Position numbers and translations under genes: made by a program
Source: Gammaproteobacteria bacterium
GTDB lineage: Bacteria > Pseudomonadota > Gammaproteobacteria > Burkholderiales > Burkholderiaceae_C
NCBI GenBank assembly: GCA_025359085.1
Contig: JANYHL010000086.1
Location: 1-41,978, forward strand
DNA: 41,978 nucleotides
Direction of reading: 5' to 3'
Notes under the pieces: generated by a model
The model's input: the letters and a program-made list of their open reading frames with translations, nothing else
Databases searched by the model: none
What the model was told of the DNA's origin: nothing
In this document: positions 1 to 41,978 of the stretch, one piece after another
Layout of the letters: every line of letters starts with the position of its first letter
Numbering within the stretch: the first letter of the stretch is position 1

Positions 1-43
1 GGGGGGGCGGGGGCCGGGCGCCCGGCCCCACCCCCCCGGCGGG
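1..43. other. G/C-only tract with a 20-bp perfect palindrome
   Basis: The first 43 bases consist almost only of G and C (one A at position 30). Positions 10-29 form a perfect palindrome with arms GGGGCCGGGC and GCCCGGCCCC. It could be the stem of a terminator of a gene to the left, but no T-run follows. It could equally be low-complexity sequence at a contig end. Nothing else can be recognised before the gene starting at 126. Confidence 0.4.
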
Positions 44-125
44 TCCTGACCCTCAACATGTGCAAGTGGGCGGACAATGACCGCTATAGGCTGCGCCTTG
101 CCTGGCCCAGCGATCCTGGAAAAAT

Positions 126-2138
126 ATGACTGCTTCGCCCGTCCCTAAAGCCCTGACGTTCCCGCGCTCACTGAAATGGCTAGCGGCTGCCCTTATCGCG
201 CCACTGGTGCTTGCAGTGCTTTTCATCCTGGTATTCGGCTGGAACTGGCTGCGAGCCCCGATTGAACGCATGGCACTGGAAAAGACCGGTCGGGTGCTGG
301 CCATCAACGGTGACATGCGCGTGGTCTTGGGCTGGCCGCGGCCGCGCATTCGTGCCAACGCGGTCACATTCGCCAACCCGCTTTGGACCCAAGAAAAACA
401 GATGCTCGCGGCCGACGCCGTGGAGATCACGCTCGACCTGACACAACTACTTCAGCGTAAGCTGGTGTTCCCCGAACTGCGGCTGGAGCGACCGGTGGTG
501 TTTCTGGAGCAGGGCACGGCAGGGCGCCAAAGCTGGTTGCTGGACCAACAGCAGCAGGACCCGAGCGCGCGCATCCAGATCGACCGCCTGACGCTGGACC
601 AGGGCCAGCTCGGCTATGACGATGCCGCCCAGAAAACCAGCATCCGCGCAGAACTCGCCAGCCTGGCGCCCACCCCCGGCAGCACCGCTGACACCGGCTT
701 GACTTTCAGTGCCCAGGGGCGCTACAAGGGCCAGACCTTCAAGGCGCAGGGCACGGGTGGGCCGGTGCTGGCCCTGCGCGACGACAGCACGCCCTATCCC
801 TTGAACATCGATGCCAGCGTGGGCCACACCCGCGTGCGCGCCGAAGGCAGCGTCACCAGCTTGCTCAAATTCACCGCGGTTGACCTGAGCCTGGCGCTCA
901 GCGGCGACAACCTGGCGCAGCTCTATCCCTTGCTCGGCATCGCGTTTCCGGCCACTCGCAGCTTCGTGACAACCGGCCACTTGCGGCACAGCGGTAATGA
1001 TTGGCACTACGAGAAGTTCTCGGGGCGCATCGGCAGCAGCGACATCGCCGGCTCGCTGGAGGTCAAGACCGGGGGTCTGCGCCCGGCGCTGACGGCGGAG
1101 TTGACCTCCAGCCTGCTCGATCTGGCGGACCTGGGTCCGCTGATCGGCTCGCGCCCGGGCAGCGTGCAAGCCGCCAAGAAGGCCGCCGAGCAATTACCCG
1201 TTGGGTCGGCACCCACCGCTGGCGCAACACCAGCGCGGGTGCGGGTGTTGCCCGACCTGCCGTTCAACACCGACCGCTGGAACAGTGTCGATGCCGAGGT
1301 GAGTTTGCGGGCCAAGGCCCTCAAGCGCGACAAGGAACTGCCCCTGGAAGACCTGGTCGCCCATTTGAGCCTGCAGGGTGGCGTGTTGACGCTCAATCCG
1401 CTCAACTTCGGCTTGGCTGGCGGCGAGCTCAACATGGTGATCACACTCGATGGGCGCAGTGATCCGATCAAGGCGCACGCCAAGGTGCGGGCGCGCAAAA
1501 TATTGCTGTCAAAGCTGTTCCCAGGCGTTGAACTGAACCAGAACAGCATCGGCCAAATCAACGGCGAGTTCAATCTGACCGGGAAAGGCAATTCGGTCGG
1601 TCGCATGCTGGCGAGTGCCGATGGCAAGGTGGGGCTGGTCGTCTCGGGCGGCGAGATCAGCAAGTTGATGATGGAAAAAGCCGGTCTGCATCTGTGGGAA
1701 ATACTGCAACTGAGCCTGAGTGGCGACCGGCTCATCAAGTTGCGCTGCGCGGTGGCCGACTTCGAGGTCAAGAACGGCAAGATGCAGACTGACGCGCTGG
1801 TGCTCGACACCCAGGTCACCACTCTCATTGGCCGCGGCAACGTCGACCTGGCGCAGGAGCGGATTGATCTGACTTTCAATCAAAAAACCAAGCAAACCAG
1901 TCCTCTGGCCTTGCGCAGCCCCATCTACATGCGCGGCAGTTTTGCCAAGCCCGAGGTCGGCGTCGACAAGGGCCGCGTGGCGGTACGCGCGCTGGGCGCG
2001 ATTGCACTGGGTCTGGTCAACCCCTTCCTGACGCTGCTGCCCTTGATCGACGCCGGTCCGGGCCAGGACAGTGACTGCCGGCAACTGGTGCGCGATGCGC
2101 GGGCAATGCCGCGCCCAAGCAGCCAAAAAAACAAGTAA
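126..2138 (+). CDS. AsmA family protein
   Basis: A 670-residue protein of the AsmA family, a group of inner-membrane-anchored periplasmic proteins tied to outer-membrane assembly and lipid traffic. Residues about 15-45 are a basic stretch followed by one hydrophobic membrane segment, which fits an N-in anchor with the rest in the periplasm. The bulk is the repetitive beta-rich AsmA body, with a low-complexity Ala/Pro stretch near residues 345-370. The C-terminal third has the typical AsmA_2 pattern (GEFNLTGKGNSVGRMLASADG, then LDTQVTTLIGRGNVDLAQE). A GGA motif seven bases before the ATG at 126 can serve as ribosome site. The next gene starts 154 bases downstream and acts on membrane lipid, which suits a shared envelope role. 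The exact function is not known from sequence. Confidence 0.85.
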   Translation: MTASPVPKALTFPRSLKWLAAALIAPLVLAVLFILVFGWNWLRAPIERMALEKTGRVLAINGDMRVVLGWPRPRIRANAVTFANPLWTQEKQMLAADAVEITLDLTQLLQRKLVFPELRLERPVVFLEQGTAGRQSWLLDQQQQDPSARIQIDRLTLDQGQLGYDDAAQKTSIRAELASLAPTPGSTADTGLTFSAQGRYKGQTFKAQGTGGPVLALRDDSTPYPLNIDASVGHTRVRAEGSVTSLLKFTAVDLSLALSGDNLAQLYPLLGIAFPATRSFVTTGHLRHSGNDWHYEKFSGRIGSSDIAGSLEVKTGGLRPALTAELTSSLLDLADLGPLIGSRPGSVQAAKKAAEQLPVGSAPTAGATPARVRVLPDLPFNTDRWNSVDAEVSLRAKALKRDKELPLEDLVAHLSLQGGVLTLNPLNFGLAGGELNMVITLDGRSDPIKAHAKVRARKILLSKLFPGVELNQNSIGQINGEFNLTGKGNSVGRMLASADGKVGLVVSGGEISKLMMEKAGLHLWEILQLSLSGDRLIKLRCAVADFEVKNGKMQTDALVLDTQVTTLIGRGNVDLAQERIDLTFNQKTKQTSPLALRSPIYMRGSFAKPEVGVDKGRVAVRALGAIALGLVNPFLTLLPLIDAGPGQDSDCRQLVRDARAMPRPSSQKNK

Positions 2139-2292
2139 CACCCGCAGACCAGTTGGCGCTCACAATGTTGCTTCAGCACCCGCAAACAAGCCATCACGGG
2201 GCGGAGAATCACCACGGCGACGGCTGTTTTTGGGTCTCAATCAAGGTGAGCAACGCAGATGCCGGGCTGGGTGCAGCGAGCACCGAAGTGCA

Positions 2293-3693
2293 ATGGAGCA
2301 AGAAATAGCCCTTCACACGCTCTGGCGCACTGCCGCGACGGCAGTGGGCGCGCTTGCGTTTGCCGCCTGCGCCACGCTGCCTGACACCGACGCCCTGATC
2401 CAGCGACACGCTGGTCAGGCCGCCCGGTTTGAGACGGCTCGCGGTGCGCTCTCGGCGCGGCAAAACGCCGCCATCCTGGCGCAACTCAAGCGCAAATCCG
2501 GTGACATCGATATTCTGGACAAACAGATCGCGCTGGAGCAAGCCGTCAATGACAGCCCGCTGGTCCTGGGCAACAAAGTTACGCTGCTGCAGGATGGGGC
2601 CGCGACCTACCCGGCGATGTTTGCCGCCATCCGCAGCGCGCGCGACCACATCAACCTGGAGTCCTACATCATTGAAGACGATGAGGTCGGACGCCAGTTC
2701 TCTGAGCTGTTGTTGGCGCAGCAAGCGCGTGGTGTTCAGGTCAATGTCATCTACGACAGCGTGGGCGGCCTCGATACGTCCAAGGCTTTTTTTGAACGCT
2801 TGCGCCAAGGCGGCATCGCGCTGCTTGAATTCAATCCGATCAACCCACTGACGGCCAAGGGGCCATGGATGATCAATCATCGCGACCATCGCAAGCTGCT
2901 GCTGGTGGATGGCCGCATCGCCTTCCTCGGCGGCATCAACATCAGCAGCGTCTATGGCTCCGGCTCCATTCCCGGAGGCTCGCGCAAAGCAATCGCCAAC
3001 ACCGATGGCTGGCGTGATACCGACCTGCAAATTGAAGGCCCGGTGGTCAGCGAATTCCAAAAATTGTTTCTGCAGACCTGGAAAAAACAGCGCGGCCACC
3101 CGCTCACCGCCAAACAATATTTCCCGGCGCTGCAGGTGCAGGGTCAAGACATCGTGCGTGCCATTGGCAGCACGCCAGACGATCCCTTCAGCCTGATGTA
3201 CCTGACGCTGATATCGGCGATTGGCAATGCCGAAAAACAAGTGCATTTGACGCACGCCTACTTCGTACCCGACCCACAGCTGCGCAAGGCCCTGGTGGCT
3301 GCCGCCGGGCGCGGCGTCGATGTCAAATTGATCCTGCCGAGCTACTCGGATTCGGGACTCGTCTTTCACGCCGGACGCGCCCATTACACCGAGCTGCTGC
3401 AGGGCGGCGTCAAGCTGTACGAGCGCTCCGGCGCGCTCCTGCACGCCAAGACCGCCGTCATCGACGGCGTCTGGTCCGCGGTCGGCTCCAGCAACCTGGA
3501 CTGGCGCAGCTTCCTGGACAACGATGAGATCGATGCCGTGGTGCTGGGCCCCGCCTTTGCCCAGAAAATGGAGGCCATGTTTGCCAGCGACCTGCAGACC
3601 TCGCAAGCGATCGATCTGCCAGGCTGGCAAGCTCGCCCGCTGCAGTTTCGACTCAAGGAATGGCTGGCCCAACTGTGGGCGCGCCTGCTTTAG
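2293..3693 (+). CDS. cls: phospholipase D / cardiolipin synthase family protein, probable lipoprotein
   Basis: A 466-residue phospholipase D superfamily enzyme, most likely a cardiolipin synthase joining two phosphatidyl groups. It has both HKD motifs: HRKLLLVDG near residue 200 and HAKTAVIDG near residue 390, the second followed by GSSNLDWRS. The reading frame is open back to 2071, inside the AsmA gene, but the ATG at 2293 is chosen. From there the protein begins with a short hydrophobic segment ending in AFAAC, a plausible lipobox, so it may be a lipid-anchored periplasmic or envelope enzyme. The following gene, pgpA, makes phosphatidylglycerol, the substrate of cardiolipin synthases, which supports the call. 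A generic phospholipase D activity cannot be excluded. Confidence 0.82.
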   Translation: MEQEIALHTLWRTAATAVGALAFAACATLPDTDALIQRHAGQAARFETARGALSARQNAAILAQLKRKSGDIDILDKQIALEQAVNDSPLVLGNKVTLLQDGAATYPAMFAAIRSARDHINLESYIIEDDEVGRQFSELLLAQQARGVQVNVIYDSVGGLDTSKAFFERLRQGGIALLEFNPINPLTAKGPWMINHRDHRKLLLVDGRIAFLGGINISSVYGSGSIPGGSRKAIANTDGWRDTDLQIEGPVVSEFQKLFLQTWKKQRGHPLTAKQYFPALQVQGQDIVRAIGSTPDDPFSLMYLTLISAIGNAEKQVHLTHAYFVPDPQLRKALVAAAGRGVDVKLILPSYSDSGLVFHAGRAHYTELLQGGVKLYERSGALLHAKTAVIDGVWSAVGSSNLDWRSFLDNDEIDAVVLGPAFAQKMEAMFASDLQTSQAIDLPGWQARPLQFRLKEWLAQLWARLL

Positions 3694-3740
3694 CGCCCGC
3701 GCCGCCCACGCCACCCGGCCAGCGCCCTGATAATTGCGCC

Positions 3741-4322
3741 ATGGCCGATCACGACTCCCTTTTTGCACCCGCGCCAGTCGCCGACACCAGCGCACAGGCC
3801 CCGGTGCGCCCCAGCGCCCGCTTCATGGGCGCGCATCCGGCGCACTGGATGGCCTTGGGTTTTGGTTCCGGCCTGAGCCCGCTGGCGCCCGGTACCGTCG
3901 GCACCGTGTGGGCCTGGCTGGCGTTTGTGCTGCTGCAACCCTGGATGACCGACACGCGCTGGGCGCTACTGATTGCCCTGTCGCTGCCCTTGGGCTGGTG
4001 GGCCTGCAGCGTGACCGCCAAAAACATGCGGGTGCTCGACCCCGGCAGCATTGTGTGGGACGAGATTGCCGCCTTTTGGCTGGTGTTGTGGCTGGTGACA
4101 CCGGCCGGTTTTTGGGGCCAACTGGTGGCGTTCGCCCTGTTTCGTTTTTTTGATGCGGTCAAGCCTGGCCCGGTTGGTTGGGCCGACCAACTGTTTCATG
4201 ATGTCAACCCAGCCAGCGACCCGGCCGCCTGGCGCAAGGCCGGGTTTGGCATCATGCTCGATGACCTGGTGGCCGCCGCCTGTGCCCTGCTGGTGATCGC
4301 CGCCTGGCGCTTTTACGCATGA
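3741..4322 (+). CDS. pgpA: phosphatidylglycerophosphatase A
   Basis: A 193-residue membrane protein of the PgpA family, which dephosphorylates phosphatidylglycerophosphate to phosphatidylglycerol. After a Pro/Ala-rich leader of about 35 residues come the family motifs GSGLSPLAPGTVGT and DEIAAFWLVLW, and the C-terminal DDLVAA. The acidic residues in these motifs are the likely magnesium ligands. About four hydrophobic segments are visible. The frame is open back to 3660, overlapping cls, but the ATG at 3741 gives the usual family length. It lies 47 bases after cls, and its stop overlaps the start of pncC as ATGA, indicating translational coupling. Confidence 0.9.
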   Translation: MADHDSLFAPAPVADTSAQAPVRPSARFMGAHPAHWMALGFGSGLSPLAPGTVGTVWAWLAFVLLQPWMTDTRWALLIALSLPLGWWACSVTAKNMRVLDPGSIVWDEIAAFWLVLWLVTPAGFWGQLVAFALFRFFDAVKPGPVGWADQLFHDVNPASDPAAWRKAGFGIMLDDLVAAACALLVIAAWRFYA

Positions 4323-4846
4323 CGCAAGAACTATCAAAATCAGAGCTATCTACGCCCTATCTATGCGGTCTAGTGGCCGATTTGATGCTAAAGAACCAAC
4401 TAAAACTGGTGACCGCCGAGAGCTGCACCGGTGGCCTGATTGCGGCCACTTGTACCGATCTGGCGGGCTCCAGCGCCTGGTTTGAGCGCGGCTTTGTCAC
4501 CTACTCGAACGAGGCCAAAACCGAGTTGCTCGGCGTCGAAGCCGGACTGCTGCTCAGTGCCGGGGCCGTTAGTGAGGCCGTCGCGCGGGCCATGGTGCTC
4601 GGCGCCCTGGCCAACGCGCATGCGCAAGTGGCGCTGGCCGTCACCGGCCTGGCCGGCCCGACCGGGGGCAGCCCGGCGAAACCGGTCGGCACGGTCTGCT
4701 TCGGCTTTGCGGTGCCGGGCCAGCTCCTCACCGAACAGCGTCACTTTGCCGGCGACCGCGCCGGCGTGCGCGCTGCCAGCGTGCAGCATGCCTTGCGGCG
4801 GCTGGGCGAACTGCTGGATTCAACCCCGCTTGCCGTGCCCCGCTAG
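4319..4846 (+). CDS. pncC: nicotinamide-nucleotide amidase (CinA C-terminal domain family)
   Basis: A 175-residue single-domain CinA-C protein. Members hydrolyse nicotinamide mononucleotide to nicotinate mononucleotide and ammonia in pyridine nucleotide salvage. Diagnostic stretches are AESCTGG near residue 40, TYSNEAKTELLGV, and GLAGPTGGSPAKPVGTV. The start ATG overlaps the pgpA stop (ATGA). Residues about 5-24 are encoded by a copy of the dispersed element described separately, so the N-terminal helix has unusual sequence and codons (AAA, TCA, CTA) compared with the rest. The stop codon interlocks with the stop of the convergent metF gene within CTAG at 4843-4846. Confidence 0.9.
   Translation: MTQELSKSELSTPYLCGLVADLMLKNQLKLVTAESCTGGLIAATCTDLAGSSAWFERGFVTYSNEAKTELLGVEAGLLLSAGAVSEAVARAMVLGALANAHAQVALAVTGLAGPTGGSPAKPVGTVCFGFAVPGQLLTEQRHFAGDRAGVRAASVQHALRRLGELLDSTPLAVPR
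4331..4391 (+). repeat. dispersed palindromic element, copy inside pncC
   Basis: AT-richer patch that aligns with the other copies. AGCTATCTACGCCC corresponds to the left arm, and GGTCTAGTGGCCGATTTGAT to the right arm and tail found at 31771-31792. It is read in frame as residues about 5-24 of pncC. Confidence 0.6.
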
Positions 4847-5679
4847 CCCAATCTGCGGCAGATTTCCAGCGTGGCGGTGCTCTGGTTCATGCTGTAAAAG
4901 TGCAGGCCGGGCGCACCGCCGGCGCGCAGTTGCTCGCACAGGTCGGTGACCACGTCCAGGCCAAACGCCTTGATGGACGCGCTGTCATCGCCAAAACTCT
5001 GCAGACGCAGGCGGATCCAGCGCGGAATTTCGGCACCGCAGGCATCGCTGAAACGCATCAGTTGGGTTGAGCTGGCAATCGGCATGATGCCGGGCACGAT
5101 CGGCAGGTTGATGCCCAGCGCGTCCACCTCTTCGACAAAGCGGAAGTAGGCATCTGCGTTGTAGAAATACTGGGTGATGGCGGAGTTGGCCCCGGCTTTG
5201 ACTTTGGCGGCAAAGGCCTGCAGATCAGCTGCTGGCGATCTGGCCTGCGGGTGAACCTCGGGATAAGCGGCCACCTCGATGTGAAAGTCGTCACCGGTCT
5301 CGGCGCGGACAAACGCCACCAGGTCGCTGGCGTAATGAAACTCGCCACCGATGCCAAAACCACTGGGCAAATCGCCCCGCAGCGCCACCAGCCGCTGGAC
5401 GCCCATGGCTTTGAGAATGCCCAGTTGCTCACGCACCTTGGCGTGGGTGGCCCCGATGCAGGAAATGTGCGAGGCGGCCTGGACGCCCTCGGCCAGAATA
5501 TCGCGCACCGTGTTGAACGTGCCTTCTTGGGTCGAGCCGCCAGCGCCAAAAGTCACCGAGCAGAACTCGGGCTTCAGGGTATAGAGCTGCTTGCGCACCG
5601 CACACAGCTTGTCGACGCCTTCAGGCGTTTTTGGCGGGAAGAACTCAACACTGATGGGGATAGGAGCGGTCACAGTCAT
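4843..5679 (-). CDS. metF: methylenetetrahydrofolate reductase
   Basis: A 278-residue FAD enzyme that reduces 5,10-methylene-THF to 5-methyl-THF, the methyl donor for methionine synthesis. Family stretches are SVEFFPPKTPEG at the N-terminus, SVTFGAGGSTQEGT, VALRGDLPSG, and the ITQYFYNADAYFRFVE and IVPGIMPI motifs near the FAD and folate sites. The frame is open up to 5760, but the ATG at 5679 puts the SVEFFPP motif at residue 8 as expected. It lies only 10 bases after tlyA and 863 bases after ahcY on the same strand, so it is likely in one transcript downstream of the SAH riboswitch. This links recycling of homocysteine to supply of methyl groups. Confidence 0.93.
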   Translation of the reverse strand: MTVTAPIPISVEFFPPKTPEGVDKLCAVRKQLYTLKPEFCSVTFGAGGSTQEGTFNTVRDILAEGVQAASHISCIGATHAKVREQLGILKAMGVQRLVALRGDLPSGFGIGGEFHYASDLVAFVRAETGDDFHIEVAAYPEVHPQARSPAADLQAFAAKVKAGANSAITQYFYNADAYFRFVEEVDALGINLPIVPGIMPIASSTQLMRFSDACGAEIPRWIRLRLQSFGDDSASIKAFGLDVVTDLCEQLRAGGAPGLHFYSMNQSTATLEICRRLG

Positions 5680-5689
5680 GACTGACTTT

Positions 5690-6511
5690 CTAGAGTTTCG
5701 GCTTGGCGGCGGCGATAAAAAATTCACGGTTGCCATCGCCCCCGGCAATGGGCGAATCAAACCACGCGGTCACGCTCAGGCCCAATGCTGCGCATGCCTC
5801 GCGCAGGCGCTGTTCCACCAGCCGGTAGAGGGCCGCATCCTTCACGATGCCGCCTTTGCCGACCTGACCCGGTTGCAGCTCAAACTGTGGCTTGACCAGC
5901 GTCAGCAGCGTGCCCCCGCTTTTAAGCAGGGGCACCACGGCGGGCAGCACCAGGGTTTGCGAGATGAAGGACAAGTCGGCCACGATCAGGTCGAACTCAG
6001 GGGCGAACTCATGCACTTCCGCGCCCCCTTCTTCTACATCAAATTGGCCTCCAGCCCCCGTGCTTTCTTCATAAGCAGCTATTAAATCAGAAGCAACCAG
6101 GGCGCGCGCATTGACTTTTTCAATGCACAGCACGCGCGGGTCTTCGCGCAGGCTGGGGTGCAACTGGGCGCTGCCCACGTCCACCCCGACCACCGAGGCG
6201 GCACCGTGCTGCAGCAGGCAGTCGGTAAAACCGCCGGTCGACTGGCCCACATCAAGACAGGCCAGTCCGGTCACGGACAAGCCGACCTGCTGCAGCGCGG
6301 CCTCCAGCTTCAGGCCGCCACGCGACACATAACGCGCCTGGGCGTCGTTGAGCAGCTTTAGTTCAGCCTCCAGCGGAATCTCGTCACCGTTTTTGGTGAC
6401 GGTCTTCCACTGCGCGCCCCTGAGCCACTGCACGCCATCGGCAATCAGGCGCTGGGCCTGCGAGCGGGTGCTGGCAAGTTGCCGTTGCACGAGTAATTGG
6501 TCAGCACGCAT
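5690..6511 (-). CDS. tlyA: TlyA family rRNA methyltransferase / hemolysin-like protein
   Basis: A 273-residue protein with an N-terminal S4 RNA-binding domain (residues about 1-60) and an FtsJ-like SAM-dependent methyltransferase fold. The SAM site is CLDVGQSTGGFTDCLL, and a later motif is FDLIVADLSFISQ. TlyA proteins of actinobacteria 2'-O-methylate rRNA; the activity of proteobacterial members is less certain. Between the NAR motif and the FDLIVAD motif there is an extra stretch of about 25 residues. Part of it (residues about 141-159) is encoded by a copy of the dispersed element. The gene sits 35 bases after ahcY and 10 before metF, so a SAM-consuming enzyme is embedded in the methyl-cycle operon. 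Confidence 0.87.
   Translation of the reverse strand: MRADQLLVQRQLASTRSQAQRLIADGVQWLRGAQWKTVTKNGDEIPLEAELKLLNDAQARYVSRGGLKLEAALQQVGLSVTGLACLDVGQSTGGFTDCLLQHGAASVVGVDVGSAQLHPSLREDPRVLCIEKVNARALVASDLIAAYEESTGAGGQFDVEEGGAEVHEFAPEFDLIVADLSFISQTLVLPAVVPLLKSGGTLLTLVKPQFELQPGQVGKGGIVKDAALYRLVEQRLREACAALGLSVTAWFDSPIAGGDGNREFFIAAAKPKL
6035..6090 (-). repeat. dispersed palindromic element, in-frame copy inside tlyA
   Basis: On the minus strand it reads GATTTAATAGCTGCTTATG, then a short middle, then GGGGGCTGGAGGCCAATTTGAT. This matches the left arm and right arm of the element. It contributes residues about 141-159 of TlyA without breaking the frame. Confidence 0.75.
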
Positions 6512-6546
6512 GATGTGTCGCAGTCATTCAGTCAGAAGGTGGTTTT

Positions 6547-7998
6547 TCAATAGCGGTAGCTGTCGGCCTTGTACGGGCCGGCTTTGCTGACACCGATGTA
6601 GGCGGCTTGCTCGTCCGTCAGTTCAGACAGCATCGCGCCGACTTTGGCCAGGTGCAAACGCGCCACCTTTTCATCGAGGTGCTTGGGCAACACATAGACC
6701 TTGCCGACCTTGTACTGCTTGGGCTTGGTGAACAACTCGATCTGCGCAATGGTCTGATTGGCAAAGCTGGAGCTCATCACAAAGCTGGGGTGGCCGGTGC
6801 CGCAACCCAGGTTGACCAACCGGCCCTTGGCCAGCAGGATGATGCGCTTGGACGGCGTTTTGCCCCTGGCCGGGAAGATCACATGATCGACTTGCGGCTT
6901 GATTTCTTCCCACTTGCATTTGTCGAGCGAGGCGACATCGATCTCGTTGTCAAAGTGGCCGATGTTGCAGACTATTGATTGGTCTTTCATGGCCGCCATG
7001 TGCTTGTAGGTGATGACGTTTTTGTTGCCGGTGCAGGTGACGAAAATATCGCACTTGTCAGCGGCATATTCCATGGTCACGACCTTGTAGCCTTCCATCG
7101 CCGCTTGCAGCGCGTTGATCGGGTCGATTTCTGTCACCCACACCTGGGCGCTCAAGGCACGCAAGGCCTGGGCCGAGCCCTTGCCGACATCGCCATAGCC
7201 AATCACACAGGCCACCTTGCCGGCAATCATGACGTCGGTGGCGCGCTTGATGGCATCGACCAGCGACTCGCGGCACCCATACAGGTTGTCAAACTTGCTC
7301 TTGGTGACCGAGTCATTGACATTGATCGCGCGCAGCATCAACTCGCCCTTGGCCGACATGTCGTTGAGGCGGTGCACGCCGGTGGTGGTTTCTTCGGTCA
7401 CACCCATGATGTTTTTCAGGCGGCGGCTGTACCAGGTCGGGTCCAGCTTGAGTTTGGCCTTGATGGCGGCAAACAGACAGATCTCTTCTTCGCTGCCGGG
7501 CTTGGCCAGCAGGCTGCTGTCCTTTTCGGCGCGCGTGCCGAGGTGCATCAACAGCGTGGCATCGCCGCCGTCGTCCAGAATCATGTTCGGGCCTTCAGCG
7601 GCCGTGCCCTTTTTGCCGCCAAATTCAAAAATGCGGTGCGTGTAGTCCCAGTAGTCGCTCAAGCTCTCGCCCTTGTAGGCGAACACCGGCGTGCCTGCTT
7701 CCACCAACGCGGCAGCGGCATGGTCCTGAGTCGAGAAAATATTGCATGAGGCCCAACGTACTTCAGCACCCAGCGCCTGCAGGGTTTCGACCAGCACGCC
7801 GGTCTGGATCGTCATGTGCAGCGAGCCGGTGATGCGCGCGCCCTTCAAGGGCTGCGATTTTGAAAATTCTTCACGAATCGCCATCAGGCCGGGCATTTCG
7901 GTCTGGGCAATGTTCAGTTCTTTACGGCCCCAGGCGGCGAGGCTCAGGTCGGCGATCACATGGTCGGGACGGCTGACAGGTTTCGATACGGTGCGCAT
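6547..7998 (-). CDS. ahcY: adenosylhomocysteinase (SAH hydrolase)
   Basis: A 483-residue NAD-dependent S-adenosylhomocysteine hydrolase, which splits SAH into adenosine and homocysteine and so removes the product inhibitor of methyltransferases. Clear motifs are [32 protein letters not shown], the NAD-binding [18 protein letters not shown], and [14 protein letters not shown]. The C-terminus ends KADSYRY, close to the family KPDHYRY tail. The length fits the proteobacterial form with an internal insertion (residues about 150-190). GGAG nine bases before the ATG at 7998 is the ribosome site. The leader holds an SAH riboswitch, so expression should rise with SAH. It is first in the ahcY-tlyA-metF unit. 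Confidence 0.96.
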
Positions 7999-8079
7999 GG
8001 CTCACTCCAAAAGTTGATTTGAAAAGCATTGAACTGCGCGGGGAATTCTTCGAAAAGACTCACCGCACAGACCAGTGGG

Positions 8080-8168
8080 TGAGCGCGGTTGATGCGGTGA
8101 TTCAGCGATGGGGCCAAGGCACGCGGTCCGAGCCTCGTTCAACATGTGTGAACTGCAACGCTCCTCGG
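8080..8168 (-). promoter_or_regulatory. SAH riboswitch upstream of ahcY
   Basis: Read on the minus strand, the aptamer starts CCGAGGAGCGTTGCA. P1 pairs 8168-8164 (CCGAG) with 8132-8128 (CTCGG). P2 pairs 8153-8149 (GTTCA) with 8141-8137 (TGAAC) around a 7-base loop. The conserved core GAGCG at 8163-8159 can form the pseudoknot with CGCTC at 8085-8081, which lies in AACCGCGCTCAC. These features and their order match the known SAH riboswitch class, found upstream of ahcY in Betaproteobacteria as an on-switch. A -10-like TAGAAT at 8183-8178 would start transcription just before P1; its -35 is weak. An 8-bp inverted repeat (8100-8093 with 8067-8060) encloses the pseudoknot strand and may act in switching. 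Confidence 0.85.
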
Positions 8169-8281
8169 AAGGCGATAATTCTACCTTTTCCAGACATCCA
8201 GTATCTTCAGGCTCGCGCAAGCGCCCCCTCCCTGGTGGCCCTATCCGCCAGCGCCAGCCCCGTCGCATCCAGCCACAACAC

Positions 8282-9913
8282 ATGACTTATCAAGCCGAAA
8301 CCCGCCGCCGCCGCACCTTTGCCATCATTTCCCACCCGGATGCGGGCAAAACCACGCTGACCGAAAAGCTCTTGCTGTTCTCGGGCGCGATCCAGATCGC
8401 AGGCTCGGTGAAAGCCCGCAAAGCCACGCGCCACGCCACCAGCGACTGGATGGAAATCGAGAAGCAGCGCGGTATTTCCGTGGCCTCGTCGGTGATGCAA
8501 ATGATGTACCGCGACCATGTCATCAACCTGCTCGACACCCCCGGCCACAAAGACTTCAGCGAAGACACCTACCGCGTGCTGACCGCGGTCGACTCGGCGC
8601 TGATGGTGATTGACGCGGCCAACGGGGTCGAGTCGCAAACCCGGCGCCTGATCGAGGTCTGCCGCCAGCGTGACACGCCGATCATCACCTTCATCAACAA
8701 GATGGACCGCGAAGTGCGCGACCCGCTGGGCATTCTGGACGAAGTGGAGCGGGAGCTGGGCATGCCTTGCGTGCCCATGACCTGGCCGGTGGGCCAGGGC
8801 AAGACCTTTGGCGGCATCATCAACCTGCGCACGCAGACCATGACGGTGTTTGAGTCCGGCAGCGAGCGCTTGCCGCAGGACTTTGACGCCATGCCTTTGT
8901 CCGACCCCGAGGCGCTGCACAAGCGCTTTGGCCATGAATGGGACACGGCGCTCGAAAGCATGGAACTAGCCACCGGGGCTTCGCCGAGCTTCGACCGCGA
9001 AGCCTTTCTGGCCGGCAAGCAAACCCCCGTATTCTTTGGCTCGGGCGTGAACAACTTTGGCGTGATGGAAGTGCTGGACGCACTGGTCGATCTAGCGCCG
9101 TCGCCCGGGCCGCGCACCAGCTCGTTCGTGGTCAACAAGCAGCCCGTCGTCAAGCAAGTCCAGCCCGAGGACGATGCGTTCTCGGGCGTGGTGTTCAAGG
9201 TGCAGGCCAACATGGATGCGAATCACCGCGACCGCATTGCGTTCGTGCGTATCGCCTCGGGCAAGTACACGCCGGGCCTGAAGCTCAAGGTGATGCGCAC
9301 GGCCAAGGAACTGCGCCCGACCAGCGTGGTGACTTTCATGAGCCAGCGCCGCGAGGCGGTGGAAGAAGCCTACGCCGGTGACATCGTGGGTTTTACCACC
9401 CACGGCGGCGTGCAGTTGGGCGACACCATCACCGATGGTTCGGTGAATCTGCTGTTCACCGGCCTGCCGTTTTTTGCGCCCGAGCTGTTCATGACCGTGG
9501 TGCTCAAGAACCCCTTGCGCACCAAGCAGTTGCAGCAAGGTCTGGCGCAGCTCGGCGAAGAAGGGGCAATTCAGGTGTTTCGCCCCGAAGTCGGCGGCAA
9601 TATGCTGCTCGGCGCGATCGGCCAGTTGCAGTTTGAAGTCGTGCAGCACCGCCTGAAAGGTGAGTACGACGCCGACATCCGCCTGGAGAGCAGCCAGTAC
9701 ACCGGCGCGCGCTGGATCACCGCCGACTCTTCCGCTGAGCTCAAGACTTTTTGCGAGGCCTACCCGATGCGCATGGCGCGGGACGCGGCCAACACGCTGG
9801 CCTACCTGACGACCTCGCAATACGACGTGCGCCTGGCGCAGGAACGTTTCCCCAAGATCCATTTCCACCCGCTGCGCGAGCATGCGGGGCTGGCGCTGCA
9901 GTCGGCCGGCTAA
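8282..9913 (+). CDS. prfC: peptide chain release factor 3
   Basis: A 543-residue translational GTPase that recycles RF1/RF2 from the ribosome after peptide release. GTPase motifs are intact: HPDAGKTT (G1), DTPGHKDFSEDTYR (G3) and NKMDRE (G4). RF3-typical text follows, such as SGVVFKVQANMDANHRDRIAFV and EVGGNMLLGAIGQLQFEVVQ. The frame is open back to 8108, but that part runs antisense through the SAH riboswitch. The ATG at 8282, giving MTYQAETRRRRTFAIISHPD, is the family start. The gene is divergent from ahcY and shares the 283-base region between them. Length is normal and nothing is broken. Confidence 0.95.
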   Translation: MTYQAETRRRRTFAIISHPDAGKTTLTEKLLLFSGAIQIAGSVKARKATRHATSDWMEIEKQRGISVASSVMQMMYRDHVINLLDTPGHKDFSEDTYRVLTAVDSALMVIDAANGVESQTRRLIEVCRQRDTPIITFINKMDREVRDPLGILDEVERELGMPCVPMTWPVGQGKTFGGIINLRTQTMTVFESGSERLPQDFDAMPLSDPEALHKRFGHEWDTALESMELATGASPSFDREAFLAGKQTPVFFGSGVNNFGVMEVLDALVDLAPSPGPRTSSFVVNKQPVVKQVQPEDDAFSGVVFKVQANMDANHRDRIAFVRIASGKYTPGLKLKVMRTAKELRPTSVVTFMSQRREAVEEAYAGDIVGFTTHGGVQLGDTITDGSVNLLFTGLPFFAPELFMTVVLKNPLRTKQLQQGLAQLGEEGAIQVFRPEVGGNMLLGAIGQLQFEVVQHRLKGEYDADIRLESSQYTGARWITADSSAELKTFCEAYPMRMARDAANTLAYLTTSQYDVRLAQERFPKIHFHPLREHAGLALQSAG

Positions 9914-9932
9914 TCGGGTACACCTTTTTAGT

Positions 9933-9960
9933 CCGTTCGTACTGAGCTTGTCGAAGTACC
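9933..9960. repeat. short intergenic inverted repeat (TTCGTACTGAGCTTGTCGAA type)
   Basis: Between prfC and the HAD gene lies CCGTTCGTACTGAGCTTG followed by TCGAAGTACC. It holds inverted arms TTCG/CGAA and GTACT/AGTAC. I recognise this as a REP-like intergenic repeat common in proteobacterial genomes. It ends six bases before the next start codon. Confidence 0.6.
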
Positions 9961-9966
9961 GCCACC

Positions 9967-10818
9967 ATGTTGCCGCTCACCGACTGGCCGCTGGAAGACC
10001 GCCGTCGTCTGATCGGCGTCTTCACTGACATCGATGACACGCTGACAACAGACGGGGCCATCACCCCCGATGCGCTGCAGGCACTGAGCGGTTTGAAAGC
10101 GGCCGGACTGCGTGTGATCCCCATCACCGGGCGGCCGATCGGCTGGTGTGAGCCGTTTGCCAATGGCGACCCGCTGCGCGGCATCGCACCCTGGCCGCTG
10201 GATGCCCTCGTGGCAGAAAACGGTGCGGTCGCCTTGGCCCCTGATAATTTATGCCAAATCAGCCTGCAGCCCTCATGGAATAAGCGCCTGCAGCTATCAA
10301 AAATATATCAACAGTCAGACGCCACGCGCGTCAACAACGTCATCCACCTGCAGCGAATTGCCGCCCAGGTGTTGCACGAGGTGCCCGGCGCCAGGCTGTC
10401 GCAGGACTCGCCCGGCCGCGAAACCGACATCGCCATCGACCACAGCGAATTTGCCCACCTGGCACCCGACCAGATTGCCCGGGTGGTGGCCCTCATGCAG
10501 GCCGCTGGCATGAACGCGTCTGTCAGCAGCATCCACATCAACGGCTGGTTTGGCAACCACAACAAACTGACAGGCGCGCGCTGGATCGTGCGCGAATTGT
10601 TCGGGCGCGATCTGGATGCGGAGCGGGATCAATGGGTGTATGTGGGTGATTCCACCAATGACCAACTGATGTTTCAGCATTTCAGGCACAGTGTCGGCGT
10701 CGCCAACATCCTGCGCTTCACGGCCGAGCTGACGCACCAGCCGCGCTACATCACCCGCCGTGAACGCGGCGCCGGTTTTGCCGAAGTGGCGCGCGCCATC
10801 CTCGCCGCGAAAGGTTAA
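9967..10818 (+). CDS. HAD superfamily (type IIB) hydrolase, sugar-phosphatase-like
   Basis: A 283-residue haloacid dehalogenase-type phosphatase. Motif I is FTDIDDTL near residue 18 (nucleophile and acid Asp), motif II is the ITGRP region, and motif IV is GDSTNDQLMF near residue 224. The large cap between motifs II and III fits the type IIB group, which includes mannosyl-3-phosphoglycerate and trehalose-6-phosphate phosphatases. The substrate cannot be named from sequence. Residues about 94-115 are encoded by a copy of the dispersed element, giving an odd stretch rich in Ser, Gln and Lys after the AENGAVAL motif. It is followed by a strong hairpin at 10827-10849. Confidence 0.8.
   Translation: MLPLTDWPLEDRRRLIGVFTDIDDTLTTDGAITPDALQALSGLKAAGLRVIPITGRPIGWCEPFANGDPLRGIAPWPLDALVAENGAVALAPDNLCQISLQPSWNKRLQLSKIYQQSDATRVNNVIHLQRIAAQVLHEVPGARLSQDSPGRETDIAIDHSEFAHLAPDQIARVVALMQAAGMNASVSSIHINGWFGNHNKLTGARWIVRELFGRDLDAERDQWVYVGDSTNDQLMFQHFRHSVGVANILRFTAELTHQPRYITRRERGAGFAEVARAILAAKG
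10247..10310 (-). repeat. dispersed palindromic element, in-frame copy inside the HAD gene
   Basis: On the minus strand it reads TTTTTGATAGCTGCAGGCGC, then TTATTCCATGA, then GGGCTGCAGGCTGATTTG. The left arm, right arm and AT-rich flanks are all present. It lies antisense to the gene but keeps its frame, coding residues about 94-115. Confidence 0.8.
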
Positions 10819-10826
10819 TATAAAAG

Positions 10827-10849
10827 TCGGCGGCCCAACCTGCCGCCGA
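10827..10849. terminator. 8-bp hairpin after the HAD gene
   Basis: Perfect stem TCGGCGGC / GCCGCCGA with a 7-base loop, nine bases after the stop codon at 10818. No T-run follows on the plus strand. On the minus strand CTTTTATATT follows. It is a possible weak terminator or RNA-stabilising stem. Confidence 0.35.
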
Positions 10850-10891
10850 TCCCGGCACCGCCCCTCACCCAGCCCAACCCAGCGAAGCGCC

Positions 10892-11344
10892 ATGTTTTTT
10901 ACCACCGATCTCGCCACTATCTCGCATGGCATTCAGCTCGCCGTCGCCCCGGTTTTTCTGCTCACCGCCGTGTCCGGCATGATTGGCGCGGTGGCGGGGC
11001 GGCTGGCGCGCATCATTGACCGCGCCCGCCTGCTGGAAGACCGGGTGGAAGCGGCCCCGCCGGATGAGCCCATGACGGCGCAGTACGCCGAGCTGGCGCG
11101 CCTGCGCAAGCGCGGCGCGCTGGTCAACACCTGCATTGCGCTGCTGACCGCTTGCGCCATTCTGATCGGCCTGACCATCGTGGTCCTGTTTCTCGGTGAA
11201 ACGACAGAGTTGCAGATTTATCGCGTCGCCACCTTCTGTTTTCTGTCGGGGGTTCTTTTTTTCCTGGCGGCGCTGCTGTGCTTTTTTTACGAAACCCTGT
11301 TGGCCACGCGCATACTCAAGTTTGGGCGCCCGAGAGACGTGTGA
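10892..11344 (+). CDS. DUF2721 family membrane protein
   Basis: A 150-residue protein with three hydrophobic segments: residues about 10-32, 72-98 and 108-135. Between the first two is a charged cytoplasmic-looking stretch (RLARIIDRARLLEDR). This matches the DUF2721 family of small bacterial inner-membrane proteins, whose function is unknown. The frame is open back to 10760 through the hairpin region. The ATG at 10892 is preferred because the family begins just before the first membrane segment. The start follows GAAGCG, a weak ribosome site. Confidence 0.75.
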   Translation: MFFTTDLATISHGIQLAVAPVFLLTAVSGMIGAVAGRLARIIDRARLLEDRVEAAPPDEPMTAQYAELARLRKRGALVNTCIALLTACAILIGLTIVVLFLGETTELQIYRVATFCFLSGVLFFLAALLCFFYETLLATRILKFGRPRDV

Positions 11345-11451
11345 GCCGTCGACGCGACACAGATCAATTTCTTTTTCCAGCTTTATTTTCGGGTGTTTGT
11401 TGCCCGCCAGCCCGCAATCCGGGCAAACCAGCCGCGGCCGCCTTTAAAATA

Positions 11452-11468
11452 CCCCCATTTAATGGAGG
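11452..11468 (+). promoter_or_regulatory. hairpin that covers the ribosome site of the cytochrome c gene
   Basis: CCCCCATTTAATGGAGG can fold on itself, with CCATT pairing AATGG and the outer CC pairing GG around one mismatch. Its right arm is the GGAGG that lies five bases before the GTG at 11474. A -10-like TTTAAAAT is just upstream at 11443-11450. The loop would be very small, so opening of the stem is needed in any case. Confidence 0.35.
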
Positions 11469-11473
11469 TGTTT

Positions 11474-12136
11474 GTGGTCTATCACCGATTCCTGGCAGCG
11501 CTTGTCGCTGGCTTGTGTTTGTACAGCGGGGCGACGTTCGCGGCTACCTTGTCTGCCCGTGCCACGGCGGGCGTGGATCTTCAGGCCAGGCTCAAGGAAG
11601 TGGAGCACGACCCGAAACTGTCCGAATCGCTTTTCAAAATGGGCGCCAAAGTCGCGACGGTCTGCGACAGTTGCCACGGTCAGGGCGGCAACAGCCACCG
11701 CACCGACATTCCAAATCTGGCCAGCCAAAACCCGGTCTACCATCTTGAACAACTGCGCCAGTACGCCATGGGTCAGCGTCACGATCCCTTCATGGAAGGC
11801 ATGATCAAGGCCATGAACAGCGACGAGAAGGTGGGCATGGTGATGTTTTATGCCTCTCAAAAAGTGACCCACAAGCCCATTCAAAATCCCGCGCTTGTCA
11901 CCAGGGGCAAAGTGCTCTATGAAAGTGCCTGCCAGCAGTGCCATGACGAAGAAGGGCATGGGGACGAGAAACTGGCCCGTATCGCCGGGCAACAACCGGT
12001 TTATCTGAATGCAGCGCTCAAGCGCTACCGTGCCGGAGCCGGTACGCGTCTGGACGCCCGCATGGCGGCCAACACCAAAAAAATGACGGACGCCGACATT
12101 GACGCGCTGGTCGCCTACACCATGTCACTGCAATAA
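11474..12136 (+). CDS. diheme cytochrome c (c4-like), exported
   Basis: A 220-residue periplasmic electron carrier with two heme-binding motifs, CDSCH near residue 65 and CQQCH near residue 153, each followed by class I cytochrome text such as PNLASQNPVYHLEQLRQY and IAGQQPVYLNAALKRY. The N-terminus is a Sec signal peptide with cleavage likely after GATFA. I choose GTG at 11474 because GGAGG sits five bases before it. ATG at 11462 is the alternative and adds four residues. Two-domain c4 cytochromes carry electrons to terminal oxidases. No oxidase gene is nearby, so its partner is unknown. Methionines in each domain (MEGMIKAMN, MAANTKKM) could supply the sixth heme ligand. Confidence 0.85.
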   Translation: MVYHRFLAALVAGLCLYSGATFAATLSARATAGVDLQARLKEVEHDPKLSESLFKMGAKVATVCDSCHGQGGNSHRTDIPNLASQNPVYHLEQLRQYAMGQRHDPFMEGMIKAMNSDEKVGMVMFYASQKVTHKPIQNPALVTRGKVLYESACQQCHDEEGHGDEKLARIAGQQPVYLNAALKRYRAGAGTRLDARMAANTKKMTDADIDALVAYTMSLQ

Positions 12137-12266
12137 ACGTAGACGTTCCGCGCATGACTGGCCGCTGTGAATCCTTGCACCCGGCCCTGAAAGCCCGTGA
12201 ATATATGACTGCCAGCGGGCTCGCCGCAACGCGGGCAGCGCCGGGGGGCGGGATAATCCTCCCCCT

Positions 12267-14156
12267 ATGGCATTAATTACCTTTCTCAACGCGCAACTGG
12301 CTTTCGGCCATGTTCCCTTACTCGACCACACCGACTTTGCCCTGGAGACGGGCGAGCGCGTCGGCCTGATCGGGCGCAACGGCACCGGCAAAACATCTTT
12401 TTTGAAAATCCTGGCCGGGTTTGAGAAAGCCGATGACGGCGCCTTGCAATGGCAACAAAACCTGCGCCTGGCGTATGTCGCGCAGGAACCGCAGCTCGAC
12501 CAGGAAGCTACTGTTTTTGTAGCTGCCAGCGCAGGGATCGCGGGGGTTATCGCCCTGATTGATCAATACTGTGAAGGGGTTGGCGACCTCGACCAGTTGC
12601 AAAGCAAGATTGAAGCACAAGGCGGCTGGAACTGGGAGCAACGCGTCACCGAAACCCTGCACCGCCTGCATCTGAATGAAAACGACATCATCGGCACGCT
12701 TTCCGGCGGCACCAAAAAGCGGGTCGCGCTGGCGCAGGCTTTGGTGGCGCAGCCCGACGTTTTGCTGCTGGACGAACCCACCAACCACCTCGACCTGGAC
12801 TCGATCGAATGGCTGGAAGACCTGCTGATTGGCTTCAAGGGCAGCGTCGTCGCCATCACCCATGACCGGAGTTTTCTGGACCGGGTGGCGACGCGCATCG
12901 TGGAGCTGGACCGGGGCATCTTGCGCTCCTATGACGGCAATTTCGCCCAGTACCAGATTCTCAAAGAGGATCAACTGGCGCAGGAAGCGGTCATCAGCGC
13001 CAAGGCGGACCGACTGCTGGTGCAAGAAGAAATCTGGATTCGCAAGGGCGTCGAGGCGCGCCGCACTCGCAGCCAGAGCCGCATTGTCCGACTGGAAAAC
13101 CTGCGGGCCAGCCGCAAGGCGCACCGAGAAGCCGTGGGCAAAGTCAAAATGGACGTGGCATCGGGTGGCCTGAGCGGCAAGCTGGTGGCCGAATTGACGC
13201 AGACCAGCCTGTCCTTCGGCGACAAAGTCATCATCAAGGACTTTTCCGCCACCCTTTTGCGCGGCGACAAAATCGGCTTGCTCGGCCCCAATGGGGCGGG
13301 CAAGACGACCTTGCTCAAGCTCATTCTGGGCGAATTGGTACCGGACAGCGGCAAGATTCGTCAGGGCACCAACTTGCAAGTGGCCTACTTTGACCAGATG
13401 CGCAATGCGCTCGACCTGGACGCCACGCTGGTGGACTTCATCAGCCCGGGCAGCGAATGGATCGAAATTGGCAACCAGCGCAAACACGTCAAGAGCTACC
13501 TGGGCGACTTCCTGTTTTCACCGGCCCGCGCCAACTCGCCGGTGCGCTCGCTCTCGGGCGGCGAGCGCAACCGGCTGCTGCTGGCGCGCTTGTTTGCCCG
13601 ACCGGCCAATGTGCTGGTGCTGGACGAGCCGACCAACGACCTGGACATCGAAACCCTGGAATTGCTGGAAGAATTGCTGCAAAACTACGCGGGCACGGTG
13701 TTTCTGGTCAGCCATGACCGCACCTTCCTGGACAACGTGGTGACCAGCACCATTGCCTTTGAGGGCGACGGGCTGTGGCGCGAATACGAAGGGGGCGTGC
13801 AAGACTGGCTGCTGCAATCCAGGCGCAGCAAAGAGATGCAGACTGCTATTAATTCAATAGCCACTACCGCACAACAGACGGGGGCCAGAGGCCAAAAATA
13901 CACAAAGTCCAGTGACAACAAGAAAATCGTGACGGCGCAAAAGCTCAGCAACAAGGCGCAACGCGAAGTCGACACTTTACAGGCAAGAATAGACGTGCTG
14001 GAGCAGGAACAGGCCACCGTGCGCGCCACCCTGACCGACGCCCATCTTTATGCCAAAGACCCGGCGCGCGCGACCGAACTGTACGCGCGCGACGCAGCGA
14101 TTGAAGAAGAATTGCTGACCTCGCTGGCACGCTGGGAAGAGCTCTCGGCCCTCTGA
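12267..14156 (+). CDS. uup: ABC-F family ATPase, Uup type
   Basis: A 629-residue soluble protein with two ABC domains in one chain and no membrane segments. The first has GRNGTGKTSFLK, LSGGTKKRVALAQAL and LLLDEPTNHLDLD. The second has GPNGAGKTTLLK, LSGGERNRLLLARLF and VLDEPTNDLDIETLE. The linker between them is the charged P-site-type arm. The C-terminal 100 residues are a predicted coiled coil (QREVDTLQARIDVLEQEQ), which marks the Uup group. ABC-F proteins act on ribosomes, and Uup also affects DNA integrity and transposon excision. Residues about 526-545, just before the coiled coil, are coded by a dispersed element copy. The 130-base region upstream shows only a lone -10-like GATAAT. Confidence 0.9.
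   Translation: MALITFLNAQLAFGHVPLLDHTDFALETGERVGLIGRNGTGKTSFLKILAGFEKADDGALQWQQNLRLAYVAQEPQLDQEATVFVAASAGIAGVIALIDQYCEGVGDLDQLQSKIEAQGGWNWEQRVTETLHRLHLNENDIIGTLSGGTKKRVALAQALVAQPDVLLLDEPTNHLDLDSIEWLEDLLIGFKGSVVAITHDRSFLDRVATRIVELDRGILRSYDGNFAQYQILKEDQLAQEAVISAKADRLLVQEEIWIRKGVEARRTRSQSRIVRLENLRASRKAHREAVGKVKMDVASGGLSGKLVAELTQTSLSFGDKVIIKDFSATLLRGDKIGLLGPNGAGKTTLLKLILGELVPDSGKIRQGTNLQVAYFDQMRNALDLDATLVDFISPGSEWIEIGNQRKHVKSYLGDFLFSPARANSPVRSLSGGERNRLLLARLFARPANVLVLDEPTNDLDIETLELLEELLQNYAGTVFLVSHDRTFLDNVVTSTIAFEGDGLWREYEGGVQDWLLQSRRSKEMQTAINSIATTAQQTGARGQKYTKSSDNKKIVTAQKLSNKAQREVDTLQARIDVLEQEQATVRATLTDAHLYAKDPARATELYARDAAIEEELLTSLARWEELSAL
13843..13901 (+). repeat. dispersed palindromic element, in-frame copy inside the ABC-F gene
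   Basis: Reads CTGCTATTAATTCAATAGCC, ACTACCGCACAACAGAC, then GGGGGCCAGAGGCCAAAAATA. This fits the left flank, middle and right arm of the element. It codes residues about 526-545, in the linker to the C-terminal coiled coil. Confidence 0.7.
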
Positions 14157-14187
14157 CCCAGCGCGCCGCCCCAACCGCCAAACACGC

Positions 14188-14496
14188 ATGACCGACCACT
14201 ACGCCACCTTAGGGCTAAGCAGCGATGCAACGCTGGCCGCCATTAAAAAGGCCTTTCGCCAGCAAGCATCGCTGCACCACCCTGACCGCAATGCCGCCAC
14301 CGCGGCCCCGGCGCGCTTTCGGGCGGTGCAAGAGGCTTACGAGCTGCTCTCCGATCCGGCCCGGCGTCAGACTTACGACGACAATCGGCGCCGCAACCTG
14401 CTCGACAGCCCGCTCGCTACCGCGCGCGAAATCTGGCAGCATTATTTTGACCCGTTGCTGCGGGACAGCCATGAGACAAAGAGTCCAAGACCATGA
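14188..14496 (+). CDS. J-domain (DnaJ-like) protein, short
   Basis: A 102-residue protein that is little more than a J domain. Helix II is KKAFRQQASLHH, the HPD tripeptide that stimulates Hsp70 ATPase is at residues 31-33, and helix III ends in AYELLSDPARRQTYDD. The tail of about 35 residues contains IWQHYFDPLL and ends in a short polar stretch. There is no Gly/Phe region, zinc domain or membrane segment, so it is a type III co-chaperone that would need its specificity from a partner. Its stop overlaps the start of the next gene as ATGA, and two further unknown genes follow, so that partner may be encoded here. It starts 31 bases after the ABC-F gene. Confidence 0.85.
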   Translation: MTDHYATLGLSSDATLAAIKKAFRQQASLHHPDRNAATAAPARFRAVQEAYELLSDPARRQTYDDNRRRNLLDSPLATAREIWQHYFDPLLRDSHETKSPRP

Positions 14497-15059
14497 ATAT
14501 TTCACCCTTTTTCCGCAACCTGCGCGCAACCTACGAGGCCGAGCTGGACGACTTGCGGTTTGACTCCGAAGGCCGTGACGTGTTGCGCCAGCGGCTGGCT
14601 CAGCGGCGCAAGGAACTGTCATTCTTGCTGCAGATGATGACGCTCAGCCCCGAGATGGTGGCGGTGACCCTGCATCAAGGCTTCACGTTCAAATCGCCAG
14701 CGATGATGGAACATCTGCTGACCCTGGCGCCGCAGGAGTTCCCCGACTGGGACAAGCTGGCCGATGCCATTGAACTGGCGCCGTGGACGCACGACCTGGT
14801 TCAGGCGATCCGCAAAGAGCCGATGGGCAACGGGTTTTTGACCGTCGCTGCCGGCATGGAATACATGCACCACAAACCGGCCACGGCACCGGCCCGCAGC
14901 CATGACGCGGAGGATGAGGTGGAGGTGGAGGTGGAGGTGGAGGAAGACACCGACGCCGAGTTGAGCCCCTTGGACGCCGAAGAAGAAAGCGACGCCCGTG
15001 CGCGCGAAGAAGCCGGCGCCGACTGGATGGTTGAGCAGGGTTTCGACCGCAAAAACTAG
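14493..15059 (+). CDS. unrecognised protein with acidic tail, coupled to the J-domain gene
   Basis: A 188-residue protein I do not recognise. Residues 1-125 look alpha-helical and soluble (ELDDLRFDSEGRDVLRQRL, then LTLAPQEFPDWDKLADAIEL). From about residue 130 the chain is low-complexity and strongly acidic, with an alternating Glu-Val run coded by four tandem GAGGTG units at 14916-14939. No signal peptide or membrane segment is seen. The start overlaps the J-domain stop by ATGA, which strongly suggests coupled translation and perhaps a complex with the J protein. An acidic tail is common in chaperone-like and nucleic-acid-mimic proteins, but that is only a guess. Confidence 0.7.
   Translation: MNISPFFRNLRATYEAELDDLRFDSEGRDVLRQRLAQRRKELSFLLQMMTLSPEMVAVTLHQGFTFKSPAMMEHLLTLAPQEFPDWDKLADAIELAPWTHDLVQAIRKEPMGNGFLTVAAGMEYMHHKPATAPARSHDAEDEVEVEVEVEEDTDAELSPLDAEEESDARAREEAGADWMVEQGFDRKN
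14916..14939 (+). repeat. tandem GAGGTG x4
   Basis: Four perfect 6-bp units followed by GAGGAA. They code for alternating Glu-Val in the acidic tail. Slippage would change tail length by two residues without loss of frame. Confidence 0.85.
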
Positions 15060-15080
15060 AAAAAGACCTTGCGGGACAGA

Positions 15081-15123
15081 CCGCAGCTACGCGCAGCGAG
15101 CCAGCTCTGTCCTCAACTGATTA
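15081..15123 (+). repeat. dispersed leader repeat, copy 1 (CTCTGTCCTCAACTGATTA)
   Basis: CCGCAG at 15081 and CTCTGTCCTCAACTGATTA at 15105-15123 match the sequence before phoU at 37508-37549. Eighteen of the 19 bases of the core are identical. It ends five bases before the next start codon. Confidence 0.7.
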
Positions 15124-15128
15124 AAAAT

Positions 15129-15875
15129 ATGAACCACCTTGCCCTCATCACCAAAACCCAGAGCCTGATTGCATCAGGCGACATCGTTGGCGCCGAAGCC
15201 GCCCTGGTTGAGTTGGCCGACACCGAGGGGGATTCAGCACTGATGCTGGTGTTGGAGCAGCTGCCCGCCAAAGACATCCTGGCCGTGATCCGCGAATACG
15301 ACAACTCCAAGGAGTCGGTTATCAACTTATTGGTATCACCGGCGCAGTTTGCCCACGCCGTGGTGATTGAAAAACAATACAAGGACCTGACCCGCAGCCA
15401 CCTGCGCGGCATGGTCAACTCGATCATCTTCCGCGACGGCGCCGAGCCACTGGAGTTTTTGACGGCGATGGGCGACCTCGAAGGGGGTGCCGAGGCGCTG
15501 GCCGACTATTTTGAAGAGAAATGGAGCCGCGTCGAGGCCTTTGCCCGCACTGGCACCTTTGACGGCTTCGACGACGACGGCCAGATGCTGTCCGAGACCG
15601 CGCTGCTGGCCTCGGCCTACGTGCAGCCGCGGGTTGAGCAAGACGAGGTGGCCGACCAGGACTGGATGGAGCTGGCCTGGCTTCTGCGCTACCAGTGCCC
15701 CGACCTGTTCATTGAAATGCTCTTGGTGCTGCGCGCCAAGGCGCGTGCGTTTGAGGCCGGACTGAGCGAGGAAGAGGACACGCCAGAGAATGATGTCAAG
15801 GTCGAAACCGGCGACACCGACCGTGGCAAAGCCACGCCCGCGGCGCTTGAATCCGATGAAGAATCCGCCATCTGA
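15129..15875 (+). CDS. unrecognised helical protein in the J-domain cluster
   Basis: A 248-residue soluble protein I cannot assign to a family. It looks entirely alpha-helical, with repeated helix pairs (SLIASGDIVGAEAALVELAD, AALVELADTEGDSALMLVLE) that resemble TPR or HEAT-like packing. It is acidic overall and ends in a charged low-complexity tail (LSEEEDTPENDVKVE). The frame is open from 15069, but the ATG at 15129 starts the regular helical sequence and lies just after the leader repeat. The ribosome site is poor. It belongs to the run of four genes led by the J-domain protein and is followed by another unknown gene within 31 bases. Confidence 0.65.
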   Translation: MNHLALITKTQSLIASGDIVGAEAALVELADTEGDSALMLVLEQLPAKDILAVIREYDNSKESVINLLVSPAQFAHAVVIEKQYKDLTRSHLRGMVNSIIFRDGAEPLEFLTAMGDLEGGAEALADYFEEKWSRVEAFARTGTFDGFDDDGQMLSETALLASAYVQPRVEQDEVADQDWMELAWLLRYQCPDLFIEMLLVLRAKARAFEAGLSEEEDTPENDVKVETGDTDRGKATPAALESDEESAI

Positions 15876-15906
15876 CGGCCCGCCAGACCCCACTCACTGC
15901 TTCACC

Positions 15907-17151
15907 ATGCCAAAGTCTCCTGGCGCGCCAGCGAGCGCATCCCGAGCGACACCGGTCTCGCTCTATGACGCGCGCCCTTTTTTTGAAAAGGCGCTGTTGT
16001 TTGGCGTGCAAAACGGCATCATCGACCCCCAAAAACTGGACGCCATTGGCAACGAGGCGCCCAAAGGCATGGTGCAAATTGCGCGCTACTTTGGCACCGA
16101 GTTTTTGCGCCCGGAACTTGAAAGAGCCAAAGACCGGCTCATCAATCTGGTGAGTCTTTACCTTGAAAGCAGTTGCGCTGGCGACTTGCGACTGGCCGCC
16201 GAGTCGTTGCGCGATCATTCGTTTCTATCTCGCTCCAAGGGCGGTTCGGACCTGCTCAAGTCCCTGCTGGCCCTGCCGCAAAACACCCACTTTGGCATGA
16301 ACGAAAGCGGGGGTTTTAGCGACGCGCACATCCCGCTGCTGGCCAAGTGGACGCTGCGCAGCCTGCCCGACTACCAGGCCGAACTGGCCAAACGCAGCCA
16401 GGTGGCGCAGGTAATGGATGCCGCCATCTGGCTGGCCGCTTCCCTGGGCCTGGATGCAGACGAGCTGGAGCAAGCCGGCAAGGACGCCGAAGCCGTGATC
16501 CGCACTGCACTGCTGGCGCTGGCCTGCAAGCGTACCGAGTTGCCCGACTGGGTGGGGTTTGAAAAAATGGTGGCCGGGCTGCGCAAAAAATACGCTGGCG
16601 CTAATGCGTCGGCTTTGCCGCTTCCTCTTCCTCAGCGCTTGCCGGCTCCTCTCAAGGACGCGGTCGATGCGGTGCGTCAGTCTGTTCTCGCGGATTTACC
16701 CAAAATTCTGGACGCATCTGTGCCCGCTCGTCGGCTGTTTGACCAGACCCCGGCTTTTATGGGCCGGTATTTCTGGATGGAAAACAGTTTGAACGAGGTC
16801 GACGACTACGACCGCTCGACCTCGCTGGCTTGGCACAAGGCCACCGGCGGACACGACGACGAGGGTTCGCTGATCACCCTGTTTTTATGCATTGCCGCCG
16901 GGAGTTCGCCCAAAACATTGTTGACCGAAAAAGGGGCTGTCACACTGATTCGCAAGATCCGCAAAACCGGTCTCAGCCCCGACCTGACCAGCCAGTACAT
17001 CCGGGCCCATGCCCCGGCGCAGCATCAGGACGACTATGTCCAGCTGTGGCTGACCTTCTGCGAGGAGGCGCAGCCCATGCTGCAAAGTGAGTATGACTAC
17101 GCGCTCAAGGAGGCACTCGCCTTGCTGCGGCGCGAATGCAACGTGAAGTGA
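15907..17151 (+). CDS. unrecognised 414-residue protein in the J-domain cluster
   Basis: A soluble protein with no family I recognise. The first 15 residues are Pro/Ala/Ser-rich. The rest looks helical (YDARPFFEKALLFGVQNGI, then LERAKDRLINLVSLYLESS), with a Pro-Leu-rich linker near residues 235-255. No signal peptide or transmembrane segment is seen. The frame is open back to 15790. ATG at 15907 is chosen because it avoids overlap with the upstream gene; ATG at 15856 is possible. All four genes from 14188 to 17151 run together on the plus strand and end at the hairpin at 17156. They are probably one transcript. Confidence 0.65.
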   Translation: MPKSPGAPASASRATPVSLYDARPFFEKALLFGVQNGIIDPQKLDAIGNEAPKGMVQIARYFGTEFLRPELERAKDRLINLVSLYLESSCAGDLRLAAESLRDHSFLSRSKGGSDLLKSLLALPQNTHFGMNESGGFSDAHIPLLAKWTLRSLPDYQAELAKRSQVAQVMDAAIWLAASLGLDADELEQAGKDAEAVIRTALLALACKRTELPDWVGFEKMVAGLRKKYAGANASALPLPLPQRLPAPLKDAVDAVRQSVLADLPKILDASVPARRLFDQTPAFMGRYFWMENSLNEVDDYDRSTSLAWHKATGGHDDEGSLITLFLCIAAGSSPKTLLTEKGAVTLIRKIRKTGLSPDLTSQYIRAHAPAQHQDDYVQLWLTFCEEAQPMLQSEYDYALKEALALLRRECNVK

Positions 17152-17155
17152 ATTT

Positions 17156-17173
17156 TTAGCCGGAGACGGCTAA
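17156..17173. terminator. short hairpin between convergent genes
   Basis: TTAGCCG, loop GAGA, CGGCTAA: a perfect 7-bp stem between the ends of the plus-strand cluster and the minus-strand CBS gene, overlapping the CBS stop codon. No T-run follows on either strand, so termination would be weak. Confidence 0.4.
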
Positions 17174-17592
17174 CGAAGGTGTTCGCGTCGCCGCGCTTCG
17201 AAAACGTACTCTTCCAGATCAGGGTCCATCGCATTGCGCGACGAAATGACGCCGACCGGCCGGCCATTCTCTACCACCGGGACATGCCGGAAGCCGTTTT
17301 CCTGCATCAGCAGCAGCGCGTGTCCGTAGGTCTTGCCCGGGTCCAGTGTTTTGGGTTCAACTGTCATGACCTCAGTGAGCGACGTGGTGTTGGCATCGCG
17401 GCCCTTGGCAATCACGCGAAAAACGGCATCACGTTCCGTAAAAATGCCAAGCAGGTGTTCGTTGGCGACCACCAGAACGGCGCCAACATTCCTCTTGGCC
17501 ATCAGCCTGGCAGCGTGGCTGACGGTGGTCTCTGGAGGAGCAGTCAGAAACTTCTTCCGCTCCATGATGCTTTTAATTGGTTGATCGAACAT
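17170..17592 (-). CDS. CBS-domain pair protein
   Basis: A 140-residue protein made of two CBS domains (residues about 7-65 and 75-130) and nothing else. Such Bateman modules bind adenine nucleotides or related ligands and often sense energy state. Recognisable parts are MAKRNVGAVLVVANEHLLG, GIFTERDAVFRVIAKG and GFRHVPVVENGRPVGVISSR. The ATG at 17592 is chosen over 17607 because GGAGG lies five bases before it. Upstream is a good FNR/ANR-type box, so induction under low oxygen is likely. A stand-alone CBS protein under oxygen control fits a role in adapting metabolism, but the target is unknown. Confidence 0.88.
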   Translation of the reverse strand: MFDQPIKSIMERKKFLTAPPETTVSHAARLMAKRNVGAVLVVANEHLLGIFTERDAVFRVIAKGRDANTTSLTEVMTVEPKTLDPGKTYGHALLLMQENGFRHVPVVENGRPVGVISSRNAMDPDLEEYVFEARRREHLR

Positions 17593-17597
17593 TACGG

Positions 17598-17651
17598 CCT
17601 CCAGCATGGCATGCTAGTCGTGTTTTAAACTCCTCTTTTGACCCAGATCAA
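17598..17651 (-). promoter_or_regulatory. FNR/ANR-type box and promoter for the CBS gene
   Basis: TTGACCCAGATCAA at 17638-17651 matches the FNR/ANR consensus TTGAT-N4-ATCAA with one mismatch. On the minus strand a -10-like TAGCAT lies at 17616-17611. A start site near 17603-17605 would place the box centre at about -40 to -41.5, the class II activator position. GGAGG at 17602-17598 then leads to the ATG at 17592. Confidence 0.72.
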
Positions 17652-17860
17652 TCCTCACCCTCAGCCTTGGTCAATGCGGCCAAATTTCAACCAAAACCCG
17701 CAGGGCGCTGCCGTCGCCACCGCAGCGGCGGTTTGCTGCATCGATTCAGCGCCGTGACAACACGAACCCGGCTGCGACGGAGGTCCGCATTTTTGCGTTA
17801 GGATGAACCCGTTTGCAGCTTCGGACTTCAGGTTTTTGAATCACCCCACCAAGGACACGC

Positions 17861-17971
17861 ATGGGCGACAGCAAGTTCCGTCGGGCCACCTGCCCCATCA
17901 ACAAGGGCGCGGCAGCGGGCCGGCAAAAAGCCCTGAAGCAGCGCAAAATCCTATCTTCCACCTCTTCCTAA
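17861..17971 (+). CDS. small basic 36-residue ORF
   Basis: ATG at 17861 preceded by AAGGA with a 5-base gap, running to TAA at 17969-17971. The product begins MGDSKFRRATCPINKGAAAG and has nine Lys/Arg, one Cys and no acidic residue after position 3. It ends 11 bases before the next gene on the same strand, so it may be a coupled leader peptide or a small protein. I know no family. The reading frame used by a longer alternative start of the next gene overlaps this stretch. The 250 bases between the CBS gene and this ORF hold the FNR box and nothing else I recognise. Confidence 0.4.
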   Translation: MGDSKFRRATCPINKGAAAGRQKALKQRKILSSTSS

Positions 17972-17982
17972 AGGCTTCCACC

Positions 17983-18657
17983 ATGGCACTTTCCAGCGCG
18001 ACTCTGTCAGTCATTCAAGAGGCTGGCGCCGCCGCATACGCGGCCGACACCGAGCTCAAAAATGCAGTTCAAGATTATGCAGCGCGGGTTAACGCCGCAA
18101 TGAGCGCCAACCCTTATGGACTGGGCAATGACGCGCTGTTTGAGAACTGGAAGGTGGTGGCCCGACTCTCGCAAACGATGGGAGGGATCGAAGAGGAGCT
18201 CAAAAAAGTCTACCGCGTCGCCTCAGAATTGATCGCCGACGAGCAGCCTGGTGTGCGCGACATCCCGGTGCTTGCAGCGCCCGCCCATTCCATCGGGTCC
18301 GCCTTGGGTCGTCAACATGATCTGAGCACCACCGATGTCGTGGCCAAGCGAAAGAAAAAAACAGCGGCCTATAAATTCAGAGCGCTCAAGACGCGGAAAA
18401 AGGCCGGGCCGACCCCAGCCACTGGCACGGTGATGAGCCCGCCGGAGCTCAGCGGCAACGCCGCCAAACTGCTGCAGCACCTGAAGACCCTGTTGGCGCC
18501 GCAAAAATTCACCGTCATCAATCAGACTGCCACCGGACACGCGACCGGCATTCCCCTGGGGTCCATGACCGCCGCCCTCAAGAAGCTAGTGGGCCGCGGA
18601 CAAATCATGGCCGGGCCGAACGGGGGCTACAAGATGGCCCATTTCCCCGGTCAGTAG
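17983..18657 (+). CDS. unrecognised protein with basic linker and winged-helix-like C-terminus
   Basis: A 224-residue soluble protein. Residues 1-95 are helical (ATLSVIQEAGAAAYAADTEL, then GGIEEELKKVYRVASELI). Residues about 120-145 are a basic linker with KRKKKTAAYKFRALKTRKK. Residues about 160-220 resemble a winged helix-turn-helix: ALKKLVGRGQIMAGPNGGYKMA has the recognition helix and wing pattern. DNA or RNA binding is a fair inference; the family is not known to me. The start at 17983 follows AAGG. The frame is open back to 17803 but that part does not look coding in this frame. Confidence 0.65.
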   Translation: MALSSATLSVIQEAGAAAYAADTELKNAVQDYAARVNAAMSANPYGLGNDALFENWKVVARLSQTMGGIEEELKKVYRVASELIADEQPGVRDIPVLAAPAHSIGSALGRQHDLSTTDVVAKRKKKTAAYKFRALKTRKKAGPTPATGTVMSPPELSGNAAKLLQHLKTLLAPQKFTVINQTATGHATGIPLGSMTAALKKLVGRGQIMAGPNGGYKMAHFPGQ

Positions 18658-18697
18658 CCCGGTGAAAAATACCTGCGATGGGGGACGACAAATTGGC

Positions 18698-18771
18698 TGG
18701 AGCGGGTGATGGGAATCGAACCCACGCTATTTGCTTGGGAAGCAAAAGTTCTACCATTGAACTACACCCGC
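18698..18771 (-). tRNA. tRNA-Gly (anticodon CCC)
   Basis: On the minus strand the acceptor GCGGGTG pairs with CACCCGC, followed by discriminator T and an encoded CCA. The anticodon stem TTTGC/GCAAA holds the loop TTCCCAA, giving anticodon CCC. The T-arm contains GGTTCGATTCC. It is a complete cloverleaf of 74 nt including CCA, reading GGG codons. Confidence 0.95.
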
Positions 18772-18986
18772 ATTCTATGTTGTTGATTTAAAACAACTTT
18801 ACTTTGACCCAAACGACACCTCGGGTCAGTTCAGTGGGGGATTTTACCCCTAAAACTATCCGTCTGACGCCAAGCAAATGGTGCGGTCAGCGATTTTGAG
18901 GGCTCAAGAACGCCAGGCGTCCGATAGGCGCCTTTCCCCATGAAATGTGAGCCTGAACAGCACGCCGACGGGCCAGCAAGGCTGGC
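18772..18986. other. gene-free stretch between tRNA-Gly and gabD
   Basis: An AT-richer part next to the tRNA (18779-18797) holds an inverted repeat GTTGTT/AACAAC and TTAAAT-like -10 material on the minus strand, which may be the tRNA promoter. No convincing gene is seen in the remaining stretch up to the gabD stop at 18987. Confidence 0.35.
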
Positions 18987-20465
18987 TTATTGGAGGATGT
19001 CGCCGATGCAGACGTATTTGATCTCCACATAGTCATCGATGCCAAAATGCGAACCCTCGCGTCCCAGGCCGGACTGCTTGACCCCGCCAAAGGGCACATG
19101 CTCGGTCGCCAGAATGCCGACGTTAACGCCCACCATGCCGTACTCCAGCGCTTCGCTGACACGCCAAATGCGTCCGACGTCGCGGCTGTAGAAGTAGCTG
19201 GCCAGGCCAAACTCGGTGTTGTTGGCCGCAAAAATAGCGTCTTGTTCGGTCTTGAACTTGAACACCGGCGCGAACGGACCAAAGGTTTCCTCCCGCGCGC
19301 ACAGCATCTCAAACGTGGCGTCGGCAATCAGCGTGGGCTCGAAGAATTGTCCGGTCAAACGCTTGCCCCCGGCAAGCAGTCGCCCTCCCTTGGCCAACGC
19401 ATCCTGCACATGACGCTCTACTTTGAGCAGGGCCGCCTCTTCGATCAGGGGCCCCTGGTTGACGCCCTCCTCGAAGCCGTTGCCGACCTTGGCGGTCTTG
19501 ACCTTGGCGGCAAATTTGGCCACAAATTCATCGTAAACGCCTTCCTGCACATAAAAGCGATTCGAACAGACGCAGGTTTGCCCGGCGTTGCGGTACTTGC
19601 TGGCAAAAGCGCCTTCCACCGCGCTGTCGATGTCGGCATCGTCGAACACGATGAAGGGCGCGTTGCCCCCCAACTCCAATGACAGTTTCTTGACCGTGGG
19701 TGCCGACTGGGCCATCAGAATGCGGCCGACTTCGGTGGAGCCGGTGAAACTGATGTGACGCACCACCTCACTGGCGCACAACACCTTGCCCACGGCAATC
19801 GAGTTGTCGGCGTCGGCCGTGAGCATATTGAGCACGCCGGCCGGAATGCCAGCGCGGATGGCCAGCTCGGCGGCAGCCAGCGCGGTCAGCGGCGTCAGTT
19901 CGGCCGGCTTGATGATGACCGGGCAGCCCGCAGCCAGGGCCGGGGCCACCTTGCGCGTGATCATGGCAATCGGAAAGTTCCAGGGGGTGATGGCCGCGCA
20001 CACGCCAATCGGCTGGCGCAGCACCAACAGGCGCCGGTTGTTGTCGAACTGCGGCAGGGTTTCGCCGTTGATGCGTTTGGCTTCTTCGGCAAACCATTCG
20101 ACAAAGCTGGCGCCGTAGGCCACTTCCCCCTTGGCCTCCGCCAGGGGCTTGCCCTGCTCGGCGGTCAGGATGCGCCCCAGGTCGTCCTGATTCACTATGA
20201 GCAGGTCAAACCACTTGCGCAGGATGAGGCTGCGCTCTTTGGCCGTCTTGCTGCGCCAGGCCGGCCAGGCGGCGTTGGCCGCCGCAATGGCTTGCTCGGC
20301 CTCGGCGGGGCCGAGGTTGGCAACGTCGGCCAGCTTGACGCCGGTGGCGGGATCGGTCACATCAAACCGGGTACTGCCTTGAATCCATTGGCCGTTGATG
20401 AGGGCGTCGGTCTTGAGCAGGGTCGGGTCTTTGAGCAGGGAAAGCGGTGAAACTGAAGCAGACAT
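18987..20465 (-). CDS. gabD: NAD(P)-dependent succinate-semialdehyde dehydrogenase
   Basis: A 492-residue aldehyde dehydrogenase of the succinate-semialdehyde group, which oxidises succinate semialdehyde to succinate. Key text is AITPWNFPIAMITRKVAPAL for the cofactor and oxyanion site, LELGGNAPFIVFDDAD around the catalytic Glu, and GQTCVCSNRFYVQEG with the catalytic Cys. The second Cys two places later matches bacterial GabD. AGGAG six bases before the ATG at 20465 is a good ribosome site. It is the last gene of the gabT-potADBC-ureohydrolase-gabD run and completes GABA breakdown to the TCA cycle. The 72-base gap to the upstream ureohydrolase is filled by the dispersed element. Confidence 0.92.
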   Translation of the reverse strand: MSASVSPLSLLKDPTLLKTDALINGQWIQGSTRFDVTDPATGVKLADVANLGPAEAEQAIAAANAAWPAWRSKTAKERSLILRKWFDLLIVNQDDLGRILTAEQGKPLAEAKGEVAYGASFVEWFAEEAKRINGETLPQFDNNRRLLVLRQPIGVCAAITPWNFPIAMITRKVAPALAAGCPVIIKPAELTPLTALAAAELAIRAGIPAGVLNMLTADADNSIAVGKVLCASEVVRHISFTGSTEVGRILMAQSAPTVKKLSLELGGNAPFIVFDDADIDSAVEGAFASKYRNAGQTCVCSNRFYVQEGVYDEFVAKFAAKVKTAKVGNGFEEGVNQGPLIEEAALLKVERHVQDALAKGGRLLAGGKRLTGQFFEPTLIADATFEMLCAREETFGPFAPVFKFKTEQDAIFAANNTEFGLASYFYSRDVGRIWRVSEALEYGMVGVNVGILATEHVPFGGVKQSGLGREGSHFGIDDYVEIKYVCIGDILQ

Positions 20466-20478
20466 GAAAACTCCTGTA

Positions 20479-20537
20479 AATTTATAAAAAATCAGGCTCT
20501 AGCCCTTACAGAATAAGCGCTGGTAGCTATGAAATAA
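20479..20537 (-). repeat. dispersed palindromic element between the ureohydrolase and gabD
   Basis: On the minus strand it reads TTATTTCATAGCTACCAGCG, CTTATTCTGTAAGGG, then CTAGAGCCTGATTTTTTATA. The arms AGCTACCAGCGCTTA and TAAGGGCTAGAGCCT are imperfect inverted repeats, so the transcript can fold into a hairpin. It directly abuts the stop codon of the ureohydrolase. Confidence 0.8.
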
Positions 20538-21494
20538 CTAGCGTCTGAGGACCCCGGGCAGCACGCACAGCATCTCGAACAACAGGTTGGCCCCGAGCAG
20601 GGCGGTGTTGCCGCTCAAATCATACGGCGGCGAAACCTCGACCAAATCGCAGCCGACGAGATTGAGCCCGTGGCAGCCCCGAATGATCTCCAGCGCCTGC
20701 GGCACGCTCAGACCCCCGATTTCGGGCGTGCCGGTGCCGCCCGCATAGGCCGGGTCGATGCCGTCAATGTCGAAGCTCAAATAGCAGGGCGTGTTGCCGA
20801 TGCGCTCGCGCACCCGGGCCATCAACGGCGCCAGCGACTGGTACCAGATTTCATGCGCCGGCACCAGGGTAAAACCTTGCGCCCGCGGCCAGTCGAAGTC
20901 GTCAGCCGCATAGCCGCTGCCGCGCAGCCCGATCTGAAACACCTTGTGGCAGTCGAGCAGATTTTCTTCGACCGCGCGGCGAAACGGCGTGCCATGCGCC
21001 ACCGGCTCGCCAAACATCTCGTCGTTGACGTCGGCATGGGCGTCCACATGCACCAGGGCGACCGGGCCATGTTGGGCTGCCATGGCGCGCAGGATCGGCA
21101 GCGCAATGGTGTGATCGCCACCGAGCGTCAGCGGCGTGCAATTGGCGCGCAGCACCTGCTCATAAAAGTCGCTGATGATCGTCAGCGATTTCGTCAGCGA
21201 GTAGGTGTTGATCGGCACATCGCCCAGGTCGGCCACTTGCAGCGTGTCAAACGGCGCGGCGCCGGTGGCCATGTTGTAGGGGCGAATCAGCGCCGACTCG
21301 GCGCGGATCTGACGCGGGCCAAAGCGCGCGCCGGGCCGGTGCGAGGTGCCGATGTCGAGCGGGACGCCGATGAACGCCACATCCAGGCCTTCGGCCGAGC
21401 TGACCACCGGCAGCCGCAACATGCTGGCGAGGCCGCCAAAACGCGGCATCGCGTTGCCCGACAAAGGTTGATTCTTGGGCGTTGATGGGTTCAT
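20538..21494 (-). CDS. ureohydrolase, agmatinase/guanidinobutyrase type
   Basis: A 318-residue manganese enzyme of the arginase/agmatinase family, which cleaves a guanidino group to urea and an amine. Metal-binding motifs are intact: GGDHTIALP, HVDAHADVND and SFDIDGIDPAYAGGTGTPE. Segments such as MPRFGGLASMLRLP, RPYNMATGAAPFD and GCDLVEVSPPYD resemble, from memory, the Pseudomonas guanidinobutyrase GbuA more than arginase. The neighbours gabT and gabD act on GABA, exactly the product of 4-guanidinobutyrate hydrolysis, which favours that substrate. Agmatine, giving putrescine, would need further enzymes not seen here. The start ATG at 21494 has a weak ribosome site. Confidence 0.85.
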   Translation of the reverse strand: MNPSTPKNQPLSGNAMPRFGGLASMLRLPVVSSAEGLDVAFIGVPLDIGTSHRPGARFGPRQIRAESALIRPYNMATGAAPFDTLQVADLGDVPINTYSLTKSLTIISDFYEQVLRANCTPLTLGGDHTIALPILRAMAAQHGPVALVHVDAHADVNDEMFGEPVAHGTPFRRAVEENLLDCHKVFQIGLRGSGYAADDFDWPRAQGFTLVPAHEIWYQSLAPLMARVRERIGNTPCYLSFDIDGIDPAYAGGTGTPEIGGLSVPQALEIIRGCHGLNLVGCDLVEVSPPYDLSGNTALLGANLLFEMLCVLPGVLRR

Positions 21495-21515
21495 GGGGAA
21501 GCTCTGGTTTTCAGA

Positions 21516-21581
21516 AAAATTTATAACAATTAAGCATCTAGCCCCCGTGAATACTGGCTATATAGCTATATTTTATATAGC
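21516..21581 (-). repeat. dispersed palindromic element plus AT-rich hairpin between potC-like gene and ureohydrolase
   Basis: On the plus strand AAAATTTATAACAA at 21516-21529 is identical to the copy at 32481-32494, and ATCTAGCCCCCGTGAATA follows. Next to it GCTATATA (21557-21564) and TATATAGC (21574-21581) form an 8-bp stem with a 9-base loop. The piece occupies most of the 109-base gap. Confidence 0.7.
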
Positions 21582-21603
21582 TAAAGTATTCAATCCCACA
21601 GAC

Positions 21604-22518
21604 TTAGCGCCGCCGCCCGCGCAGCCATTCCAGCCCCAGCATCAGCAGGGTGGTGAAGAGGATCAGCAGGGTGGCGACCGCGGCAATGGTGGGTGTGATG
21701 TTTTCCCGGATGCCGGTAAACATCTGGCGCGGCAGCGTGACCTGGGTCGGCCCGGCAATGAACAGCGTGACCACCACTTCGTCAAACGAGGTGGCAAAGG
21801 CAAACAGCGCGCCTGAAATCACCCCCGGCGCGATGATCGGCAAGGTGATGCGGAAAAAGGTTTGCGTCTGATTGGCCCCCAGGCTCAGGCTGGCGCGCAC
21901 CAGGTTGTCGTTGAAGTTTTGCAGTGTCGCCAGCACGGTCGTCAACACGAACGGCGCACCGAGCGCGGCGTGCACCAGAATCAGGCCGAGGTAGGTGTCC
22001 GCCAGGCCGATCTTGGCAAAAAACAGGTAGGTGCTAACGCCCACCACCACAATCGGCACCACCATCGGGGCGATCAGCAGACTCATCAACGCACCCTTGC
22101 CAAAAAACTGGACGCGGGCCAAGCCGACGGCTGCCAAGGTGCCCAATACCGTGGCCAGCAGGGTGGCCAGCGGCGCGACGATGAAGCTGTTGCGGGTAGC
22201 CCTGCCCCATTCGTCGGATCTGAACAAATTGTCATACCACTGCAGCGACCAGCCCGGCATCGGATAAGACAAAAACGAACTGGCACTGAACGACAGCGGC
22301 ATGATGACCAGAATCGGCAGCAGCAAAAACAGCAAAACGCCTAGACACAACACACGCAGGGCGTACCAGCCCACTTTGTCCGCCAGCGTGGCGTAGGCGG
22401 GGAAGGTGGGTAGCCGGGCGAACGCTGCCAGGGTGGCAAGCGAGCGCATGATCGGGTGGCTCGAAGGCACAGCGCCAGCCGGACGGTCAGGCACAGTAGG
22501 CAATGGAAACAATCGCAT
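21604..22518 (-). CDS. potC: ABC transporter permease, spermidine/putrescine PotC type
   Basis: A 304-residue inner-membrane permease of the BPD_transp_1 group. After a cytoplasmic leader it has about six hydrophobic segments. The EAA loop reads ASLSLGANQTQTFFRITLPII, here with A-S-L-S-L-G in place of the classical EAA. The end FDEVVVTLFIAGP is typical of PotC-type subunits. The start at 22518 lies five bases after the stop of the potB-like gene; the longer frame to 22614 would overlap it. It forms the translocation pore with the potB-like protein. The substrate is set by the binding protein and is likely a polyamine or related amine. Confidence 0.88.
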   Translation of the reverse strand: MRLFPLPTVPDRPAGAVPSSHPIMRSLATLAAFARLPTFPAYATLADKVGWYALRVLCLGVLLFLLLPILVIMPLSFSASSFLSYPMPGWSLQWYDNLFRSDEWGRATRNSFIVAPLATLLATVLGTLAAVGLARVQFFGKGALMSLLIAPMVVPIVVVGVSTYLFFAKIGLADTYLGLILVHAALGAPFVLTTVLATLQNFNDNLVRASLSLGANQTQTFFRITLPIIAPGVISGALFAFATSFDEVVVTLFIAGPTQVTLPRQMFTGIRENITPTIAAVATLLILFTTLLMLGLEWLRGRRR

Positions 22519-22523
22519 CAGGC

Positions 22524-23765
22524 TTACCCCAGACTGAGTTCGGACTTGACGACACGGCGGTACAAGGCGTACAGCACCAGCGTGGCGGTGAGCAACACAG
22601 CCCCCAGCGCGCAAGCCATGCCCCAGTTGACGTTGACATTGGTGTACTGGGCAATGTAGTAACTCAGCATCTGGTCACCTGCGCCGCCCAGCAGTGCGGG
22701 CGTCACGTAATAGCCAATGCTGAGGATGAACACCAGCAGACCACCGGCGCCAACGCCTGGCCAGGTCTGCGGCACATAGACCCGAAAGAATGCCGCCAGG
22801 GGATGACTGCCCAGTGACACCGCCGCCCGCAGGTAAGTCGGTGGCACCGACTTCATCACACTGTAGAGCGGCAAGATCATGAACGGCAGCAGGATGTGCA
22901 CCATGGCGATGATCACGCCCAAGCGGTTGAACAGCAGCGGCAAGGGCGCATCGGTCAGCCCCAAGCCCATCAGCGAGCGGTTCACCAGCCCATTGGATTG
23001 CAGCAGCACGATCCAGGCGGCCACCCGCACCAGAATCGAGGTCCAGAACGGCACCAGCACCAGGATCATCAGCATATTGGCTTTGCGCGTGGACAGAATC
23101 GACAGCCAGTAGGCCAGCGGGTACCCCAGCAGCAGGCAAAACAAAGTGACGATGGCGCTGATCTTGAAGGTGCGCACCAGGATGTTGGCAAACGCAGCGG
23201 AGTCGGCATCCACCTGCGTGATGTGGCCCTGCACATCGCGCTTCAAGTCCAGCGAGGTCAACAAATAATCCGGCGTCCAGCGCGACGCATTTTTGGCAAT
23301 CGCCTGCCAATAACTGAGCTCACCCCAGCGCGCATCCAGCGCCAGCAACTGGCTGCGCACCTGCTCGGGCGTCAGGCCGGGCGCCAAGGGCAGCGCCCGG
23401 TAGGTGCTCATGATCAGGGAGCGGGCGCCGCTGACTTCGCTGTTGAGCCGACGCGCCAAGGCACCGGCGTCAGACTGTTCCTTGATGGCCGACAAGTCTT
23501 CAATCAAGGCTGCGTAGGCCCCAGCGGGCGGGGCTGCTGTGCGGTTCCAGGTTGACAAGGCCTGGGCCGTGCGGCCCAAGGTGTTGGCGACTTCGGGGTT
23601 TTCCACCGCGCGCACCAACAAGGCGCCGATCGGCACCAGAAAGGTGAACAGCAGAAATAGCAGCAGCGGCAGCGTCAGCGAGATCGCAAAAGCGCGCTTG
23701 CGGCGCTCGGCCCGGCGCAACTGGCCGACCAGCTTGCCGGGTTCCAGGGTCATCGATGGGGCCAT
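22524..23765 (-). CDS. potB: ABC transporter permease, spermidine/putrescine PotB type
   Basis: A 413-residue permease, longer than E. coli PotB (about 275). After a basic cytoplasmic start and one membrane segment near residue 35 there is an extra periplasmic-looking domain of about 150 residues, before the usual permease core with five more segments. The core has PFWTSILVRVAAWIVLLQ and the EAA-like loop AAVSLGSHPLAAFFRVYVPQ. Such long PotB forms are known in proteobacterial putrescine-like importers. It lies 21 bases after the binding protein gene and 5 before the potC-like gene. Confidence 0.88.
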   Translation of the reverse strand: MAPSMTLEPGKLVGQLRRAERRKRAFAISLTLPLLLFLLFTFLVPIGALLVRAVENPEVANTLGRTAQALSTWNRTAAPPAGAYAALIEDLSAIKEQSDAGALARRLNSEVSGARSLIMSTYRALPLAPGLTPEQVRSQLLALDARWGELSYWQAIAKNASRWTPDYLLTSLDLKRDVQGHITQVDADSAAFANILVRTFKISAIVTLFCLLLGYPLAYWLSILSTRKANMLMILVLVPFWTSILVRVAAWIVLLQSNGLVNRSLMGLGLTDAPLPLLFNRLGVIIAMVHILLPFMILPLYSVMKSVPPTYLRAAVSLGSHPLAAFFRVYVPQTWPGVGAGGLLVFILSIGYYVTPALLGGAGDQMLSYYIAQYTNVNVNWGMACALGAVLLTATLVLYALYRRVVKSELSLG

Positions 23766-23786
23766 GGCGATCTCGCTGTCAAGGGC

Positions 23787-24818
23787 TTACTGCGCGGCCC
23801 AGGCGGCAAAGCGTTTTTCCAGCGCTTCGCCTTGGTCAGCCCAGAACCCGACGCCGAATTGCAACGCGGTCTTGGCATTGGCCGGTGCCGTGGGTAGCTT
23901 GCCCAGTACCTTGGCGTCGAGCATGCTCAGCGCCTTGATGTTGGTCGGCCCGTAGGAGATCAGCTTGGCATATTCCGCCTGCTCTTTGGAACTGCTGGCC
24001 ATGGCAATGAATTTCAGGCTCGCCTCTCGGTTGGCCGCCCCTTTGGGCATCACCCAGTAGTCCAGGTCATAGATACCACCGGTCCAGGTGATCTGCAGGT
24101 TCTTGCCTTCGCGCTGGGCGGCGTCAATGCGGCCGTTGTAGGCGGTGGTCATGACAACATCACCCGCCACCAGAAATTGCGGCGGCTGGGCACCGGCTTC
24201 CCACCACTGAATATTGGGCTTGAGTTCGGTCAGTTTCTTGAAGGCGCGCTCGGCGCCGTCCTTGGTCGCCAGCACCTTGTACACGTCTTGCACCGCCACA
24301 CCATCAGCCATCAGGGCAAATTCAAGGTTGTATCGGGCGCCCTTGCGCATGGCGCGCTTGCCCGGGAATTTCTTGACGTCCCAGAAGTCCGCCCAAGTGG
24401 TGGGTGCGGTCTTGAGCTTGTCCGCGTTATAAGCCATGACGGTGGACCAGACAAAAGTACCAATGCCGCACTCATGAATCGCGGCCGGGGTGAAGTCAGC
24501 CTTGTTGCCAATCTTGCTGTAGTCGAGCTTTTCAAACAGGCCTTCGTCGCAACCACGCGTCACGTCGGGAGACTCGACCTCAACCACATCCCAGTTCACT
24601 TGCTTGGCCTCGACCATGGCCTTGATTTTGGCCTGCTCACCGTTGTACTCCACGCCAACAATCTTGTTGCCGGTGGCTTTCTCATAAGGCTCAAAGTAAG
24701 CCTTCTTCTGGGCATTGCCATTGGCTCCGCCGAAATTGACGACGGTAATCTGGGTCTGCGCGAAGCTGGCCGCACAGGCCAGCAGCGCACCCGCGGCCAC
24801 GATAGGTTTGAGTTTCAT
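23787..24818 (-). CDS. potD: ABC transporter substrate-binding protein, PotD-like
   Basis: A 343-residue periplasmic binding protein. Residues 1-20 are a Sec signal peptide cleaved likely after SFA. The mature part begins QTQITVVNFGGANGNAQKKA, and has text such as NWDVVEVESPDVTRGCDEGL typical of the spermidine/putrescine-binding group. AGGAG lies eight bases before the ATG at 24818. A frame open up to 25145 overlaps potA and is not used. Group members bind polyamines, and also GABA-like or guanidino compounds, so the ligand must be inferred from the catabolic genes around it. Confidence 0.88.
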   Translation of the reverse strand: MKLKPIVAAGALLACAASFAQTQITVVNFGGANGNAQKKAYFEPYEKATGNKIVGVEYNGEQAKIKAMVEAKQVNWDVVEVESPDVTRGCDEGLFEKLDYSKIGNKADFTPAAIHECGIGTFVWSTVMAYNADKLKTAPTTWADFWDVKKFPGKRAMRKGARYNLEFALMADGVAVQDVYKVLATKDGAERAFKKLTELKPNIQWWEAGAQPPQFLVAGDVVMTTAYNGRIDAAQREGKNLQITWTGGIYDLDYWVMPKGAANREASLKFIAMASSSKEQAEYAKLISYGPTNIKALSMLDAKVLGKLPTAPANAKTALQFGVGFWADQGEALEKRFAAWAAQ

Positions 24819-24876
24819 GGTTGAGTCTCCTTTTTGGGTTGGGGAATAAGGCAAAAGGTCAGGGGTTGCAAACGGA

Positions 24877-25959
24877 TCAGAGATAGATCCGCAAATGCTC
24901 GGGCGGCAGACGCAGCCACACACTTTGCCCCACCAGGGGCACCGTCGGGCTGGAAAGCGAAATCTTGACAGTGGCGTCCTGCTGGCCGGGGAGCGCGCAG
25001 CGCAGCCGCAGGTGATCGCCAAAATAAATGACGTCGCCAACATTCGCCTGCAAGCTGTTGGCGCCCGGCGAGGCGCCCGCCGGATGCACCTCAATGCGCT
25101 CCGGCCGAATGCAGGCGTGCACCCGACTGCCCGTGGCGGCGGCATTGACGTTGAGGCCGTTCAGCATCGTGCCGCTGGCCAGTTGCAGCTCGCACTGGCG
25201 ACCGCTGTTAGCCATGACAAGACCATCAAAAACCGTGTTGTCACCCACAAAACCGGCCACAAAATGATTGGACGGGGTTTCGTACAGGCCGGTCACGATG
25301 TCGATTTGCTGAATGGCGCCATCGTTGAAAACAGCCACCCGGTCGGACATGGTCAGTGCTTCGGACTGGTCATGCGTGACATAGACAAAGGTCAGGCCCA
25401 GCTTGCGGTGCAGTGCCTTGAGCTCGATCTGCATGTGTTCGCGCAACTGCTTGTCCAGGGCGCCCAGGGGTTCGTCCATCAGCACCAGTTGCGGGTCAAA
25501 CACCAGGGCGCGGGCCAGCGCCACGCGCTGCTGCTGGCCACCCGAGAGTTGCCCCGGGTAGCGGGCGCTCAAGTGGTCCATTTGTACCATCGCCAAGGCA
25601 CGCAGCACTTTGGCTTCACGCTCCGCCTTGCCCAGTTTGCGCACCGTCAGCGGGTAGGCCACGTTGTCGGCAAGAGTCATGTGCGGAAACAGCGCATAGT
25701 TCTGAAACACCATGCCAAAGTTGCGCTTGTGCGGCGGTGTGCGCGTGATCGGTTTGCCGTTCAAAAAAATCTCGCCCGCGGTTGGCGACTCGAAGCCGGC
25801 CAGCATCATCAAGGTGGTGGTTTTGCCGGAGCCCGAGGGTCCCAGCAGCGAGAGAAACTCGCCCGCCTGGATGTCGAGATTGAGATCGCGCACCACCAGG
25901 GTCTTGCCGTCATACGTTTTTTCAATGTCGGCAAATTTCACGAGTTCTTGGGACGACAT
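24877..25959 (-). CDS. potA: ABC transporter ATP-binding protein, PotA-like
   Basis: A 360-residue ATPase that drives the importer. Motifs are Walker A GPSGSGKTTT, Q-loop NYALFPHMTLADNVAYPL, signature [15 protein letters not shown], Walker B LVLMDEPLGALDKQLR and the H-loop YVTHDQSEALTMSDR. The C-terminal 120 residues form a TOBE/OB regulatory domain (RPERIEVHPAG). It precedes the binding protein by 58 bases and follows gabT by 98 bases. That upstream gap contains a TATACAGA/GACTGCACA motif shared with the gabT-regulator intergenic region, and a -10-like TATAAA, so it may also have its own regulated promoter. Confidence 0.92.
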   Translation of the reverse strand: MSSQELVKFADIEKTYDGKTLVVRDLNLDIQAGEFLSLLGPSGSGKTTTLMMLAGFESPTAGEIFLNGKPITRTPPHKRNFGMVFQNYALFPHMTLADNVAYPLTVRKLGKAEREAKVLRALAMVQMDHLSARYPGQLSGGQQQRVALARALVFDPQLVLMDEPLGALDKQLREHMQIELKALHRKLGLTFVYVTHDQSEALTMSDRVAVFNDGAIQQIDIVTGLYETPSNHFVAGFVGDNTVFDGLVMANSGRQCELQLASGTMLNGLNVNAAATGSRVHACIRPERIEVHPAGASPGANSLQANVGDVIYFGDHLRLRCALPGQQDATVKISLSSPTVPLVGQSVWLRLPPEHLRIYL

Positions 25960-26011
25960 TTTTTGCAGATACCTTTCAGCTTCAATTCAGGAGGTCCTAG
26001 GCCGGGCTATT

Positions 26012-26026
26012 TATACAGACTGCACA
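26012..26026 (-). promoter_or_regulatory. candidate GabR/MocR operator upstream of the potA-like gene
   Basis: The plus strand reads TATACAGACTGCACA at 26012-26026. TATACAGA recurs at 27425-27432, and the reverse complement of GACTGCACA recurs at 27454-27462 between gabT and its divergent regulator. On the minus strand it overlaps a -10-like TATAAA. Confidence 0.4.
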
Positions 26027-26057
26027 AAACATGCCTGAATCTTGATTTGCCGGGAAG

Positions 26058-27356
26058 TCAACCAAGCTGAACGGCTGTCAGCGCTGCGTCGATGATGGCC
26101 AGACCTTCGTCCACGATAGCATCACTGGCAGTCAGTGGTACCAGGATGCGGATCACGTTGCCGTAAGTGCCGCAGGACAAAAGGATGAGCCCGCGCTGGG
26201 TGGCCTCGGCGCACAGGCGTTTGACCAAATCTGCATCAGGTTGGTGCAAGTCACCGTTTTTGCACAGTTCGATGGCCACCATGGCACCCAGACCGCGCAC
26301 GTCGGCAATGCAGGGGTTCTTGGCCGCCATGGCTTTCAGGCTGGCCGTCAAGCGCCGGCCCAATTGGCAACTGCGCTCCAGCAAGTTCTCTTGTTTGAAC
26401 ACCTCCAGCACCGCCAAGGCGGCCGCGCACGACACCGGGCTGCCGGCGTAGGTGCCGCCCAGACCGCCGGGCGCGGGTGCATCCATCACCTCGGTACGGC
26501 CGACCACCGCCGAGAGCGGAAAGCCGCCCGCCATCGACTTGGCCAGCGTGATCAAGTCGGGTTCCACGCCACTTTGTTCGATGGCAAACCAGGTGCCGGT
26601 GCGGCCCGCGCCGGTCTGAATCTCGTCGGCGATCAACAAGATGCCGTGCTGGTCACACAAGGCGCGCAGGCGCTGCAAAAACTCGGGCGGCGCCACATTG
26701 AAGCCGCCTTCACCCTGCACCGGCTCCACGATGATGGCGGCCACCCGGCTCGCCTCGACGTCGTTCTTGAAGATCGATTCAATCGAGGCGATCGATTCAT
26801 CGATGCTCACGCCATGCAGCGCATCGGGAAACTGCGCATGAAAAATTTCCGCCGGGAACGGGCCAAAACCGGTCTTGTAGGGGGCCACCTTGCCGGTCAA
26901 GCCGAGCGTGAGCAGCGTGCGCCCGTGGTAGCCGCTGGTAAAGGCGATGACGGCCGCGCGCTTGGTGTAGGCACGCGCAATCTTGATGGCGTTTTCAACC
27001 GCTTCGGCGCCGGTGCTCAAAAACATGGTCTTCTTGGCGAAGTCACCGGGCGCCAGCGCGTTGATGCGCTCGGCCAGCTCCACATAGGGCTCATACGCCA
27101 GCACCTGAAAACAAGTGTGGGTGTAAAGATCCAACTGGGCCTTGACCGCGGCGATGATCGTGGGGTTGCAGTGGCCGGTATTGAGCACCGCGATGCCGCC
27201 GGCAAAGTCAATGTAGCGCCTGCCCTCGACATCCCAGATTTCGGCGTTGTCCCCGCGGGCAATGAAGACTTCGTGGCTTTGGCCGACGCCACGGGGAATG
27301 GCGGCGCGCCGGCGGGCCATAAGAGCAGCATTATTCAGGTTAGATTCGCGTTGCAT
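26058..27356 (-). CDS. gabT: 4-aminobutyrate-2-oxoglutarate transaminase
   Basis: A 432-residue class III PLP aminotransferase that moves the amino group of GABA to 2-oxoglutarate, giving succinate semialdehyde and glutamate. Text such as RYIDFAGGIAVLNTGHCNP, ALTLGLTG-type sequence after the TSGYHGRT motif, IADEIQTGAGRTGTWFAIE, and the PLP-lysine motif LITLAKSMAGGFPLSAVVG are all as in GabT. The ATG at 27356 is chosen over the longer frame to 27425. It is first in the minus-strand catabolic run and divergent from the GabR-like gene, 141 bases away. Confidence 0.93.
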   Translation of the reverse strand: MQRESNLNNAALMARRRAAIPRGVGQSHEVFIARGDNAEIWDVEGRRYIDFAGGIAVLNTGHCNPTIIAAVKAQLDLYTHTCFQVLAYEPYVELAERINALAPGDFAKKTMFLSTGAEAVENAIKIARAYTKRAAVIAFTSGYHGRTLLTLGLTGKVAPYKTGFGPFPAEIFHAQFPDALHGVSIDESIASIESIFKNDVEASRVAAIIVEPVQGEGGFNVAPPEFLQRLRALCDQHGILLIADEIQTGAGRTGTWFAIEQSGVEPDLITLAKSMAGGFPLSAVVGRTEVMDAPAPGGLGGTYAGSPVSCAAALAVLEVFKQENLLERSCQLGRRLTASLKAMAAKNPCIADVRGLGAMVAIELCKNGDLHQPDADLVKRLCAEATQRGLILLSCGTYGNVIRILVPLTASDAIVDEGLAIIDAALTAVQLG

Positions 27357-27497
27357 ATCAGTCCAAAAACGTGAGGTGGTTGCTAAAGTGGAATAAATAT
27401 AAAGCGAGGCCGTCCCGGCTACCATATACAGATCGGCCTATTTTTCGATGCACTGTGCAGTCAACAACGCCGCTACATACAAACCCTAGGTATCTCC
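27357..27497. promoter_or_regulatory. divergent promoter region between gabT and its regulator
   Basis: It contains TATACAGA at 27425-27432 and a perfect 11-bp palindrome TGCACTGTGCA at 27449-27459, which runs on to TGTGCAGTC. TATATT-like -10 sequence for gabT lies near 27395-27400 on the minus strand. Operators of the GabR/MocR regulator are expected here. Confidence 0.55.
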
Positions 27498-28892
27498 ATG
27501 CTGACCCTCAATCCTCAGAGTGCGACGCCCCTGGTCCTGCAGATCGTGGACGGGTTTCGTCTCGCCATCCAGGACGGCTCGCTGCGCCCCGGGTCCAAGG
27601 CGCCGTCGATTCGGCAGTTCGCCCACGCGCACGGCGTCAGCGTGTTTACCGTGGTCGATGCCTACGACCGGCTGGTGGCCCAAGGCTATTTTGCGTCGCG
27701 CCCGCATTCGGGGTTTTTTGTCAAGCAGCGCCCGGTGTCCAACACCGAGCAGCCCGGCCATGGCCCGAATTTCAGCTTTGATTCGATGTGGTATTTGCGC
27801 CGCATTTTCGAGAACCGGGCCCTGCGCATGAAGCCGGGCTGCGGCTGGCTGCCCGGCGACTGGCTGTTTCAGGACGGGTTACGGCGCAGCTTGCGCGGCT
27901 TGGCGGCGGACGACGTGGACTTGGGCGGCTATGGCGAGCCCAAGGGCTATCCGCCGCTGCGCCAACTGGTGCGCGATCTGCTGGCCGAACAGGAAATCGC
28001 CGTCAGCTCGGAGCAGGTGCTGCTCACGCAGGGCTCCAGCCAGGCGATTGATCTGGTGGCGCGGCGTCTGGTGCGCCCCGGCGACGCGGTGCTGGTGGAC
28101 GACCCGGGCTACCCCAATTTGCTGTTTTCCCTGCGCTTTCTGGGCGCCCGCCTGATTGGTGTGCCGCGCACGCCGACCGGCTATGACCTGGGGGCGCTGG
28201 AGCGCTTGGTCGCGCAGCACCAGCCCAAGGTGTTTTTTACCCAGCCGCGCTTGCAGAGCCCGACCGGGTCAGTCGCCCAGTTGGCGCATTTGCACCGTGT
28301 CATGCAACTGGCCGACAAGCATGATTTTCTGGTGGTGGAAAACGATATTTATGCCGACCTCGACCCCGAGCCCCGACCCTCGCTGGCCAGCCTGGACCAG
28401 CTCAACCGGGTGATCTACATCAGCAGCTTCTCCAAAACCATTTCACCCAACATCCGGGTCGGCTACCTGGCGGCGAATCCTGATTTGCTGGAAGACCTGG
28501 CCCAGCTCAAGATGATCTCGGGCCTGACCTCGTCCGAGTTCAGCGAACGCCTGGCCCACGGTGCCCTGATGGACGGACGCTGGCGCAAGCACCTCAAGGG
28601 CTTGCGCGAACGCCTGGCCAAAGCGCACGAGGGGGCGGCTTCGCGCCTGCTGGAAATTGGTTTTGAGCTTTTTTCAGAGCCCAAAGCCGGCATCTTCCTG
28701 TGGGCCCGGCATCCGGCCATACCGGATGCCGCCGAACTGGCCTACAAGGCCGCCGAACAGGATATCCTGCTCGGGCCCGGGCATCTGTTCAGCCCGGAGC
28801 TGCAGGCAAGCCCGTGGCTCCGATTCAACGTGGCGTTCAGCGACGACCCGGCGATCATGAGCTTCCTGGAACAGCAGTGTCAGGCGCTCTGA
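27498..28892 (+). CDS. MocR/GabR family regulator (GntR wHTH fused to aminotransferase-like domain)
   Basis: A 464-residue transcription factor. Residues 1-75 are a GntR-type winged helix (PGSKAPSIRQFAHAHGVSVF with recognition helix, then the wing PHSGFFV). Residues about 95-464 form an aminotransferase class I fold with PLP lysine in SSFSKTISPNIRVGY and Asp in VVENDIYADLDP. The usual NPTG motif reads SPTG. GabR of Bacillus binds GABA and PLP and activates gabTD, so position next to gabT makes the same role likely, with GABA or a precursor as effector. It is divergent from gabT. Codon use is like the neighbours. Confidence 0.88.
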   Translation: MLTLNPQSATPLVLQIVDGFRLAIQDGSLRPGSKAPSIRQFAHAHGVSVFTVVDAYDRLVAQGYFASRPHSGFFVKQRPVSNTEQPGHGPNFSFDSMWYLRRIFENRALRMKPGCGWLPGDWLFQDGLRRSLRGLAADDVDLGGYGEPKGYPPLRQLVRDLLAEQEIAVSSEQVLLTQGSSQAIDLVARRLVRPGDAVLVDDPGYPNLLFSLRFLGARLIGVPRTPTGYDLGALERLVAQHQPKVFFTQPRLQSPTGSVAQLAHLHRVMQLADKHDFLVVENDIYADLDPEPRPSLASLDQLNRVIYISSFSKTISPNIRVGYLAANPDLLEDLAQLKMISGLTSSEFSERLAHGALMDGRWRKHLKGLRERLAKAHEGAASRLLEIGFELFSEPKAGIFLWARHPAIPDAAELAYKAAEQDILLGPGHLFSPELQASPWLRFNVAFSDDPAIMSFLEQQCQAL

Positions 28893-28993
28893 TGCCTTAA
28901 AATTTGCCGTTTGGGTGGACGTCGCGCCACCGCCCCGCGTTAGGGATCCTTAGCGCTTCACACCCAGAACCCGTCAACCTATTCCCCAACGCC

Positions 28994-31720
28994 ATGAACT
29001 CCACCGTCGCCCCCGCCTCCGTCGCCGACATCCGCAAGACCTTCCTCGACTTCTTCGCCTCCAAAGGCCACACCGTGGTGCCCTCGAGCCCGCTGGTGCC
29101 CGGCAACGACCCGACGCTGATGTTCACCAACTCGGGCATGGTGCAGTTCAAGGATGTGTTCCTGGGCAGCGACAAGCGCTCTTATGTGCGCGCTGCTTCG
29201 GTGCAGGCTTGCCTGCGCGCCGGTGGCAAACACAACGACCTGGAAAACGTCGGCTACACCGCGCGCCACCACACCTTTTTCGAAATGCTGGGCAACTGGA
29301 GCTTTGGCGATTATTTCAAGCGCGACTCGCTGAAATGGGGCTGGGAGCTGTTGACCCAGGTCTACAAATTGCCCGCCGACAAGCTCTGGGCCACGGTCTA
29401 CATCGACGACGACGAGGCCTACAACATCTGGACGCAAGAGATTGGCCTGCCGCCCGAGCGCGTGGTGCGCATCGGCGACAACAAGGGCGCCAAGTACGCC
29501 TCCGACAACTTCTGGATGATGGCCGACACCGGCCCCTGCGGCCCGTGCAGCGAGATCTTTTACGACCACGGCCCCAACATCCCCGGCGGCCCGCCCGGCA
29601 GTGCGGAGCAGGACGGTGACCGCTACATCGAAATCTGGAACCACGTGTTCATGCAATACGACATGCAACCCGACGGTTCGGTCAAACCCCTGCCCGCGCC
29701 GTGCGTGGACACCGGCATGGGGCTGGAGCGCCTGGCGGCCATCCTGCAGCACGTGCACAGCAACTATGAAATCGATATTTTCGAGGCGCTGATCAAGGCC
29801 GCAGCCCGTGAAACCGGCTGCGCCGACCTGGACAACAAGAGCCTGCGGGTGATCGCCGACCACATCCGTGCCACCGCTTTTCTGGTGAGCGATGGCGTCA
29901 ACCCCAGCAACGAAGGGCGCGGTTATGTGCAGCGCCGCATTATCCGCCGCGCCATCCGGCACGGCTACAAGCTGGACAAGAAGACGCCGTTTTTCCATAA
30001 ACTGGTGCCTGATCTGGTGGCACTCATGGGCGAGGCCTATCCCAAGCTCAAGTCGGACGAAAAACGCATCATCGAGGTGCTCAAAGCCGAAGAAGAACGC
30101 TTCTTTGAAACGCTGGAAAACGGCATGCAGATTCTGGATGCTGCACTTAGCCCGTCGGCAACAAACGGCTCTGGATTTGGAGACGGAAGTGGATTTGGAA
30201 TGGGTGTTGGCAGTGGCGCAGGGCGTGGAGATGGAACCGGCGGCGAGAACTTGGCTTTTGAACTGCCGGGCGAGGTGGCCTTCAAACTGCACGACACCTT
30301 CGGTTTTCCGTTGGATTTGACTCAGGACGTGTGCCGTGAGCGCGACGTGGAAGTTGACGAAGCCGGCTTCCACGCCGCCATGGAAAAACAAAAAGCCCAA
30401 GGCCGCGCCGCTGGTAAATTCAAGATGGACAAAGCACTCGACTACAGCGGCGATGGCAATGATTTCGTCGGTTACAACAGCTTGACGCATGCTACTAAAG
30501 TTGTAGCGCTCTATGTAGATGGCACGGGGACTACAGAGCTAAAAGCGGGTCAAACGGGGGTGGTGGTGCTGGATACGACCCCGTTTTACAGTGAAAGTGG
30601 CGGTCAGGTGGGCGACGAGGGCGCCATCTTCTGCGACACGGCGCTGTTTGAAGTGGGCGACACCCAGAAAATCAAGGCCGATGTGTTCGGCCACCACGGC
30701 ACACTCAAAACTGGCACGCTCAAGGTGGGTGACAGCGTGACGGCCCACGTCAACGCGAGCCTGCGCGCCGCCACCCAGCGCAACCACAGCGTGACCCATT
30801 TGATGCACAAAGCGCTGCGCGAAGTGCTGGGCGAACATGTGCAGCAAAAAGGCAGTCTGGTGAATGCCGAGCGCACCCGCTTCGACTTTGCCCACAATGC
30901 TCCCGTGACCGACGCGCAAGTGCGCGAGATCGAAGTTCGTGTCAACGCGGAAATTCTGGGCAACGCCGAGACGCAAGCCCGCGTGATGGACATCGAAGCG
31001 GCGCAAGCGACCGGCGCCATGATGCTATTTGGTGAGAAATACGGCGAATCGGTGCGCGTGTTGGACATTGGTTCCAGCCGTGAACTGTGTGGCGGCACGC
31101 ATGTGCAGCGTACCGGCGACATCGGCCTGTTCAAGGTGGTGGCCGAGAGCGGCGTGGCCTCGGGCGTGCGCCGCATCGAGGCCGTGACCGGGCAGAACGC
31201 GCTGAGCTATTTGCAGGGCCTGGAAGACACGGTAACGCAAGCCGCCGCCACGCTCAAGGCCCCGGTGGCGGAGCTCAATGAGCGTATGGTCCATGTGCTG
31301 GATCACATGAAAGCGCTGGAGAAAGAAATTGCCGCACTCAAGGGCAAGCTGGCTTCCAGCCAGGGCGATGAACTGCTGACCCAGGCGGTCGAGGTCAATG
31401 GCGTGAAGGTGCTGGCGGCGCGACTGGAAGGCGCCGACGCCAAGACCCTGCGCGACACCATGGACAAGCTCAAGGACAAGCTCAAGACCGCCGTCATCGT
31501 GCTCGGCGTGGTGGCGGGCGACAAGGTGCAACTCGCGGTCGGCGTGACGCCGGACACCACCAGCAAAGTCAAGGCCGGTGAACTGGTCAATTTTGTCGCC
31601 GCCCAGGTCGGGGGCAAAGGCGGCGGCAAGCCGGACCTGGCCATGGCCGGCGGCAGCGAACCCGCCCAGCTGGCCGCTGCCTTGAGCAGCGTGCTGGCGT
31701 GGGTCTCGGCCAAGCTTTGA
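28994..31720 (+). CDS. alaS: alanyl-tRNA synthetase
   Basis: A 908-residue class II synthetase charging tRNA-Ala, slightly longer than E. coli AlaRS (876). The N-terminal catalytic core has [16 protein letters not shown] and [18 protein letters not shown]. The editing domain has HSVTHLMH and [13 protein letters not shown], the zinc ligands HxxxH and CxxxH. The C-terminal C-Ala/DHHA1 domain ends with [16 protein letters not shown]. The ATG at 28994 is chosen over the frame open to 28904. Residues about 389-418 are a glycine-rich insertion with codons unlike the rest (GGA, GGT, AGT). A -10-like TTAAAATT lies at 28898-28905. Confidence 0.96.
30160..30246 (+). repeat. glycine-rich imperfect tandem repeat inside alaS
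   Basis: Repeated TGGATTTGGA units (30171, 30189) and degenerate GGNGGN-like sequence code for [26 protein letters not shown] and AGT codons dominate, while flanking alaS uses GGC. It sits just before the conserved [17 protein letters not shown] motif. Confidence 0.75.
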
Positions 31721-31732
31721 CCGCTTCTTCAG

Positions 31733-31800
31733 TTTGCTATTTATTAAGTAGCTACTCACGCATGCTAAACAAGGGCTAGCGGTCAATTTGATTTATAAAA
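31733..31800 (+). repeat. dispersed palindromic element between alaS and the TlpA-like gene
   Basis: The fullest copy reads TTTGCTATTTATTAAG, TAGCTACTCACGCATG, CTAAACAAGGGCTAGCGGTC, then AATTTGATTTATAAAA. TAGCTACTCACGCATG (31749-31764) is identical to 40855-40840 on the minus strand inside srkA. Confidence 0.85.
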
Positions 31801-32342
31801 TTGAACCTGGACGGATGGCCCTGTGCTTCGCCCTCGCCACCCTGCTGGCAAGCGCGGGCGTGCAAGCGCAGGGCTACCAAGTCGTGCCCTGGCCCGCGCG
31901 CCAGCCGATGCCGCCCCTGACCGCCACCGACTTGCAGGGCCAGGTCTGGCGTTTGGCCGACTTGCGCGGCAAAGCGGTGCTGATCAACTTCTGGGCCAGC
32001 TGGTGCGAGCCCTGCCGCGCTGAGATGCCTTCCTTGCAAGCGCTGGCGCAGCAACAGGGCGCCGGCCCCCTGCAGGTGCTGGCGGTGAACTTCAAGGAAT
32101 CGGCCAGCACGGTGCAGCGCTTTGTGCAGCAAACCAAGCTGCCCTTGCCGGTGCTGCTGGACCCGCAGGGTGCGATGGCGCGCCAATGGGGTGTCAGCGT
32201 GTTCCCGTCCACCGTGCTGATTGGCGCCGACGGCCGGGTGCAGGGCGTGCTGCGCGGGGAGCTGGACTGGACCAGTGCCCAGGCGGCCCAGTTGCTCCGG
32301 CCCTTGCTGGCGCCGGCGCTCAAGGTGCCGGCCCAGCGATAA
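31788..32342 (+). CDS. TlpA-like thiol-disulfide oxidoreductase
   Basis: A 184-residue periplasmic thioredoxin-fold protein. An N-terminal signal peptide (hydrophobic core ALCFALATLLASAG, cleavage after VQA) is followed by the TlpA/ResA fold with active site FWASWCEPCRAEMPSLQ, a CxxC pair. The cis-Pro motif is VFPSTVLIG. Such proteins reduce specific disulfides, often for cytochrome c or oxidase assembly. Two starts are possible: TTG at 31788, which supplies basic residues for the signal peptide but lies inside the dispersed element, or ATG at 31815, which gives a signal peptide with no basic residue. I keep the longer form with doubt. Confidence 0.82.
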   Translation: MIYKIEPGRMALCFALATLLASAGVQAQGYQVVPWPARQPMPPLTATDLQGQVWRLADLRGKAVLINFWASWCEPCRAEMPSLQALAQQQGAGPLQVLAVNFKESASTVQRFVQQTKLPLPVLLDPQGAMARQWGVSVFPSTVLIGADGRVQGVLRGELDWTSAQAAQLLRPLLAPALKVPAQR

Positions 32343-32451
32343 TCAAGGCGCCAAACCGGGTTGGCCCCGCCCTCCCGGTTCAGCCGCGCCATCTCGGGGT
32401 ACTTTGAGTTACGCCGACAGCGCTATTTCCACCTATTCCGGAGTTCTCTTC

Positions 32452-33570
32452 ATGACCACCGCTCACGCTTCTGGCCGTCGAAAATTTATAACAAATTCGG
32501 CGCTAGCCCTTGCTGCATCTGCGCTACCCACTATCAATTTTGCACAATCCAGCGAGCGCAAGTTTGCGCCACGACCGGGCCGGTGGCGCACTTTTGACGT
32601 CACCACCCGGGTCGACCTGGCCCCGCCGCAGGGCGCCACCCGCCTCTGGCTGCCGATCCCGTGCGTCAACACCGACTGGCAGCAGTCGCTGCAGAGCGGC
32701 TTTAGCAGCAACGGCGAGACCGTCCTGAGCAGTGACGGCCAGCAGGGCGTGCGCCTGCTTTATGTGGCTTTCGCTGCCGACGTGGCCCAGCCCTTTGTCG
32801 AGCTCACCAGCCGCATCCAGACGCAAGATCGTGCCACCGCCTGGGCCCAAAAACAAAACGTGCGGGAAGACGCGGCCACGCTGCACGCCTACACCGTCGG
32901 CACCCGCCTGCTGCCGGTCGATGGCATCGTGCGCCAGACCGCGCAGGCCGCCACCCGGGGCGCCCGCAGCGACGTTGAGAAAGCGCAAAAACTGTATGAC
33001 TGGATCGTGGCCAACACCTTTCGCGAGCCGAAAATGCGCGGCTGTGGCGAAGGCGACATCAAGACCATGTTGGAAACCGGCAACCTGGGCGGCAAGTGCG
33101 CCGACCTGAACGCCTTGTTTGTCGGCCTTTGCCGCGCCGTCGGCCTGCCCGCGCGCGATGTTTATGGCTTGCGCGTGGCCCCCAGCGCTTTTGGCTACCG
33201 GGAGCTCGGTGGCAACCCGGCCCAGCTGGCGAGCGCACAGCATTGCCGCGCCGAGGTCTTCCTCCAGGGCTACGGCTGGGTGGCGATGGACCCGGCCGAC
33301 GTGACCAAGGTGATGCGCATGGAAACGCCGGAGTGGATCAAATCGCCGCAACACGCTTTGGTGGCGCCGGTCAAGCAGGCGCTGTTTGGCGGCTGGGAAG
33401 GCAACTGGATAGCCTTCAACACGGCGCATGACGTCAGCCTGCCGCATGCCCAGGGCGCCCAAGTCGGCTTCTTCATGTACCCGATGGCCGAAAACGACGC
33501 CGGGCAGCTGGACTCCTACGCGCCCGACCGCTTCAAATACCAGATCAGCGCCCAGGAAATCAAGGCCTGA
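32452..33570 (+). CDS. transglutaminase-like protein with Tat signal
   Basis: A 372-residue exported protein. Residues 9-10 are Arg-Arg in GRRKFITNSALALAASALP, a Tat-type signal with cleavage near NFA. The body has a transglutaminase/protease-like core: Cys in GGKCADLNALFVGLCRAVG, His in AQHCRAEVFLQGYGW and Asp in AMDPADV, the Cys-His-Asp triad. The substrate is unknown; family members act as peptidases or cross-linkers in the envelope. GGAG nine bases before the ATG at 32452 is the ribosome site. The Tat hydrophobic region is coded by the dispersed element, so this signal peptide may have arisen or been remodelled by its insertion. The next gene, pstS, is separated by the Pho box. Confidence 0.82.
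   Translation: MTTAHASGRRKFITNSALALAASALPTINFAQSSERKFAPRPGRWRTFDVTTRVDLAPPQGATRLWLPIPCVNTDWQQSLQSGFSSNGETVLSSDGQQGVRLLYVAFAADVAQPFVELTSRIQTQDRATAWAQKQNVREDAATLHAYTVGTRLLPVDGIVRQTAQAATRGARSDVEKAQKLYDWIVANTFREPKMRGCGEGDIKTMLETGNLGGKCADLNALFVGLCRAVGLPARDVYGLRVAPSAFGYRELGGNPAQLASAQHCRAEVFLQGYGWVAMDPADVTKVMRMETPEWIKSPQHALVAPVKQALFGGWEGNWIAFNTAHDVSLPHAQGAQVGFFMYPMAENDAGQLDSYAPDRFKYQISAQEIKA
32481..32541 (-). repeat. dispersed palindromic element coding the Tat signal core
   Basis: The plus strand reads AAAATTTATAACAAATTCGG, CGCTAGCCCTTGCTGCATCT, GCGCTACCCACTATCAATTT. On the minus strand this gives TAGTGGGTAGCGC, then AAGGGCTAGCGCCGAATTTG, the usual arms. It codes residues about 11-30 of the transglutaminase-like protein in frame. 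Confidence 0.8.
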
Positions 33571-33596
33571 CCCGGCCACGCAGCGAAGCTTGCGAG

Positions 33597-33625
33597 TTGT
33601 CACACCACTGTCACACAAGCTTCAT
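33597..33625 (+). promoter_or_regulatory. Pho box upstream of pstS
   Basis: Three heptamers at 11-base spacing: TTGTCAC (33597-33603), CTGTCAC (33608-33614) and GCTTCAT (33619-33625), separated by ACCA and ACAA. This matches the PhoB box consensus CTGTCAT with 4-base spacers, with the first two units strong. PhoB, encoded downstream in the same run, should activate pstS from here when phosphate is low. Confidence 0.82.
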
Positions 33626-33678
33626 ACAGTCACCGCGTGTCCAGAGATTCTCTTTCACTCCTCATAAAAGGTATTCCG

Positions 33679-34722
33679 ATGAAAACCAGTTTCAAAATTG
33701 CTTTGCTTGGCTTGACCAGCCTCGCCAGCCTGTCCTGCGCGACGCTGGCCAGCGCACAGGAAATCACGGGCGCGGGCGCCACCTTCCCGGCGCCGTTGTA
33801 TGCCAAATGGGCGGCCGACTACAACAAGGCCACCGGTGTCAGGATCAACTACCAGTCGGTCGGATCGGGTGCGGGCATCAAGCAGATTGACTCCAAAACA
33901 GTGGCTTTTGGCGCCTCAGACATGCCGCAAACCGACGAGGTGCTCAAGGCCAAAGGACAATTTCAGTTCCCCACCGTGATCGGCGGCACCGTGCCGGTGA
34001 TTAACATCAAGGGCATTGCACCCGGTCAAATGAAGCTCGACGGCCAGGTGTTGGGCGACATCTACCTGGGCAAGATCACCAAATGGAATGACGCCGCCAT
34101 CAAGGCGCTGAACCCCGGCCTGGCGCTGCCGGATGCCGCGATTGCCCCGGTGCGCCGGGCTGACGGTTCGGGCACCACCTTCAATTTCACCAATTACCTG
34201 AGCCGCGTTCATCCCGAATGGAAGGCCAAGGTGGGGGAAGGCACGGCGGTGAACTGGCCGGTGGGTGCCGGTGGCAAGGGCAACGAAGGCGTGGCGGCCT
34301 TTGTCAACCGTTTGCCCAACTCGATTGGCTATGTCGAGTACTCGTACGTCAAGCAAAACAAGATGACCTACACGCTGATGAAGAACAAGGACGGCGACTT
34401 TGTGGCGCCCGATGATGAGGCGTTCAAGGCGGCAGCGGCCGGCGCCGACTGGAACAAATCCTTCTACCAGCTCATCACCAACCAGCCTGGCAAGAACGCC
34501 TGGCCCATTTCCACGGCCACCTTCATCCTGATGCACCTCAAGCAGGACAAGCCCGCCGAGGCGACCGAAGCCTTCAAGTTCTTCTCCTGGGCGTTCAAGA
34601 ACGGCGGCAAGATTGCGGCTGATCTGGACTACGTGCCCATGCCCAGCAACGTGATCGGAACGATTGAGAAGGTTTGGGGCCAGGTGACCGATACCGCTGG
34701 CAAGCCCGTGGCCTTGAAGTAA
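33679..34722 (+). CDS. pstS: phosphate ABC transporter, phosphate-binding protein
   Basis: A 347-residue periplasmic phosphate-binding protein. A Sec signal peptide of 27 residues ends [10 protein letters not shown] before [18 protein letters not shown], the standard mature start. Other binding-site text is [24 protein letters not shown] and [13 protein letters not shown]. The start ATG at 33679 follows AAAAGG and a 29-base Pho box lies 54 bases upstream, so it is first in a PhoB-regulated run. It delivers phosphate to the PstC/PstA channel. Length and motifs are normal. Confidence 0.96.
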
Positions 34723-34820
34723 GCGCTCAGGCAATTCTTGCAAAGGGCGAGGGCGTGTCAACTACACTTCCGGCGAACCAGATACCTCTCAACCTGTCCG
34801 ACCAGTCTTCCGAACGTGCT

Positions 34821-35786
34821 ATGACCCATCCTTCCCCGCTGAAAGCGGCCCGCTCGGGCCCGATGGCGGACCGCATTTTTGGCTGGCTGGCCAAGGGGGC
34901 GGCCCTCTTTACGCTGGGCATGCTGATTGCCATTCTGGCGTCGCTGACCGTCAGCGCCTGGCCCGCCATCGACAAGTATGGCCTGGGCTTTCTCACCAGC
35001 ACCACCTGGGACCCGGTCAAGGAGGAGTTTGGCGGCCTGGTGATGATTTACGGCACCTTGATGACCTCGTTCATTGCGCTGCTGATCGCCGTGCCGGTGA
35101 GTTTTGGCATCGCCCTGTTCCTGACCGAGATGGCACCGGCCTGGCTCAAGCGCCCGCTCGGTACCGCCATTGAATTGCTGGCGGCGATTCCGTCGATTGT
35201 CTATGGCATGTGGGGTTTGCTGGTGTTTGGGCCGATCTTGGCCACCTATGTGCAGCAGCCCTTGCAGGCGATGTTTCATGACGTGCCGTATCTGGGTGCC
35301 TTTTTTTCCGGCCCGCCGGTGGGCATCGGTATTCTTTCGGCTGGCATCATTCTGGCGATCATGATTATTCCGTTTATCGCGGCGGTGATGCGCGACGTCT
35401 TTGAAGTGACACCGACCCTGCTCAAGGAATCGGCCTACGGGCTGGGGGCCACCACCTGGGAGGTGGTCTCGACCGTGGTGCTGCCCTACACCAAGGCCGG
35501 CGTCATTGGTGGCATCATGCTGGGCCTGGGGCGGGCCATCGGCGAGACCATGGCCGTCACCTTTGTCATCGGCAACTTCAACCAGCTTGATTCGTTGAGC
35601 CTGTTCCAAGCCGCCAACAGCATCACCTCGGCCCTGGCCAATGAGTTTGCGGAAGCGGGTGAAGGCCTGCACCAGGCGTCGCTGATGTACCTCGGTCTGG
35701 TGCTGTTTTTCATCACTTTTGTGGTGTTGACCCTGTCGAAAATTTTGTTGGCGCAGCTGAAGAAGGGTGAAGGGGCCAAGACATGA
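34821..35786 (+). CDS. pstC: phosphate ABC transporter permease
   Basis: A 321-residue inner-membrane permease with about six hydrophobic segments. The EAA loop is [20 protein letters not shown]. PstC-typical text includes [19 protein letters not shown] and [16 protein letters not shown]. The ATG at 34821 is chosen; the frame runs back to 34674 into pstS, which is unlikely, and no strong ribosome site is present. It overlaps pstA by ATGA. It works with PstA to move phosphate across the inner membrane and is also part of the phosphate-sensing complex with PhoU and PhoR. Confidence 0.94.
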
Positions 35787-36667
35787 ACACCCCTGAATTC
35801 CTATTGCAGATGCAGACGCTGGAGCAGACGCGCTTGGCCCGCTATGCGCAGCGAAAATTGATCAACCGGGTCGCGCTCACCCTGTCCTTGCTGGCCATGG
35901 CCTTTGGCTTGTTCTGGCTGGCCTGGATTTTGTTTGAAACCATTCGACTGGGCGTGAGCGGACTCAACCTCGCCACCCTGACCCAGATGACGCCCCCGCC
36001 CAACGACGAAGGCGGCCTGGCCAACGCCATTTATGGCTCGTTTCTGATGGTGCTGCTCGCCACCTTTGTCGGTACGCCGATCGGCATCATGGCCGGCATT
36101 TACCTGGCCGAGTTCGAGTCCAAAGGCTGGCTGGCCAGCACCACGCGCTTTGTCAACGACATCCTGCTGTCGGCCCCCAGCATTGTGATTGGCCTGTTTG
36201 TCTATGCCGTGGTGGTGACGCGCTTCAAGTCATTCTCTGGCTACGCCGGCATCATGGCGCTGGCGCTGATCGTGATCCCGGTGGTCATTCGCACCACCGA
36301 AAACATGCTGCAACTGGTGCCAGCGGGTTTGCGCGAAGCCGCCTATGCGCTCGGGGCACCGAAATGGAAAGTCATCATCAGCATCACCTTGCGGGCGTCC
36401 CGGGCGGGGGTGTTGACCGGCATTTTGCTGGCGGTGGCGCGCATCGCCGGTGAGACCGCGCCCTTGCTGTTTACGGCCCTCTCCAACCAGTTCTGGACAT
36501 CGAGCCTGAGTGGGCCGATGGCGAGTTTGCCGGTCACCATTTTCAAGTTCGCCATGAGCCCGTACGAGAACTGGCAAAAACTGGCCTGGGCCGGTGTCTT
36601 CATCATCACCATGGCGGTGCTCGGACTCAATATTCTGGCCCGGGTGCTGACCCGCAGCAAGACCTGA
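35783..36667 (+). CDS. pstA: phosphate ABC transporter permease
   Basis: A 294-residue permease with six predicted hydrophobic segments, starting at the ATGA overlap with pstC. Typical PstA text: [36 protein letters not shown] and the EAA loop [19 protein letters not shown]. It completes the transport channel. The gap to pstB is 38 bases, and the genes are clearly co-transcribed. Nothing is unusual in length or residues. Confidence 0.95.
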
Positions 36668-36705
36668 GCCCATCCAGCTAAAAATTCCAGAACAGATCCA
36701 ATACC

Positions 36706-37485
36706 ATGACTGCTGCCATCGCCACCCCTGAGAGGTCCAAGATTTCCGTCAAGAACCTGGATTTTTTTTACGGCAAGTTCCACGCCCTCAAAAATATCAG
36801 CCTGGATATCCCGGAACACAAAGTAACGGCCTTTATTGGCCCGTCGGGCTGTGGCAAATCCACCCTGTTGCGTGTTTTCAATCGCATGTTCGAGTTGTAT
36901 CCGGAGCAACGCGCGGAAGGTGAAATTTTGCTGGATGGCGAAAATCTGCTGACCAGCAAAAAGGATGTGGCGCTGCTGCGGGCCAAGGTCGGCATGGTGT
37001 TCCAGAAGCCAACGCCATTTCCGATGTCGATTTTCGACAACATTGCCTTCGGCGTAAAACTGTTTGAGTCGCTCAACACCACCGACCTGGAGGAGCGCGT
37101 TGAGTGGGCCTTGCGCAAGGCAGCCTTGTGGAGCGAAGTTAAAGACAAGTTGACCCAGAGCGGCTCCAGCCTCTCGGGCGGGCAGCAGCAGCGTCTGTGC
37201 ATTGCACGCGGCATCGCCATCAAGCCCGAGGTGCTGCTGCTCGACGAGCCGTGCTCGGCACTCGACCCGATTTCGACCGCAAAAATCGAGGAGCTGATCA
37301 CGGAGCTCAAAAGTGACTACACGGTGGTCATCGTGACCCACAACATGCAGCAAGCGGCACGTTGCAGTGATTACACCGCCTATATGTATCTGGGTGACTT
37401 GATGGAGTTTGGTGCCACCGAGCAAATATTTTTCAAGCCCACGCGCAAGGAAACCGAAGATTACATTACCGGCAGGTTTGGTTGA
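36706..37485 (+). CDS. pstB: phosphate ABC transporter ATP-binding protein
   Basis: A 259-residue ATPase that powers phosphate import. Walker A is GPSGCGKST, the signature is [16 protein letters not shown], Walker B is [13 protein letters not shown], and the H-loop is [19 protein letters not shown]. The Q-loop [15 protein letters not shown] is diagnostic of PstB. It lies 38 bases after pstA and 76 before phoU. Length is normal for the family. Confidence 0.96.
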
Positions 37486-37507
37486 ACCTGAGATAGTGTG
37501 CGACCAA

Positions 37508-37549
37508 CCGCAGCGACGCAACTGGGCCAACTCTGTCCCCAACTGATTA
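37508..37549 (+). repeat. dispersed leader repeat, copy 2 (CTCTGTCCCCAACTGATTA)
   Basis: CCGCAG at 37508 and CTCTGTCCCCAACTGATTA at 37531-37549 match the copy at 15081-15123. It fills most of the pstB-phoU gap and stops just before the AAGGAAG ribosome site of phoU. Confidence 0.7.
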
Positions 37550-37561
37550 GAAGGAAGTCAC

Positions 37562-38263
37562 ATGCCAGATAAACATCTCTCCACCCAGTTTGACAGCGAA
37601 CTCAGCGCGGTCTCGACCCGCGTCATGGAAATGGGCGGCCTGGTCGAATCGCAGATTCAGCAGGCGATTTATGCCTTGTCGCAGTTCAGCGTTGAAGTGG
37701 CCAACGAAGTCACGTCCACCGAGGCCCGCGTCAACGCGCTGGAAGTGGATATTGACCGTGAGCTCGCCAGCATCATCGCCCGGCGTCAGCCGACCGCGCG
37801 TGATCTGCGCTTGTTGATGGCCATCTCCAAAACCACCGCCAATCTGGAACGCGTCGGCGACGAGGCCGAAAAAATTGCGCGCATGGTTCGCTCCATCATC
37901 CAAAGTGGCGGCCCCCGTTCGCTCCCGGCCAATGAACTGCGGGTAGTGGCCGATATGGCCTCGGGCTTGCTGCGCAAGGCGCTCGATGCGTTTGCCCGCC
38001 TCGACACGACTGCGGCGGTGGCGATCCTGAAAGAAGACGATCTGATCGACGAGGAGTTCAACGGCTTTGTGCGCAAGCTCATCACCTACATGATGGAAGA
38101 CCCGCGCATGATTTCACCCAGCCTGGACTTGCTGTTTCTGGCCAAGGCCCTGGAGCGCATTGGCGACCACGCCAAAAACATTGCCGAATTCATCATCTAT
38201 GTGGTCAAGGGTGCGGATGTCCGCCACACCTCGATGGAACAGATTGAGTCCGTCGTGCGATGA
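37562..38263 (+). CDS. phoU: phosphate signalling complex protein PhoU
   Basis: A 233-residue helical protein with two PhoU domains (residues about 15-105 and 120-215). It links the Pst transporter to PhoR and keeps the regulon off when phosphate is plentiful. Typical text is NALEVDIDRELASIIARRQP, LERVGDEAEKIARMV and LERIGDHAKNIAEFIIYVV; the Asp/Glu in these repeats bind metal clusters in characterised family members. AAGGAAG four bases before the ATG at 37562 is a good ribosome site. The stop overlaps phoB as ATGA. Confidence 0.95.
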   Translation: MPDKHLSTQFDSELSAVSTRVMEMGGLVESQIQQAIYALSQFSVEVANEVTSTEARVNALEVDIDRELASIIARRQPTARDLRLLMAISKTTANLERVGDEAEKIARMVRSIIQSGGPRSLPANELRVVADMASGLLRKALDAFARLDTTAAVAILKEDDLIDEEFNGFVRKLITYMMEDPRMISPSLDLLFLAKALERIGDHAKNIAEFIIYVVKGADVRHTSMEQIESVVR

Positions 38264-38982
38264 GACAGCCGCCGGGCGTTTTGATTGTGGAAGATGAGCC
38301 CGCCATTGCCGAGCTGATCGCTGTCAACCTGCGCCATAACGGCTTCCGCCCGACCTGGGCCATGGACAGCGCCAGCGCCCAGCGCGAACTCGATGCGGTG
38401 TTGCCGGACGTGATTTTGCTCGACTGGATGCTGCCCGGCGAGAGCGGCTTGCTGCTGGCCAAACGCTGGCGCGCCCACCCGCGCACCAAGGCCGTGCCCA
38501 TCATCATGCTGACCGCCCGTGGCGATGAAGCGGACCGCGTCGCGGGTCTGGATGCCGGCGCGGACGACTACATTGCCAAACCGTTTTCCACCAAGGAGCT
38601 GCTGGCGCGCGTGCGTGCCGTGCTGCGCCGACGCGCCCCCGAGCAGGTCGGCGCCGTCGTCCGCGTGGGCGACCTGTTGCTGGATGGTGCCACTTACCGT
38701 GTGTCGTTTGCTGATCAAAAACTCAAGCTCGGGCCGACCAGATTCAAGTTATTGCAGTATCTGATGAGCCATGCCGAGCGTGTCCACAGCCGTTCGCAGT
38801 TGCTCGACAAGGTCTGGGGCGACCACGTTTTCATTGAGGAGCGCACGGTCGATGTGCACGTCAAGCGTTTGCGCGAGGCGCTCGGCCCCCAGGCCGGCCT
38901 GATGATAGAAACCGTACGCGGTGCGGGCTACCGGCTGACGGCGCCAGCGACGCTGCCCACGCCGGTGCAGGCCAGCGCGTGA
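38260..38982 (+). CDS. phoB: phosphate regulon response regulator PhoB
   Basis: A 240-residue OmpR/PhoB-type regulator. The receiver domain (residues 1-120) has acidic pair EDEP, phospho-acceptor Asp55 in LLDWMLPGESG, Thr in MLTARGDEAD and Lys in DDYIAKPFSTKELLARV. The C-terminal winged helix (residues about 140-230) has RSQLLDKVWGDHVFIEERTV. It should bind the Pho box upstream of pstS. It starts at the ATGA overlap with phoU, which couples its translation to that gene. A C-terminal tail of about 10 residues (PTPVQASA) is non-conserved. Confidence 0.95.
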   Translation: MRQPPGVLIVEDEPAIAELIAVNLRHNGFRPTWAMDSASAQRELDAVLPDVILLDWMLPGESGLLLAKRWRAHPRTKAVPIIMLTARGDEADRVAGLDAGADDYIAKPFSTKELLARVRAVLRRRAPEQVGAVVRVGDLLLDGATYRVSFADQKLKLGPTRFKLLQYLMSHAERVHSRSQLLDKVWGDHVFIEERTVDVHVKRLREALGPQAGLMIETVRGAGYRLTAPATLPTPVQASA

Positions 38983-39027
38983 TTCAACGCAAGTTGAGCG
39001 TTGCTTGGCTGTAGCCGCCGTCGCATC

Positions 39028-40374
39028 GTGTTTTTTCGCTTCTTTTCTTTCATCGCGTGCCAGCTGGCCGGTGGCTTGGCCGGCTGGTATGCGACCTCGT
39101 CCACCCACACCGCAACGAGCGAGCTGGTCGGCATCCTGGCGGGTGTCGTGCTGGGCGGAGTGGCCTGGTTTCTGCTTGATATCTCGCGCGGCGCGCGCTT
39201 GTTGCACTGGTTGCGTGTCGGTGACGCCTCGGATGTCGCCCTGCGCACCGGTCTATGGGGCGAGGTGTCGGATCGGACCCGGCGTCTGATTCGGGCCCGG
39301 GAGCAAATGACGCTGGAGAGCCAGCATCGGCTGCAGGACTTTTTGTCCGCGTTGCAGGCCTCGCCCAATGGAGTGTTGCTGCTTGATGCACAGGGTCAGA
39401 TCGAGTGGCTGAACCAGACCGCGGCCTTGCATTTTGGTCTGGATGCGCAGCGCGACTTGCTGCAGCACTTGGGCAATCTGGTGCGCGACCCCGGTTTCGC
39501 GCGCTACTTTGCCCGCCGCGATTACCGCCAGGGACTCATCATGCCCGGGCGCGAGAACACAGCGACACGACCGGTCAAGCTGTCGGTCCATCTGTACCCC
39601 TATGGCGAAGGGCGGCTGCTGCTGCTCTCCAGCGACATCACCGCCGTCGAGCAGGCCGAAGCCATGCGGCGTGATTTTGTCGCCAATGTCTCACACGAGA
39701 TTCGCACACCGTTGACCGTGCTGGCCGGCTTTGTCGAAACGCTGCAGACCTTGCCCCTGAACGACGCGGAGCGCGAACGCTATCTGGCCTTGATGGCGCA
39801 GCAGGCCGGGCGCATGCAGACACTGGTCCATGACCTGCTGGTGCTGTCGCGCCTGGAAGGCAGTCCACCGCCCAGCGACGCCGAGGGCATCGCCGTGCCG
39901 ACCCTGATGCACCAACTCGAGCAGGATGGTCGCGCCCTGTCAGCAGTGCTGAGCCCGACCTGCGAGCCTTTGCACCGGCTGGTGTTCGAGACTTCGCTCA
40001 GCGGCGAGATCATGGGCGCGCCCAGCGAACTGCTCAGCGCGCTGGGTAACCTGGTCAGCAACGCCATTCGCTACACGCCCAGCGGCGGGCAAATTGAGGT
40101 GCGAGCGCGTCTGTTGGCGGACGACCGGGCGGAGTTTTCCGTGTCGGATACCGGTCCCGGTATTGCCCCGGAACACATTCCGCGCCTGACCGAGCGTTTT
40201 TACCGGGTCGACCTGAGCCGCTCAAGAGATACCGGGGGCACCGGGCTCGGTTTGGCGATCGTCAAACATGTGGCGCAGCGCCACGGTGCTGAGTTGACGA
40301 TTCAAAGTACGCCGGGCAAAGGCTCGGTCTTCAGGATTATCTTTCCGTCCAGCCGAGTCAGACTGTCGCCTTAG
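39028..40374 (+). CDS. phoR: phosphate regulon sensor kinase PhoR
   Basis: A membrane histidine kinase of 448 residues if it starts at GTG 39028; TTG at 39001 is the alternative, adding nine residues. Neither has a good ribosome site, and a stop at 38995 bars anything longer. Two membrane segments (residues about 1-50) lead to a PAS domain (residues about 95-205). The kinase part has the H-box VANVSHEIRTPLTVLAG with phospho-accepting His223, the N-box LVSNAIRYTPSGG, the G1 box DTGPGIAPEHIPRL and G2 GGTGLGLAIVKHVAQRHG. It phosphorylates PhoB in low phosphate. The stop interlocks with that of srkA within TTAG at 40371-40374. Confidence 0.92.
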   Translation: MFFRFFSFIACQLAGGLAGWYATSSTHTATSELVGILAGVVLGGVAWFLLDISRGARLLHWLRVGDASDVALRTGLWGEVSDRTRRLIRAREQMTLESQHRLQDFLSALQASPNGVLLLDAQGQIEWLNQTAALHFGLDAQRDLLQHLGNLVRDPGFARYFARRDYRQGLIMPGRENTATRPVKLSVHLYPYGEGRLLLLSSDITAVEQAEAMRRDFVANVSHEIRTPLTVLAGFVETLQTLPLNDAERERYLALMAQQAGRMQTLVHDLLVLSRLEGSPPPSDAEGIAVPTLMHQLEQDGRALSAVLSPTCEPLHRLVFETSLSGEIMGAPSELLSALGNLVSNAIRYTPSGGQIEVRARLLADDRAEFSVSDTGPGIAPEHIPRLTERFYRVDLSRSRDTGGTGLGLAIVKHVAQRHGAELTIQSTPGKGSVFRIIFPSSRVRLSP

Positions 40375-41426
40375 ACCAGCAGCGGGTCTTCCTGCATCGC
40401 TTCCAGTTGCTCCTGCAGCATCTGCACCTGGCCCTGCCAGTAGTCACTTGAGCCAAACCATGGAAAATTAATGGGGAAAGTCGGGTCGCTCCAGCGCCGC
40501 GCCAGCCAGGCGCTGTAGTGGATCAGACGCAAGGTGCGCAGCGGCTCGATCAGCGCCAGTTCGCGCCGGTCAAATTCACGGAACTGCTCGTAACCGTCCA
40601 CCAGGCAGCCCAGTTGACGCGTGCGCTGCGCGCGGTCGCCACTGAGCAGCATCCACAGGTCTTGCACGGCCGGGCCGCTGCGGGCGTCATCCAGATCAAC
40701 AAAGTGCGGGCCGGGACCAGCGCTTGCGGCGGCGTCCAGCGGTGTCCAAAGAATGTTGCCGGGATGACAGTCGCCGTGCAGGCGCAATTGCCTGATCGGT
40801 TCGAAATAGGGGTCATTTTGACCTGTAGCCCCCGTCAAACATGCGTGAGTAGCTATGATATCAAGAGCATCTTGCGACGCCTTGGCCCACGCCGACTGCA
40901 CATCGAGCGGTATCTGGTCGTGACCCAGCAGCCAAGCACGCGAGTCGACGCCAAAGCTTTGCAGATCCAGCACGGGACGGCCGGCAAAGGGCTTGGCAGC
41001 ACCCACGGTGTGAATGCGGGCCAGAAAGCGGCCAATCCACTCCAGCACCTCGGGGTCGTCGAGCTCGGGGGGTCGCCCGCCCCGGCTCGGACTGACGCTG
41101 AAAGCAAAGCCAGCAAAGTGATTGAGCGTGCTGCCCTTGAGCAGCAGCGGGCCCACCACCGGAATTTCGGCCGTCATCAGTTCGGCAGAAAAGGCGTGCT
41201 CTTCCAGAATTTGCGCCTCGCTCCATCGCTTGGGCCGGTAAAACTTGGCGACCACCACCGCGCCGTCTTCCAGGTGCAATTGATAAACCCGGTTCTCGTA
41301 CGAGCTCAGGGCCAGCAAGCGACCGTCGCCATACAGGCCGACGCTGGCCAGCGCGTCCATCACCACATCGGGCGTGAGCGATTCATAAGCATGAGGGGCT
41401 GAAGATGACGGCAAAGGTGCAAACAT
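40371..41426 (-). CDS. srkA: stress response serine/threonine protein kinase SrkA (YihE/RdoA family)
   Basis: A 351-residue kinase of the aminoglycoside-phosphotransferase-like fold. Motifs are ENRVYQLHLEDGAVVVAKFY with the ATP-site Lys, the catalytic HGDCHPGNILW, and the metal-binding FVDLDDARSGP. SrkA protects against stress-induced death, acting against the MazF pathway in E. coli. Residues about 188-205 are coded by an in-frame copy of the dispersed element, giving the odd stretch IIATHACLTGATGQNDPYFE just before the catalytic loop. The gene follows the rRNA operon end on the same strand. An inverted repeat lies 70-90 bases upstream of its start. Confidence 0.9.
   Translation of the reverse strand: MFAPLPSSSAPHAYESLTPDVVMDALASVGLYGDGRLLALSSYENRVYQLHLEDGAVVVAKFYRPKRWSEAQILEEHAFSAELMTAEIPVVGPLLLKGSTLNHFAGFAFSVSPSRGGRPPELDDPEVLEWIGRFLARIHTVGAAKPFAGRPVLDLQSFGVDSRAWLLGHDQIPLDVQSAWAKASQDALDIIATHACLTGATGQNDPYFEPIRQLRLHGDCHPGNILWTPLDAAASAGPGPHFVDLDDARSGPAVQDLWMLLSGDRAQRTRQLGCLVDGYEQFREFDRRELALIEPLRTLRLIHYSAWLARRWSDPTFPINFPWFGSSDYWQGQVQMLQEQLEAMQEDPLLV
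40812..40865 (-). repeat. dispersed palindromic element, in-frame copy inside srkA
   Basis: On the minus strand it reads ATATCATAGCTACTCACGCA, TGTTTGACGGGGGCTACAGG, TCAAAATGAC. It shares the exact 16-mer TAGCTACTCACGCATG with the alaS-TlpA spacer copy. It keeps the srkA frame. Confidence 0.85.
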
Positions 41427-41497
41427 GGGTCCATTGTCGCGTCTGCCGCGCCGCGTCGCAAGGCGGGGCGGCGGAAGGAAAATTCCTGATGTCGAAT

Positions 41498-41516
41498 TTA
41501 ACGGGTGAGGCGTTAA
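41498..41516. promoter_or_regulatory. inverted repeat upstream of srkA
   Basis: TTAACG, 7-base gap GGTGAGG, CGTTAA: a perfect 6-bp inverted repeat, between the rRNA terminator and the srkA start. It is a candidate operator or part of the srkA promoter. A second one, AGGAAAATTCCT at 41476-41487, lies closer to the gene. Confidence 0.35.
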
Positions 41517-41528
41517 TTGGACTTGAGC

Positions 41529-41562
41529 AAAAAAAAACGCTCAATCTTTCGACTGAGCGTTT
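41529..41562 (-). terminator. rho-independent terminator of the rRNA operon
   Basis: On the minus strand ACGCTCAGTC pairs with GATTGAGCGT around a GAAA tetraloop, followed by a run of eight to nine T. It lies 12-15 bases after the 5S rRNA 3' end. This is a textbook intrinsic terminator. Confidence 0.93.
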
Positions 41563-41574
41563 CCGGTTTAATAG

Positions 41575-41688
41575 CCTGACGATGACCTACTTTCACACGG
41601 GAATCCGCACTATCATCGGCGCAGAAGCGTTTCACTGTCCTGTTCGGGATGGGAAGGAGTGGTACCACTTCGCTATGGTCATCAGGCA
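41575..41688 (-). rRNA. rrf: 5S ribosomal RNA
   Basis: The minus strand starts TGCCTGATGACCATAGCGAA, contains the conserved CCCATCCCGAACAGGACAGT and ends in GTAGGTCATCGTCAGGC. The terminal arms TGCCTGATGA and TCGTCAGGC pair. About 114 nt. It lies downstream of 23S rRNA in the same operon. Confidence 0.95.
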
Positions 41689-41850
41689 TAACTTTTTGTC
41701 ATCTTGACTGGGTCAAGACAACCAATTTATAGAGCTAATCAGCTTCATCGAATTAACGAACCTTTGCACAATTTTTTTGCGCACAGGATTTTTGAATGCG
41801 TCAACTTGGCATAACTTCCTTGACATCACTTGCGTGTATCAAAGTTATAG
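41689..41850 (-). other. 23S-5S rRNA spacer
   Basis: AT-richer 162-base transcribed spacer between the 23S 3' end and 5S. I see no tRNA in it. CAAAGTTATAGGGTC next to the 23S end is likely part of the processing stem. Confidence 0.7.
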
Positions 41851-41978
41851 GGTCAAGCCGCACGAGCAATTAGTACAGGTTAGCTTAACGCATTACTGCG
41901 CTTCCACACCCTGCCTATCAACGTCCTGGTCTTGAACGACTCTTTAGGGGGCTCAAGGCCCCGGCAGATCTCATCTTG
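41851..41978 (-). rRNA. rrl: 23S ribosomal RNA, 3' end (partial)
   Basis: The last 128 bases read on the minus strand as the 3' end of 23S rRNA: GATGAGATCTGCCGGGGCCT, CCTAAAGAGTCGTTCAAGAC, GGAAGCGCAGTAATGCGTTA, and CTGTACTAATTGCTCGTGCG followed by GCTTGACC. The 5' part lies beyond the window. The 3' boundary near 41851 is an estimate. Confidence 0.93.

Follow-up and report, generated by a model that had tools for sequence, protein, structure and literature searches.

A dispersed, weakly palindromic element with two conserved cores in Rhodoferax-type and other Comamonadaceae genomes: possible recognition sites of a putative DNA-binding protein

The stretch of DNA analysed here, referred to as the window (41,978 nucleotides), belongs to a Rhodoferax-type genome and carries ten copies of a short element, located within genes, at their 5' ends, or in the spacers between them:

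4327..4396, + strand: at the 5' end of a cinA-like gene whose start codon is uncertain; an orthologous copy exists in genome G063 (32.5 bits)
6028..6097, - strand: element copy inside a tlyA/ftsJ-type rRNA methyltransferase gene (5690-6511, - strand), reading ASDLIAAYEESTGAGGQFD; by alignment, an ancient in-frame insertion
10243..10312, - strand: element copy inside a HAD-type hydrolase gene (9967-10818, + strand), on the opposite strand
12504..12573, + strand: tenth, weaker copy, inside an ABC-F (Uup-like) gene
13842..13911, + strand: a further copy within that ABC-F gene (12267-14156, + strand), in its linker
20476..20545, - strand: element copy filling the spacer of two co-directional genes
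21515..21584, - strand: in a spacer, upstream of an arginase-family gene
31733..31802, + strand: element copy in a spacer; the genome's top-scoring place with model R1
32480..32549, - strand: at the 5' end of a transglutaminase-like gene with an uncertain start
40802..40871, - strand: element copy inside an srkA/yihE-type kinase gene (40371-41426, - strand), reading ALDIIATHACLTGATGQND

The original prediction grouped nine of these copies into one dispersed family, and the family is real: all nine were recovered and align to one another (nhmmer E values of 4e-16 to 3e-12, the profile being derived from those same nine copies), and the two exact shared words quoted in its support are both present in the printed sequence. 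The profile search proposed as a check yielded many more copies at a threshold of at least 20 bits, among them the tenth in the window (12504-12573; 21.5 bits, E 5e-6, and 30.7 bits with an iterated profile), while hexamer-shuffled DNA of the same genome (387 kb) peaked at 7.3 bits. The unit is ~68-70 bp long, includes a 55-bp core without gaps in 73 of 73 copies, and has a G+C content of 41%, compared with 60% for the sampled genome. Its density of ~17 copies per 100 kb in the sampled genome stretches extrapolates to a genome total of ~540. The letters TAG are each present in at least 95% of 99 copies, and the base before them is A in 76% and G in 23%. The likeness noted to Comamonadaceae sequences also held, with matches in records titled Rhodoferax, Polaromonas, Curvibacter, and Giesbergeria; cultured strains that bear copies include Rhodoferax ferrireducens and R. 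antarcticus. No name for the element was found in the literature searched (titles and abstract openings), and PMC3733652 gave no hit to any of six host names.

Copies of the element are depleted in genes. A looser gene caller placed 27 of 76 copies in genes, even though 87.2% of the DNA is coding, and an open frame continues uninterrupted through 13 of 75 sampled copies. As first noted, some copies do lie in frame within genes. The further statement that copies are mostly inside genes describes a peculiarity of the window, where open frames hold 5 of 10 copies, compared with 8 of the 65 sampled outside it (Fisher P 0.011). Intergenic copies occupy 12 convergent and 6 divergent spacers, in a sample that holds 25 convergent and 48 divergent spacers. 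The copies are single and unpaired, the shortest of 67 intercopy intervals being 551 bp; intervals below 1 kb make up 4% of the total where 14-17% would be expected, a depletion with P 0.010 under a context-aware null, with overall spacing variation not significant (P 0.073). No orientation bias was detected with respect to tandem genes (17 copies opposite to them, 14 in the same direction) or to GC skew and replication strand (38 to 34; 28 to 23 in the distant species G010).

The family is weakly palindromic. What stands of the palindrome originally described is a short dyad, TAGC-N22-GCTA, and the consensus of G010 is more palindromic; the REP- or MITE-like folding is not supported. Mutual information over 99 copies is confined almost entirely to neighbouring columns, and the strongest distant column pair (6-48) is non-complementary. 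Pairing between positions 23-26 and 38-41 equals the shuffled expectation in five genomes, RNAalifold returned five pairs with zero compensatory changes, and the aligned copies lack long terminal inverted repeats. Relative to shuffled sequences, folding is not improved in five native copies (z -1.2 to +0.2) and is somewhat improved in the 67-letter consensus (z -1.8) and its complement (z -2.7). The absence of strand preference, together with that of covariation, favours recognition at the level of DNA rather than RNA.

The in-gene copies bear on how the element arose. The tlyA stretch is present in 30 of 30 aligned genus orthologs and missing from 22 of 22 orthologs of other families; its absence from distant orthologs marks it as an ancient in-frame insertion and bears out the proposed origin by insertion for at least this copy. 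The outcome was different for the ABC-F copy at 12504, which aligns to a solved Uup chain without insertion. A like peptide (A-x-x-x-I-A ... T-G-A-x-G-Q) occurs in the unrelated TlyA, SrkA, and ABC-F linker. At orthologous in-gene sites, the motif score follows the candidate density of the genome (rho 0.91 for tlyA, n=30; rho 0.74 for srkA, n=29); G+C content is a weaker predictor (rho -0.29, P 0.049, n=46) and was rejected as an explanation for the loss. Two codons, TTA and ATA, are rare in the genes of the genome under study (1.6% of those for Leu and 3.9% of those for Ile, respectively), and at the tlyA site they occur in 8 and 11 of 13 high-density species but both in 0 of 17 low-density species. 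In few-copy species, the tlyA motif is eroded and a similar peptide retained. The exceptions are G034, which has many first-look candidates and no tlyA motif, and G024 and G066, which have few candidates and retain the motif in srkA.

Frequent mobility is not supported by the orthologous sites: 203 of 215 comparable element-genome pairs still hold the element at 10 bits or more and 12 have none, 81 of 170 sites not being comparable. One gain in G063 is bordered by a 5-bp direct repeat, CATGA (a single case). Constraint was assessed in four related genomes at 17 loci, of which a frame test classed 10 as noncoding, on branches not used in finding the copies, with loci merged and expectations taken from base-specific flank rates. 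Over the ten noncoding orthologous loci, core positions show 2 changes in 344 vs 34.4 expected; flanks show 311 changes in 3065 and low-information element positions 46 in 290. The two cores, TAGC (14-17) and GGG (38-40), lie ~24 bp apart and have 0 changes in 252 and 0 in 189, or 0 in 441 over the 17 coding and noncoding loci. The cores are maintained at the DNA level, an unexpected finding, and biased gene conversion between copies could act as an alternative keeper.

Species of the genus differ widely in copy number. Copies of at least 20 bits numbered 157 in 1.1 Mb of four many-copy species and 0 in 181 kb of nine few-copy species, copies having been counted directly in 20 of 60 species. 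The high and low classes themselves derive from loose first-look counts, with 30 genus genomes above and 30 below 500 candidates and no clean gap (420 and 523 are adjacent), and the high-class genomes G034 and G057 yielded no copy in 16 and 27 kb. On a 34-species tree the high/low state requires five changes, at least three of them forced by starred branches. The consensus also differs in the distant species: four close genomes have G at position 39 in 96-99% of their copies, and 62% of 64 G010 copies have C there, a difference here termed a dialect. Neither the DNA constraint nor the many-/few-copy split nor the dialect formed part of the original prediction. ComEC was rejected as a discriminator of the classes, being found in 56 of 60 genus genomes of both classes, with no match in G031, G051, G054 (many-copy), and G061; as ComEC and the RAYT transposase discussed below both occur in both classes, neither explains the split.

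The explanation to which we give roughly even chances is that the ~540 copies (extrapolated) represent an old population of inserts kept by the host as recognition sites of a putative DNA-binding protein. Short inserts would have been seeded long ago and then retained for their sequence-specific recognition; the putative protein would bind both cores on double-stranded DNA, its loss would leave the copies to erode, and its retargeting would shift the consensus. Its job may be REP-like, with the element near gene ends serving as a docking site in the management of chromosome or topology. On our best reading the element would work like a REP or an uptake sequence without being assigned to either class.

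A first alternative, unlikely in our estimation yet deserving of serious consideration, is a REP-class non-autonomous element moved by a single IS200-like (RAYT) transposase, its conservation reflecting transposase recognition with no host role. The genome has one PF01797 match, and this RAYT has matches in 52 of the 60 genus genomes, usually a single one. Of 17 many-copy species, 11 have an inverted copy at most 25 bp downstream of the RAYT gene (the weakest at 8.5 bits), as do 0 of the 17 few-copy species examined; a second copy lies upstream in G000, G054, and G063, oriented the same as the downstream copy. In REP systems the RAYT gene sits between two mutually inverted copies, and REPs start with GTAG or GTGG. 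A GTAG head is described for REPs (PMC2817692), and the (A/G)TAG word is similar to it; the frequency of convergent over divergent spacers also fits. The flanking copies are suggestive of a RAYT partner, but the case is weakened by the presence of RAYT in few-copy species, the lack of any alignment column that separates the classes, and the finding that the repeat beside RAYT in all 34 loci printed is another motif (by eye), which has no match elsewhere in 415 kb of the genome's own sequence. Furthermore, REPs are 20-40 bp palindromes kept by complementary changes, a trait not seen in the element; its scarcity of short intervals is at odds with the clusters and pairs known as BIMEs and REPINs, and unselected copies would not hold their core letters at orthologous sites.

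Also improbable, to a greater degree, is a DNA uptake sequence, whereby competence prefers motif-bearing fragments and transformation drive maintains the motif and permits dialects. The shift of consensus between clades, the erosion in some species, the depletion of short intervals, and the location of in-frame copies in tolerant protein segments would all be consistent with this, as would the lack of a BLAST match for the consensus in phage and plasmid collections (a weak test). Known uptake motifs are, however, far shorter and denser than the element, and ComEC is distributed over both classes. An uptake motif would be gained through point mutation; at tlyA the motif was born by insertion, and the ABC-F copy at 12504 shows none. 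The neisserial uptake sequence (DUS) has dialects and intragenic copies in tolerant segments, and is also described as forming inverted pairs (PMC3630211), which are not seen here.

Selfish inserts akin to the Rickettsia palindromic element (RPE), by now neutral relics, seem a poor prospect. The similar peptide in three unrelated proteins and the tlyA insertion common to all aligned genus orthologs recall the RPE, a palindromic unit of ~150 bp inserted in frame into unrelated genes (PMC10969869), but in neutral relics one would see neither so few core changes (2 against 34 expected) nor a restriction of rare codons to copy-rich species. Finally, an element that acts at the RNA level, whether as terminator, mRNA stabiliser, or small RNA, is very improbable: despite the location of copies near gene ends, chiefly convergent, and the partial folding of the consensus, an RNA or hairpin function was rejected on mutual information, RNAalifold, folding against shuffles, pair counts per genome, the missing orientation preference, and an Rfam scan whose four matches include none at any copy.

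Short dispersed bacterial repeats are commonly regarded as selfish debris or hairpins. For the element described here, orthologous copies can be traced across the genus, so that the important letters are readable from evolution as two near-fixed cores beside free positions, and copy-rich and copy-poor species together constitute a natural experiment in which a gene that tracks the element across independent losses should encode the partner protein. It is tempting to speculate, with slightly less than even confidence, that a recognition code with dialects extends across the Comamonadaceae: a two-core site of ~70 bp, seeded by transposition and kept by selection at hundreds of loci (in genes despite rare codons) for a putative trans-acting protein, with parallel losses in several lineages and, elsewhere, retargeting like that of uptake-sequence dialects. 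Finding the partner protein would show a mobile repeat becoming host equipment and would perhaps reveal a system for chromosome organisation or DNA uptake in Betaproteobacteria of the environment.

Among known systems, the element shares with GTAG/CGTC-tagged REPs its many short dispersed copies, the gene-end location, an (A/G)TAG word resembling theirs, and a usually single RAYT with an element copy beside it in many species, but differs in its length of 68-70 bp, the lack of a covariation-backed hairpin and of close pairs, the sixth to third of copies in genes, the presence of RAYT in few-copy species, and a constant RAYT-adjacent repeat that is another one. Like the DUS of Neisseriaceae, it is a genome-wide motif with clade dialects and intragenic copies in tolerant segments; it is much longer and sparser, was born by insertion at least once, and its role in uptake would be putative. 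With the RPE it has in common in-frame insertion (at tlyA) and a peptide shared by unrelated proteins (also srkA and ABC-F), whereas it lies mostly outside genes, is half as long, occurs in Comamonadaceae, and came under later DNA-level constraint. Two unnamed motif pairs, GCTTAT(N)5AAGCG with 114 copies in Acidovorax ebreus and ATAGCT(N)22CAAAAG with 125 copies in Polaromonas naphthalenivorans CJ2 (PMC5217627), resemble it in related hosts, copy number, intergenic bias, and frequent convergent spacers. The CJ2 word is absent from four Polaromonas loci searched, the A. ebreus word is similar, by eye, to the middle of G010-type copies, and the part of PMC5217627 on those motifs describes spaced pentamers only, with no insertion, constraint, or dialects. 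The BRE of Bordetella and other Betaproteobacteria is likewise a dispersed repeat with some copies in genes and with Rhodoferax and Polaromonas among its hosts, but as described (PMC3110155) it is set apart by its ~90 bp, 69% G+C, and often tandem arrangement from the single, 41% G+C element of the window.

The original prediction held that nine places in the window are copies of one dispersed repeat, and mutual alignment together with a profile search bears this out. A profile built from these nine copies located a tenth in the window, at 12504, and a covariance model of the nine found at least 150 places in the own genome (3.16 Mb in 149 contigs, the window being contig C109) when the best 150 of 989 candidates were scored. 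An iterated profile returned 73 copies in 415.6 kb, made up of the window and 20 own-genome stretches that were chosen on long contigs known from the hit list rather than randomly drawn. Without the window, and with the contig carrying RAYT, the genome's single IS200-like transposase, the count was 66 copies scoring 20 bits or more in 387 kb; this corresponds to a density of 17 per 100 kb and therefore, by extrapolation, to about 540 copies genome-wide. Shuffled own DNA, searched as a control, gave a top score of 7.3 bits. The window also contains an SAH riboswitch match at 8074-8172 on the minus strand (49.6 bits), which lies upstream of a 483-aa gene on that strand (6547-7998).

Across 99 own copies, 30 of whose loci were taken as best-scoring places, the element extends from about position -3 to 66. 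A 55-letter core, of constant length in 73/73 copies, has the consensus GCTATTAATTTAATAGCTGCTTACGCATATTCGACGGGGGCTAGAGGCCAATTTG and is followed by an AT-rich tail like TTATAAATTT. The letters AG at positions 15-16 are present in all 99 copies and the remaining letters of TAGC (14-17) and GGGC (38-41) in 95-99% of them, while variation is almost unrestricted at positions such as 22, 28, 32 and 33. Together the two cores make the dyad TAGC-N22-GCTA. Covariation analysis of the copies gave no indication that a hairpin is maintained; five native copies folded no better than shuffles, and the consensus somewhat better.

By a strict test, which demands the same coding frame on both sides and an open frame through the element, 13/75 copies lie within genes, 5/10 in the window as against 8/65 elsewhere (Fisher P 0.011). 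With a looser gene caller, 27 of 76 copies fell in genes; tandem spacers took 31, convergent ones 12 and divergent ones 6, in a sample that is 87.2% coding and offers 132 tandem, 25 convergent and 48 divergent spacers of at least 60 bp. Within tandem spacers 17 copies run opposite to the genes and 14 in the same direction. Many element-bearing spacers are roughly one element long, and in 24/49 intergenic cases element and gene end overlap. Copies also keep their distance from one another: 4% of 67 intervals are shorter than 1 kb, versus 17% under random placement (P 0.001) and 14% under a context-aware null (P 0.010); for overall interval variation the latter null gave P 0.073.

Named genomes that match the pattern are, among the matches listed, mostly Rhodoferax, which is by inference the genus of the host; Polaromonas, Curvibacter and Giesbergeria records match as well (at least 113 stretches). 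First-look candidate counts in 60 genus genomes, which are loose, ranged from 143 to 1,683, with 30 genomes above and 30 below 500 and no clean gap at that cut (420 and 523 are adjacent). Direct counts used stretches around RAYT or an ABC-F gene, or syntenic ones, that were not picked copy by copy. They gave 157 copies in 1.1 Mb of the own genome (G000) and three relatives (G063, G054 and G040), and 5 copies in 112 kb sampled from another seven species above 500, two of which (G034 and G057) had none; nine species below 500 had 0 in 181 kb. A tree of 34 species was built from three proteins, leaving out the element-bearing columns of tlyA and srkA. When species are labelled high or low at 140 candidates per Mb, 5 changes of label are required on this tree; starred branches force at least 3 of these, and both deep clades contain high species.

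Of 170 copies from G000 and the three relatives, 89 have both flanks alignable in another genome (flank identity 69-96%, median 84%) and 81 do not; the 89 yield 215 comparisons. At these 89 copies the element has long held its place, with few gains or losses, because 203/215 comparisons score at least 10 bits at the orthologous place and the 12 that have nothing stem from about six loci, one probably a wrong match. Where the orthologous place holds 68-72 nt, 166/167 comparisons score. Among six loci of odd length that were aligned, one shows a clean gain in G063: an extra stretch of about 102 bp that contains the element, accompanied by a 5-bp direct repeat (CATGA), lies between two genes which in G054 and G040 overlap each other. 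At two others the element is in G063 and G054 and absent from G040, in one case also from G000. At a further one of the six, a 111-bp insert with inverted-repeat ends AACTTACGCAAAA adjoins a shared copy in G054 (L182:13159-13347) and G063 (L186:1313-1501) and is absent from G000 and G040; it is likely a MITE of another, unrelated family. G063 and G054 lack, at the matching position, the HAD-type gene 9967-10818 that hosts the copy at 10243; in both, a junction of about 130 bp there carries another element copy.

Copies inside genes speak to origin. In tlyA the element encodes the peptide ASDLIAAYEESTGAGGQFD, a segment that aligns in 30/30 genus orthologs examined. An order-wide tlyA search gave matches in 25/120 genomes; the segment is missing in 22/22 other-family orthologs, in one same-family ortholog (G108) and in the solved TlyA chains shown, and the TlyA of G152, of the same family, has a different, much longer acidic insert at that loop (L352). 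Judged from these alignments, the tlyA copy is an in-frame insertion that predates the sampled genus. The srkA segment is present in 30/30 orthologs; at this point the solved YihE chain is shorter by 12 residues. The linker copy of the ABC-F gene (13842) has the shared peptide. Origin may differ between copies, since the segment of copy 12504, unlike that of tlyA, aligns to a solved Uup chain without insertion.

Maintenance is visible at the DNA level. In own genes TTA accounts for 1.6% of the leucine codons and ATA for 3.9% of the isoleucine codons, yet at the tlyA site of 13 high-density species TTA occurs in 8 and ATA in 11; the 17 low-density species have neither and write the same or similar residues otherwise. 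Motif score follows candidate density at tlyA (rho 0.91, n=30) and at srkA (rho 0.74, n=29 after one of the 30 was removed because of a gap), with exceptions: G034 has lost the tlyA motif despite a high count, and G024 and G066 retain the srkA motif despite low counts. Terminal-branch changes were counted at 17 of 30 merged loci, the 13 known in only two genomes being left out, with a copy of at least 25 bits required in another genome. At the 10 noncoding loci the cores changed at 2/344 letters, versus 34.4 expected at base-specific flank rates (core versus flank, Fisher 9e-13); other high-information letters changed at 58/627, middle at 73/514, low at 46/290 and flanks at 311/3065. The 7 coding loci gave 3/263 for the core and 162/2490 for the flanks, and over all 17 loci letters 14-17 changed at 0/252 and letters 38-40 at 0/189. 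Neutral relics should not hold their cores so constant; the pattern is that of purifying selection, which conversion from other copies could imitate.

The distant species G010, sampled by iterated profile in 20 evenly spaced stretches (400 kb), has the right core ACAAGCGCTAG, versus ACGGGGGCTAG in own-type copies. Both profiles were applied to five genomes at 18 bits or more, dropping copies without AG at 15-16; the G010 sample was enlarged by 60 kb to which earlier hits or RAYT had pointed. G000, G063, G054 and G040 (76, 33, 23 and 36 copies) have G at position 39 in 96-99% of copies, and the 64 copies of G010 have C there in 62% and G in 36%; at position 36 the first four show G in 72-83% and G010 shows A in 80%. 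The orthologous tlyA site, which reads ACAAGCGCT in G010 and its sister G031 and ACGGGGGCT in G039 of the same deep clade, suggests a dialect arising by change in place, clear at this one site; G000, G063 and G054 also read ACGGGGGCT, and G028, again of that clade, ACGGGCGCT.

As for a partner, ComEC does not separate many-copy from few-copy species. RAYT is tempting by its adjoining copy, at most 25 bp downstream in 11/17 copy-rich and 0/17 copy-poor species, but three results weaken it as a candidate: matches occur in 52/60 genus genomes of both classes, no column of the alignment tells the 15 high species compared from the 15 low ones, and another repeat stands constant beside it. That pair, like TGTCCCCAATTAT ... 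ATTGGAATCTGACCCCAATTA, follows RAYT in 34/34 loci printed, read by eye with variants (L059:5122-5295, L199-L228), and its pattern has no match elsewhere in 415 kb of own sequence. The account that needs the fewest assumptions is a population of old inserts, retained as recognition sites for a putative protein whose existence and cellular job we infer; on this account some lineages have lost the sites and in at least one they have been retargeted. Background for the comparison with known systems comes from the HUH and REP-head motifs and from how long and how dense uptake sequences usually are. On the features tested, membership of the element in the REP class is not established, nor is membership in the uptake-sequence class. 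A spaced word of Acidovorax ebreus is given without explanation in PMC5217627, and the G010 form resembles it. The element would work like a REP or an uptake sequence, as a dispersed site recognised in DNA.
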